Shown here piece after piece: positions 1 through 64,000 of a DNA stretch of 64,000 bases. The stretch is taken from NCBI GenBank assembly GCA_015143295.1, contig CM026574.1, positions 15,688,938-15,752,937 on the forward strand, written 5' to 3'. A program made the translations under genes and the position numbers. The notes under the pieces are model-generated. The model made no database searches. It had not been told where the DNA came from and was given only the letters and a program-made list of their open reading frames with translations. The first letter of the stretch is position 1. The number at the start of each line of letters is the position of its first letter. Origin of the DNA: Tetracentron sinense (Eukaryota; Streptophyta; Magnoliopsida; Trochodendrales; Trochodendraceae).

Positions 1-1390
1 ACAACATGCTGGCCGGAACAAATTTGACTTTCAGGGACAGGAAATCAATACCTGTTGTGATTAGGATTTAACACCATTCTTAAAGAAAAAGAGACATAGC
101 CTGATCATTTTAATCTCTAGTAAGAAAAAAAATAGATACAATGTAGTCTCTACCCACAGTTTATTTAAATATAATGCAAAAAAACTGGATATGATACAAC
201 TTGCCTTAAAAATTCAACCTACCAGAATCTGCTCACAGAAAACTGAGGAGCAATAGAAGCTCTAAATAAAAACAAAATGACTTCATCAAATAACTAACTA
301 GCTCAATAATTACTAAAGCATCGGGGAAAAAAAACAAGAAAAAGCATCATGAACCTGTTTGATAAACTCCTCATGCCAGTTGTCAAGATTATCAAATGAT
401 TTAAGAACATTAATGTCATATACTAGAACACAGCAATCTGTCCTCTATAAAATGCAACACCAAGACTCTAAAATCTTTCCTGTCTGTGTCCCAAATCTTT
501 CATTGCAGATATACGGCATTTCACCAAAAGTAGACTTACTGAGAATGATCTTGAATAAGTATATAAAACAAATAAGTACTAGTGAACTAAGAACCCACTT
601 GCAGAGTGACGAGCCTGTCATCAATCTGTAGTTCCCTGGTGATGAAATTGGAACCAATTGTAGCTTTATACTGTTGACTAAACCTCTTATGTACATATCT
701 AGAAAAGCAGTTAATGCATTCAGATTCGAATAATGCGAAACTGGACCCTAAACACATTAAAATCAAGTGTAGAATTTGAATTTACACATGCAAAATAAGC
801 CCGACAAGGAAAGCCTTCACAATGTAAGTGCTACAAGCCTACAATGTCTTAAAATGTACAAATTATCAGTCCCCAATATCTGCTTCAGAATTTGCAGCAA
901 AAAAAGAGAAATTTAAATTCTGCATAAATTAAGGATCAAGAATAATGCACCATAAAATCCTCAAAAACAAGAGCAGAATACGTCTAAATACGAATTAAAT
1001 TAGTGGAAAATTACTTAGAAAGCCAAAAATTTGAATACTAGATCACAAATTCAATGAAAACATAGCTGCTTCAAATTTTGCAGCAAAAAAAAGAAGTAAT
1101 TTAAATTCCACATAAGTTATGGATCAAGAATAATGAACCATAATAATCTCAAAAACAAAAAGCAGAATGTGTCTAAATACAAATTAAATTAGTGGAAAAT
1201 TACTTAGAAAGGCAAAAATTTGAACATCTGAGCACAAATTCAACAAAAACACAGCTGCTTCAAATTTTGAAGCAAAAAAAAGGAGTAATTTAAATTCTGC
1301 ATAAAGATAATGCACCATAAAAACCTCAAAAACAAAAGCACAATATGTCTAATATGAGTTAAATTAGTGGACTAAATAATAAATAAAAGT
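1..1390 (-). pseudogene. Partial duplicate of Rab7 gene (exons 3-4 and flanking introns)
   Basis: This stretch aligns along its whole length with 31645-33220, the exon 2-to-intron 4 part of the Rab7 gene on the same strand. The exon 3 copy (698-599, 100 bp) keeps both splice sites and reads [15 protein letters not shown] and then DDRLVTLQ, with a few substitutions. The exon 4 copy (496-355) is 142 bp instead of 147. It has a 4-bp and a 1-bp deletion around the WDTAGQE motif and the RGAD region, plus a Q-to-stop change, so it cannot encode a Rab. No exon 1 or exon 2 copy was seen to the right. The duplicate may continue beyond the left edge. It is a decayed segmental duplicate, not a retrocopy, because introns are present. 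Confidence 0.85.
880..1370. repeat. Tandem repeat of about 185 bp in the Rab7 pseudo-copy intron
   Basis: About three diverged units start near 905, 1097 and 1279. Each carries the phrases GGATCAAGAATAATG, CAAAAGCAGAAT and TTAGTGGAAAATTACTTAG. The same unit is repeated four to five times in the parental intron at 32565-33220. The array therefore predates the duplication, and the copy number now differs between the two loci. Confidence 0.75.
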
Positions 1391-1830
1391 ACAAAAGCTA
1401 ATTCACTGATAGGTGGACTAAATAGAAACAAAAACAAAAGAGCTACTCTGAACCAAAATACAAACTACCCATGAGTTAAGAAAGAAGACAACCCAAGCTC
1501 CTTAAAATCCTTGCTAACTGGACACCAGGCATGCAACATATTTAAGATGCCTAGGATAACATTCTCAAGTGGACTGAAAGTGTTGTCAAACACCCGCCTA
1601 TTCTTCTCATCTAAGACGCACTAAATGATAGCTCCCGGGACAAACCTCCACATTACGTATAGAATGGTGTTCGCAACTCGCAAGAACCAATTGAAGATTT
1701 TGTCCTTAAAGCTAAGAGAGAAGACCCACAACACCTCAAGGCGGAATAGGATATGTGCCCAAATCCACTTACCAGAGAGCAATGCAGAAGCAAATGATAT
1801 ATTGCTTCCTCCTCAAGTATATACAAAAAA

Positions 1831-1944
1831 GTCTGTTAGCCAATATCTACCCCTTACTTTTTAAGTGGTCCAAAGTGAGAATTTTTTAAGTCTATTAGCC
1901 AGTCTCTACCCCTTACTTTTTAAGTGGTCCAAAGTGAGAATTTT
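1831..1944. repeat. Tandem duplication, 59-bp unit, two copies
   Basis: Two adjacent near-identical units start at 1831 and 1890. Both contain CCCCTTACTTTTTAAGTGG followed by TCCAAAGTGAGAATTTT. There is no coding signal. The rest of 1391-2200 shows nothing I can identify. Confidence 0.8.
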
Positions 1945-2199
1945 CATCTAACGTTTTCAACATCATGTACTTGCTAGCAAGGTATTTTTTTCTGCCTGCA
2001 TCTAGAATCCAACAATCTATTTTTTTCTTGGTAAATAAGTCATTGAATAAATTTAAAATGGATATAGTACAAAAAGGAGTTCACAAGAAGGATGAACTCA
2101 AAAAAAACAAGCAACAGTATGGTAGTCATAAGAGAGCCAAAAACACGTAAATTCTGAAGTAGATGACAAAATATGCTATTAAACCTTATTTAGCTTTGG

Positions 2200-2620
2200 T
2201 TGATTGTCTCTATCCTCCCTCATAAAAGCCAAAAGGCAAGGAGGCACATGGCTCTCAAGAGGACACCTTATCAAAATGCATTGCAGATTGCTCGAATACT
2301 CTCCAATTCCTCTCCTTCCATATGGACCAAATTGTGACCCCCAGTACCATATTTCGAGCCTCCACCAAACACTCTTCCATCTTTACCAAAGCCCAACAAG
2401 ATAAGAAGCCCGTAAGGTACGAGGAAAAACCCAACAAATACTCAACCACGATAGAAAATGTCCCCAGATCCCAAATGCAAAGGGGCAAACACTTCTTGTA
2501 TTTAATCCAACGATATATGTTGACCACATTGCTTCCTCCTGCATTTAATCCAAAAGCAAGCACTTTTGAACCTCTTGATTGCCTAATGGAAAGATCGCAA
2601 GTGACTTAACTTTCATTTTG
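2200..2620 (-). mobile_element. LINE 3'-end fragment next to the PPR stop codon
   Basis: The minus-strand frame from about 2563 to 2258 contains WSIWKERNWRVFEQSA. This is the conserved WxxWKERNxRxF block near the C-terminus of plant L1-type LINE ORF2 proteins. A related block, [14 protein letters not shown], is in the LINE at 23019-24623. Only this end is present, so it is a heavily 5'-truncated insertion. It ends within a few bases of the PPR stop at 2627, so the PPR mRNA 3' UTR is probably LINE-derived. The exact 3' end and target duplication were not found. Confidence 0.65.
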
Positions 2621-2626
2621 AAGTAA

Positions 2627-4588
2627 TCACCAATAGTCCATGCACGAGCACGATCCATTCTCAAAATGGTGAAAGCGATTTCGATCCCTTGCAATTATCC
2701 TCCTTTCATAAATTTTTGAAATAAGTTTTATCGATGAGTGACAATCAACACACATGCGAAGGTTCTTCACTATCCGCAATGGCATATGGGAGTTTGTACT
2801 GATTAAGCCAAAAGCAATTGCAATTTTCTCACTATGATACTTCAAGGTGCTTGTTTTCTCTTCCTCGTCCATGTTAAGCAAGACTTGTGTGGTGTCTGGT
2901 GTGTAGCCTACCAAACTCAACCGGTCAGCTATCTCCTCCAACATTAAACGGATTTCTATGGCTCTGGGATGGGAGTCATCTTCTACAAGGAACTCATGAA
3001 TCATTCCATCAAGCTCGATCCAACTACATCCAGGGTCTTTCCTTATGGCCATCTCCTTCATCATCAATCTCACTTCAGCAACTGCCTCCCAGTTACCTAA
3101 AGAAGCATAAATATTCGATAGAGCAACATAGCATCCACTATCACGAGGAGCCAACTCCATTAGCCGCTTCGCTGTGCGCTTGCCCATCTCAATGTTACCA
3201 TGCATCTTACAAGCACTGAGCAAGGCCTTCCATATCACGTCATCTGGTTTGATGGGCATGTTCAATATAAGCACCTCAGCCTCTTCCAAAAGTCCAACAC
3301 GACCTAATAGATCAACCATGCATCCATAGTGCTCAATCCTGGGTTTTAATCCAACTACTCTAACCATGTGATCAAAATAAAAACGGCCCTCAACCACAAA
3401 TCCTGCATGACTACATGCATTCAACAAACCGATATAAGTTACATCACTAGGCATTACTCCAGCCCGTTCCATCTTTTGGAAATGATCAAGGGCGTCCTTA
3501 GCCCGGCCATGCATAGCAAGACCCCCAATGACAGCACTCCAGGTGACCACGTTCTTTCTAGGTAGCCTCTCAAATACCTGAAGTGCCTTCTCTATGCTCC
3601 CACACTTGGAATACATATCAATCAAAGCAGATCCAAGAACATCATCGATCTCAATCTTATTCTTCTCCGCATACACATGAACCCATTTACCCAAATCAAG
3701 CCCCCCTAGTCGTGAAATCGCAGGGAGAACACTAACCAAGGTCACATAATTTGGAAGAACATCTGACATCTGCATTTCATGGAATATCTCTAAGGCCTCC
3801 TTGAAGAACCCGTTTTGTGCATACCCCGCTATCATCCCATTCCATGACACCACACTTCTTTGAGGCATCTCACCGAATAATTGTCGTGCAGCTTCGAATT
3901 CGCCGATTCGGATATACCCATCTATCATAACATTCCACAAAACCACATTTCCCTCTTGCCTCCTCTTATCTCTTATTGCTTTACTAGAATTATCCACATC
4001 AATGGAACATGAATAATCAAATTTGATGCTTTTGTTGAACAGATTGTGAGCATCCTTCATGATCCCAGAAATCACATACATCCGAACAAGATTACTAAGA
4101 ACAAACTCATCGGAATTTAATCCCAGCTTTATTATCTGACCATGAACTTGTTTACCTTCTTCAATCCGGACAGTAAGAGCACATGCTTTCAACACTGACG
4201 GGAAGGTAAAGCGATTTGGTTCAACAAATTCATAATGAAGCATTTGATAAAACAGGAATAAGGCCACTAAAGGTTCATCACTCTCAGAAAAGGCTCTAAT
4301 AAGGGTGTTCCAAGAAAAGCAGTTAGGCTCCTCCATTTTATCGAAAACCAAATGAGCATATTCGAGATTTCGGTAATCCGAAAACGCACAAAACTGTAGA
4401 ATTTCTGCCGCGGCAAAAGGGTCCCGAATTCTTCCGGTCTTGATCTTTCTACCATGAAGTTGCTTTAAATCTCTCATTGTTTTGCAAGTTGAGATTTCGG
4501 GAAAAACAAATGAAGTGGAAGTGGAAGAAAAGGAAGTTTGTACACATAGTGAGTTTCTGGGTGGTGAGATTTTTGAAATTAAGAACAT
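2627..4588 (-). CDS. LPA66: DYW-class PPR protein, LPA66-like plastid RNA editing factor
   Basis: One open frame runs without introns. It could start at 4735 (702 codons), but I favour the ATG at 4588 (653 aa), because the residues after it (MFLISKISPPRNSLC, then Ser/Thr-rich) look like a plastid or mitochondrial transit peptide and the earlier ones do not. A string of PLS-type PPR motifs follows (SCKTMRDLKQLHGRKIKTG-like start, NCFSWNTLIRAFSESDE, VVLWNVMIDGYIRIGEF, VVSWNGMIAGYAQNGFF, VVTWSAVIGGLAMHGRA). After these come the PG box (DPGCSWIEL), the E motifs and a complete DYW deaminase domain. That domain has the zinc-ligand pattern HSE, then CVDCH, and ends CSCMDYW. Block-by-block wording matches Arabidopsis LPA66 (At5g48910), which is needed for psbF editing in chloroplasts. 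Orthology is inferred from memory of that protein, not from a search. The 5' side carries an inverted-repeat MITE at 4926-5257 and the 3' side a LINE scrap. Confidence 0.88.
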   Translation of the reverse strand: MFLISKISPPRNSLCVQTSFSSTSTSFVFPEISTCKTMRDLKQLHGRKIKTGRIRDPFAAAEILQFCAFSDYRNLEYAHLVFDKMEEPNCFSWNTLIRAFSESDEPLVALFLFYQMLHYEFVEPNRFTFPSVLKACALTVRIEEGKQVHGQIIKLGLNSDEFVLSNLVRMYVISGIMKDAHNLFNKSIKFDYSCSIDVDNSSKAIRDKRRQEGNVVLWNVMIDGYIRIGEFEAARQLFGEMPQRSVVSWNGMIAGYAQNGFFKEALEIFHEMQMSDVLPNYVTLVSVLPAISRLGGLDLGKWVHVYAEKNKIEIDDVLGSALIDMYSKCGSIEKALQVFERLPRKNVVTWSAVIGGLAMHGRAKDALDHFQKMERAGVMPSDVTYIGLLNACSHAGFVVEGRFYFDHMVRVVGLKPRIEHYGCMVDLLGRVGLLEEAEVLILNMPIKPDDVIWKALLSACKMHGNIEMGKRTAKRLMELAPRDSGCYVALSNIYASLGNWEAVAEVRLMMKEMAIRKDPGCSWIELDGMIHEFLVEDDSHPRAIEIRLMLEEIADRLSLVGYTPDTTQVLLNMDEEEKTSTLKYHSEKIAIAFGLISTNSHMPLRIVKNLRMCVDCHSSIKLISKIYERRIIARDRNRFHHFENGSCSCMDYW

Positions 4589-4925
4589 GGTGTTGAGCTT
4601 ACCGTCTCTCTTCGATGATTTCTTGCCACCCCTTCTAAGACCTCCCTGCAATGGCGCCACAAGAACAACGGTCACTGACCACCCCAAATCGATTCTCTCC
4701 TCCTTCTGGGTTTTCTTGAAGAAGATGGGTTCCATGGAGAAAGGTCCATCTTCTACTGTAACTGGGTTTTGGTTGAAGAATTATGGTGGGGTTGATGAAA
4801 ATATTAAACCCAGTTTTAATCTGAGGTTTCTGAATGGTTGTTCTTCGTGGATTTGGGAAGAGAGGTGGCGATGGTGGGGGATAACTGATAAGGGAGAGAT
4901 GGAGTCCGTTGGACCATCGTTTAAA

Positions 4926-5257
4926 ACTGTTATTATGCCTTCAGATTTTTCATGACCTCACAAAGTCTCTTAAACTATGGTTAATAAGTTTTAAGCCCTG
5001 TGGTTAATAAGGGTTATTGAATCTTAACCACAGTTCAAGGAAGTTAAAGGGACCATCTAACCAAGGTTTTAAGTAATTTTTTTTTTTTAAATTAACGTGC
5101 CTCCTTTCGACTCTCTTTAACTGTAGTTAAGATTCATTAACCCTTAGTGTTAAAGCCCTGTGGGTTAAAACTTATTAACCATAGTTCAAGAACAGTTAAA
5201 AAGAGCTTTGTGAGGTTATGAAAAATCTCTTTAGGGCATAATAGTCATTTTCGTACC
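4926..5257. mobile_element. Foldback MITE with TIRs over 100 bp, upstream of the PPR gene
   Basis: The left arm (ATTATGCC, GATTTTTCATGACCTCAC, AAACTATGGTTAATAAG, then GAATCTTAACCACAG) is answered in reverse complement at 5110-5257 (GTGAGGTTATGAAAAATC, then GGGCATAATAG). The arms exceed 100 bp and the centre is about 60 bp. It lies about 340 bp upstream of the preferred PPR start, so it may sit in the promoter. The superfamily is not assigned because the target duplication is unclear. Confidence 0.75.
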
Positions 5258-5944
5258 AGTTATAAATGAAAGTCCAACAACGTAACTAAGGGTTGAGGTT
5301 CTTTAGAATTATAGAATTATGAGTTAACTTGCAAACTCTGTCATGCATAATAGTGTATTTGCAAACTAGGATAGCCTAGCAGCTGATTAACCCATATCCA
5401 TGACCTTTTTTAACACCTATTAAATGTGATTAAAATTCACTCAATCTTAGGGTTCATCCATCCAACCTTGTTTTTGGAAGAAAAATAAATGATTAATCTT
5501 AATTTTGTTAAGCTTAACCATAGTTAAAAGGGACACCCGTAATCTAGTAATCACTGCTCAATTTTTTTATAATTGTGAAGAGAATGTATTAGAAATTTAG
5601 GGTTTTTGTTCTACAATTCGGATCTGGTTATTGAATCCTCAATTAGAACCCTAGTTTTGTTTCTAAGAGAGATGTTCTCTTCGTAGTAATCAAATAAGGT
5701 TGGGATTTTCAGTTCTATGCTTGCACTTTCGTCTGGTTTGGTAATTAAAGAAGATTAGGGTTTCTGAATATGGTCTTCCATGCTTCCAATAATCATTGGT
5801 TAATAGGGTTAGATTGTTGAACCCTAAGAGTTACTGAATCTTAACCATAGTTAATAGGGTTTAGAAAGGACACGTGTTGACCTGTGGGCACAATTGAACT
5901 CTCCCTTAGTTCAATCACGATTGGCTGTGATTCGATCTCCTGCC
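5258..5944. other. Intergenic, nothing identified
   Basis: AT-rich sequence with scattered short AACCATAGTTAA-like words. I see no coding frame, TIR pair or RNA gene. Confidence 0.5.
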
Positions 5945-6372
5945 TAGGGTTGTACACAAGCCGGGCTAGCTTGGTCGCTCAGCTCAGCTTGGCCTGATCA
6001 AGCCAAGCTCAAGCTTGATTTTTAGGCTCAATCGGGCCAAGCCGAGTTTTCAAGCTTGAAATATTTTCAAGTTGAGCTCGAGCATTTCTTGTTTGGTTCG
6101 GCCCAAGCTCAGCTCGGCTTGGATATTATTTTTAAAAATATTATTTATATTTATCATTATTACATATGTAAATATTATAAAATATTATTATTTTATTTTA
6201 TTTATAAAAAAAAGTATTCAAGCCAAGCCATGCGAGCGCAAGCTTGATTCAATTCGGCCCCGAGCCGAGCTTTCTGAAATCGGGCAATTCGGGCTGAGCC
6301 GAGCTTCGAGCCTAGAGTAAACTCTTTCAAACAGAGCCGAGCAGGGCCAAGCCCGGCTCGAATACACCCCTA
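5945..6372. mobile_element. hAT-like MITE, GAGCC/AGCTCGAGCT family, copy 1
   Basis: The ends are TAGGGTTGTACACAAGCC and, reverse-complemented, TAGGGGTGTATTCGAGCC. It is flanked by a perfect 8-bp target duplication CTCCTGCC (5937-5944 and 6373-6380), which is typical of hAT transposition. The arms are rich in AGCTCGGCTTGG and CAAGCTTG words, and the centre (6120-6215) is AT-rich. There is no transposase, so it is non-autonomous. Two further copies are at 34899-35248 and 42769-43130. Confidence 0.85.
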
Positions 6373-7033
6373 CTCCTGCCTATGAGTCAAAAATAACACC
6401 CCAAATAAGTGATGTCATAAATATAGATTTTATACTAATAATAGTATGAAGAAGACCAGGTTAGAAACTTTTAGATTTGCTTATAAATTTTATATTTTCT
6501 TCAAGAGAGCTTCTCATAACAGATGGATCCAAGCAAGAGCTTTACTCATGATAATGTATGGCTGCTTTCTTCTTCTTTATCAATGCCTTATCCCGACTAT
6601 TTACTCAGAGCAACACGAATTCTGTCCTGCATTCTAGTTTAGAATGCTGCATTCAACTGAGCAACCAAATTATAGAGCAGAGCTAAACAAAAATTTATCT
6701 TACCCAATCTAAAAGCTAATATCAGAAACTTTGATCAATAGTTTGGTATAATTATTTCTTCCGGAAATTGATTGTTGAAGCATCCATTTGCCGATTGCTG
6801 CGCTCTATGAATCAATCCAAATTGGTTTCTTCTGTTTAAGATTCTTCAAGTTCATCTTCATCAAAACTAGACTACTTTATTAAACAAAACCAGAAAAAAG
6901 ACTTGTACAAGTCTCAATGATGAGCATAGACACTAGGTAGGTACAAAAGAATGGCAACGAATTGTAATAAAGGGAAAAAGAAAAATATTTAATCAGACAA
7001 ATCTAAAGTTTGGAGATGATTTTGAAGCTCATT
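6373..7033. other. Downstream flank and probable 3' UTR of Rab7
   Basis: There is no gene-like frame. The part nearest 7033 is expected to be transcribed as the Rab7 3' UTR. I could not place a poly(A) site with confidence. Confidence 0.4.
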
Positions 7034-10000
7034 TCAGCATGCACAACCTCCTCCCCTCTGCTCATTTTCCGAAACTGCATCCGGGATGCCCTGGAAGTAT
7101 CTGCAAAGAGAACAGTATATCTTAAGCTGATCCACGAAGGAGAGAAATTATTTTTTTTTTGGGGGGGGACTTAAAAGGACATAAATTGGTTGCATTCTGT
7201 ATAAAAAAAATGTTCCATAAAGTGAACAATACATATAGGAACTCTAGTTCATATAAAACACAAAATTACTAAAATTAACCCAAAGGAATCCAGGAATGAT
7301 GAAGCAACAGGACTTGAGAAAGGAAGATTGACCCCAAAAGGGCACGGGCACAAAGGCGTCCATATGTCCACCAGAGAGATAACAAGGCTTTTCCAAATAC
7401 TTGAAAGTTCACAACAAAGGAATTTCAAATACTTCAAAGTTCACAGAAGGCATAATGAAGTGATAGATGTTGTGGACTTAAAGTTGACACAGGTCAATGG
7501 GATCTGTTATTTTTTGTTAATTAAACTGGGTTGACCCAAGATCTCATGGTTTCAAAATAAAAGGAAAGCAATTAAGCCAAAGTCTTGCAGCAGTTGATTG
7601 ACGAAAAGACCATGTAAGCACTAACCAACCATATTTATTTTGCTTTCTATTAACAGGCACACACCCCACACCCACTAATTTTTAAAGACTTCAAAGACTC
7701 TTGAGTGCATGTATTGATTGTGTGGGTAATTATTCTTGATTCTTGCATCACATCACACACACACACACACACACACATTGATTATGTGGATAATTATTCT
7801 TGATTCTTAAATCACACAAACACACAGCCCACAAATTTTTCAAAGACTACAAAGACTCTTGAGTGCATGTATTGAATTGTGTGTAGGCATTAGTGTGACT
7901 ATGCGTAGGTGCTGAGGGTGGAGCCAGGATTTTATCGTAGGAGTGCACACAATTGTTGATAAGTTTGTGTAGGATCATTTGGCAGGTACAAAATATTGTG
8001 ATTGGGGGGGGGGGGGGGGGGGGGTTCGGGGGTAGCCCCTGATTTTTTTTTTTGACAACTAAATTTCTGGGTCATTTCTTCCATACATATCCTACAGTTA
8101 TTGTTTCTCTGTGTTTACAGGAGTAGCAATCCCTTTGCCCTATGGCTATGCCATATTAAATAATATAGTATTAAAAAATATATTTTATTTTCGAAAGTTT
8201 AAAGGTCTCCTTGCCCAATGGCTATGCCCTATTAAATAATATAGTATAATTTTTTTTTTTTCAAAAGTTTAGGGAAGAGTTGCCTCCTAGTCCAATGACT
8301 ATGCCCTGTTGAATAATATTTAAACAAAATATGAAAAAAGATATTTGTTTTCAAAAGTTCAATGGGGCAACTGCCCATGAGTCCATGACTTTGCCTCAGC
8401 AAACTATTAAAAAATAATAATCAAAAGTTGAGGGCGCACTTACCCCCCATGCCCCATGCTATGCCTGAAAAATAATAAAAATTATTTGTTTCCAAAAGTT
8501 TAGGGGAAATGTGCCCCCCCAGGCCCCCTCTTGGCTTCACCCCTGGTAGGCGCGCCATTAGGCAGCAGCATCTTACAGAGTGCCAATCTTGACTCCTATA
8601 CAGGTGCTAGAGGTCTCGGCTACGTGAGGCAGTCGACCAGGCAAAGCTTTGACTACATTGAGATTTGAGATAAACCTGGATGTCATATACAAACTGAACT
8701 ATCGCAAATATAAAATGCTAGTGGCTGCTTTCTACGTTATCCACATGCCATCTGCTAGTATTGGTAATTCAACATGCAACAAGTTTAAGATTTATGCCAA
8801 GTCGGCCTAAAACAGGGTAAAAGAGAACGGAGAAAATCATGCCATCAAAATATACTTACATGTCCTGCTGATGCTCTTTGGCTAGTGCAGTTTTTGCAAC
8901 ACATAGGAATGCAGCATCAACATTGTAATCTTCTTTAGCTGAGGTCTCAAAGTAGGGTATGTTTTCCCTGGAAGCACACCATTCCTTTGCTTTCTTCTCA
9001 GAAACCTGTACACATACAATTTAGCCCAGATACCAGGAACAGCAAAAGTTTGAGAGGCATTGCATATCCTTACCACTCGGCTGTTTCCACCATCTATGTC
9101 AACCTTGTTTCCGAGTAAGATAAATGGAAACATCTTGGGGTCAGATGGACTTGCCTGGAATACAATAGAGACAAAATAAATGTTCAATAACAAAAGGAAA
9201 AGCACACAGCATCAACCCACAAATGCAGGAAACAAAGAAATGGCTGTGACTCAAACTAACACATGCATCATGGAGATAATATCTAGAATCCAAAGAACCT
9301 TTATCTAGCATGAAAAGTTTGTTTAGAAAGGGATGAGAGTAACAAAAAAATTCATAAAGATGGCTTCGGACCAATAGTCAGCAGGCATTGTTGTGGACCA
9401 TATTACATAGGCTACAAACCAAATATAGGAATTGTCGTGCACTAATCTAGTATTTTGAGACACAGTACGGATCTTCTTGGGCATCACACAATGCCGAGGC
9501 ATCCTGTTGAACTGATACATATTTTAAGTACATGAGTACACTAGCCACTCATTCAAGAATTTGAGTCCATATCTTTGCTGCCACTGACATGCCTTCTAAT
9601 GGCAAATTATTAGCCTCCCTCAGAAATCTATGACAGGAATTGAAGGCATTATGTTAACATATGCTGCAGGATTGTCATAAGAGCTGAACACATGATTGTT
9701 ACTAAGCTAGCTGCTTTTCACTTTCATGCTGTACAGTACATGCTGTTAGGATGTAAAAAGGATCTCCAGAAGATGGCAAGAATATTGCCCTGATACAGAA
9801 AGAGCTTGACAATTGCACAACCATTGACGAAAACACCATACACCAAAAACCATCAGCAGTTCTATTCCACCTGTAACAGCAAAGTGATACAAGTTTCTCT
9901 TGAGCTTCATAAATATCCACAAAAACAAGTGCTATGCATGTTCTAGGTATTTTTCATACAAGAAAGACAAGCAGGAAGTATACGTTACAAGACCTCCATA

Positions 10001-13000
10001 ATTTTTTATAGAAGCAAGTATGTAATGCACCTCTCAGACAAAGCTAACTACTACCAATCTTGTTCAGCCATATTGAGAAGATAAAATAAAGCAAGCATTG
10101 GGACCTCACTAAAACCAGGGTCTATATCGTAATTGGTCAGTTACTGGGTGTTTCTCAACTTTGCTATTGTCAAACTAAACATCTCCCAATCCCATATAGG
10201 TGAGAGGAGCTAGTTTATATTAATCATAGAATCCACAACATTAGAGTTAAACATGAACTTCTAAACCAACTAAAATTCCTGGAGAATTTTTAATCTATTG
10301 CACATTTGACCAAGTCTTGTACATGGAAGATTACTAAGGGTGATCTATTTGATCCCCACACTAACCCTATTTTTTGGATTAAAAAATCAATAGAAAATAA
10401 ATAAGGATTTTAAGTTATTTATAATGCATTTAAATTTTAAATATTTATATGAGATTACTCTATGGGATTAAATATTTTAAATAGTTTTATGAGATTACTT
10501 TATATGTAGAATAAAACTAATTTAATATTTATTTTATTAATAATTAAGTATAAAAATTAATTTTTTTTCTTAGATTCTTATTTGTCAAATATTTAGTCTG
10601 AATGTTGTGTTGTGTGTTTAACATTATCATATTTATTTCATTGTTGTGTTGCAGACTTGAGTACTTAATCATGCCTAGAAGATCCTCCAATATTAGTTGG
10701 GAGACTGGAGAGGCTGGATGTCTCATGCCAAAGATCCTCCAACATTTGTTGGGAGAATGGAGAGGGTGGATGATGCGGACATCCGTGAGTCCAAAGAATT
10801 TCAGGTTTACCAAATGAGGAAGAAGAAGACCCCCATGTCACTTTGGATAGATGACTTGGGGGATTGAAGACCTCATTCGCACACATACAACATTAGGAAG
10901 GCTTCACATTGGGAAGATGTGCATATGGGCTCATTTGGCAGGTTCTATTTAGCTAGGAAAAGCCCAATGGTTATTTTATTAGTTATTTCATTACTTTGGG
11001 TTATTATAGTCTTTTTATTATGTATTGGTTATTTTAGTCTTTTTATAATTAGGGTTTCACCTATTTAAAGTCCCTTTTTGCTGTAAACTTTCAATTAATG
11101 AATGATAATAAAAGAATAGAGTGCTTTTATAGTATTCTCCTGTGATGTGATTTGGTGTGATGCCATGGGAGTGAATCCCTAAAGCTCTAAGGTATACTTT
11201 TGATGCCAGCCCCCTGTAATATTCCCTTGCACTGCTGCACCCCCTGCAGCCTGTCCTATTGCTGCCGCACCCTCTCCTCTACAGTTTCTTTGCTGTCCCA
11301 GGCTGCTGCAAGCTTCTGTAGGAACCCCCCCCCCCTCTCTGCGCGGCAGCAAGAATCTGCAGGGTTTCCCCTTGCTGCCGTAGGCTTGGGCACCCATATC
11401 CTTGCTGTTGCAAGCACCTACAGACCCTAAGATTGCTGTTACAGGCTTATAGCCTACCCCCTGCAACTACAGCCTATCCCAGGCTTCCATAATGCTTCTA
11501 CAGCCCCCCCCCGCCCCCATGCTTAACCCGATTGCAGATTCAGCATTCCTGCAATTTCAGAACTTAAAATATTCAATTCCCAAAACCCTAAACACTGAAA
11601 TCCTGAAACCCTAGATAAGGTTAGAAACTCTACATTGAATTGAGAGCTACTTCCTAAGCTTGTGGAATTATAGAATTCCATTAACCCTCGCAGATATAAC
11701 TGAGGGACATTATTGTAGGTTTGTGACATGGCATTGAATCTCCTTAAAACTAATTTACTTTGACTTTTTTGACTAATTATTTGTGATAGGATTGCAATTT
11801 TATTATTTTTAATTGAATATTGATCTCAGCTCATTAAATTTTGGGTCATTGCATAGTCCTACGTTAGCTTAGAGTTTGTCTTTCGAATTTAGGTTTCAGG
11901 CTCATTAGCATTTAGCACCTCATTCAACCAGGTCATAGGTGAATCTAGTGAGTATTTTGAGGGCACCGATGAATAGTCTAGAGTCATGGTTGTGAGGTGT
12001 GCCCTAAAAAAAATCAAGGGAGATGATGACTAGTGTAGGAACTCTATCTTCAATACTTACATCGTATGGTGAAAAAAGTGAGCATAGATAGTAGCAGTTG
12101 CACGAATGTGATTTCATCTAGTACTATGTCCCATCTATGATTGATGCCAATAGCCCACCCTCAGCCCTATCGAGTTGCGTGGATAGATACATTTTCCATC
12201 CCAGTTGTCCAGAGGTGTGTTGTCCCTATACAGCTTGCTTCAGATAAGGACACATTGTGGTGTGATGTTGTGCCTATGGATGTGGGCCACATCATTTTGG
12301 GTCGACCATGGTTATTCGATAAGGACGTAACTATATTCGGCAAATCGAATACATGCTTCCTTTATCCATGAGGGCAAGATGATAAAGTTAAATCTTCTCC
12401 CACCCAAAATTCCCACTGTTGGGAAGGACATTAATAAGGGCGTAAGTCATGAAGAGAACAATTCTAAATCCCTTCACAACATCAATCTCAAGGAATCCCT
12501 AATAGAGCTACCACCGGCTCCTAAACCCCCTGTGGAGCTACTATAAGCTCCTAAGTCCCTTGTGGAGCCACCATAAGCTCCAGAGTCCCTTGTGGAGCTT
12601 CCATTAGCTCTTGAGTCTCTTGTGGAGCTTCCACTAGCTCCTGAGTCCTTTGTGGAGCTACCATCATCTCTTGAATCCCTTATGGAGATTCCATCAGTCC
12701 CTACGTCGTTTGTGGAGCTATCACCATTTGTGGTGCCGGTAGTTCCTGAATTTCAAGAGGTCTTCCCTGAAGATGTACCAGATGAGTTTTCACCCATGTG
12801 TGATATCCAGCACGTACTAGATCTCATTCCCATAGGTCATTCATTTGCACAAAATATTCATGGTTTGCATGAGGAGATCGAAAAACAAATTGTAGTGAAT
12901 CATGAAACTTATAAAATATATGTTGATTCACATCATTACTATAAAGAGCTTCAAGTAGGAGATTATGTGATGACAATGGTATCTCAGGCCCGTAGTGCTG

Positions 13001-16000
13001 GACCACATAAGATCTGGAAGCGGGTTGGTCCTAATGGATATGTGGTGGACTTTCCACCTGACATGGGTACTAGCCCAATATTCAATATGAAGGACCTTGT
13101 TCTTTTCAAAGGTTCTGTAGCATCACCTATAGACCAATGTGATAGCTCACATGATGACCTTCATGATGAGCCTAGTCTGGACTAACCCTCCACCTCAAAC
13201 CCACCTCCCCCAGACCTACCTCCCCTTCGTGATGACCCCATGCTGATTTTATTCTAGACTCACCCTTCACCTTAGACCCACATCCCCAGACCTACCTCCC
13301 ATTCGCAATGACCATCATGCTGATCCTATTCCGGACCCACCTTCCTCATACCCACCTCCCCTGCCATTGCCTCCTACTTTAAACTCATTTATTTCCCCAA
13401 GTCCACTTCCAATATTATTGCCTCCTTCATTTCCATTGCATCTACTACTCATGTTTAGCAATATAGAAGAGATAGAGGATGTCTAGGAAGTTCACATGGT
13501 TTCCACTAGAAACAGGAAATATCACAAATATCTTGCCAAGTGGAAACACCGACTAGGATGGATCACGTCAAAGAAAGATTGTACGTGGCATTCACGACGA
13601 ATCACGCGTGGTGAGTTGCAGCGACTTCTTGACTTCTTGGAGCAAATACGATAGTTTTATTTCACCAGTGGTGAAATCTTCTCAGCTGAGGAGAGTTGAT
13701 GCGGACATCGGAACATATAGTTTGCGAGTGTACGAGCAGAGGAGGAGACCCCTACACGTTTCCTTATGGACAACATGTATATTGGGTTGATTCGAGCTTT
13801 AGAGGATGATTTGGAGTGTTGAAGGACTCATGTGCACATAGGTCCTCATGAAGACCCCACGTTGGGAAGATGTGCACATGGAAAGAATTTTGCATGTCTC
13901 TTTATGTTAGGAGTTTAATTTGGACTTTTATAAGGCCCAAATTGGGCCTTGTGTGTGGTACTAGTGAGTTATAATGTTAATTTAAGTAATTGAGGGAACT
14001 TTAGTCTTATTACATGTTATTAAAATTTTATTATGCTTTAATCTTGTCCATCGATTAGTTTAATGACTTAGATTTCGTAGGAGGTTTTAAGAGCCTCTAT
14101 AATTAGTAGTAAATACTTTTTTATGGGATACAAAATTTTTTATAAATGAAATTTATGAAGAGTTTTTTGCTTGTGAATCCTGTGATAGGAGTAGTGTGAT
14201 GTCATGGTGTGATGTCAATCTTGGAATGATTCCAAGGTAATCTATTCATCTATTTTCTCTCCTCTTTGTTTATCTTTTATTTTTCTGTTTGTCTCTTGGG
14301 AAAAAAAAAATCTAATCTATTGGAACCCTAGAATCCTTTCCCATCACTATTTGAGCCTTTTCTCTCCTACTGCTGCCCCCTTTTCTCTAATCCCTATTGT
14401 TGTTCCAGCATAGACAATCTTTCCAACATATATTTTGTCATCATTTCTTTCTTCTTCCTTTTTCAAATTGTGGATGAATATTTTTTTTTAAATGGCGGCT
14501 GAACCTGATGTAAATTTAAAGACTGCCTACTTACCCAATGTGGGATCAAGCCTCAACATAGTTCGATTTTTTTTTTGCTCTATGTTTTGCCTAAACCACC
14601 ATTTCGGGCTTTCAATCTAGCGAGCAAGAATTAAGTGCAGGTTATGCTCATGCGATAATGAGCATGGTGGACAATTTAGACTCGGGTCAAGGAGCGTGGT
14701 GGACAGTTTAGGCTTGTGTCAAGGAGCATAACAATGTCATGGATAATAATGCTTGAGGAACTTGTCGTTGATAGGGCCGAGGCGCACTCCACCGCGTGTT
14801 GACGAATTAAGTCTCCATGGAGTTGGCATGCTCAACATCTTTTGGCATACTCCAACGAGTCTTTCACTATAATTGGCCAGTAATACCCAATTTTCTTCAG
14901 GCAATCATAGAGCTTTGCTCCAAACTGGTGAGCACCACATACACTTGAGTGAGCTTCTAAGGCTTCTTTAGCCTTATCATTTCCAATACATCTAATGAAG
15001 ACGTCTTTGAAAGAATGTCGGTAAAGCTTGTTGTTGAAGTATAAAAACCGAGGCGCACGAGATCGTATTTTAGTCTTGTGCTTAGGGTCATCTGGTAATT
15101 TTTCATAATGGAGATAGTCAATGAGTGGCTGTATCCAGTCTTCAACTTCAATCTCGAATACTTCAATGATGTTTGTCGCCTATATTGCAGTGTCGACATT
15201 TGGTATTACCCATATTTGGCAAACGGGAACCATTGTTTTTTCTTCCTCGGATAAAGTTAATGTTGCAGTGAGGTTGGCCAGAGCGTCAGCTTGTTTGTTC
15301 TCATTCCTAGGTACATGTTCGATGATGACGTCCTCAATCTTGTTCATTAAATGAGTCGCATACATGTGGTAGGGGATGAGGTCCGACTTGTGGTCTTCAT
15401 ACTCCATCAAGAGCTGGTTTACAACAAGCTTTGCATATCATGAGTTAGTTCCAACCCAAAAATGAGAGATTGGTACTCTGCAACATTGTTTGAACAAAGT
15501 TTTGTCAATGTAAAGGTAAAAGGCAAGACTTCATTGTGTGGAGTAATGAAGACAACTCCTGCCCCCACTGCATCTCTTCTAGCGAAGCCATCAAAGGACA
15601 TTCTCCAAACTGATAAGATGTCGACGTAAAAAATACCTCTTCATTCGTTGTTGACCTTCATTGTGTGATGGATGAAAGACCTCAGGCTGCCAATCAAAGT
15701 CACGATGATCCATATCCCGGATTAAATCTCGACCTTCATTAGCCTCTTCCTCCCAAAAGTAATAAGCACTGCTGACAACAGCTACACGCAACAAAAGCGG
15801 AGCGGAAGCCGCTATATCTAAATGCCCAAACACGCCTCGAGGGAAATATAATCCCGCCCATGCAAAAAGATAATGGAGCGGACAAAATGTCGAGGAAGCA
15901 CCAACCTTTCTCTAGGAGCGCATGCCCCAATATGTGTTAGACAGACCTTGATAGAGACACGATAAAAAAGTGGTACCAAACTAAAAATCGTCCCTCGTGC

Positions 16001-19000
16001 CATCAATGTTACTGCCCTGAAAGTACCGGGACGAAGCAAGTCACCATCACTGTAAGGGAGTACAAAGCGGCACAAGCACAAAACCAAATAAACAACTATC
16101 TCGGCCTCTGCCTCTACTTTTAAGTCAACTTGAAAGTTGAGCATAATAAATGGACGATCTCCATCCTCTCGACTCCTCGAGACCGTTGTAGGCATAAAGG
16201 GAAACAACCTTCGTAACTTTTGTTGAGAACGCTTTCTTACTGTTAATAAAACAAAGAGGTCTTCTCCTTCACTTGAAATCTTGAGTTAATCGAGGATTTG
16301 GAATACGCAAAGTCTTCGGAAACCAGAACTCGAGCCAGTCACGGTGCTTCACTTTGGTTCATGGAGACTATGGATGCATAAGCCTTGAACAAGTATTAAC
16401 AAGACTTTGGCAATCCGACGATGTTACTTGACCCCATCAACTCACCAAAAGTGAGAACGGTCTCCTCACAATACTCTCCCAAAATGAGAGGCCGGAAATT
16501 TGTTGCATCTCCCAAAGTGATATCCCTACTTCTACGTGACCCATAACAACAGTGTCTCAAGACACCAAACTTCACAGTGCGCTCGAAACATGTGGTTTAG
16601 ACGACTATATTCCTTGCTAACGGCAAGGATTCCATAGCTAAGTGCTCTAGTCTCTGTACGACTGCATAACCATTCATATACACCAATACTTGAATCCCAG
16701 AAACCACTCAAATATTGGATGCCACCTCGCGTAGTCAATTATGGTCCCCATCGAGTAAAATGCTGCAAATAATTTGTGCCAATATCAGTTTTGGATGGTT
16801 TAGGTCCTTAGTATGATGCACGACCCAACACAACGAAGGTTGACGATCGAAAGCTATCAAATCCCCTGGTGCCATAGCGTGAATCGCATAATACTCAAAA
16901 TGGCCATATCCAAAGTCTTCTCACATGTCACTTCTCGCACTTTCCATGGGCTGGTCATTTGCTCGTGCAGTAAGTCGTAATCTTCAGGTACACTATCTCG
17001 GGGGTGAGATTTTACTCTCGTACCCAGAAAACAAATGAAAGTACCACATTTGCTGGGATCCTCAACATCAGCTATCCACCTCTCTAGTGGAAGGTGTCTG
17101 CCAACAACCCTCTGAGTAGACTCTCCAAAACATCAGAAAAAGACATCTCTCTGCAAAAAAATACACAAAAATTGCCCACAAAGGCAACCGGTACAACAAT
17201 ATCGATTATAGAGAAAAAGAATATAGGGTAAATGCCATGCCGAAAGTCTCCAAATTTGAAGAACTCAACTTTAGAGACTGGGAAGCAACCCTTTTGTTGG
17301 AAATATATTCTTGGCAACTGTCGTCACAACAGGATAAGAACTCAGCTTTAGAGATTGGGAAGCAGCCCTTTTGCTAGCAAAATATTCTTGGCAACCGTCG
17401 TCACGATTGGGAGAATAACTCAACTTTAGAGACTGGGAAGCAGCCCTTTTACTGGCAAAATATTCTTGAAAACCGTCATCACGATGGGAGAAAAACTCAC
17501 TAGCCCTTTTACAGGCAAAATATTATTGACAATCGTTGTGAGATTAGAAAGCAGCCCTTTTATTGGCAACCGTCGTCACAACAAGAGAAGAACTCAGCTT
17601 TAGAGACTAGGAAACAAACCATATGCTACCAAAATATTCTTGACAACTGTCATCACGATAAGAGAACTCAGCTTTAGAGATTGTCAAACAGCCCTTTCCC
17701 TGGCAAAATATTTTTGGCAACTGTCGTCATAACAGGAGAAGAACCCAGCTTTAGAGACTGGGAAGCAACTCTTTTACTAGCTAAATCTTCTTGGCAATAG
17801 TCGTCACAATGGGAGAAGAACTCAGCTTTAGAGACTGGGAAGCAACCCATTTACTGGCAAAATATTTCCACTCTTATTCGGATCACCAAACTGTATTGTT
17901 GAAAAGCCTTGAATGACAAAAAAAAAATTGTATGATCAAAGTGGTGAAGACAACTTACCTGAAAAAAAATCAGTTCTCTTGAAGCCGAGATTTTTATTGA
18001 CTCTAAGGGTTTGAACCGAATAGCGCAATAAGCAACGGATGCTTGGACCGCAAGTCGAGTCACGTTTGTAGGAAGAAGACAAATCTGTTTTTTTTTTTAA
18101 ATCAATTAAACCAAATTTGAAGAAGAAGAAAAAAAATTGTTCTCTCAAGTACAATAATGATTACTTGATACCCTTTTCCAAAAAAAAAAAGTACACCAAT
18201 GATTTCAAGTACAATCATTAGAAATGGGAAAGAGAAACTTGGTTGCTAATGATGAAGACATTGTACAATCATTATTACCTTTGAAAAGGATAAGCGAACT
18301 TGGCTTGAGAATTCAAGAGTCTCACAGTAAGAGACGTCCTCCAAGGTTTCAGATCTTACAGTCTCCAGAGCACGGTCAAAGTTTTTTTTCAAGCCTCCTC
18401 AATCTCTTAGCTCTCGAGTTCGACAAATGGAGAAGACAAAATTTATTATAAAAGAAGCTCCTTATTAAGAACAGGAAAACAAAGTGTGTAATGGAAATTG
18501 CTTTTCCAAGACCAAAGGGAATCTCCAACAAAGATAGAATAGGTTCAAAGTGGGAAAGTAGATCCAAGCAGAAAGGCAATCTACATAGACTGGAAAAGCA
18601 GGTTCAAGAGATGCGCTAACGTCACCCCAAGTACCATCACTCTCACCCTTGAGGGGCAATTTGTAGAACCTTACAAATTATCAACTTTACAAAAATGGCC
18701 CTACAAGCCCATAAAGTTGGAAAATGATCCTTAAGACCATGAAAAGGGTTTGTACAATTAAACTGGGACCAATGGCAAGAAATGGGCCTCTAGTGGCCCG
18801 GGTTTGAGCAAGAAGTAGAAAGCTCAAAACCCAAGATCAAGACCAAATGGGCCTCCGAAGGCCCAGGTTTTGGACACAAAGAAGAAAGCCCACAAAACCG
18901 AAGTCAAAGTTAAAATGAGTCCATCCATAAAGAAACCATAAACACTACCAAATGGGTCGGCCCGCCAACATCGAAGTCTTTATTGGTTTAAAACCACTAA

Positions 19001-22000
19001 TAGAGTGGGACCCACAGCCACAGGATCTCCATCTCAAGAGTCTAAATAAGACTCTCAAGCCAAGAGGAAGGAGGGCAAAAGGATCACAATCACACACCAA
19101 GAGATCAAGAAATAAAGACTCCAACACATCAAAAGAGAAACCAAAGAAGAGACACGGATTCAAGAAGAGAAAGAGATCAAAGAAAGCAATCAAGCAAGAA
19201 CTCAAAGCTCTCCGAAGTCTTCTAAAGAGAAAAGCACCTCCATAGTCGATAAAGTGCTAAGCACGGAAGGAATGAGAAAGCTACTACAATCTCCAAAGAA
19301 AATCAAGCGAAAGCCAAAGCTCGATCTTTGCCAAAGAGAAAAGAGTGTCACAAAGCTTTTTAAGAACGAGGAACACGCCTATCGGCCCCTTGTTCCCTTC
19401 ATCAAATTTTCTTAATCATTTATACTATGACTGTTAATCAGAGGGTTCATTGAGAGTGTGCCATTTTAAGATTATAAATTGTTATTTGATCCCTCATTAT
19501 TTCATCCGCGAAATTTTGTGTCGACAAATTTCTGACACGCCCGGTGGGACACTCTCAACCTCTCATCTTTCATTTTAAAAAATAAGATCATCATCAACAA
19601 AATCAATGGCTTCCAAGAATACCACTATTGTTGCAATCAATGTCGTTTAAGGAAAGAGAACACAACCTCTTCTGAATCTGGATCTGCACCAATTGTCAAT
19701 GATCGGCAAGCGACCAGTCATATGATGTTGTTCTGCGCCTCTCATCTGGTTGAGGCCCTTTCCCAGCACTGCAAGACACGCGTCAACAAAACAACGCAAA
19801 AAGAATGAGTCTGCGCGGGCCAAGATGCCAGTGGCCATATCCTCTGGTAACCATTCCAAAGCGCAATCCAGTACCGGGTTGACATCCTGATCTTATTCTG
19901 TGACCTCTCCATCTCAACAAGGCTCCAACGAGTCATGAAGTCAAAGTTATCCTAGATTTTCAAGGCATGCTTCTTTCCGACCAGCGATGATGATAGAGAC
20001 AACATTAGTTGATGAACAACTCACCCAAATGGCCAACACCATTACAAGGTTGACAAAGGCAATCGAGGACAAAGATGTCCATATCTCGAACCATGATAGC
20101 CGCTTGGAAAAGAATAACCAAGTGGACGAATCTAGTCAAGGGCCAACAAATCCCCCTGGGTTCACTCTCCGAGGACCTTGTGGTGCGGATGAACAAAACA
20201 GGGGGTTCACTCTCTAAGGACCTCGTGACGTGGAGGAACAAAACCAGAATACATCCGGCTCATGAGATCCCACTCAAGATACTCATCAAACATTAGTTGT
20301 CTGGCTCTTTGTTCAACAGTTGCAGGCAATGATCACTGACACCATCCAATCATAATAAGAGGGTCTACCACAATCTTCATTGGTTCACGCAAAGCTATAT
20401 ACACAACGCATTGAACAAATGCACTTTCCAGTAGGATATCAACTGCAAAGTTTCAACAGTTCAATGACAAGGGAACCCAAAGCAACATGTTGCTCACTTC
20501 GTTGAGACTTACAACAACGCCAACACATACAATGACTTCATGATCAAACAGTTTGTGCACTCTCTCAAAGGGAACACATTTGACTAGTATATCGATCTTA
20601 AGTCCAGTTCAATTGACAATTGGGATCAATTAGAGCGGGAGTTCCTTAACCGCTTCTATAACACCCGAAGGACAGTGAATATGGTAGAACTTGCTGTTGT
20701 GAAGCAAAGGAATGCTTTGGGGGCTTCTCTACACCCTCAAAGGGATTAAGCCCCGCTCCTTCAAAGAATTGGCTACGCGGGCCCACGACATGAAGCTCAA
20801 CATTGCTGCACTGTGACCATCACTACCATCAACAAGACAGTTAAAATTTTCAGCAATAAAAAGTAGGAATCGTCAAAGGCAGACACATCCCAAGAAAGAG
20901 GGAAAGCTAGCATGACCCTCAAGGAGCTTCAAGCAAATGAATATCCATTTTCAAACTCTGAGGTCTCTGGCATGCTTGATCAACTATTAAGTTTAAAGTT
21001 GATTGACTTGCCACCCTCCAAACGTCTAGAAGAAGCAAGGAGTGACGACAACTCAAGGTATTGTCGGTTCCACCAAGTGATCAGTCATCCGATTGAAAAG
21101 TGTTTCGTCCTCAAAGAAAGATAATGAACTTAGCTCGCCAAGGAAAGATTGATCTTGACTCAGTCACAGATGTGACATCCTCTAACATGACGAGTGTTGT
21201 CTTCGGAGTATTTGATCTCATTTTGATTTCAACTCCATCTTCCACGCCGCCGCTTCCGCTTCAAGCAACAAAGGCATCGACGTCACCACAGAACCCGAGG
21301 AAAGTTACAACCAAACCTCATGACTTTGAGGTGTCTCATCCTACATTGGGGCATCATTGAGTCAGGGACAAACCCCTTTGCATCAACCACATCAACAACA
21401 ATGTTCTCCTACCAGAACTAAACTCGAGTCGGTTGAGAAGTCCTACCTCACTGATGACAATGGTTGGACATTGGTTACACATCGGTGGGGACGCGTACAA
21501 CACTCACCTCCTCTACTTCCCCAAAGACTGAAGCAGACTAGAAGAAAGACTCGACCAGGAGTTAGGTCAAAGAAGAAAAAGGCATTCAAAGTGCCTCTTG
21601 CCGATCCATATGAGATTTTCCAACAACCTTCTCCTATGTCAATCACTTTTGGGGACTTCATACCAAAGTGGTTTCTTCGAAAGCAACAACAAGAACCAGC
21701 CTACATTATTGGATGCTACCAAGTTGAAGCAGACACATCCAAAGAACAAGTCAATGATGTACCAAACAATCACTCCTCTACAAGTCATGAAGATGAGCAA
21801 TCCAACGAAGGAGAAGATGACATTTCTAATGTCGAAGAATCAATAATGCATTTAAGACTCTTCGAGGCCCTCCAACTCCCAGAGATAACTCGGTTGACCT
21901 TAGCTTCTATTTTAACCAATCCTGAAAAGTACAAGGGAAAGGCCACAACTCAAGAAAAGTCGAGAGCATATGACTCATGCATGTCAACCATCACCTTCAT

Positions 22001-25000
22001 TAATGAAGACTTACAACCCGGTTCTCGTCCTTACAACAGACCATTGTATGTCATAGGTTATGATATATGTAATATTATTACAGTTTAAGGATATAAAAAT
22101 TATTTTATTCGAATATGGTAGTTTAATAAATAAATAAACATATTATTTTATATACTTCTCATGTCTTTTACTATATAATATATTAGGGCTTGTATATCCA
22201 ATAAAAAAAATTGCAGTTAGAAGAAGAAAGAAAATATAAACGATGTCAAGTATGTTTCCCTCATGTTACCCTCTCTGTTTTTGCATGGTTGGTAAAGGCG
22301 CGACCAGGCATACAGTTGGGCCCAAACAACCTAATAATAAAGGCTTTTAAACACCCAAAATTCTCTCTAGGGCCGCCAAAACTCTCATAAACTCATTTAA
22401 AATGGTATTTATAATTTCAATAAATGCAAGCCCCATAATTATATATATTTTACTTATTACGTTTTTATTACTTTTTTAAAGTATAATCTAAAATAGATTA
22501 GAGTAAGAGAAAGGTCTCTCCCTCTCACCCCCTTCTCTTCTCTTTCCCTTGTTTATCATCACATTGACTATTAGGCTATCTTTCTATTTTCTATTCAGTT
22601 CTACACTCTCCTTCCTCTCTCTCTTTCTAATGTTCTATTGTCATTGTAGACTATTGTCTCTTAATTTCTTTTTTTTTTTATCCCCGAGAATCCCACTCTC
22701 TCACCCATTTCGACAGTTATTATAGACTTTGTTTTTTTGTTTCATTTTTTTATTTCCAACACTTGAAATCTCTCTTTATTATTCTTAGAAATTGTCTCCA
22801 ATGATGGTTCTATCAAAGTGCATCTTAACGATGAAGATTTTGCAATTTATATGAATTGCAGAGCCCCTTATTCAAGAATATGCATCATACATAGATATCA
22901 TATTAGAGGGATTTTTGCACCAAAGAGTTCTTCAGACGATGCCTCGGGCGCCTCAAGCGTCCATGGAGTTTCTCGCCTAGACAACCATGGAACCACTTAT
23001 CCCAATCTTCAGCATATGTTTTTTTTTATCAGTAAAAACCCAAATATATATAAAAAAGAACCAAGGATACATGGAAAGACGGAGGTGCAAACGAAGAGAT
23101 TATAAGAAAATAAACTCAACGGCACCAGGACACACCATCTACCTCCTAGCCAAGCCTAGACCCTCAACTCCATCTGCATCAGACCAACAATTCCCGAAGG
23201 TCAACCCTGTCAGCATACAAGCCCGCCCATTCGAACACTACCACCCGAACCCTAGCACATAAACGAGACTGAGTGACTGCAGAATCCTCAAAGACTCTGT
23301 AATTCCTCTCCTTCCAAAGCATCCAAGAAATGGCTCCCGGCAAAACCGCCCAAATAGCCTCCCATGCTCCATCCTTGTTTGGCCTGACCCAACTTGCTAA
23401 TAAATCTTGAAATGACGATGGGAATATACCCAAGCCAAACCCAAACGCGACAAAAAGAAACCCCAGATTTTGGCAACAAAAGGGCAATGAATGAGTAAAT
23501 GATCAACTGACTCTTCTGCTTCAAAACACATGAAGCAGCGGTCGGCCATTTTCCACCCTCGATGTTGCAAATGGTCACAAGTAAGAATTTTGTTCAAAGC
23601 CGCATTCCATAGAAAAAATGATACCTTAGAAGGGATGCCTGGGTTCCACACTACTCGATAAGGGAAAGAACTCACTGGAATTGGCCTCAAGGATTGATAA
23701 AGAGATCTAGCTGAGAACTTCCCGCTTTTACTTCCAATCCAAACTCTACAATCCCTAATCTCAGGGCTCAGACACATAGTACTTAAACGAGCCAACAACT
23801 GAGACAGCTCCTCTATTTCCCAATCATTTAAGTCTCGCCGTAAAAATGGACACCACACCACCTCCTCCCCCCTCCTTTCCACATAATCCCCTACAGCTGC
23901 CTCTTTGTCATTGGCAAGCAGAAATAAAGTACTGAAATCATCGCGCAACGTTGAAGAGCCGCACCACCTATCTAACCAAAATCTCACCTCATTGCCTTGC
24001 CCCACCCTAAAACTGAACTTCGGAACCACCAAGCTAGCTGTTGCCATAATTCCCTTCCACAGTCCGATTCCGTGAGAGGTCCTAACCTGCTTAGGAACCC
24101 AACAAGACTCAGCCCCATATTTGGCCACGATCACCGCTCGCCATAAACTCGTTCTTTCGGCACCAAACTGCCAGATCCATTTCCCTAGCAAGGCCTTATT
24201 CATCCTAGTCAAAGATTGCAAATTCAACCCCCCATTCTCCTTAGGTTGACAGATAGTCTTCCACGATACTAAGGGATACTTGAAGGAGTCCCCCCTCTCC
24301 TTCCACAAAAAATCTCGCTGCATACCTTCAAGCAATCTAGCAACATATGTCGGCATTGTAAAGGAAGACATGTAGTAAGTAGGGAGGCTACTAAGGGTAC
24401 TATGGATAAGAGTGAGTTTACCCCCTTTAGAAAGATAGTGAGACTTCCACCCAGCTAACCTTTGCTCACACCTCTCAATGACTGGCGTCCAAACCTCTTT
24501 TGCTTTGAAACGACCCCCTAGCGGCAAGCCTAGATATTTAGACGGAAGTGCTCCCATTCTGCAACCAAAACAACCAGCCAGCTGCTCCATAATGCGAACA
24601 TCGCCTACCCGAACTATCTCAGACTTCAGCATATGTTCGAGTTGTAATGATAATGTCAAGGCTTCATCGGCTAGGATGAAGAGTTTCATCTTTCCTCTAC
24701 AACCTAAGCAATCTTTCCACGATGAGTTAAAACTTTAGAGTAGGGTATGAGATTTATTTTTCTAGCAGGTACTAAGAGAAACTATTAAATAGAGAAAGAG
24801 AAGAAGCTAGAGGATATCATCTGTTAGTGTTACATACCCTCAAGAACTAACATTTAAATTGTAATAGTCTTCTACTTTAATAATATTTGTTTACACATAA
24901 ATTGTCACAAGGGTATTGTTATATGTTAATGACTCGTTAGATGAGAACAATAGGTTCCTTAGAAAACATTGTAGAAAAACCTTGCAAGGGTTATGGACCT

Positions 25001-28000
25001 AAGGCCTAAGGCCAGAGAAATGGCTTTTCAGTTCCTTGTAAACCTAGAATTGTTCTAAGCAATGAATATTTTTTGTTGTAATACTCCATTATGGCTACCT
25101 TTAGGCTGCTATCGGATAGTATGGCGTATCTCAACCATATAGAGTAGAAACTCTAAGGCTGACAAATGGGTACATGCAACAAGTACATGTACTGAACTGG
25201 ATCTATCAATGAACAACCTAAGGAATGATCACTGTCAAATGACAAAAGGTAGTTCAATATACAAATATACAGATTGTCATGAACCTGAGAGATTGATATC
25301 TCTTCATGCATTGTCTGCATGACTTTGATGATGCCAATCAGTGATGTCCAATAGCGAACTCCATACGGGTCCATTGGGTCATGTACATGGTGTATGAAGA
25401 GTGTGCGAATGCTCAATAAGAAATCCACCCTCCACCCCCAATAGGAGAGATGATGTCCAATAGATTGGACTCAAAAATCCAGCCGATAGTTTTGGTTAAA
25501 GAGGTTTATAAAGTTATTTTGTATATAAAATATCTTTATATTATTTATGAGGCGTGCTAGCCCTACTCTCGGTCAAACTCTACTCTCAGCCTTCACCAAC
25601 CACCTATCCATTATCAAATCAGTTATGGTGGTTAAAGCACTATCTCTCATCAAGAATGGGCAAATGATTGGTGGAGACTGAGAGTAGAGTTTGACTAAGA
25701 GTAGGGCTAGCATTCCTCATTATTTATAGATTTCCTAAAAGAGTTTTAATAGTCCAATTCTATGAGAACTATCACGAATACAAATCACATAAGTCAGGGG
25801 CTTGACAGTTATGTAATATCCATTCCCAGTGACTTATATGGAGTATCGTTAGGTGGAGGGACTAATTTATAAATATTTGTAAGAAAGGACCTCGCTTGCA
25901 ATTCTCTTTTCTCTAGGGGTTCAATTGCAATGTGTTGATGGACAAAATTGTGGTTAGTGAAAATCCTGGGTAGTCTCATAAAATTCAGACAACCTAAAAG
26001 AGAATTTGGGAAGAGTCGGTCAATGGGTACTCCCATATATACTCCCAAATATACTCCCTAATCCTAACCGTTTATAACCAACCAATAGGGGTCTGGATTT
26101 GAGTTGACTTATTTTGTCTTTTCTAATGCCACATCAGCACAAATCCTAACCGTTTAATAATTGAGATAAACGGTTAGGATTTGAGAGTATATATGGGAGT
26201 ACACTTTGGGAGTATCACTAGACTAATTCATTTGGGAAAGGAGTTTTGTAGTTCCCATGAAATAACAAAATTTGTGCAGTGGGTCCCACAACTAGATAAG
26301 GAAAACCTTTAAGATCCCACACATTAGAATCCTCCTATCCAAGCTTTACATTGTATTTATTTTCTTTGGACCTCATTGGTGGGCTTAATAGTTATTAAAT
26401 AATTATTGGTAGACTTTTAAGTCAATCGTAACTAATTATTTATTTATTTAATATGGTAGTTATGGGACCAAGATTAGGGTCCCATGCCCCTTTGTTGTTC
26501 TTCCCTAGGAGATGACATAATTTGTTAAGGGAATGCTATGTCCATTTTCCTTCTCATCAACTTTCTCCTTTAGTAAACAAGTCTACAAAAAAATTGTGAC
26601 AGTTTTTTGTGGGGCCCACTACCTTTTTTTGTCTTCTTGTTTAAAAACAGAAAAAGTGAATGAGTAGGAAAGTGGATCATGCAATATCCAATTTGTTATG
26701 TTATCCTTATCTAATTTTATTATGTAGTTATCTTTAAAAAATGTTTCTAAATTAAAGATTAGTTTATGTGACTAATAACCATACAATAAAGGCGGGGACG
26801 TCCCACTGAAGGGAGAGACCTTCTCTCTCCTAATCTTGGAGATTTAATTAGATAAGGAGTTGTCTAATATTATCTCTAATTAATAAGGATTAATAATTGT
26901 AAGCACCCCATTTTTGCACCACTACTCCTCTCCTATTTTCTTCAAAGCTCTAAGGAATCCACTCGAATTCCCTTTATTATAGCCCAACACCATACCCCCA
27001 ATCCAAGTCCTAGATCCCGAGGTTTTATGTGGAGCCTGATTGCACCAGACCCAGCAGGTTTGCGCAATAACAGGTAGTCGTGGGTCCAGCTACACGGTTA
27101 GCTCACTGGGTGGTGTAGGGGGACAGCATGCCCCCTCAGGCCTCGCCCAGGGGCTTGGGGGCAGAACTTTTTAGGCGACTCGAGCAATCCAGGGTTCGCG
27201 TATGTTCCCACAACAGAACAATTCTGCTAAAATTTCGGATCTCGCTCGAGCAAGAATTTTAGTTGCATCTCGCTCGAGCAAGAGTTTTAGTTGTATCTCG
27301 CTCAAGTGAACTTCTCACTGTTTCACCTTTTCATTTTGTCTGGCTTCCCGAGAGCTACTTGCTCCAGCGAGTCCAATCTGGCTGGAGTGAGTATCACAGA
27401 GAACGTCGTTCTCACTTGTCTGAATTCACTTTTGGTCACCCAATCACAGCCCATTCCCTCATTCACGAATCTACCCTAACCCCACAAAAGTCTATAAATA
27501 CCAACCGATTTGCCCATTTCCAGGGAATCAAAATTTCCCACAAGAAAGCACTTGAAGTTCAAAACCTCCCAAAACCCCTGTGGAAAATTCTGAGAGAGTG
27601 AGCACCCAACCCCAAATCCGAGATCCTCACAACCCAAGTACCTGAGGTTGAGTTAAGTCTAGGTTGCAAGCCTAGGCTACACCCCTTGCCAGACGACTTT
27701 CCTCTGAACATACCCACACCCCTTGGAGCGTTGAAGGAGGAGGAAGAAGAGTAGGCCCTCTCCTTCATTTTCTTTTTGTCTTTATTTTCATTTCAGTTCC
27801 TTATTTGCTTTTTATTTTCATTTCAGTTCCTTATTTGCTTTTAGATTCTAGTCCATTTCTACAATCATCGTGGAGACTCATCCCTTTTCCTAGGTAGGGC
27901 CTCCCTATGTCCTTTTCAATGGCATAGGGGGCCCCCGTTGCTAAAGAGGGGATGGGTACTCCTTCATTTCCACTTCTTGTTTACATGTTTTTCTTCCTAT

Positions 28001-31000
28001 TTAGGTTTTTCTACTTAGCCCAATGTTCCCAAAACCCCAAGGGGAGGTGCTGTCCAAAAGACAGCACCATGATGGAATTTGGTTCTGTTACAGAACCTAT
28101 TTGCCCGAGCCAACCTCACCCCACTCGAGTAAATAGGCTCTGTAATCGCTCTTGAATCCCCTCCAGACTCTCTATCTGACTTGGGTTAATCTTTTAAACA
28201 CGGTTAGATTGCCTTGAGCACTCCAAAGCTCACAGACCTTCTTAACCCTAGTTGTAAATTTTAGTGAGCATCCCGCTCGAGCAAGCCTATATTGGCTCGA
28301 GCAAGATCCTCCAGAGCAAACTTGACTGCAAATACAGTACCCTTTTATGACTCCAAGTTAATGCAGCAAGCCCCTGAATTCCCAGACTTCTTAACCCTCC
28401 TCGGGTTTAAGTTTTAAGCACGATTAACCCTGCCAAAACCACCCGTATGCTCCTAGGCATGAGCTTAAACCATCATCTTGCTCCGGAATGAGCCTAAACT
28501 ACCTAATAATGGACTAAAATACCAAAAACATTCAAATATGCAAAACCCAAAAAAGTGCAAATCAATCAACCAACCCGCACTCGATCGAACTACACCGGTC
28601 TGATCCTACCAAGCCGGGTATGTAGGCAACCCCAAACGATCCAACCTCCCCTAGGGTAGTTTCCCTTTCCACTCTGCTTTGCCTCATAATTAGCATAATT
28701 CAAATAACATGCTAATTTCTTTTGAGATTCATCTTAATTAGCTTAGACTTAGGGAGTAGGTTACCATCCTCGGATGGGGGTCCGGGGGTGCCTAACTCCT
28801 TCCCCGGGCCTTAACCGAATCGCTTACCTAGAATTTCTAAGCATACCATAGGCCTTGTGCATTTCAAATCTGGGTTCCTATTTTCCCATAAATAAATAGG
28901 TGGTGACTCCAAAGTAGGAGTTTAGCGTCGTTCCTCCGCAGGGCTCGGCCCGAAAGAAAAGGCGGTAAATTCCAACACTCACAAGAATCATAATTAATAT
29001 GTGGAATAAAAGAGATTTATTAGGAAAGAGATTTGATCTCTAACAAACTAACCATTCCATACGTAAGGTGAGAGAAAGAAAAGCTTCTCCTCCAAGAATT
29101 TTTAACGTAAGGCAATAAAAGGGGAAGAAAAAAAATCTCTTCCCCAAGAATTCCATACGTTGGATCTAGAGTGAGAGAAAAACTTCTTCTCAAGAAATCC
29201 CCATACGCAAGAGAGAGAGAGAAGAATATCCTAGGTTCTTGATTCTTGATAAAGATCCAAGAACACCATTGAAGAAAAGAGAAGGGCCATCATCTTCTCT
29301 GAAGGAAAAGTTTGGAAATCAAGTAAGAGGGTTCGTGTGAATCAAGAGGTGGCTAGACACTTGGACAGCTAAAGGTAAATACTAGCATGCTTTGTTTGAA
29401 AGAACCATGACATTTACATGGAAAGATTCATAGTTGTTAAAGACGTCGCCTCAGTCGGTCGCCTAGGCGACCAGGCGTTTTGCTAGGCTCAGGCAACTAG
29501 CCGCCTCAAGCGGTCATTATTAAAAATCTGATATATAATATTATTATTGTTTAAGGATATAACAATTTATTTTATTTGAATATGATTATTCCGTAAACAA
29601 TCAAGTATGTTTCTCTAATGTTAACTTGTTCTCTTTCTCAATTAGTGGACCAATTAGTCTCTCTCCCTCTATTTATGGGTGGACCATATAATCTCCATTC
29701 ATTTTTTTTTTCATGGTTGTTAAATTACAACTAGCTCAATTGACCCAATAACATATTAAGAGCCTTTAAATGCCCCAAATTCCTTTTAGGACCCCCAAAA
29801 CTCTAATATATTCATATTTAAAGGGATCTTTTATAATTTAAATAAGTGCAGGCCCTATAGTTATATATTTTACTATTCAATATTATTTTTATTACTTATC
29901 TTGAGTATAATAAAGAAAAAGAAAGAAATGAGAGTAAGAGGTATGACATCTCCCTCTCTCCCCCTCTTCTTTCTCCCCTGTTCAACGCCACATTTCACTG
30001 TTGGACTATTTTTCTACTTTTATTTAGTATTATATTCTCCCATCTCCTTCCTCTCTCTCTCTCTTTCCTATTGGGCTGTCTATTTTTTATCTCTCATAAT
30101 CTCTTTCTCCCTCTTTCAGCAATCATTGTGGACTTAATTTTTATTCCATTTTTTCCAACACTTGAAATCCCCATTTATTATTCTTAGAACTGTCACTAAC
30201 GGTGGTTCTATCAAAGTGCATCCTGACAACAGTGTAATGTATATGAATGTAGAACCTCTTATAAAAGAAAATGCATCATACATAGATCTCATATTAGGGG
30301 AATTTTTGTAACAAAAAGTTCATTAGACAACGCCTCGGGCACCTCAGGCTACGGCTTCAGGCATCTATGGGGTTTGTCGCCTCAAATCGACTGGTCGCCT
30401 TGACAACTATGGCAAGATTCTTTTTGAATTATGAAAAAAAAATGGATCTCCTTTTTGGAAGGCATTAACTATCATATCATCCTCATCTACAAAAGATACC
30501 AATGGGAGACTTTCTTCAGGATAACATATTTCTCGCTAGCAATCCTAAGTATGTGTGATGCAAAATCTCCAATCTATCCAAAATATCTCATGGTCACTAA
30601 TATTTGCAAGATGGAACAAACCCAAAACTCTGCCTGCTCCCAGAGATACAGCAGCATTAGAACTTAGAAGAGAGACCCCTAGGACAAAGATAGGGACCAT
30701 TAAAAAAATGTTGTTCTAAAACCATTAAACCTTCAACTGCCATTACCACCACTTCATTGAAAACCTTACAGCCGACTTTGATGGAAGTAGACTTCCAATG
30801 TGCCTCCTTTTATTAGGCAAATTCCCACTACCGACCGCAGGTTAGGCTTCCTGAAAGAGGAACCATCAAAATAAATATTTTGGAAGCTGACCAGTACGGC
30901 TTCAGCAAATTTCTTCTTCAAGTGTTACTTCCCATACCAATTTAAAAATATGCTCAAAAATTCAAAATCAGTGAAGAAGATTCCTCAAGTTCTAGGCGCC

Positions 31001-33589
31001 CGTTAAATAACTTCAAATGAATTAATCTTCAAGGACTTGAGTAGACAATTAAAATTACCTTAGAATTAGACCTTAAAGCCAACTAGATGGAAGTACACTT
31101 CCAATGTGCCTCCTTTTATTTGGAAAATTCCCACTGATGACCTCAGGTCAGGCTTCCTGAAAGAGGAATCATCAAAATTAATATTTTGGAAGCTGACCAA
31201 TACGGCTTCAGCAAATTTCTTCTAGTGTTACTTCCATACCAATTTAAAAACCATGCTTAAAATCAGTGAAGAAGATTCCTCGAGTTCTTTGAGAATAGAC
31301 GCTCGTTAAAATAACTTCAAATGAATAAATCTTCAAAGACTTTAAGTAGAAAATTAAAATTTACTTTGAATATCCAACAATTCTTTCAAGACAAACTCTC
31401 AGACAAAAGGCAAAAGGACACAAGGACAAAAGCAGACTACGACTGTTTCTAAACTTCAAATGGCTTTCTTTTGATTCTTTATTCCTTCCTTTGTTTCTAT
31501 AAATCCCGTATAGCTAAACACCAATTATGGAAGATGCTGCCATGGAATAAGTTCTCCAAGAACCAATTAAACAGGTGGACCCAGTAATGCATGTCAAAAG
31601 ATGCTGTAATTAATGTCTCCCACTGCTATCTTATAAAATTCTTGTAAGCACATGCTGGCCAAAACAAGTTTGACTTTCAGGGTGAGGAAATTGAAACCTC
31701 TTGTGAAGAGGATTTTTGACACCATTCTTACAAATAAATAGACATAGCCAGATCGTTTGAATCTAAGTAGTAAGAAAAAAATAAGGTACATGCACAGTTT
31801 TTATTTAAATATAAATGTAAGAAAAAAAAAAACTGGAGATATGATACAACTTGCTTTAAAAATCCAACCTAACAGAATCTGCTGACAGAAAATTGAGGAG
31901 ATATAGAAGCTATAAATAAAAATAAAATGACTTCATCAAATAGCTAACTAGCTCAAGAATCACTAAAGCATTGGAAAATAAAATGGAAACAGGAAAACAC
32001 ATCACGAACCTGTTTGAGAAACTCCTCATGCCAATTGTCAAGAGTATCAAATGATTTATGCACATTGACGTCATATACTAGAACACAGCAATCTGCCCCT
32101 CTATAAAATGCAACACCAAGACTCTGAAATCTTTCCTGTCCAGCTGTGTCCCAAATCTTTCATTGCAGATATACAGCAGTTGAGCAAGAGTAAACTCAAT
32201 GAGAAAGATCTTGAATAAGTATAAAAACAAATAAATACTAGTGAACTAAGAACCCACTTGCAGAGTGACGAGCCTGTCATCAATCTGTAGTTCCTTGGTG
32301 ACGAAATCGGCGCCAATCGTAGCTTTGTACTGTTGGCTAAACCTCTTATGTACGTATCTATAAAAGCAGTTAATGGATACGAATTCCAATAACACAATGC
32401 GAAACTGGATCCTTAACAAATTAAAATCAAATGTAGAACTTGAATTTACACACAAAATTAGCCTGATGAGGAAAGGCTTCACAATGAAAGTGCTACAATG
32501 TTTCAAAATGCACAAATTATCAGCCCCCAATATCTCCAAGGCTGTAATAATCCTTCGCCCACTACTGGTCGGATCAAGAATAATGCACAATAAAATTCTC
32601 AAAACAAAAGCATAATATGTCTAAATACAAAAACACAGATTCAAATTTCGCAGGAAAAAAAAGAGTAATTTAAAATCCGCATAAATTATGGATAAAGAAT
32701 AATGTACCATAAAATCCTCAGAAACAAAAGCATAATATGTCTAAATACGAATTCAATTAGTGGAAAATTACAGAAAATGGCCAAAGTTTAAATAACTGAT
32801 CATAAATTCACAGCTTCAAATTATGCAGAAAAAAAAAGAGTAAATTATGGATCAAGAATAATGCACCATAAAATCCTTAGAAACAAAAGCAGAATATGTC
32901 TAAATACGAATTAAATTAGTGGAAAATTACTTAGAATGACCAAAATTTGAATAACTGATAACAAATCCAACAAAAAAACAGCTTCAAATTATGCAGAAAA
33001 AAAGAGTTAAATAAATTCCGCATAAATTATGGATCAAGAATAATGCACCATAAAATTGTCAAAAACAAAAGCAGAATATGTCTATATACGAATCAAATTA
33101 GAGGAAAATTACTTAGAAAGGCCAAAATTTGAATACCTAACCAAAAATTCAATGAAAACACAGCTTCAAATTTCGCAGGAAAAAAAAAAAAAGTAATTTA
33201 AATACCGCATAAATTACAAAAAATAAATAAGAGAAACTATAATTATATATCAATCGCTCAAAGAAACGATAACAGTAACTAAAAATTTCCGCAAAAGTGA
33301 GGGGAAAAAAAGCAACAAGAAATCATCAATCGCTAAGAACGAAACAAATCAGGAAACATTGTCTAACAAATCCAATAGTTATCCAAGGATACTGATTCAT
33401 CAAACACGTCTTTCCCACCCTGAATTCAAAAGAAACGGCGTGAGAAGTAAACAAAACAAAACAAAACAAAATTTCCTAAAAACAAACAAAGAAGTCGAGA
33501 ATTCGTCGAAACCCTAGAAATCCAAAGCGACCGTACCCACTGTCGCCAAGCACGATGATCTTGAGCAACGTTCGACTTCGCATAGCCAT
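7034..33589 (-). CDS. RABG3: Rab7-type small GTPase (RABG3 subfamily), seven exons
   Basis: Exons on the minus strand are 33589-33537, 33419-33393, 32357-32258, 32156-32010, 9154-9074, 9005-8860 and 7100-7034. All six introns are GT-AG and the phases join exactly. The total is 621 bp: 206 codons plus TGA, the usual Rab7 length. The protein starts [18 protein letters not shown]. It has all G motifs: GDSGVGKT (P-loop), YKATIGADF (switch I), WDTAGQE (switch II), NKVD and ETSAK. It ends GGGCAC, a CxC double-geranylgeranylation signal. Family knowledge: Rab7/RABG3 acts on late endosomes and the tonoplast in vacuolar traffic, autophagy and vacuole fusion. Exon 2 is a 27-bp microexon coding most of the P-loop. 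Intron 4 is about 22.9 kb and full of transposons. The exact reading-frame fit argues for one gene. The alternative is two broken tandem copies, each supplying half. A TATA-like box lies about 131 bp upstream of the ATG. Confidence 0.85.
7672..7890. repeat. Local duplication with (CA)n microsatellite in Rab7 intron 6
   Basis: The phrase AAAGACTCTTGAGTGCATGT occurs twice (near 7694 and 7852), and TAATTATTCTTGATTCTT also occurs twice. A CA dinucleotide run of about 30 bp lies between them at about 7748-7777. This is a simple local tandem duplication within intron 6. Confidence 0.75.
7913..8545. mobile_element. hAT-like non-autonomous element in Rab7 intron 6
   Basis: The ends TGAGGGTGGAGCCAGG and (reverse-complemented) CAGGGGTGAAGCCAAG form an imperfect TIR. 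The flanks GTAGGTGC (7905-7912) and GTAGGCGC (8546-8553) make an 8-bp target duplication with one mismatch, pointing to the hAT superfamily. The interior holds about five diverged repeats of 75-80 bp, each with TATGCCxxxTxAATAATAT and TTTCAAAAGTT. A 21-base G run lies at 8004-8024. There is no transposase. Confidence 0.7.
8004..8024 (+). repeat. Homopolymer run of 21 G
   Basis: An unbroken G run is followed by TTC and five more G. It can form G-quadruplexes on the plus strand and a C-tract on the Rab7 sense strand. The exact length is prone to assembly error. Confidence 0.9.
9155..10770. other. Intron sequence without identified elements
   Basis: Nothing gene-like is seen. From about 10330 the sequence becomes very AT-rich. 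At 10679-10775 a segment of about 45 bp (AAGATCCTCCAA, GTTGGGAGA, GGAGAGG, TGGATG) is repeated directly, right before the gypsy element. Confidence 0.5.
10771..14240 (+). mobile_element. Shrunken Ty3/gypsy (chromovirus-like) fossil with LTRs
   Basis: Related direct repeats starting TGATGCGGACAT lie at about 10771-11195 and 13697-14240. They share TTGGGAAGATGTGCA and a GTGATGxCATGG tail, and are read as the two LTRs. The internal part is on the plus strand. A retropepsin-like stretch (12141-12371; [15 protein letters not shown]) is followed by the pol-start phrase [16 protein letters not shown] (12592-13185). This runs directly into an integrase C-terminal-like stretch ([31 protein letters not shown]). 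The central pol core is absent, so this is a large internal-deletion derivative. It is broken in several places, and the divergence between its LTRs suggests considerable age. Confidence 0.7.
12490..12725 (+). repeat. 30-bp minisatellite inside the gypsy fossil
   Basis: About eight units of 30 bp follow the form GAGCTxCCAxTAGCTCCTGA, then GTCCCTTGTG. In the element's frame they read as a ten-residue repeat close to [10 protein letters not shown]. The array lies between the protease-like and pol-start segments. Confidence 0.85.
14241..14849. other. No gene identified
   Basis: Pyrimidine-rich sequence at 14260-14480, then sequence with GAGCATGGTGGACA repeated (near 14660 and 14692). It may be internal sequence of the neighbouring fossils. 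I see no domain. Confidence 0.4.
14850..15665 (-). mobile_element. Tat-type gypsy pol fragment (RNase H to start of integrase)
   Basis: Minus-strand reading gives [35 protein letters not shown] and [15 protein letters not shown]. This is the extra (aRNH-like) RNase H typical of the Tat lineage of Ty3/gypsy. It is followed by [13 protein letters not shown] and [20 protein letters not shown], the zinc-finger start of integrase. It is a broken fragment with no LTR of its own seen. It is oriented opposite to the gag-bearing piece at 18662-22063. Confidence 0.75.
15666..17261. other. No feature identified between Tat pieces
   Basis: No convincing frame or domain on either strand. The flanks suggest this is untranslated or lost internal sequence of the Tat-type fossils, but I cannot show it. 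Confidence 0.4.
17262..17880. repeat. Tandem array, about 78-bp unit, about eight copies
   Basis: Units share AGAACTCAGCTTTAGAGACT, GGGAAGCAGCCCTTTTACTG and GCAAAATATTCTTGGCAACC, followed by GTCGTCACAA. Copies of the GAGACTGGGAAG phrase or its variants occur near 17272, 17346, 17424, 17544, 17604, 17672, 17752 and 17833. Tat/Ogre elements are known to carry tandem repeats in the untranslated part near the 3' LTR. The position just before the LTR at 18662 fits that. Confidence 0.85.
18662..22063 (+). mobile_element. Tat-type gypsy fossil: LTR, leader, gag and protease start
   Basis: An LTR-like block starts TGTAGAACCTTACAAATT at 18662 and ends near 19530 before the PBS-like phrase CACGCCCGGTGGGAC. 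Gag follows: a start-like frame (19987-20217), capsid-like phrases in several frames at 20500-20800, then [13 protein letters not shown] and [10 protein letters not shown] (20912-21124). The 243-residue frame 21357-22088 carries [12 protein letters not shown] and FGDFIPKWF, and ends in the protease-lead phrase [13 protein letters not shown]. All of these are known parts of Tat gag-pro. The element is cut at about 22063 by the repeat that follows. It is broken in many places. The purine-rich tract just before 18662 also resembles a PPT, so this LTR might have served a neighbour on the left. Confidence 0.72.
22064..22992 (+). mobile_element. hAT-like non-autonomous element, left end missing
   Basis: It is collinear with the intact copy at 29429-30411. 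Shared parts are a GTTTAAGGATATAA start, CAAGTATGTTTC, a CTCTCTCC-rich centre, TTGAAATC, ATCAAAGTGCATC and a GCCTCGGGCxCCTCA end. The right TIR (AGACAACCATGG) is present, but about 100 bp at the left, including the left TIR, is missing at the junction with the Tat fossil. A LINE is inserted just beyond its right end. Confidence 0.7.
23019..24623 (-). mobile_element. 5'-truncated L1-type LINE (ORF2 C-terminal part)
   Basis: The minus-strand frame 24623-23397 encodes the end of the reverse-transcriptase region ([38 protein letters not shown]) and the zinc-binding zf-RVT domain ([19 protein letters not shown]). Then, after a frame change near 23470, come [14 protein letters not shown] and [10 protein letters not shown] poly-T at 23019-23027 marks the 3' tail. 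The 12-bp direct repeat CTTCAGCATATG at 23007-23018 and 24624-24635 is the target duplication and sets both ends. It is missing ORF1, the endonuclease and the RT catalytic core. There is no RNase H domain. Confidence 0.9.
24636..25554. other. Intron sequence, nothing firm
   Basis: No TIRs or domains recognised. A minus-strand frame at 25428-25153 has no family I recognise. Confidence 0.4.
25555..25712. mobile_element. 158-bp MITE with about 40-bp TIRs
   Basis: The left end TGCTAGCCCTACTCT, GGTCAAACTCTACTCTCAG is mirrored at the right by CTGAGAGTAGAGTTTGACTA, AGAGTAGGGCTAGCA, leaving a centre of about 75 bp. The arms are nearly perfect. The target duplication is not clear. Confidence 0.8.
26027..26202. 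mobile_element. MITE with GTACTCCCATATATACTC ends
   Basis: GTACTCCCATATATACTC and AATCCTAACCGTTTA on the left are mirrored by TAAACGGTTAGGATTTG and GAGTATATATGGGAGTAC on the right. Extra TACTCCCAAA/TTTGGGAGTA words next to the ends may extend it to about 26220. Confidence 0.75.
26203..26897. other. Intron sequence, nothing identified
   Basis: AT-rich sequence with no frame, TIR or RNA gene that I can support. Confidence 0.4.
26898..28983 (+). mobile_element. Solo LTR, family with TGTAAGCACCC ... CTCACA ends
   Basis: It starts TGTAAGCACCCCATTTTT and ends CCAACACTCACA. The flanking five bases are ATAAT and AGAAT (one mismatch). It contains GGTGCCTAACTCCTTCCCCG and GGTGGTGACTCC, which occur in reverse complement in the solo LTR at 39848-42629, so the two are the same broad family in opposite orientations. 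A TATA-like CTATAAATA lies at about 27492. No internal region remains. A 31-bp tandem duplication (TTTCATTTCAGTTCCTTATT) lies at 27779-27842. Confidence 0.75.
28984..29428. other. Purine-rich intron sequence
   Basis: It is rich in GAGAGAAAG words, with CCATACGTAAG, CCATACGTTGG and CCATACGCAAG repeated at intervals of about 65-110 bp. It resembles a transcribed leader but I cannot assign it. Confidence 0.4.
29429..30411. mobile_element. hAT-like non-autonomous element, both ends present
   Basis: The left end is CATAGTTGTTAAAG; the right end reverse-complements to CATAGTTGTCAAGG. The target duplication is GAAAGATT (29421-29428) against GCAAGATT (30412-30419), 8 bp with one mismatch, which fits hAT. 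Sub-terminal CGCCTAGGCGACC words are palindromic. There is no transposase frame. A left-truncated relative lies at 22064-22992. Confidence 0.75.
30768..31363. repeat. Tandem duplication of about 300 bp in Rab7 intron 4
   Basis: Two adjacent units (about 30768-31067 and 31068-31363) share ATGGAAGTAxACTTCCAATG, CTTCCTGAAAGAGGAA, TTTTGGAAGCTGACCA and AGTGAAGAAGATTCCTC. No coding frame survives in either. Confidence 0.85.
32565..33220. repeat. Intronic tandem repeat, about 170-190-bp unit
   Basis: This is the parental array in Rab7 intron 2. The phrase GGATCAAGAATAATGCACC or a close variant recurs near 32572, 32690, 32838 and 33030, with AGCATAATATGTCTAAATAC and TTAGTGGAAAATTAC between. It is shared with the pseudo-copy at 880-1370. 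Confidence 0.75.
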
Positions 33590-33719
33590 GGCGAAAAAGT
33601 GGAGAAATTTTCCAGTTCAGGAAACGAATGAGAGAAAAATACAAGGGGGAACGGAGAAAAGGGCAAGCCGTTTGTCTTTCATTGATAATTGATACAAACA
33701 CCGTGCGAGTTTGCCGACC

Positions 33720-33727
33720 TATTTATA
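33720..33727 (-). promoter_or_regulatory. TATA-like box of Rab7
   Basis: TATAAATA on the minus strand lies about 131 bp upstream of the Rab7 ATG at 33589. This gives an expected start site near 33690-33700 and a 5' UTR of about 100 bases. Confidence 0.6.
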
Positions 33728-34385
33728 CGTCTGCTAGCTACCGTTTAGAACTCGAGTTTAACTATGAACCGGAACTCCGGATTCCGGAGCTCCCATAACA
33801 TGATCGTTTCAGGGGTTTTTGATAATTAGTGAAGCAATGTAAGGACTTTTCTGTCCATAACTTTTTTCATAATAGCCCATATTTTGGAGTTCTGGTGCAT
33901 AAGTTAAAACAAACGTTCCCAGATGCATTAATGCCACTACATGATTATTGATCCCCTGGCTAATGGGTGGATGGGAGCAACTAGGCTCGGGCTAGGGCCT
34001 TAGTAACCCAAACATCCTAATCTGCTAGCCGCTTTCGTTCTCAAACCTCGCTCCCACTCTAACATTGGGAGCGTGGTTTCAACTTTTGTAAAGCATGGTT
34101 TATGATTTGAGAATACAGTTTATGTAGTGAGTACGATTTTTGTATAAAGTTTCATTTTTATCGCTACTTTTCATGTTGGGATGTATTTTGTCATTATCCT
34201 TTGAAACATTCAAGATTCTTATAAAGCTTGTTAATTATTAGTGATTTTGTAATTGAATTTGGAATGAGACATTTAATATATCAATAATTATCTTGTTTAT
34301 TTATTGTGAATACAAATTTGAATGTAATGATTTTATCAATTCTTTCTTATAACTTAGAAAGTAAAAAACATATATTTGCATTTAC
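33728..34385. other. Upstream region of Rab7, nothing else identified
   Basis: This is presumed promoter sequence. I see no element or coding frame. Confidence 0.4.
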
Positions 34386-34620
34386 ACACTAACGACGGTC
34401 GTAGAACCGCCGTTAATGAACACATATATAACGGCGGTTTCCGACAGCCGTTAAAGATCCCATTTATAACGGCGCTTTAAAACCGTGGTTAAATATATGA
34501 TCTTTAACAGAGGTTAAAATTGGCGATACTGAACAGTTATATTACGGTGGTTTGAAACCGCCGCTGTAACTATGGAGATCAATAGCGACCGTTTAAAACC
34601 GCCACTGATAGGTATGAATT
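34386..34620. mobile_element. CACTA-type terminal/sub-terminal repeat fragment
   Basis: It starts CACTAACGACGGTCG. Alternating CCGCCGTTA, AACGGCGGTTT, AAACCGCCG and TTTAAAACCG words follow, the usual sub-terminal repeat style of plant CACTA (En/Spm) transposons. Only one end is seen and there is no transposase. Confidence 0.65.
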
Positions 34621-34898
34621 TTATAAAAACAATTTATTTTTGTACAATTTTTTTTTATCTGTATTATTTTGTACCTGTCAACAATATACAATAAATTTAC
34701 TACATTCATACAATTTTCTACCTGTAATTCATCCAATCCAATCAATAATTATATATAATAAAATAATTTAATTATATATATATATTAGCACTCCGAAGGC
34801 GCTCTCAACCCTATTCTAAATTGAAATCTGGCACTCTCACGCTCTCGCTCCTACTCCCACTTTGGTTACTTAGCCACAAACTCAGTCCTAGCTACAAC

Positions 34899-35248
34899 TA
34901 GGGGTGTATCAACTCAAGTTGAGCCAAGTTTGAGTTCGGTTTAGACTTCAAGCTTGCAAAGCTTGGCTCGAACATAATGGCTTGGCTCAAGCTCGAGCTT
35001 TATTATTAAAAATTTATTTTTATATTTTAAAAAATATTTTATAATAATAATTATTATTATAAATATATTTACTATTATATTAAATTATATATATTAAAGT
35101 ATTTCAGTCGAGCCGAATCAAACGGGGTTTGGCTCAAGCTCGTCTTGAACACAGTTTCAAGCTCGAATAAAGGCTCGGCTCGGCTTAGTCAAAAATCAAG
35201 CTTGATCAAGCTGAGTTGCCAAGCTAGCTTGGCTTGAATACACACCTA
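34899..35248. mobile_element. hAT-like MITE, GAGCC family, copy 2
   Basis: The ends are TAGGGGTGTATCAACTCAAG and, in reverse complement, TAGGTGTGTATTCAAGCC. The 8-bp flanks GCTACAAC and GTTATAGC differ at three sites, all transitions, as expected for an old insertion. It carries GCTCAAGCTCGAGCTTTA and an AT-rich centre, as in copies 1 and 3. Confidence 0.75.
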
Positions 35249-35542
35249 GTTATAGCAGGCAGGATATGCCTAAGCTTTGCTTGGGGCCTCAAATTGAGTT
35301 TGTCCCCGATTTGAACTAGCCTTGGGCTAGTCCAGCCAAACACATGTTCATTAACTTGAACTGAGTTGTGACTTTCCAAGTTCAGGTTGACTCTGAAAAA
35401 CTCGTGTGGGGTGGACGTCAATTTAATGACTCAGATTGAGTTTAGGCTTAGTCCACTAGGCTTGAACTGGCCTCGGCCCTCCCAACTTGGCCCGATATGT
35501 AGCCATATACCCGACCTATTTCTTATTGTATCTATCTACCTA

Positions 35543-37483
35543 TGTAGCGATTCTGAAATTTCTAAATTGAATGCTAAGGCTATTTTCATAAATTCCTAGT
35601 ATAGGGGTATTTTAGTAATTTTTGGTGTGTTGTTTGGTCATGAGAAATTAATAACTTTGGGTGGGATAATTTAAAATGAGCATAACATATTAAGGTTTAA
35701 CTTTGGGTTGTAATCAAACACTTTAAGTAAGGGTATTTGGGTAAAAGCTCTTAAAAAGGGTTTTAGTATAAATAGCTAGAGATGACCTAATCTCTTATTC
35801 CTTTGAAAACCTAATCTAAGAGAGAAAGCTTTGGGAATGAATGAAAAAAAAAAGAGGAGGCTAGGGTTTTGGAGCTTGAAGAAGGTGATTTAAGGCTCAA
35901 GATTCGAAGTTTTTGTTAAGGGCAGCTCAAGTTTATGAAGCAAACCCATTTGGTGGTTTTCCATCTTTTTGAAACTCTAAAACTTTAGGGTTTAGGCAAG
36001 TGAACACCCCCCTTTGTTCATTAAATTCATTGTTGAATAGTATTTATTGTTATATTGGTGTATTGAATGTTCATAAATGATCTAGGTTGAGTTAGAATAG
36101 ATTGAGAGACTTTAGGAATTCTTCATTTTCTTGAAACCCTATATTTTCTAGGATTGAATCATGTGAAACACATCATAAATCCTTAAATTCAGGTTCTAGA
36201 AATGTTTTAATGTTAATAAGATGTGCATGAATGCTTGGATATGAGGTATGGAGGAAGGGAATGGAAGTTGGAGGACTTAGGTGTAGAAATCTGGGAATTT
36301 CTCCAGATTTGCGATCTGCGATCGATCATGAATTTCAGGCGATCGATTGCAGGAGTACAGGAAAAATGGGATGGTTACTGGATTTCGGGCAATCGATCGT
36401 AAGGTGTAGTCTTCATCGAATAATTCTTCAAACTGAAATGTATGAACTATGCATGTTTAGGATCTTCATTCAACTTAGAAACTATGCATATTAGATCATT
36501 TCTATAAAAAATTATACTGTCCTTATTTTCTTAAATTGATATTCATGTTTAACTCTATTTCATTTATCTTGTCACAATCTCTTAACCGTGTTATCCTTTA
36601 TGATGATTAACTATTGTGCATACTTGAATGAATTACTTAAAATGTGTAGACCTTACCCAACTTCGTTAGATCCATCTTGCTATGGTAATATAGGATGTTA
36701 TAGACTATAATGGGGAGAATATAGTTAGCTTACATTGGTTAATAACTTGAGTTAGATCGGTCTTGTTATGTGTGGTATGGGACACCATAGTGGGGAAGAT
36801 ATAATACATTTATTATTGTTTACATAATTATAATTGTTAGATTAATAGGTGACCTAACCTTGAGTGAACGGCGTACGATTTCATCGGTGGCTTTGAGGTG
36901 TTGCCGATGACCGACAACAGAGGTACATGTGTGTGATGCCATCGTTGGCCTTGAGGCATTACCAAAGGCTGCCAACAGAGGTACATGTGTGAAATCCAAA
37001 ATCGTGTTGTGAGGCATTGCTAGAGGTCTTCTAGCATGGACCAAGTAATTCAAAATGAAGAAAATGAATTGACTTGTGTTATCATTAATTGCGCATTGAG
37101 TAAAATGTAATAATTACTAATGGTTGTATGTGTGACATGTGTTATGTGTGTTCATTTTGCTGAGCTTTGTGCTCACCCTTATTATGTTGACTTTTCAGGA
37201 GATATCTGAAGGTTTATAGGAGTTCTTGAGGAGCTAAGAATTGAAGAACATTTCTTTTTGTCACTTTTTGAGAGTGAGTGATTGTAAAGAGGAATCTTGT
37301 TGAGAACTTAGTTGCACTCTATACTTGTTTAAACTTTATAGTTATGCTTGTCATGTTTATCGATCTGGAATGGTTTTATATGTTTATAAAATGTATTCAC
37401 TATTGGGGTTTGTCCTAGGTTCACGCTTCAAAAACCTATATAAGTATGAGATGTATTGTGTATAAGTGTTTTGGGGCGTGACA
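35543..37483 (+). mobile_element. Solo LTR-like element
   Basis: It starts TGTAGCGATTCTGAAATT and ends TTTTGGGGCGTGACA. The 5-bp flanks ACCTA and ACTTA differ at one site. A TATA-like GTATAAATAG is at about 35766. It shares the start TGTAG and a GGGGxGT(G/T)ACA end with the solo LTR at 60161-62631, and both carry TATGGGACAxxATAGTGG. No coding region. Confidence 0.65.
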
Positions 37484-39110
37484 ACTTATCTATTATCTAT
37501 AACCATATGATAAAAGTGACAGAAGCAACTATCAACCAACAAATTTTTTTTCCAAAAACGTCCTCGTTAAAACCCACTATTTACTTCTTAGCATGTCTTG
37601 TGTAGGTGTCAACCAAGCTTGTAACGTGTGCAACCAAAGCATGTCACGTGTAGGTGTTAACTACCCCTAGCATAACAACAAACACCAATTTCATACTATT
37701 TTCTTAAAATTTCTTTTCCACACTCTGTTCATCTTCATCTTCACCGACTTTCCACACCCTTCTTGGCTTCTTCCCACCAGCCCCACTAGAGACTCCCATA
37801 GCCACACTGACTCCCCCAAATACGTGTTCGTTCGAGATGCCTCCTCGAGCTGAGTCCCTCTCCACCTCTACGCATCATCAATCCATCAGCTCCCATCATG
37901 CGTGATTTTTCTCCCCTACCGTGTTCGGTTCTTTTTTATTAATGCCGACTGCAAATATTTTTTCCACCAAATAGTTAAGTCCAGAGTAAGTCATGGGTTG
38001 CCCTTAGCCCTTTTTTCTTTTGTCGTTCTTCTGTAATTTTTTTATTTGTTTTTTCAATCAAATTTTTACGAATCTGGGCGTTCTCATCTAATTTTCTGTT
38101 TCAAAGGGGTGGTTGAATTTTCTTTGTAAAGAGATTGACTTCGAATTTCTAGGATTGTATTCAGGTGGAATTTTTTGAGTTCAATGAAATTTCTATGATA
38201 GGCATTTTCATATTTTTGATTAAACCTGAATTTGTTAAACCTATTTGGAAGGTTCTAGCGTTGTTTATATTGGGTTTTTAGTCTGTTGCATTTTGGTGAT
38301 GAATATGCACAGACGTTTAACCGTCGTTTCTATTTGCTTCTTTGTTTTCAGTTCGATTGTTGATTTCATTGTTTAATTAAGAAAATGCTTTAAAATTTAT
38401 ACTTTATAGATATTAATTTTGGGGGTAGGTTTGTAGGATTCGGGAATGGATGAGATTCCATTTGACGTCCACTGTGGCTTTTGTGCAGGGTGGAATTCAA
38501 GAAGCCTGTGATGATGCTTGCAGTATATCAGTATATGCCTTGAAGCCTTATGTAACGAAGACCCTTCAACGGTAAATATTCGATTATGCATTGCTTATAT
38601 CATTTTCTTTCTTCCTTCTATTGTTTTTCAGCATAAATTTCTATTTTTTTTTTGTTTCATAATTCTAATTGTAGAGATTTCTATGTTTTTTTTTCGATTT
38701 GCATTTATGAGACTGTCGGGCATTAAGATTAGAATGCAATCTTCATGATTAGCATTGTCTCTAATGGAATGTGTACTTCTTGTCGAGAACAATTGACACT
38801 TTTGCTATGGTAATTTTTCACATTTTCTTTCTCAGTCTACCGCTTACGGATTTTTCATTGGTGTAATGTTATAAACTTTGAACTAACTATGTTAAGTGAA
38901 GATGTAGAAATTGTTGTAGCCCTTACGACCAGTAATTGTGTTGTGTAAAAGTTGGGAAAATGCAACAATGTTCAGATCTATAATTTTGTTTGTATTGGTT
39001 GTATCAATTGAGTTCTTTTACAGTTTTAGTTTTACATTCTTTCTATTCTACTCTGCAAGCAAGGGCTTATAATGGACACTTTATTAAATTTTATCCTAGG
39101 TTGCTATTTA
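37484..39110. other. No gene identified
   Basis: A pyrimidine-rich stretch (37690-37920) looks like a leader or UTR. Short open stretches near 38490-38575 have no family I recognise. It may be the remains of a gene linked with the PPR-like scrap that follows. Confidence 0.35.
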
Positions 39111-39114
39111 TTTG

Positions 39115-39330
39115 ATTGAAATGGAACTCTAAGAATGTTATCTCATGGACTTCGATGGTTGTTAATTTTGCTCAAAATAGGCTTCAATTATAAATGGATT
39201 GCTGCCAATCTGTAAGTTTATTCTCAAAAAAGGGGTCATGGGTCGGAAGCATGATACATGTTCATTTGTGGGTGCTCTTCTAGCTTGCGCAAATCCATGG
39301 CTTATTGGTATGAAAGTTGTTCCACACCCA
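39115..39330 (+). pseudogene. PPR-like coding scrap
   Basis: From 39128 the plus strand reads SKNVISWTSMVVNFAQNR and then, after a stop, FSKKGVMGRKHDTCSFVGAL in another frame, followed by LACANPW. The NVISWTSMxxxFAQNxR pattern is the standard helix pair of plant PLS-type PPR repeats, and TCSFVGALLACA resembles the next motif. There is no surrounding array of motifs, so I read it as a decayed fragment of a PPR gene. A chance match is possible. Confidence 0.45.
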
Positions 39331-39847
39331 ACTCTTTGTTGCCAACTTGAGTTTGGACCTATGAAATTTCGTTCTCCTGATTCGTTTTTATTGAGAACTT
39401 TCTTTTTATGTCTTCCTACTCTTCTATTTTTATTTTGTGTTTATGTTTATTGGGATAGTAAGAACTATTTCTTTTCTTAATAAACAATTTTGACTCTTTG
39501 GTAGATTTGTAGGGCACTATATCTTCTAACATTCTTTTAAATCACTGCACGTGCAGCCTCAACTCGTCTATTATATATATGGGAGTTTGTTGTACAAAAC
39601 ACTCTGGTTGTCTCTTATTTTTCTCCTCGTTGAGACCAAGTCACAACTAGCATGCTACCAATTTAATGGATAGGTTTTTCTTAGGTTGATTTGCTGATTT
39701 GAAAGTATGGGTTTATGAATTCTTGATTAATGTCTTCTTCTTTCTTCTTCCTTGTTTTGTAACGAGGGTGTCCGGGCCTCTTTGAGCACCTTGACCAATT
39801 CCCCTGGGTTGCACAAACCCCCCCACTCTCCATAATCAAGAAGAAGG

Positions 39848-42629
39848 TGTGAGCACGGGATTTCACTCCCTAAAAATCTCACAGGTTTAGAGTTGCCACC
39901 TATTCATTCAGAAGGGATAAGTCCCTGAAAAAGTTGGATAAGGTCTTGGTCTGCAAATTGAGATCAGAGTAAGAGGTTTTGTTAAGTCCGGGGAAGGTGT
40001 TAGGCACCCCGAGGCTTCCATTTTTAAATGGTTCCTTACTCCCTAAAATTAAGCCAATTAATGTCAAGTCTTGCTAAAATGTCTAAGTGTTTAAAGTGAT
40101 ACTAATCTAAGAAAGAAAAGCTGACTAGAGTCGAACCCGGGTTGAGTTGCTTACATACTCACAAGGTGAGATCAAATTGAGCGTAGTTTTGGCACTTGAA
40201 CCCGTGCCAAGGCTAGAGGTGTGTGTGTATGCACCAAAGGTGGCTAACAAGCTAGTCCGGTAGACTAGGGTTTGGTTGACCGAGGGTGGTCAAGTGTAAG
40301 GTATGAACCCGACAGGCTTAGGGTTAGTTCGGTAGATTAGGGTTTAGGCCCGGTAAGCCCAAAAGAGAGTTTGATCAAGATTAGAATTGCTAACCGGAAT
40401 TATGTCAAACTAACCATGGTTAGGATTGCTAACCATAGTTGGAATGGTGAAGTCAAGCCTAGTAGACTAAGGTTGAGTCTGGTAGGCCAAGGATAAGCCC
40501 AGTAGGCTAAGGGATGAAGGCCGATAGGCTAAGAATAAGCCCGGTAGGCTGCATGAGGCCCAGTAGGCCAAGGCAGATTTAACTAAGGTTAGAGTTTGCT
40601 AACCGAGGTTAAATGAGAGTTAACCATGGTTAGAGCTGCTAACCATGGTAAAAAGTTCAGAAACTGATTTTTTGGTCTTTTTATATTTTTCTGATTTTTT
40701 AAGGATTTTTCCAGATTTTTTGTTGGTTAATGATTGCTTAACTATGGTTAAAAGTTGACCAAACATAGAGTTTAACCATGGTTAAACAATCTAACCAAAG
40801 TGAAAATGGTCACAGAGGACATTTATGAAATTCATAGAATATTTCTAATTTTTTGATGAGTTTTCCAGAATTTGTGGGGTTAAGGGTGCTTAACCATGGT
40901 TAAAAGTTAACCCAATGTGATTTTAACCATGGTTAAGGGCCAAGTTTAGCCAAAAGTGGGCTCAGGGAGCATGACAGGGCCTAGAATGGCCTCCTACCTG
41001 GCCTGGGCCCTGTACAAAGTCCATTAAAAATGAAAATGAAAAATAGAGGTAATCGGATTACCTCTATTTTGTCACATTTTTAACTTTAACCCACTTTGTA
41101 GGGAGTTTAACTGGGGTTAGGGAATGACCCAGGGGAAAATAAAAGCACTAGGGGATAGCGTAGGGTCTCAGGAATCCAATGGGTCAAGTGTGAGCCCCTG
41201 GACAGGTTAGGTGTGGGCCCCACATGGGCCCAAAGTTACTGTAAAAAAAGGGTCTATATTGGCGGTAAACAGTTTACTGCCAATAAAATATGTTTGTTTT
41301 TAGGTCTGGCGGTAAACAGTTTACTGCCAGTAGGACTGTCTTGGTTTGAGGCAAAACTAACCCTAGTTAGGGGTTGAATTAAGGATTGGAATCATCAGGG
41401 AAGTTAGGTTAAGGCCAGGGGAGACTAACCATGGCCTTGGACTTGACCAGGGCCCACACTAACCACGATTTATTCTACCGCCATTATCAAAACTTCTCAG
41501 CAAACAGGTTTCCTCCTATGGGGGCTACGCCAGGGGTTTTCTCATTGTCTGAGGGATCCCTAGAAGCTGCTGAGGGCTCTGCCATGCACGCGGGGTGTTG
41601 CACCCAAGTTAACCACCTCAAGGGAGTTCCCCAGGCCTACGGTTGAGGCAAGGGGTCCCCTATCCCAGGCTATATACTAAAGAAATGTAAAGAAACAGAA
41701 ACAAAGGACCCTTAGGAATGGGACCAGGGGGTCTTACATGGTTTAATAATAGAAAAAAAAGGGGGGGGGAGAGGTTTTACCCTCTGTATGCCCAGGTGGT
41801 GCTACCGCCGTGGTTATCGTGGAGGTGGCAGGCTTAGGTGAGACCTGAGAGATCTCCTCGGGGTCATAGGGTGGTCTTAGGTGGCGAACAGGGGCCTCGA
41901 GTGGATGGGCAGCAGGCTGGGCGAATGGAAACAAGGGTTCGGTAGGGTGAAAATGGAGTGGTGAAAGCCATGGGGTGGCTTGGTACTTATAGAAGAGAAG
42001 GGAGACCCTTGGGGGGTGATTTTGTCATTAGAGAACACATGGGGAACCAATGAGAGCAGCCCCAAGGCGACCAGGTGGATGCTGATACGCAGATCTGCAA
42101 ATTACCAGAGTGGTGGTAATTAGATTACCGTCACTCTCAAAATAGTTAAGTTTGAGAGTGTCAATAATCCTATTACTGACACCCTGAGATTTTGCTAAAA
42201 TGGGTTATGCCCTCGCACACGTGGGTCGAAAGCTAAAGGGGGCTTTGATTTTTTGGGGTTTTGGCGCCCTGATTTTGAATGCTAAGGTTGTGGGCCCCAC
42301 CCTAGTGGACCCCTAAGATTGGTGGGCCCTTGCTTGGGCCCCCAAAGGCTTTGGTTTATGGATTTTTATGGTTTAGGCTTTTTAAATGGGCTTTGAGCCC
42401 GTGGGGCTCATACCATAGGTTTGGCTAGGGTTTGGGCTAGGGCTTAGTTTAGGGTTTACCTAGGATTAGACCTAGGGTTTAGGCTTAGGGATTGCTAATG
42501 GGCCTTGAGCTCGAAGGTTAGGGTATGTTCGCCTATGGTCCAGGGCTTGACTAGGGACTTAGCTGGGGATGGCCACGGTTAAGGGTGGTTAACCATGGTT
42601 AAGCAAGGTGTAAAAATTGGGTGCTTACA
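39848..42629 (-). mobile_element. Solo LTR, 2.8 kb, with perfect 5-bp target duplication
   Basis: Plus-strand ends are TGTGAGCACGGGATTTC and AATTGGGTGCTTACA. It is flanked by GAAGG on both sides (39843-39847, 42630-42634). By comparison with the 26898-28983 LTR its transcription sense is minus. A TATA-like box on the minus strand is near 41985-41992. It has no coding region. It holds many inverted repeats: TTAACCATGGTTAA copies, a palindrome with 14-bp arms at 41041-41069, GGCGGTAAACAGTTTAC twice, and a 24-bp-type AGCCCAGTAGGCTAAGG repeat at 40260-40575. Confidence 0.8.
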
Positions 42630-42768
42630 GAAGGGAATCAAACTAAAGACCTCTGCTTCCTGAGGTGTAGTCTTGGCCAGCAACTCAACCCCCGTTAGTT
42701 AGATCTTTTTACTTTACTTGATACATTCTAGGATGTGGGTCCAAAAACTCATATTTCAAGGTTGTTTA

Positions 42769-43130
42769 TAAGGGTGTATTCAAGCCTATCTCGATTCGAG
42801 CTCGAAAAATAAGGCTTGAAGCTTAGCTCAAGCTCGAGCTTGATATATTAAATTTTTTATTATATTAATAATATTATTATAAGTAATATTTATTATTATT
42901 ATTATTATTAATTTATTAATATATGTTATAATATTCAAACCAACCAAACCTCTAAAGAGTTGAGCTTCAAGCTGAGTCGAATCAAAACATGCATGACTTG
43001 AGCTGGTCAGCTTGAACATAGTTTCAAGAAAAAGCTTGGCTCGGCTCGATTGAATTAAAAACTACAACTTGAACTCGACTTGATTGAGCTGGGCCAAGCC
43101 GACGAGCCCGCTCACTTGAATACACCCCTT
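42769..43130. mobile_element. hAT-like MITE, GAGCC family, copy 3
   Basis: The ends TAAGGGTGTATTCAAGCC and (reverse complement) AAGGGGTGTATTCAAG are flanked by a perfect 8-bp duplication GTTGTTTA (42761-42768, 43131-43138). The interior has CAAGCTCGAGCTTG, a 14-bp palindrome, and an ATT microsatellite at about 42886-42906. Confidence 0.85.
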
Positions 43131-43384
43131 GTTGTTTAGGATTGCAGTTTCAAACAATTGGTTGGATTTTCATACTTATACCTTGTTTTTTCTTTCCCCC
43201 CAATTTTCATTCAAATTACTTCTTGAGAGTCTTTGTTGGACTTAAGTTTTAGTCCTATATCCAGGATTGAGTAACCCGAATTATTCTCTTTTTAGAGGCC
43301 TTCAAGGACAATTTTTTTTTTTTTTAATAAAGCCACTCAGAAGGAGTAGGGAGTTTGGCAAACCCCTACCAGTTTATTAATAAA

Positions 43385-43530
43385 AAAGAAAATTGGGGGG
43401 GGGGGGACCATAAAACCTTACCCCTAAAAGGACTCAAAAAGAGGGGGGGACATAAAACCTTACCGCAAACCAAAATACACCAAGAGAAAAAATAAATATA
43501 GAGGGGGGGCATATACCTTACCCCTAACAG
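43385..43530. repeat. G-tract repeats in LINE 3' UTR
   Basis: Three units of about 60 bp each combine a run of 7 to 13 G with CATAAAACCTTACCCCTAA or a variant (near 43394, 43443 and 43502). On the LINE sense strand these are C-tracts followed upstream by GGTAAGGTTTTATG. Confidence 0.8.
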
Positions 43531-43555
43531 AAAATAAAAAAAAAAACCCACAAAC

Positions 43556-46500
43556 TCAAGATCTCTTAAACATTCTAACATTACCACACCCTGCTTTATC
43601 AATAAAAATAAGGGCTTGAATTCTAGGAGGGGTATCAATGTTAGGGAAAATTTCTCCTGTGGATTGAGTATTACAACCTATATTAGCAAGATAATCAACT
43701 ACCATATTAGCTTCTCTGTAGATATGATTAAAAGAATACCAAATATTCCTCATTTGCTTAATCTTCTTGTTCCAATACCACACATGCCAAGGATGACTTA
43801 GAGAACCTTTCCAAGCTTCAACAAGATTATTAGAATCAGATTCTACCTCAACTTGACAAATTAAGGCCTAGCTTTTGGCAAAGATTAAGGCCGTCCAAAA
43901 GAGCTCTAGTTTCTACAGTATAGTTAGAACATAACCCATAAAAAGCATAGAAACATGCAATCATTGTTCCAGAATAATCTCTGATAATACCTCCTCCACC
44001 TGCTAAACCCGGATTGCCTTTTGAAGCTCCATCCACATTTAATTTAAATCTACCTTGAAGAGGTCTAATCCATTTGATGATAGAAATAGTGTATCTTTGA
44101 TGTGCAGAAGCATAAGAGCAATTAATAATAGAAAGATCCAGAGGTTTTTTAGAAGGTAAGGAACCCAGCTCCACCATCCATTTAAGAATTTTGGAAATAA
44201 TCACATCTTTAGGCTTACTCACATCCTTGAATCGACGAGAGCATCTTTCTTTCCAAATCTCCCAAATAATAATAAGAGGAAGAACGATGAGAACCTTATT
44301 ATGCTGGCTATCAGACGCTCTGAACCATCTCATGAGAAAGCACTGAATATTATCCCCATTGAGCAATCTAACAGAACAAAGATTGCCAAAAAATCTCCAA
44401 ATCTCACCTGCAATATCACTATACAATAAAAGATGAGAAAGAGTTTCAATATGACCTTGGGAACAACAAGAGCAGCAACTAGCAAGAGGTATTCCCACAG
44501 ATTGTACCAGAGAATCAATAGGAATTACACCATACATAACTTTCTAGCCAAAAATCTAAATTTTCTTGGGAATAACATTAAACCAAACATACCTGGACCA
44601 GTCTATTCGATTGGAAGAATGTCTAATAAAATCTCAAGCTGATTTTACAGAGAAATTACCTTTAGGGCTTAACTTCCAAATGAAAGAGTCTTTGAAATCA
44701 GAAGTAAAGTAACCTGCATTTCTAATATCAGTCAAAATAGCTTCAGGTAGATGATCTCTAACTAAATTAAAGTCTCATCTACCATTATTATCAAGTAAAT
44801 CAGAAATATAAGGATAATTATGGGGAGTAGAAGAAGCTAACATAATAAGAGGAACCTTTCCAAACCAGCAGTCCAACCAAAAACTTATTTTAGAGCCATT
44901 ACCAATTAGAGCAGTTGAGTTATATACTACATCTTTACAATACTTAACCATTTGAAGCCAAGTTTTGGAAGAGTCAGATCTAGATGTAGCATACCAAATA
45001 TGATTAATTTGAAATTTAGATTTAAAAAATTTTGACCACAAATTATCATAGGTATAAAGCTTCCAAACTTATTTAATTCTAAAAGCCAAAGAGAATTCAT
45101 GAATTTTCCTAATGCCTAAACCCCCCTCTAAGAGGGGAAGAGTACAAAAATTCCAATTAATCCAGTGGAGTTTTTAAGTATCACTAGTATTATTCCAAAA
45201 GAATTTAGCCAAATATCTATCAATTAGGTCAGAGATAGCTTTTGGAATATGAATACCAGTAAGAAGATGAATAGGGATAGATGACCAAACATGTTTAATA
45301 AGAATGAGACACCCACCAGTAGATAAGAACTTACCTTTCTATCCCCCAATTTTATGAAGAATTTTATCGATTAAAGCATTAAAGTAAACATTTTTTAAAT
45401 CTCCCTTTATAAATGGGAATGCCAAGATAAGTGAAAGGAAAGTTTTTATTAGGGATCCCAACCCAATTAAAGATAGCTATATTTCTACCCCTGGGCATTT
45501 TAGAAGAACAATAAAAAGCACTTTTGGTCTTGTTAAGAAGTTGGCCCGAAGAAAGCTCATAAGCATGAATAAAATCAAAGATTTTTTTAATGTTCTGCTT
45601 TTTACCATTACAAAAGATTAAAGTATCATCTGCAAAAAGTAAATGGGAAATTGGAAAACCATACCTGCCCAATTTATAATTTACAGATAGACTTTCAAAT
45701 ATAGCATTCAAACCTCTGCTAAGGACTTCTTCAGCCATAATAAAAAGGGCAAGAGAAAGAGGGTCACCTTGGTGAAGACCCCTCAAGCTCTGAAAAAAAC
45801 CTTGAAGACTACCTTTAATAATGATAGAAAAGGATTGATTACAGAGACAAGCAAAAATTAATCTGTTAACTGCATAATTAAAACCATCTTTTGTAAAACT
45901 GCTATTATGAATTTCCATTTCATACGATCATATGCTTTGGACATATCAAGTTTGAAAATAATATTACCTCATGGAGAAGGTCTATCAATATCCTGAATCA
46001 TTTCTTGATCTAAATTGATGTTATCAGTAATATTCCTACCCTTAACAAAACCACTTTGCTCTTCAGAAATAATGTTAGGCAATAATAGGTCTATTCTATC
46101 ATACAATAAACGTGATATAATTTTTTAAAGAAAATTATAAAGGCTAATAGGTCTAAAATCCGAAAAGGATGTAGGGGAACTACATTTAGGAATTAAAGCA
46201 ATGGCAGTAGCATTAACGACTTTAGGAATATCAGCATGAACAAAGAAAGAATTAATAGCATTTAAGAGGTCTTCTTTGATAATATCCTAACAAGAATGAT
46301 AAAAATGTCCCGAAAATCCATCAGGACTAGGGGCACTATTTGCAGACATGCTAAAAACTACTTTTTTAATTTCATCCAAAGAAGGAGAGATAGAAATCAC
46401 ATTATTATCCTTTTCCGAAATAAGACAAGGAATATGATTGATGAGATTTTGATCTATATTACAATTAGAAGAGGATAAAAGTTCTTTAAAATGAGAAACA

Positions 46501-47687
46501 ACAGCATTACCAATATCATCTCTCGATTCCAACCAATTACCTTGAGAATCTTGAATACGCGAAATACAATTTTTACTTTTCCTAGAGTTAGAAACCAGAT
46601 GAAAGAATTTAGTATTATTATCACCTTCTTGAAGCCATTTAATACGAGATTTTTGACGCCAATAAATTTCTTCCTGAAGAAGAACAATTTGCATATCAAC
46701 CTTAAGAGTATTAAGCTGAGTGGCTTGACCAATATCCCAATTATTTTGAAGGACTTCTTCAAGGCTGCTTATTTGAGGCTCAAAGTCTTTGATTTTTTGA
46801 AAAATATTTCCAAAAACATTTTTGTTCCAGTTCTTGAGAGAAATCTCAAGTCTTTTAAGCTTGAGAAAGAAAGCCGAAAGAGGATTAGAAGAAATAGGAA
46901 TAGCCCAGGATTCAGAAACTACTCTTAAAAAATCAGGATGATGGACCCACATTTGTTGAAATTTAAAAGAAGAAAGAATCCTAGAATTATCCTTACCAAA
47001 AGTAAAGGGGAGGGGAGAATGATCAAAAGTTAGTCTAGATAAATGAGTAACCGAGGAAAAGACAAACTGAAAACTCCAATCAGAACTCAAAGGAACTCTA
47101 TCCAAATGGGCATAAATACGGTTCAAACCTACTTGGTTATTACACCAAGTAAATTTATTTCCACTAAAACCTGCATCCAACAAACTCAGATCATTAATCA
47201 TGCTATTAAAGTCAAAAAGGGATTCAATATTTACATCCCTACCACCCAACTTTTCAGCAGAATTAGAGATAACATTAAAATCACCTCCAACGCAAAAAGG
47301 ACTTGAATAAGAAGAAAAAGAAGTACAAAGATCCATCCATAGGGACATACGTTCTCTGTTAGTACATTTTGCATAAATAAAAGCACATTTGATGGAAGGT
47401 AAACTAACAGAAGAGACATCCACTATGATCATTTGGTCAGAAGAAGAAACAAATGAAACTTGAATTTGATTCGTCCAAAATAACCATATCTTAGAATGAG
47501 AACAGGAAGAATCCAAGTGATTATCCATTCCTATAAAAGAACAAATATCCTGCAAAGAATCAAAATTCTTTTTAGGTTTAATTATAGCAGTCACCATAAC
47601 TTTGTTAGATGCAATCAATTGCTTAAGTCTAGTTTTAGATGCAAGATTGCCAATACCTCTAATATTCCAAATAAGAAAATTATTCAT
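43556..47687 (-). pseudogene. LINE ORF2: endonuclease, reverse transcriptase, zf-RVT, RNase H
   Basis: It starts MNNFLIWNIRGIGN. The AP-type endonuclease has GGDFNVI, NKFTWCNN and FDHSPLPF, and runs to 46287, where TAG replaces a probable Trp codon in HSC-*-DII. The RT segment (45918-45379) has GLHQGDPLS and the catalytic LLFADDTLIF. The zf-RVT part is near 44537-44200. The RNase H domain has NVDGASKGNPGLAGGGG, VETRALLDGL and ESDSNN, ending MFKRS at 43556. The four main open pieces lie in changing frames, so at least three frameshifts and several stops are present. The RNase H domain places it in the plant L1 group that acquired this domain. Confidence 0.85.
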
Positions 47688-47952
47688 CAATAACTTTATT
47701 ATTTTCAGAAACCAATAGAGGAACCATAGTTCTAGATCGAGTAATTCTATCAATAAAATTCACATTCTTCCTCTTTTTGCTCTAAATTTTCTCTTAGGAG
47801 CTGTAGAGCACAAGTTAGAGAATAATTCAGATTAAAGCAATCTTTGAGAAAATTTTCTCCCCTCTTCCTTAAAAAGATCTATATCCTTTTTCAAGAATTG
47901 AGGAGTGTTAGAATGATATTCATAAGATTGAGAGGATTCCCTCAAAATATTC

Positions 47953-49905
47953 TCAGAATAAAAAAAATTTATTCAGTTTATAAGTCCCTTCCAATCTTCC
48001 ACCAAGTTTTTTCCACATGTGATAATGTTTAAAAAGGTGGTTATTCAATCTAGACATTATGTTTTCTTTCACTTTAATTCCTTGTATTTCAGAAAAGGAT
48101 AGCATATTTTCAAATTCCAGAATTTTTCCAGTTCTACTAGGTTCCAACCAACAATTTTCAGATGTATTCTCATGATTTAAATTAAAAACTTGATTTGTAT
48201 GGGGAGAGCTATATACCTCATCCTCCGAAACTATCTCTGAGTCTGGCTGATTCTCTAAAAGATCATCAACAATTTTAAAAATTTTTCCAGTGGTCATAGA
48301 GTTTTCAAGAATATCTTTTAGTTGTTGTAATGAACCAAGACTCGAGATCATACCTGAGGAAGGGAGATGGATGATTTCTGAATAAGTGATAGGAAGATCA
48401 ACCTTACCAATATTTTCCACAGCTACAAGAAGATCCGATGTCATATCATGAAATTTTAGAGTCGGGACTGTTACACCATCTTGCCTATAAACTTCAGCCA
48501 TGCAAAAACTTGTGGCTTGAGCAAATAATATTCGGTCTCTTTGGAGTTGCTTGGAGCCTTGAATCTGATCTGAAACACTACTAGGAGGTCTAGTATCCTT
48601 ATTAATCTCAATAATAGAAAGAAGCATAATATCTTGAGAGATCTTAATCGGGACTGCATCACCATCGATGATCAGATCTGCTTCTACCAAGTCCTTTTCT
48701 GCAGTATCTAACGGCAATAGAGAAGAAATATTTACAGATCTGAAATTCTGATCGTGGATCTGAACTGGGCTACAACCAGACATGATTTCTATTGGAATAT
48801 CTTGCTGTTTTTCTTCATTAACAATGATAATAGATGGCAAAATACTGTTAGATGAATTAGAGAAGATACAAGTATCTTTATCATGGTTGTTTGGAGTATC
48901 TGTGGATATATCTACCAGAGGCGAGGAAGAAACTCCAACATCTTGTCCAGAATCTTGATCCATAGGATTCTTTCTTGTCTGGGATGATAGAGGGTGATCC
49001 TCCTTAGGTGTTTCCAACGTATGGAATCTCTTTAACACCCATTGCTTCATTTGGTTCTTTGGAGGTTCTTCAACCTCTTTTCTATTTGCAGATCTGCTAG
49101 TGTTGACTCTACCTATCGAACAAGAAGAAATCTCATGCCCAAGTTTTTTGCACTTCACACAATATCGAAATTTTTTCTCGTACTCGACTGATTGCCACAC
49201 CTTCCATGATCTCCAACACCCAACCAAAAACGATCCCGGTTTTTTTTGAGAAGATCTATCTCCACACAGATTCTTGCAACACTCGGCCTTGTGAGAGATT
49301 TGGTTGCTCCATTGATCTTCAGCACTTTCCCAAAAATGCCACCAATAGAAATAAGTGCTGAATCATTGAATAGGTGAAGGGGATGGTTTGGGAAACTCAC
49401 CCAAATTGGAACTATGGATGGTTCCATCCCCGATAAGAAAGAAGGGGTCCATTTGAAGAAGCGAAATAGAAAGCCATTGATGTATACTACTTCTTTAAGC
49501 CAAACCATTAGGTAATCTTCTTCCGATGAAAATCGAAAAAGAAGATGCCTAGCATCAAGAATTCCAACAGAAAAAGCAAGCCGTAAGCCCTCTTTTTTTT
49601 TCATATGGATCTTTATTTCATCCAGTTTAAGGCGTCCATAAGAACACTTTGCTATTAGGGAAAACTGGTGGGGAGCAGCAAGAATGGAAGACTCTTCTTC
49701 AGAAAAAAAAATGGCTGGTTCACCTCTATAAGAAACTGATTTTTTCAGTGGTGTAGAAGGAAGAAGAGAGGGGGTATTAACCAAGGAAGTAGATGAGGAT
49801 TTTGCAAGAACTTCAGCAAAAGAGAGGGGAGGGTCTGGTGGTCTTGAGGAAGATGATCCTTCCCCACCGCCGGCAACCCTAGGGTTCGCCGTTGGAGCAC
49901 GATCT
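47953..49905 (-). pseudogene. LINE ORF1: DUF4283 nucleic-acid-binding and CCHC knuckle
   Basis: From about 49900 the frame reads SFAEVLAKSSSTSLVNTP, then a DUF4283-like domain (RLAFSVGILDARHLLFRF, WTPSFLSGMEPSIVPIWV, FGKVLKINGAT). After a frame change near 49230, at a homopolymer of eight A on the coding strand, it reads FRYCVKCKKLGHEISSC, a CX2CX4HX4C zinc knuckle, and a long polar tail. Plant L1 ORF1 proteins bind the element RNA. No clean ATG is seen at the start. Confidence 0.8.
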
Positions 49906-50331
49906 CAAAGCTTTTGCTATCATGCACCTAAAAACCTTTTTTCTGCTAACATGCACCTCCAGAGCAAATGTAATAATTGTACCGGATTCTTGTTTTGGCC
50001 CCCAAATCTCAAGGACAACAATTAGGAATAGGTTATTTCAACCCAAAATTTCAGCATTTTTAGAGAGTGTTCGAGGGAATGAATTTCAGGATTAACAAAG
50101 TTGTGTTATCCTATTTCTTTTGATTCCTCCTTGACTATACATATATCCAAATGTACTTTTTAAAATTTCAAGGGTTATCAAGGAGGCCTGAAATATCAAA
50201 GTGAAGGGCACACCCATGTTCGAGGTAGTACAAAAACTCTGGTATCCAAAAAAGGCGTTGTGCATGTTTTTAAGGAAGTCAAATATGTCGCGGCTCACTC
50301 TTATTACTAGAAGAGTTTGCCCCAGACCACT

Positions 50332-50452
50332 TAGGGGTGTCAACGGGTTGAATTTAGGCCCCAAAACCTTCTTCTAAATGTGTTGGGACCGAGTCAAGCT
50401 AATTTAAAAATCATTAAAATTCAAGCCCAAGCCTGGCCCATTGATACCCCTA
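50332..50452. mobile_element. 121-bp hAT-like MITE
   Basis: TAGGGGTGTCAACGGGTT on the left is mirrored by AATGGGCCAGGC-type sequence ending TTGATACCCCTA on the right. The flanks AGACCACT and TTACCACT match at six of eight bases. Confidence 0.65.
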
Positions 50453-50762
50453 TTACCACTACCACATTCCTTCCTTTTTGGGTATGTGACATCATTTATT
50501 TAGGTCAATAATGTAGGTTAGGAGTTAGGTTAGTACAAATGTGGGCCTCTCAACCGCCATACTGATAGATTCGAACTAAAGTTCTCGCCAGTTATCCACA
50601 CTCTTCCAAATCCTCCCCAGTTATCCACAAAAACCCCATACATGCTTTAATTCATTGATAGCACAACATCACACTCTTTACTCCATTCTTTTCAAATCAC
50701 AGTTATCAACACAAGGATCAATACTCATCCTCTAACCATCTTAATTCTACTGGGAAAGCTAA

Positions 50763-51178
50763 GGGTGCGTTTGATTTTGTAGAATTGGGGAAAGGAATTC
50801 TCAATCCATCCCATAATTCCAATTTCATTGTTTGGAGAACATTATATAAATGGTGAAAATGAAATTCACCAATTCCACATGGAATTGGAGTGGTGATTTC
50901 ATAAGCTAAATAAATGCAATTTAAATCCTTTACAGAGGGGTTTTAATAGACAATTCCATTGTGCTATGAAATTGGAGGGGTTTTAATAGACAATTCCATT
51001 GTGCTATGAAATTGGATAGATAAGAGAGCCCGATAAAAACTATTCAACTCTCCATCTATAAAAATTGTTCAGCTCCACATCTCTCCATCTCGTTGTCAAT
51101 AGGCCAAAGAGACATTGTTGTGAATCGGACAGCCACAACCAATGGGTAAGGTAATGTGTTAGTGTGTGTATCTAACTC

Positions 51179-51211
<33 letters not shown>

Positions 51212-52683
51212 AGGATATAAACTCATCTAGTGGAGAAGGAATCATGGTGGAATCGAGAGAGTATATAGGTCAACCTCATGTGGACCGAGTGTGTTTGTAT
51301 GTTGACCTATGTTAGTGTATATGTGTGTGTTTAACCATTAACCAAAAAAATCAAATGTGTTATACTTACCCAGACTTGGATGGTTAGTGTCACCTAATTA
51401 TTCACACATTGGTTAGCCGTTGCTAACCGTGAGTCCATACAAGTTTTCCTTCCTCTCACCCAAAGATAAACACTTTTGGTGAGATGGGTTGGGTTGGGTT
51501 CAGCCTCATGAGGACCGAGAGTGTGTGTTGGACTATGTGTTTGTGTGTGTTTAACCATTAACCAACAAAGAAAGTACATGGGGATTTCATAAACACAACA
51601 CAATACATCTATAGCACATTATGGTTGAATTTCAAGCCTTGTAACTTAATTGAATGGGGAAGGTGTAGAGAATGCTGGTACCTATCGTTACAAAGCCATA
51701 GAAAATTAGGACGATCTTGTATTATTGTTTGGAAAGTATAAAGCGATTTAGGAAGGTGCAGAGAACGATATTGATGCTGACGAAATTATGCTAGATGAAG
51801 ATGACGAAGTTATGCTAGATAAAGAGGCTTGTGATGTAGAACCAACCTCATTGGGGCTTGATGATATAGGTGTCGATGAAGCTATCAACACCCATACAAC
51901 ATGTGCACGAGCACAAGCTATAGCATCCTCATCATGACAATCCACCACAAAGAAGAGGGAAGACAAGTAGAAATAGCTGGTATTGCAGAGATGGATGAAT
52001 CAATTAAAAAATATATGTTAGTTAAAGCAGAACAACTTTGTGCAAAAGAAGTGTATGAAGAGGTTTCCAAAGAGGTAGATCTTACTAGAGCGGAATGGCT
52101 AGATGCAAGCCCATTGATCATAAGTGGGAAAGTTGAAAATTTTGCTTGTTAAAGGATCTTCATGCTGAAGAAAAGTAGGATTAGATATTGTTGCACTTGA
52201 GTCGTCTCCTTTATTAGGATCCATATCAGTAGTTTAGTCATGCATGAAATATTTTTTTAATATTTTTCAGAAGACAAGTGATCATACTTTGTATGCCTTT
52301 GGACACATTTTCACGGTGGCTGTGTTTTTGTGATAGTGTTAGTATAAATATATTTGGACAAAGAATTCAATATAGGATATGATCGTTTTAGAGTAGCATA
52401 CTACTAATATTTTGTTTATTCAAGATGTATTTGTGTAGATGTATTTCTATATAGTTTATTTATGTATTGATGGGATCTAATCCCAATGGATGATGTCTTG
52501 TATTTTGATGATATTTTTCACATAATTTTTATTTATCCAAATAGTGGAGTTGAAAATTTTGCAATCTAATTCCATATTTTCAGTAGTGCATCTAAACGAT
52601 AGAATTTTGAATTCTGTGGAATTAAATTCAGTAGTTTTTAATTCCATGGAATCTAATTCTTTGGATCAATTCCAATTCTACCC
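50763..52683. mobile_element. PIF/Harbinger-like element with TAA target duplication
   Basis: It begins GGGTGCGTTTGATTTTGTAG and ends (reverse complement) GGGTAGAATTGGAATTG. TAA flanks both ends (50760-50762, 52684-52686), as in PIF/Harbinger insertions. Inside are a 40-bp duplication (AATAGACAATTCCATTGTGC) at about 50938-51014, a GA microsatellite at about 51186-51211, and an acidic open stretch near 51755-51935 (DADEIMLDEDDEVMLDKE). A further open stretch runs to 52152. No transposase catalytic motif is seen, so it looks non-autonomous. Confidence 0.55.
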
Positions 52684-53009
52684 TAAAATTCTTCTTTTTT
52701 TTTCCTTATTGTCCTTATTGAATAGAATCAATATCAAGTTATCAAATCTAAGCATCTCGTAGTAATCATGTCTTCGATTAGATTTTATCTCCAAAGGGGA
52801 ATCTCTCCACACATACCCTTTTGTGTTTCCTAATCGCCTGCAAAGCACTAAAGTTGATGTTCAATATGATTATATTGCCTTGTATTGTGTTTCTCTTATG
52901 AAATTGAGGAGAATCAATATGTATTCAAATTATAGCTTTTGGGCATTAGGTATGCGGAAGTGCCTTACCGGATCTTCTAGAAATCAAGAATTATTTTCCC
53001 ACTCAGACA

Positions 53010-53640
53010 TCTTGCTAGGGCTTCTCATTCACCTTCCTTGGACGTCTTGATGAGGCTTCCAGATACAACTAATTGTATTCTTGGGTTACCACCTGTTCCA
53101 ATTTGAGTATCGGATAGGACACCTAATTATTAATTTCAAATATAAGGTATGTTGCGGAATTTGTCCAAAGATCAATATTCAATGACAAACATGATGACAA
53201 CCAAAATGAGAAAATGACATAGAGAAATAAAACAAACAACAACGAATGTAATTACACAAGACACAAACAATTACATGATTTGGGCTAAGCCAACGTTCAC
53301 AGGGCGATGAAAATCTTTGAGAAATCAGGAACCGTTTTCCCGTTCACCTTCCCTAGATGTCTTGCTAAGGCTTCTAGATACAACTAATTGTATTCTAAGG
53401 TCACCACTTTTTCCAATTATGGGATTAGATAAGACACCTAATTTTAATTTTAAATATTAGGTATGTTACGGAATTTACTCAATGATCAATCAAAAACAAA
53501 CACAATGACAACCAAAAAGAGTAAATGATAGAGTGAAAATATACAACAAAGAATGTAATTACACAAATGCAAACAATTACTTGATTTAACCTAAGCTAAC
53601 AGTGACGGGGCAATGACGACCAGAGTTCGTCACTATGAGA
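53010..53640. repeat. Tandem duplication of about 315 bp
   Basis: Two units share GATACAACTAATTGTATTCT, GACACCTAATT, GGTATGTTxCGGAATTT, GAATGTAATTACACAA and the phrase CTAAGCxAACxxTxACxGGG. No coding frame is supported. The adjoining 52690-53010 shows nothing else. Confidence 0.8.
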
Positions 53641-54156
53641 AACATAAAGAGATTACAAAGATCACTCTCTCATAGCGTCTCATATAAAAAAAATTAATTG
53701 AAAACCTTAAACCGTATGGACGCACGTGTGCGTGTGCCAAAATTTTTTTTCTCTGAGGTGGAGGCCCCGAACCCCCAAACAATATTCAAATATATGCCCT
53801 ACTCCTCTTTCTCGTAATCACGCCATCAGTTGTAATTGGAAAGGGAAGCACTGCTTCAACTGCTCATATTTAAACTTTGTTAGCTTCATATAAGCAAAAG
53901 AAAGAAAGAAAAAAGTTCTGAATACAGATATTTTCACCCGGTTACTCTTTGATTCATGTGAAGGATTTTTTTTTGCACAACTCAATGCCCATGTAACAAG
54001 ATTGTTAAGCAAAAAGTTGATCCCACTTTGTTTTCTTCCGACATTTGTAGTATTATGTACAATATTGCTTGTACTAAAGCTGCTAAGAAGGTTATAAAAT
54101 AATGGGTTGATATTTATTTTAGAACCTTCTTAGGGATTTTCTTAATGATTCCATAG

Positions 54157-54285
54157 TGTTATTTATTATTACGCCAAACAATGAGATCAACGTATCTCAT
54201 TTATCTTATTCTAAATTCAATCGTAAAATGTTATTTATTATTTTGCCAAACAATGAGATCAACGTATTTGAAGGGGAAAATTCCC
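54157..54285. repeat. Short tandem duplication
   Basis: TGTTATTTATTATT, then GCCAAACAATGAGATCAACG and TAT, occurs twice with a 73-bp offset. Confidence 0.8.
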
Positions 54286-55550
54286 ACAAACTCGCCACGC
54301 GTTAGTAGTTGATAGAAGGTAGAGAAGAAAGCACTTCAACTGTAGAAGAAAAGAAGAGGGTCGGGTGTGCACCTGAAATAGACTCCGATGATCAAGTCAG
54401 TATAAGAAAGAGACGATGAATAGTAAAACACTGTAACACTGAAATATTGTGAGATAGAACTCTGAGATGGAGGTTTTTGTATTATGTCTCTGGATAAACA
54501 CTGGAAAATATGCTCCAAAATCTCTGATCCTATGCATTGGGTCTCAAGGGGGTATTTATAGGTTTCAGCTCAGGATGCCCATAGATGACCATCGATGGCT
54601 TGGATGGCCATGCCATTAGCTTTACACTCATTACCAAATATGTCAGACATATCTAGAGCATTAAGTGTTTATACGCGGGAGCCTACAATCTCTAAGTCGG
54701 TTTCGGGTTGAAAACCCATCTGAAGTGACTAGCAATAAATGCTAGGACAGTGCTTTCCACCTAACATCAGAAACAAATAATCGCCTCCTGAGGATCGGGT
54801 CTTGATAGTCGGTCTCGCTATCGACTAAAGCACGGGTTTGTTGTTCACAACGAAGACGATATCGTTGTCTCGACAACTACAAGTTCGTTGTCTAGGAGAC
54901 AACGTTATCGTTGTGCAGAGCACAACGAGTCCATTGTCATGCACACAACGAATAAGTACTCAAAAGCACATACGAGCTCGTATCCACTATTATAACATCA
55001 AAAACATGATTGTAGTCACAACATACATATTTAAATACGAATTTTATCCTTTACACTTAGCCCCTTTATGATGTTTTGAACGTAGTTCAAAATTTTGAAC
55101 GCAGTTCAAAGCGTCATAAACCTCTTTGCATTTCAGGAGAAGAATACCGTAAGTCACAGAAATTGCTTGTGCTCCATTCTCCATTTTCTGCTGTTTATTA
55201 CTCCATTGTATAGTCACTGATCTCTTACTTGCACTATACGCAAAGATGTATTGCCGTGCCAGCCGTAATATGTTCACAAATCTACAATGCCTCATTAATG
55301 TATGACAGACTGTCATCATTGCTTTGCACGAAACTCGAGACGTTTCATTTGCTCTGACGGTTACTCTGTCTTTAAAAGACAATCATGCCCTTGTTGTCGC
55401 TAATGTGTACGTCTGAAATGAAGGCTAATTTCATCCTAAAGAAAGATTAGTCTGACATGCTATATTTAAAATTTATGGAAATGATTATCTTACCCCTACA
55501 TTTACCCACGTGAATGGTTACGATTGGGGCTATGCCCGTCTTTGCACTCT
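54285..55550. mobile_element. LTR-like promoter block with inverted-repeat clusters
   Basis: A TATA-like box (CCTATAAATA) lies on the minus strand at about 54551-54560. A dense inverted-repeat cluster (54841-54960) sits on its upstream side. A second pair of palindromes, TTTGAACGTAGTTCAAA (55075-55091) and TTTGAACGCAGTTCAAA (55094-55110), lies upstream of the plus-strand TATA at 55560. I read this as LTR-derived sequence bordering the gag-like fossil, but the LTR ends were not resolved. Confidence 0.4.
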
Positions 55551-55559
55551 GGAATTGCC

Positions 55560-58500
55560 TATAAATAGAAATGTGAAGAACTTCTTCTCTCTACTCAAAC
55601 TTGCACTATTACTCTGCCGGATTTGCATCTTTCGACGATTTGTAGCTCCTTGCTCTCTCTTTGCTTAGCACCGCATTCTGCTTGGTAAGACTTTCTTCTC
55701 TGCTATTTGCTCTAGTTTGTCATTTCATTCATAGCTACTGGTTGTTCGTTTGCCCTTAGCCCCTTGCTGATTTTCTGCGCCTTAACACACTTGGCACATT
55801 ACTAATTCCCTCTCTATACTTGTTTTCATTCTACCATCAGCCTTTGCACCATGTCTGCCGAAATCGTTAGAGTTGATAGCGATGATGAAGTCAGTTGCTC
55901 TGTTAGCACTCCTCACGGTGCGATTGCTACTGCTCTCAAACCCAAACCAAAACCAGTATACAAATATGCTCTTGACCACTATAGAACTCGATACGAAATT
56001 CCTCCTTATGTTTATCTTCATTTTAATGAAGAGGACATCCATCCTGACTATCGCTCCTTCTGCACTACTATTTACCTTGCTCAATTCGAAACTGGACGAC
56101 GATTTCCATTAGACCCCGTTGTTGATTCCGTCCTCGCTGTCGTTCAAATAGCCCCTGGACAAATGCACCCAAAATTTTACAAGTACATGTCTCTGATGAC
56201 CAAGTTCAACAGAGACAGATATAATATACAAGCTAGACATGTCTTCCACTTCCACCACACTGTGAAGTGCTGAGGGACCCCCCGAGGATAGAGACAATAC
56301 CTACTTCACTTAGAGTCAGAAACCCAAGATCCCTGATTTCGTCACACACCTCCCCGATATAGAAAGGGACTGGAAAGAATTACCCTTCATCAACTCCGGT
56401 GCATGGAGAAATGAAATCGCCCATCCTATTCCCAGCGAATTCTCCTTAGATTTGCTGAATTTGCTCTACTTCTGCTACTACATTTATACATTTCTGCCAC
56501 TACTGATAACAATTTCTTCTGCACAGAAATCTCCAAACCACGATTCACTGAACTTATGCCCGCGGAAGAACAACCTCTACGGGATATCCGCAAAGAGAAA
56601 GGGGACGAATATATTACTTGGAAGCCACTGCCAGCTCCTGAGTCTACACTTGCTGCGGATAACACTCTTCAAGATCTTAATATTAATGCACCTGAACAAT
56701 AGGTTAGAGAAAGAATGGTTGAACGTATGACATTATTGCACAGAGCACCATGATCAACCCGTCCTCCTCGCCTTACCACAATAGAGAAGAAGGCTGATAA
56801 GAGAGAAAGAGAAACAACTCTCAAAACACTAAGAGCAAAACGAGCTAGACGAGAAGCAGAATATGACCAAAGGCTTCGAGAACAACAAGGAAAAGAGAGA
56901 GCCGCCACAACTTCTATTTCACCCGAGAGAGATAGCGACGAAGAACTCTTTGGCTCAGACGACTTACTAGAAGATGGTCAACCTCTGGTCACCAGAATGA
57001 AGACTACCAATACCATGATTCTGACCCCTTTGCTTACTCTTGCTACTACTGCTGCTCCTGATCCCAACGCTGCCTCATCTTCTGCCCCACAATGAGAAAA
57101 AAATACAACGAAAAAATTTGCCGAGGAGTGGAATCCCGTCTTCCCACGCGGATACACACATCCCACAATTGCTCACATGACGATGGATCGTGAATTTATA
57201 GCCACATCTATGCTCTTCGCAATGAGGCTACCCGAAGACATCGCTACAACGAGAAATCTACACTTCATGGGGAAGTTCGGCGCTGCCACCCGAGCTATTA
57301 CCACGGTAAGGATTATACTTTCCTTTACACACTTTTATAATCAATCTACGCACCTCCATACTGATAACAGTCCTCTCTTCTAGATGAGTAATATGCTTGT
57401 TGAGATGTATGAAGACTATAATAACATCAGAAATACATCCACCAGACTAAAGGAGAGGGTCTTCGATCTGGAGAAGACAAAGGCAGAGGAGGCAAAGATG
57501 CTAAACCATGAACTGGCGAAGATGCAGACGAAATTAAAAAATGCTGAAGACAAACTCTCCTCAGCGATCACACAATGAGACACAGCTTAACAAGAGGCTC
57601 GCAAAGCTGAAGAAGGAGAGAAGAAAGCACTGGAACAGGTTGAAAAAGTCATCCTCCAGAGCAGCGAACTAGACGAGATCTCCAATACACTGTGCAGACA
57701 GCTCGAAACATCTGAGGCAGAAAAAGAAACCTTGGTGAAACAGCTTGAGGAGGCAAATGCCATAAAGGAGAAAGAGATCGAGGCCGCAAAAGAGGCTCTA
57801 ACGGAAACTCTCTGCATCCACTTCCAAACACAGATGGATTAGCTGATAGATGAAGACCGGAGAGAGACTGAAGACATAATAATGGGGCAACTCCGAGAAC
57901 AAGGAAGACTAACCGATTCTCAGTCTGATACCACTACTCAGGAAGACGCTCAAGAAGATACTTAGCATGGCGAAGAAGAAAGAAATTAAAGGACCTCTTC
58001 TACCCACTGAACCAGCTCCTGATACACCTGCTTAGCCTACTGATTCTCCATTGAAACTTACTACTGTAATTGTTATGATAGATGATGATCCCGTTGTATA
58101 GCTTTGCCCGCTATCGCTTTACTTCGTTGTAAATTGTTCATAAGTGAAATAGTTTTTGGCACATATGTCTCATTCACTATTTTGCACTTTTTGACACTTG
58201 CACAAAAAGCATATAATACGCATATATCATAGGAAAATAAGATAGAATAATTCATATGCTCTATGTGATGACAATACACACTTAGTATGGACACAAAGGA
58301 AAGCTATTGGAACTCACACACCCAGGAAATGACGCATGAATATATCGAAGAGATAAGACACCATGCTTGACACTATACAAACTATTTATCCCAAATCCTT
58401 AATGGACCCGTAGTAGGGCATTATGGTAACAGGCTCAGATAACATTGTAGACCACTCGTTTGCCTGAGACAATGGCACTGACGGATTCACAGATGCCCCA

Positions 58501-58850
58501 CATGAGTATTAAAGATTTGATGATCAGTTATTTGATAGCACATTTACGATATTATATCATTCGATTACTCATAGAGACGACCTCATGCACCAAAGAAAAA
58601 TGATGCAAAACTGATAAGCTAAACGGAAGCTGAAGTAACATAATTATCACTGACCTTGGTATCTCCGGATCTTATCTCTATTACGCTATACTCGTATTAT
58701 TGGAGATCACTCTTGTTTGTTAATCACTAATTATACTGAAAAGGCACTAAACACCAGGATAAGATAGACAACGAAAGTGAGTTTATGCTAGCGAGATCAT
58801 GTCAACGAGTCTGAGATCGAGACAACGAGGACGAGTCCTCTCCAAGCAAT
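55560..58850 (+). mobile_element. Gag-like coiled-coil fossil, 'putative gypsy-type transposon' family
   Basis: A plus-strand TATA box (CTATAAATAG, about 55559) precedes a coding fossil. From 55851 it reads MSAEIVRVDSDDEV, IPPYVYLHFNEEDIHP and VVQIAPGQMHPKFYKYMSLM, like the plant gypsy-type transposon (Transposase_28-like) N-terminal domain. Later parts include FPRGYTHPTIAHMTMDREF (57135-57190) and a long Lys/Glu coiled coil (57384-57960). The whole resembles the known non-autonomous plant gag-like proteins. It is broken in roughly half a dozen places or more. No protease, RT or integrase is seen. 58000-58850 is untranslated and unassigned. Confidence 0.55.
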
Positions 58851-59683
58851 TTCTTCCTTAGAACCCTAGGTTTTCTCTCATCTCTTTGCCAAATTAGGTT
58901 TAGAACCCTAAAACCCTCAAAATAGAACTTATATTTATAGCCTAAGGGTATAAAACCCTGATTTTCAAACTTTTTAAAAAATTATGGGTGCGACTACGAT
59001 CGATCACACCTACATTGCGATCGATCGCAACTCTAGTGCGATCTATGTACCTGAGGGTGATCTATCGCAAAACACACATAGAGATTCTGTAATTTGTTGA
59101 TTGAATGCGATCGATCGCACCATACCTACGATCGATCGCAGATAACCCAGCTCATGATTTCTCATCAGAAACAACACCGGCATCCTTTCTTCTTCAACTT
59201 CAGCCCATCAGCATACTTATTTTACTTTAAAATATTTAAGTGAATGTTTTATTTACTTTAAGCTTTAAATTAAAATAAGAAAGTACCCTCCCCCCATTGG
59301 GATTCAATAAAAAATACTAGAAAATCCAATTCCTTATAAATCAAAATCTCATTTTCCAGTTTTAGGCTAAAAACTGAAAATCTCGTTCATCGTAAGATTT
59401 TCGATAGACGTCTATACTTAATAATAAAATCTCATAAAATCACATACCTTTATTTAACCTATAAACATCCATTTCCGAGAAAAATCATCTCTAAACTCAA
59501 CAATTTATGTTTTTGCTAAAACCACACCCCTTCTAGAAATTCTGACATTCCTGCACTTAGTCATTTTAAATATTTAGTTAAGATCATTAAGGAATAAGGC
59601 ATCACATATATTAAAACATGTTTTTGACCATTTAAATCCTTATTAATCGTATTGATGACATGAAGAAAATTTTGGTCTCTACA
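58835..59683 (-). mobile_element. Truncated LTR
   Basis: On the minus strand it starts TGTAGAGACCAAAATTTTC at 59683. It runs through GCGATCGATCGC repeats and a TATA-like CTATAAATATAAG (about 58931-58941) to AACCCTAGG and TTGCTTGGAGAGGAC, where it is cut. The order and the wording (TTTGGCAAA, GAGAAAACCTAGGGTT, TTGCTTGGAGA) parallel the solo LTR at 60161-62631, so they are distant relatives. Confidence 0.6.
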
Positions 59684-62600
59684 ATAACGGATCCATGGGT
59701 GCCAAATCTCCAGTTATTTAAACCTCATGTTCGGCAGCCTCCCCCTTCGGATGATATGCGAGTAGCTAATCTTATTGTTTCGACTAATGATTGTTGGAAT
59801 GTGGCACTCCTCGATGATCTTTTCTAGAGGTCAACCATTAAATAAATCTGCAAACTCCCTCTCAATGTCTCCAACTCCATTGATAGATTAATTTGGCACC
59901 ATTCTCATTCCGGTAGTTTCAAGGTGAATACTACTACTCACCATGCAAAACAAATTGTCATATCCAAGAGGCCCTCTTCTAGCAACCAAGCTTCTTCGTT
60001 TGGCCGTCTATGGGCAAAATTTTGGCGCTTCCCTATTCCACCCAAAATCCAAGTTTTTGTGTGGCGAGTCTGTCACAATGCCTTATCAGTAAATACCAAC
60101 CTTTGGAAAAGATCTATGAGGGTCGATGACTGGTGTCCCCTTTGCAGGAGTGGGGATTGCTGTAGAGACCCCGAATCTTTTTCATGTTTTTACTTCATTG
60201 TATTAGGGGTATTATAGTCCTTGTGATGTTTTGATGTTTATTGTATTATATATTTATTTGGTGTGGTGTAAACTAGGCTTAATCAAACTTGTAACGGAGT
60301 GATGTCATATCACACCCTAAACTTTAGGAAGCTCTAGTTTTGGCACCGTTTACCGGAATTGAGTGATTCTTAAACCATTAGAAAGGTGTGGGAACCCTCT
60401 TCGAAGTTCATGTTTAATGTTTTTCCTTATTTTGAGTTTAAGCCAAGTCAATGGTGGGTTTTATTTGATGGAAATGCAGATCAGTCAACTTTGGGGACAA
60501 TTTAGTCTATTAATTAAGTGAAATTTAGAAATTCTAAAATAGTAGAAATGTTCGTTTTCGAAAGATGAATCCAACGCAAGTTGAATCGTCGAAATCCGAC
60601 GAACGAGTCAAAAGTTATGGCCGAAACAGTAAAGCGGGTCAAAAATCTATAGGCAACCGATCGCTCGGTCAGAAGTAGCGATCGATCGGTCCAAAACCGA
60701 TTGATCGGTATCTATCGACTGGTCCAGAATTTTATATGGGAAAAATTTCCAGAAAATGCTTTTTTGACCGATCGACCGGTCAAGAGCACCGATCGCTCGG
60801 TTGAGAACCGATCGCTCGGTCATAACCACCGATCGCTCGGTCCTTCGTGTTTTTGCAGAATTTTAGTAAGGGCTTTTTGGTCTTTTTTTCTCAGACCTTG
60901 GGGCTATAAATAGGGGGTTCTACTCGAAATATTAAAATACCCTACCTATTTCTAACCTAATTTGGCAAAAAGGGGGAGAAAACCTAGGGTTTGAGAGAGA
61001 GGGTTGCTTGGAGAAGAAGGAGGTTGCTAAAAGATTGAGAGGAAATCTTGGAGATCATCTTCAAAGCTTCTCCAAATCTCCTCGGGAGCGTTTTGAATCC
61101 AAGGGAAGAATTCCTAAGGTCGATATACTATCCTAATCAACTTTATTTTAAGGTTTTGTGAATGTTAAGATAATAGAAATGATAGAAATAGAGCTTAATT
61201 ATGTTTTCCCTAATTTTCTATGAAGTAAACTAATTTTGGATTGAAATGTGGATGGAAATGTGGATTAGAATGTGGATGGAATGTATGGAGGATGGGAAAT
61301 GTATGGAGGATGGGATTAATATGTGGATGTGAATAGTGAATTGATTGTATGGATGAATTATGGTTTGATGAATGCTTGAAAACATAGAAGGGAAATGGAT
61401 TCATATTATGCGTACACAAGGTGTTTGTGAAATGCTTGAAAGGATAAATGCTATTATACTCTTATGAAATGGTGGTAAATTGATTATGAATTGCGATATG
61501 AATTATGATAGGATATGTATATGCGAATTATTTGTTAAGTATGTCTAATTATTTGCATGGAAATTAATAGTCGGGAAGATAAGAACTTAGAGGAACATCT
61601 CTCAAACCGGGAATTCTCTAACTATTTGGTATGGGACAGTATAGTGGAGTTTCAATGGTGGGAGATCGGAATCTAAGCAATTACTAACTCGAATGTTAAT
61701 TTCAACACTTAAGTACACAAGCACGTGTATGTTAAGATAAGAGTCTCACAAGTCACACATGTGGACCACAAGCATGAGCATGACATATGTATGACATTCT
61801 GAATAAGCATAAGCATGACATGGTCCGTATCCGCCAAGAACAGTATGTCAACCTGATTCTTAGACATGGTCCGTATCCGCCAAGAACGGCATGTCAACCA
61901 TATGATTTCTAAGGCATGGTCCGTATCCGCCAAGAACGGCATGTCTCATTACTGTGTGATCTGAATAAGTGCATAAGCATAAGCATCTCCCAAGCACGTG
62001 GTCTTATAAGCATAAGCAACTCATAAGTGTATTGTCTTCCAAGTCTAAGATTCTCACAAGTACACGAGTCAAGGTGATGATATGATGTATATGCGCACAC
62101 GTTTTTCCGCACTCTGATTATGTTATTATGTTATTGGATATGTTTCTAACTAAATGCAGGTGTATTATTAATGTTGGTTGGATTTTATATACACCGAGTA
62201 CTTTTGTACTCAGCCGGACTTTTGTCTTGGCAGGTTTAGAGCAGGAGTACATGGCGGAGCCGTGAGTTGAGGAAACTTACATCGAGGAAGGAGGAGAAGG
62301 TGAGCCCATCGAGGAAGGAGCCGGAGTCTTGGGTGTCTATACTTCTTAGTTTATGTTTTGTTTAGTTGAGAGAGTTTTGTAATAGACTTTTAGAGGATGT
62401 TGCTCGGTAGACTTTTATAGTTGTGTATCAGACTCTTTAGTTTTAGAGTGAGTTGTATATGTTTACCGTAGACTTTTGCTATTTGATTATAGTTTATATA
62501 CTAGAATTTTATTATCCTCATTTTTGGAGACTCGTGTAGTAAGCCTTGTATGCATGGATTTTAAGCAGGTTAAGTAATGTGGCGATCCCAAAGTCCTATT

Positions 62601-63062
62601 TTAGCCTTGTTGGATTTTTGGGGTCGTTACAATTGCAGCTCGTAATTGACAGGGGCATATTCTTTTTTGCATATCGACCGCCCTGTTGGTGGGATCAGCT
62701 CGGAAGGCTAAGGCGGAAGCAATTCGAGCAGACGTCTGGCTGGCTTCTTCGAGGCAATGGCGTCAAGTGGTGGTGGAGTCTGATTCAAAAGAACTGATTG
62801 ACCATCTCAATATGGTAGCGTAGGAGTATAATTCAGAAGTTCATCCAATCATGGAAGATATAAATTTTCTGATTCGTTTATGCAGAATTGTTAGATTTAA
62901 TTTTGTAAATAGTCAGCCAACACTATGGCCCATGAGTTGGCCCAGTCAGCCCTGAATGTGAGTATCCGTGGCCTAGCCCGCTATGGGCCTACTGATGTTT
63001 CTGTAATTACCCCTTAAGTTTTTCAGTGAAGTTTCTTTTTATCCAAAAAAAAACAAAAAAAA
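59684..63062 (+). mobile_element. LINE 3' fragment, split by a solo LTR
   Basis: Plus-strand 59700-60160 encodes a late ORF2 part (SIDRLIWHHSHSGSFKVN, FGRLWAKFWRFPIPPKIQ, WCPLCRSGDC), a zf-RVT domain. After the inserted LTR, 62637-63000 carries VVVESDSKELIDHLN and FVNSQPTLWPMSWPSQ, the end of an RNase H domain. An A-rich tail ends at about 63062. Stops occur in the first part. It is 5'-truncated; its own target duplication was not found. Confidence 0.75.
60161..62631 (+). mobile_element. Solo LTR, 2.47 kb, perfect 5-bp target duplication
   Basis: It starts TGTAGAGACCCCGAATC and ends GGGGTCGTTACA. ATTGC flanks both sides (60156-60160, 62632-62636). A TATA box GCTATAAATAGGGG lies at about 60903. 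Upstream of it is an array of ACCGATCGCTCGGTC-type words (60655-60840). At 61818-61945 a phrase containing CATGGTCCGTATCCGCCAAG and AACGGCATGTC is repeated three times. It has no coding region and sits inside the LINE fragment. Confidence 0.85.
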
Positions 63063-63239
63063 GTAGGGCTAGCTTTCCTCTCTTTTCTTTAAACCTTATT
63101 ATAGCTACATACAGTAAGGTTATTGAAAATTTTCATCTTTTTCATCACAACACAAATGCCTTTGAATTTCAAGATGCAAAACCAAAAGCTTGTTCTAGAA
63201 GTGTATTATTTTTTGATCCGTTCAGCCATGTGATATCTA

Positions 63240-63345
63240 GATTGTTGGTCAATCATGTATTGTTTCAGGCAAAGAAAAATGGATCTCAAGATAGTTGGTC
63301 AATCATGTATTGTTTCAGACAAAGAAAAATGGATCTCAAAAATCA
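63240..63345. repeat. Tandem duplication of about 52 bp
   Basis: GTTGGTCAATCATGTATTGT, TTCAGxCAAAGAAAAATGG, ATCTCAA occurs twice in direct tandem (63243 and 63295). Confidence 0.85.
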
Positions 63346-63503
63346 AGTGTCCGAGAAAAACCCTCAAGCACTCAAAAGAACGCAACATGTGTCTAGGTTT
63401 TATTTTTGGTTAGTTTTTTTTAATGAATTTTAATTTGATTAGCATTAACAATGTGCCAACCCAACATTATGGGACACATGTTGCATTTTTTTCTTTGAGT
63501 GCT

Positions 63504-63905
63504 TGTTATAAACCTAACCACTCCAAAAATATCTAAAGTGATTAAGGAGTGAAAAGCGAGGCTCGTATATGATTGGGGACCTAACATACCACCATGCTCT
63601 GCAGCTGAAGTCCACAGTGGCCCACTCTGTGTGGCTTTCACTGGCCTTTTTTTTTTAAATAGCCTATGACATTTAGGTAACCCTTTTCCTATGGTGACTC
63701 TCATCTTGACCCATAACATCCAGGTAACCCTTTCTTAGGTCACCCCCTAAGACTCATAACATCTTAGGTCGCCCCTCTAAGACTCACACTCAAAACATAG
63801 TACGAGCTCTGATACCATTTATTATGAACTTAAAAAATACTCCAAAAATCTACAAGTGATTAAAGAGCATTAAATTAGGCTCATATATAATTGGAGATTT
63901 TAACA
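63504..63905 (-). mobile_element. TRIM (miniature LTR retrotransposon), 402 bp
   Basis: Two direct repeats, 63504-63586 (83 bp) and 63820-63905 (86 bp), share ACTCCAAAAAT, AAGTGATTAA, GGCTC and an (A/T)TATAxxATTGG block. On the minus strand the repeat at 63905-63820 is followed after two bases by TGGTATCAGAGCTC (63817-63804), the classic primer-binding site for initiator tRNA-Met. Only about 230 bp lies between the repeats and nothing is coded. This fits the TRIM class, with LTRs at the short end of its range. Confidence 0.7.
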
Positions 63906-64000
63906 TTTCTCCTGTACTTGCCGTAGAAATTGGCATGAGATTGTCTCTAGCATATGCTACTAGAATAAGGGTTTCTAGCTCCACACATCATCCAACATGT

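Follow-up and report, generated by a model that had tools for sequence, protein, structure and literature searches.

The U3 regions of plant retrotransposons evolve fast and their regulators are mostly unknown. Tnt1, a Copia element, carries stress-responsive promoter boxes in its LTR. Features of Sireviruses (Ty1/copia) include multiple polypurine tracts ahead of the 3' LTR. The LTRs of Sireviruses contain palindromic, element-specific repeated motifs (RM boxes) upstream of the TATA box, for which a regulatory role has been suggested (Bousios et al., 2010; PMC2829016). In the available text of that paper, a CGG-CCG core is found in all but one of 13 listed elements, and the word tabulated for a Vitis Sirevirus is CGGTCGACCG. 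Arrays of repeats, sometimes palindromic, are described as common in transposon regulatory regions (PMC10760457). In Arabidopsis VANDAL21, copies of the VANC21 motif YAGTATTAY form arrays of a single orientation, and the element itself encodes the protein that binds them (PMC5735166).

Here we analyse a 64,000-nucleotide stretch of Tetracentron sinense DNA (the window) in which a sequence-only reading had described five unrelated LTRs, each with a private palindrome cluster upstream of a TATA box. The named words are indeed in place, and a TATA box lies downstream of them in the sense of transcription in each of the five blocks, F1 (27492, plus strand), F2 (41992, minus), F3 (54561, minus), F4 (58940, minus) and F5 (60904, plus). 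All five blocks recur elsewhere in the 1.16-Gb genome, as seen by genome DNA search. Their features are:

27100-27500, plus strand: block F1
27240-27312, plus strand: F1 word array, two 16-bp words around GCTCGAGC (27240-27255 and 27268-27283) at a 28-bp pitch
from about 27297, plus strand: third, weaker F1 word
27399-27413, plus strand: TATA-proximal palindrome of F1 with 7-bp arms
27492-27500, plus strand: F1 TATA box CTATAAATA
41850-42350, minus strand: block F2
42108-42183, minus strand: F2 cluster of three overlapping inverted repeats (42157-42183, 42132-42160 and 42108-42136), seen as opposite-strand self matches
41984-41992, minus strand: F2 TATA-like box CTATAAGTA
54450-55150, minus strand: block F3
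54839-54950, minus strand: F3 array of five words CGTTGT-spacer-ACAACG with at most one mismatch (54932-54950, 54909-54927, 54886-54904, 54863-54878 and 54839-54852)
54553-54561, minus strand: F3 TATA box CTATAAATA
54250-55058, minus strand: F3 LTR, approximate limits from 50-bp coverage bins
58780-59280, minus strand: block F4
58995-59140, minus strand: F4 array of TGCGATCGATCGCA and variants (59127-59140, 59106-59119, 59015-59030 and 58995-59008)
58932-58940, minus strand: F4 TATA box CTATAAATA
58836-59684, minus strand: part of the F4 LTR alignable to one relative, with its 5' start at about 59684
60450-61000, plus strand: block F5
60656-60841, plus strand: F5 array of seven ACCGATCGCTCGGT-type words (starts at 60656, 60677, 60696, 60767, 60788, 60807 and 60828)
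60904-60912, plus strand: F5 TATA box CTATAAATA, where the leader shared with F4 begins
60161-62631, plus strand: F5 LTR, 5' limit from alignment, probable 3' limit from the primer-binding site distance in one relative and the end given in the sequence-only reading

The F1 8-mer GCTCGAGC sits in the middle of a 16-bp word that has a single mismatched pair, and the window words form a 28-bp tandem. For F5, the ends of one copy are alignable from the equivalent of window position 60161 (97.8% alike over 408 bp), and in one relative about 2.46 kb separate the LTR start from the primer-binding site, which agrees with an end at 62631; the only stretch of at least 120 aa in the window F5 LTR is one overlapping the LTR start. 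The ends of one F4 copy are 92.3% alike over 416 bp. Upstream of the F3 LTR, homology from 55100 to 56400 is retained in 15-19 of 29 copies, and because of this persistence among copies the F3 block looks like a 3' LTR. In some relatives a primer-binding-site-like stretch follows the F3 LTR, and presumably resembles that of some gypsy elements.

The five LTRs are not all unrelated, since F4 and F5 share their TATA context and leader: CTATAAATA followed after 25-52 bases by CTAATTTGGCAAA has 2765 matches in the genome and none for the reversed control. Because core promoter and leader are common to both, F4 and F5 are, by their sequence, two subfamilies of one lineage. By the domains predicted in one copy each, their internal pieces are Ty3/gypsy: the F5 piece (L109) has gag, RVP_2, RVT_1, RNaseH, H2C2 integrase and SH3_Tf2-1 in gypsy order, with an rve match below its cut-off, and the F4 piece (L111) has RVP_2, RVT_1, RNaseH and H2C2. 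Membership of F4 and F5 in the Sireviruses (Ty1/copia) is thus ruled out by the gypsy domains of one copy each, and neither piece shows a copia-type pol (integrase ahead of reverse transcriptase, RVT_2). In the ten stretches scanned from F2 and F3 internal pieces, neither a reverse transcriptase nor an integrase was matched; L112 gave a single weak DUF7745 match, below its cut-off.

We then define the lineage set as F4, F5 and 14 further promoters, chosen for their differing leaders from roughly 100 listed of the 2765 matches, all on one contig, and consider these 16 promoters upstream of the TATA box. Words of the form CGRTCNAYCG (at most one mismatch) are present in 15 of the 16, 60 words in total, and none was found at this tolerance in L125; two of the 60, the CGGTCCTTCG match in L120 and that in F5, are probably chance matches. 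The outer two bases vary from promoter to promoter: TG..CA is typical of F4, L117, L118, L121, L124 and L126, TC..GA of L119 and L127 (with decay in L123) and AC..GT of F5 and L120, and we infer GA..TC for L129, whose symmetry CpG decay would have broken. The word CGGTCGACCG is carried by L122, L128 and L130, which are placed in the lineage by their leader only; the other word-bearing promoters have cores of the CGATC-GATCG type. The two sides of the word are symmetric at the first flank position in 39 of 60 words (shuffle mean 20.3, maximum 35) and at the second in 45 of 60 (mean 22.4, maximum 35), bearing in mind that the 60 words stem from 15 related promoters, so that shuffle statistics overstate their independence. 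Symmetry stops at the third flank base (20 of 60 words, mean 17.6). Word likeness is 0.85 within an LTR (102 pairs) and 0.67 between LTRs, while spacer likeness is 0.51 within (30 pairs, several of them from a duplication in L117) and 0.40 between; the words of one LTR are thus alike while its spacers are little alike, which argues that the arrays are not just leftover tandem duplication. In Sireviruses a CpG island lies over the RM cluster; in the present lineage CpG observed/expected exceeds 1 in 12 of the 16 promoters, at a G+C of only 0.34-0.49. In L117, whose single promoter has seven words with alternating centres, a two-word unit of about 41 bp is repeated, and the array appears to have expanded. 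A copy of F2 (L014) has a 31-bp insertion that looks like a second copy of one of the hairpin units in the F2 cluster, and therefore the F2 array can gain units.

The words share a pitch of about two helix turns. Perfect CGATCGATCG pairs within 30 bp occur at 16389 places in the genome (reversed control, 1), counts that, like all genome-wide pair counts here, include copies related by descent. Measured centre to centre, 14177 pairs (86.5%) are 19-22 bp apart, 107 are at 10-18 bp and 470 at 23-36 bp; a second excess of about 1635 at 37-40 bp is rough, being obtained by subtraction when one start may fall in two classes. The pattern extends to other words. CGGTCGACCG pairs with 8-14 bp between them number 721 (control 0), and all 50 of those listed are at 18-22 bp, 46 of them at 19-21. 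Pairs of the F1 word CTCGCTCGAGC are found at 413 places (control 0), with 98 of 100 listed 20-21 bp apart, though the window F1 copy has 28. The pitch is therefore not universal: it is 28 bp in the window F1 copy and mostly 23 bp in F3, where 52 of 79 neighbouring pairs have that spacing. Tandem Repeats Finder reports period-21 arrays in F4 and F5.

Enrichment over shuffled sequence was scored as palindrome cover (arms of at least 5, loop of at most 4, G+C of at least 0.35) against 40 dinucleotide shuffles per copy. The expected enrichment holds for the window copies of F3, F4 and F5, whose cover is above all 40 shuffles, and fails for those of F1 and F2 (p 0.35 each). With arms of at least 6 and 200 shuffles, F1 gives p 0.185 and F2 p 0.07, and no shuffle reaches F3, F4 or F5 (0/200 each). 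Across copies, p falls below 0.05 in 2/8 for F1, 19/30 for F2, 23/30 for F3, 13/21 for F4 and 21/21 for F5, and 390 flank windows of 160 bp, taken as a control, have a mean cover of 0.05 and a 95th percentile of 0.21. These loci (F1 8, F2 30, F3 30, F4 20, F5 20) come from genome DNA searches scored on the best 40 of 608 (F2), 2439 (F3), 3085 (F4) and 7031 (F5) candidates and on all 23 for F1; the window's own place (L001, L009 and L039) was dropped from the F1 to F3 counts and the window itself used instead. The F1 and F2 window copies look decayed by comparison with copies outside the window, in which the symmetry is fuller. Among the 14 lineage promoters, perfect palindrome cover has p at or below 0.02 in seven (L117, L119, L120, L122, L124, L126 and L127) and p from 0.07 to 1 in the remaining seven. 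In a whole-window scan with arms of at least 6, the top is partly made of other inverted repeats (5951-6300, 34801-35100 and 46551-46950); the 45 top windows listed include F3 and leave out F4 and F5.

Conservation was judged at non-CpG word sites against the rest of U3 by circular shifts. The predicted conservation of the palindromes among family members was found in three of the five families: 2/336 shifts reach the observed difference in F2, 0/319 in F4, and 4/283 in F1, for which the word spans used lay 1 bp further right than the exact words. In F3 and F5 the words are not better conserved than other U3 (374/491 and 93/453 shifts); F5 copies are 93-96% like the window. The words are rich in CpG, which is where they vary most, and F3 copies retain the half-sites flanking a variable centre. 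In a given family, decay on one side of a palindrome is independent of decay on the other, with no compensation seen between them, paired counts being about as expected from independent sides. Decayed pairs comprise 104 G.T and 83 A.C (p 0.14; F4 34:27, F3 36:20, F2 34:36), in counts that omit two pairs whose commonest state is unpaired and the window-defined third F3 word, the latter because its window version is not the family form. Taken together, conservation, independent decay and the lack of a significant sign of RNA pairing would fit selection on source elements only.

We consider it reasonably probable that the blocks are phased arrays of putative sites for a DNA-binding protein that is dimeric and probably comes from the host: half-site symmetry, a two-turn pitch, words private to each family and a location ahead of the TATA box are what such arrays would be expected to display. 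Each block would form the upstream part of the U3 promoter of a plant LTR retrotransposon, its palindromes being putative binding sites of a homodimeric, probably host-encoded protein, and the spacing of about two helix turns would align several dimers along the same face of the helix ahead of the TATA box, with a possible effect on transcription. The word would be fixed per family or subfamily. In the Ty3/gypsy lineage the core CGRTC-N-AYCG is retained and the outer two bases switch on both sides together, which is what source elements that follow, or evade, the specificity of the dimer would be expected to show; after insertion, single copies would decay, mostly at CpG sites. A host origin of the binder is suggested because the one internal piece examined has no extra Pfam-known gene: the ten longest open stretches of this F5 piece (5.5 kb) gave gag-pol domains or no Pfam hit, a result that would miss a family unknown to Pfam. 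The half-site symmetry and the pitch suit the dimeric factor of the sequence-only reading, which might activate, shield from silencing or recruit silencing.

The Sirevirus RM boxes are the closest precedent, one absent from the sequence-only reading. Like the present blocks, they place several element-specific palindromic words in each LTR, a short distance ahead of the TATA box and within sequence rich in CpG (PMC2829016), and the Vitis word CGGTCGACCG also occurs in three promoters with the present leader (L122, L128 and L130). A palindromic cluster of Sirevirus type upstream of an LTR TATA box is present here, bearing in mind that the window copies of F1 and F2 do not exceed shuffles, and since the F4/F5 internal pieces are Ty3/gypsy, unlike Sireviruses, the repeated-motif design is, as far as sequence tells, present in another superfamily. 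There are also differences: (i), the CGG-CCG core is found in just 3 of the 16 lineage promoters (L122, L128 and L130); (ii), a 19-22 bp pitch and symmetric outer-base switching do not appear in the available text of PMC2829016. Nor was a Ty3/gypsy element with the same design, symmetric outer-base switching and a measured pitch found among the papers listed in searches of the open-licence literature, including the accessible parts of PMC6911290 and PMC10794571; the layout itself is already known. VANC targets, to which the clusters had been likened, are also family-specific arrays of short motifs whose units diverge together, yet the words described here are palindromic whereas the VANC21 motif has a single orientation (PMC5735166), and the single F5 copy analysed shows no gene of the VANC kind; this comparison is not supported. 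Tnt1, the other system invoked, resembles the present blocks in having several copies of short activator boxes ahead of its TATA box, and differs in being Copia and in the stress-responsiveness of its boxes.

A recognition code is a more speculative extension, which we put forward tentatively. The lineage would keep its core promoter and leader and symmetrically switch the outer bases (and one inner pair, CGATCGATCG to CGGTCGACCG) in most of its phased dimer sites, and one host family of dimeric proteins would be exploited across superfamilies, driving the switching or driven by it; a single family is suggested because the design is shared with copia Sireviruses, as is, in one case, the word itself. 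With its thousands of leader matches, one core promoter and symmetric word variants, the lineage is a natural series in which to search for the protein that reads the words and to test a promoter-word arms race, and the regular pitch provides a simple sequence signature to seek in other genomes.

The same arrays might be read as RNA. U3 is also transcribed, as the 3' part of the genomic RNA, where hairpins could serve packaging or dimerisation, or be cut into silencing small RNAs, as could be suggested by the palindrome-rich LTR regions of maize Sireviruses, which are described as small-RNA hotspots (PMC5311732; PMC10760457). The long arms of the F2 cluster, with loops of 3 and 9 bases, would suit this possibility. 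We nevertheless find it unlikely: the overall excess of G.T over A.C is not significant, in what is a weak test given that most changes are post-insertion decay (F3 alone leans to G.T, 36 against 20), an RNA has no need of a two-turn pitch, and loopless, fully palindromic words form poor short RNA hairpins.

Still less likely, in our view, is that the words are recognition sites of host silencing factors and that a change of word is an escape from them. Recruitment of Pol IV through sequence-specific proteins such as REM factors is not without precedent (PMC12270911), and both the CpG-rich words, most variable at CpG, and their symmetric differences between subfamilies could be explained in this way; a pure target should however vanish, yet multi-copy arrays persist and are conserved relative to U3 in F1, F2 and F4. 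The least likely of the explanations weighed here is a neutral one, in which short tandem duplications of palindromic CpG-rich sequence are maintained by slippage and copy number. Tandem duplication is clear in L117 and in L014 of F2, and the period-21 arrays of F4 and F5 point the same way, but neutral duplication would hardly explain why words agree while spacers differ, why outer-base changes are symmetric, or why unrelated words have a common pitch of 20-21 bp. Arrays of sites for a dimeric protein remain the reading that we prefer.

Family-specific words in a shared layout stood up to analysis; their privacy did so less fully, GCTCGAGC being found outside the F1 promoter as well (6076, 28275, 28295, 34991 and 42832). 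Three of these matches are accounted for by 34980-35103 and 42821-42935, which align with each other (77%) and hold GCTCGAGC beside an AT-rich core, and by 5950-6350, which is similar to them by eye; all three resemble a hairpin or MITE-like repeat. The other two words lie 20 bp apart at 28275-28302, about 0.8 kb downstream of the F1 TATA box, a pair that recalls the RM boxes carried by some Sireviruses outside the LTR. Elsewhere in the window, matches to RVT_1, RVT_3, zf-RVT and DUF4283 in separate open stretches at 43848-49904 and 23397-24734 (both minus strand) look like the remains of non-LTR elements, and a zf-RVT piece lies at 59846-60217. A 717-aa open frame at 2627-4780 (minus strand) has PPR repeats and a DYW deaminase domain. 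Finally, 4-1371 has a direct copy about 31.6 kb away at 31650-33216, the two being 81% alike across 1 kb; at the end of each stand tandem units some 180 bp long.
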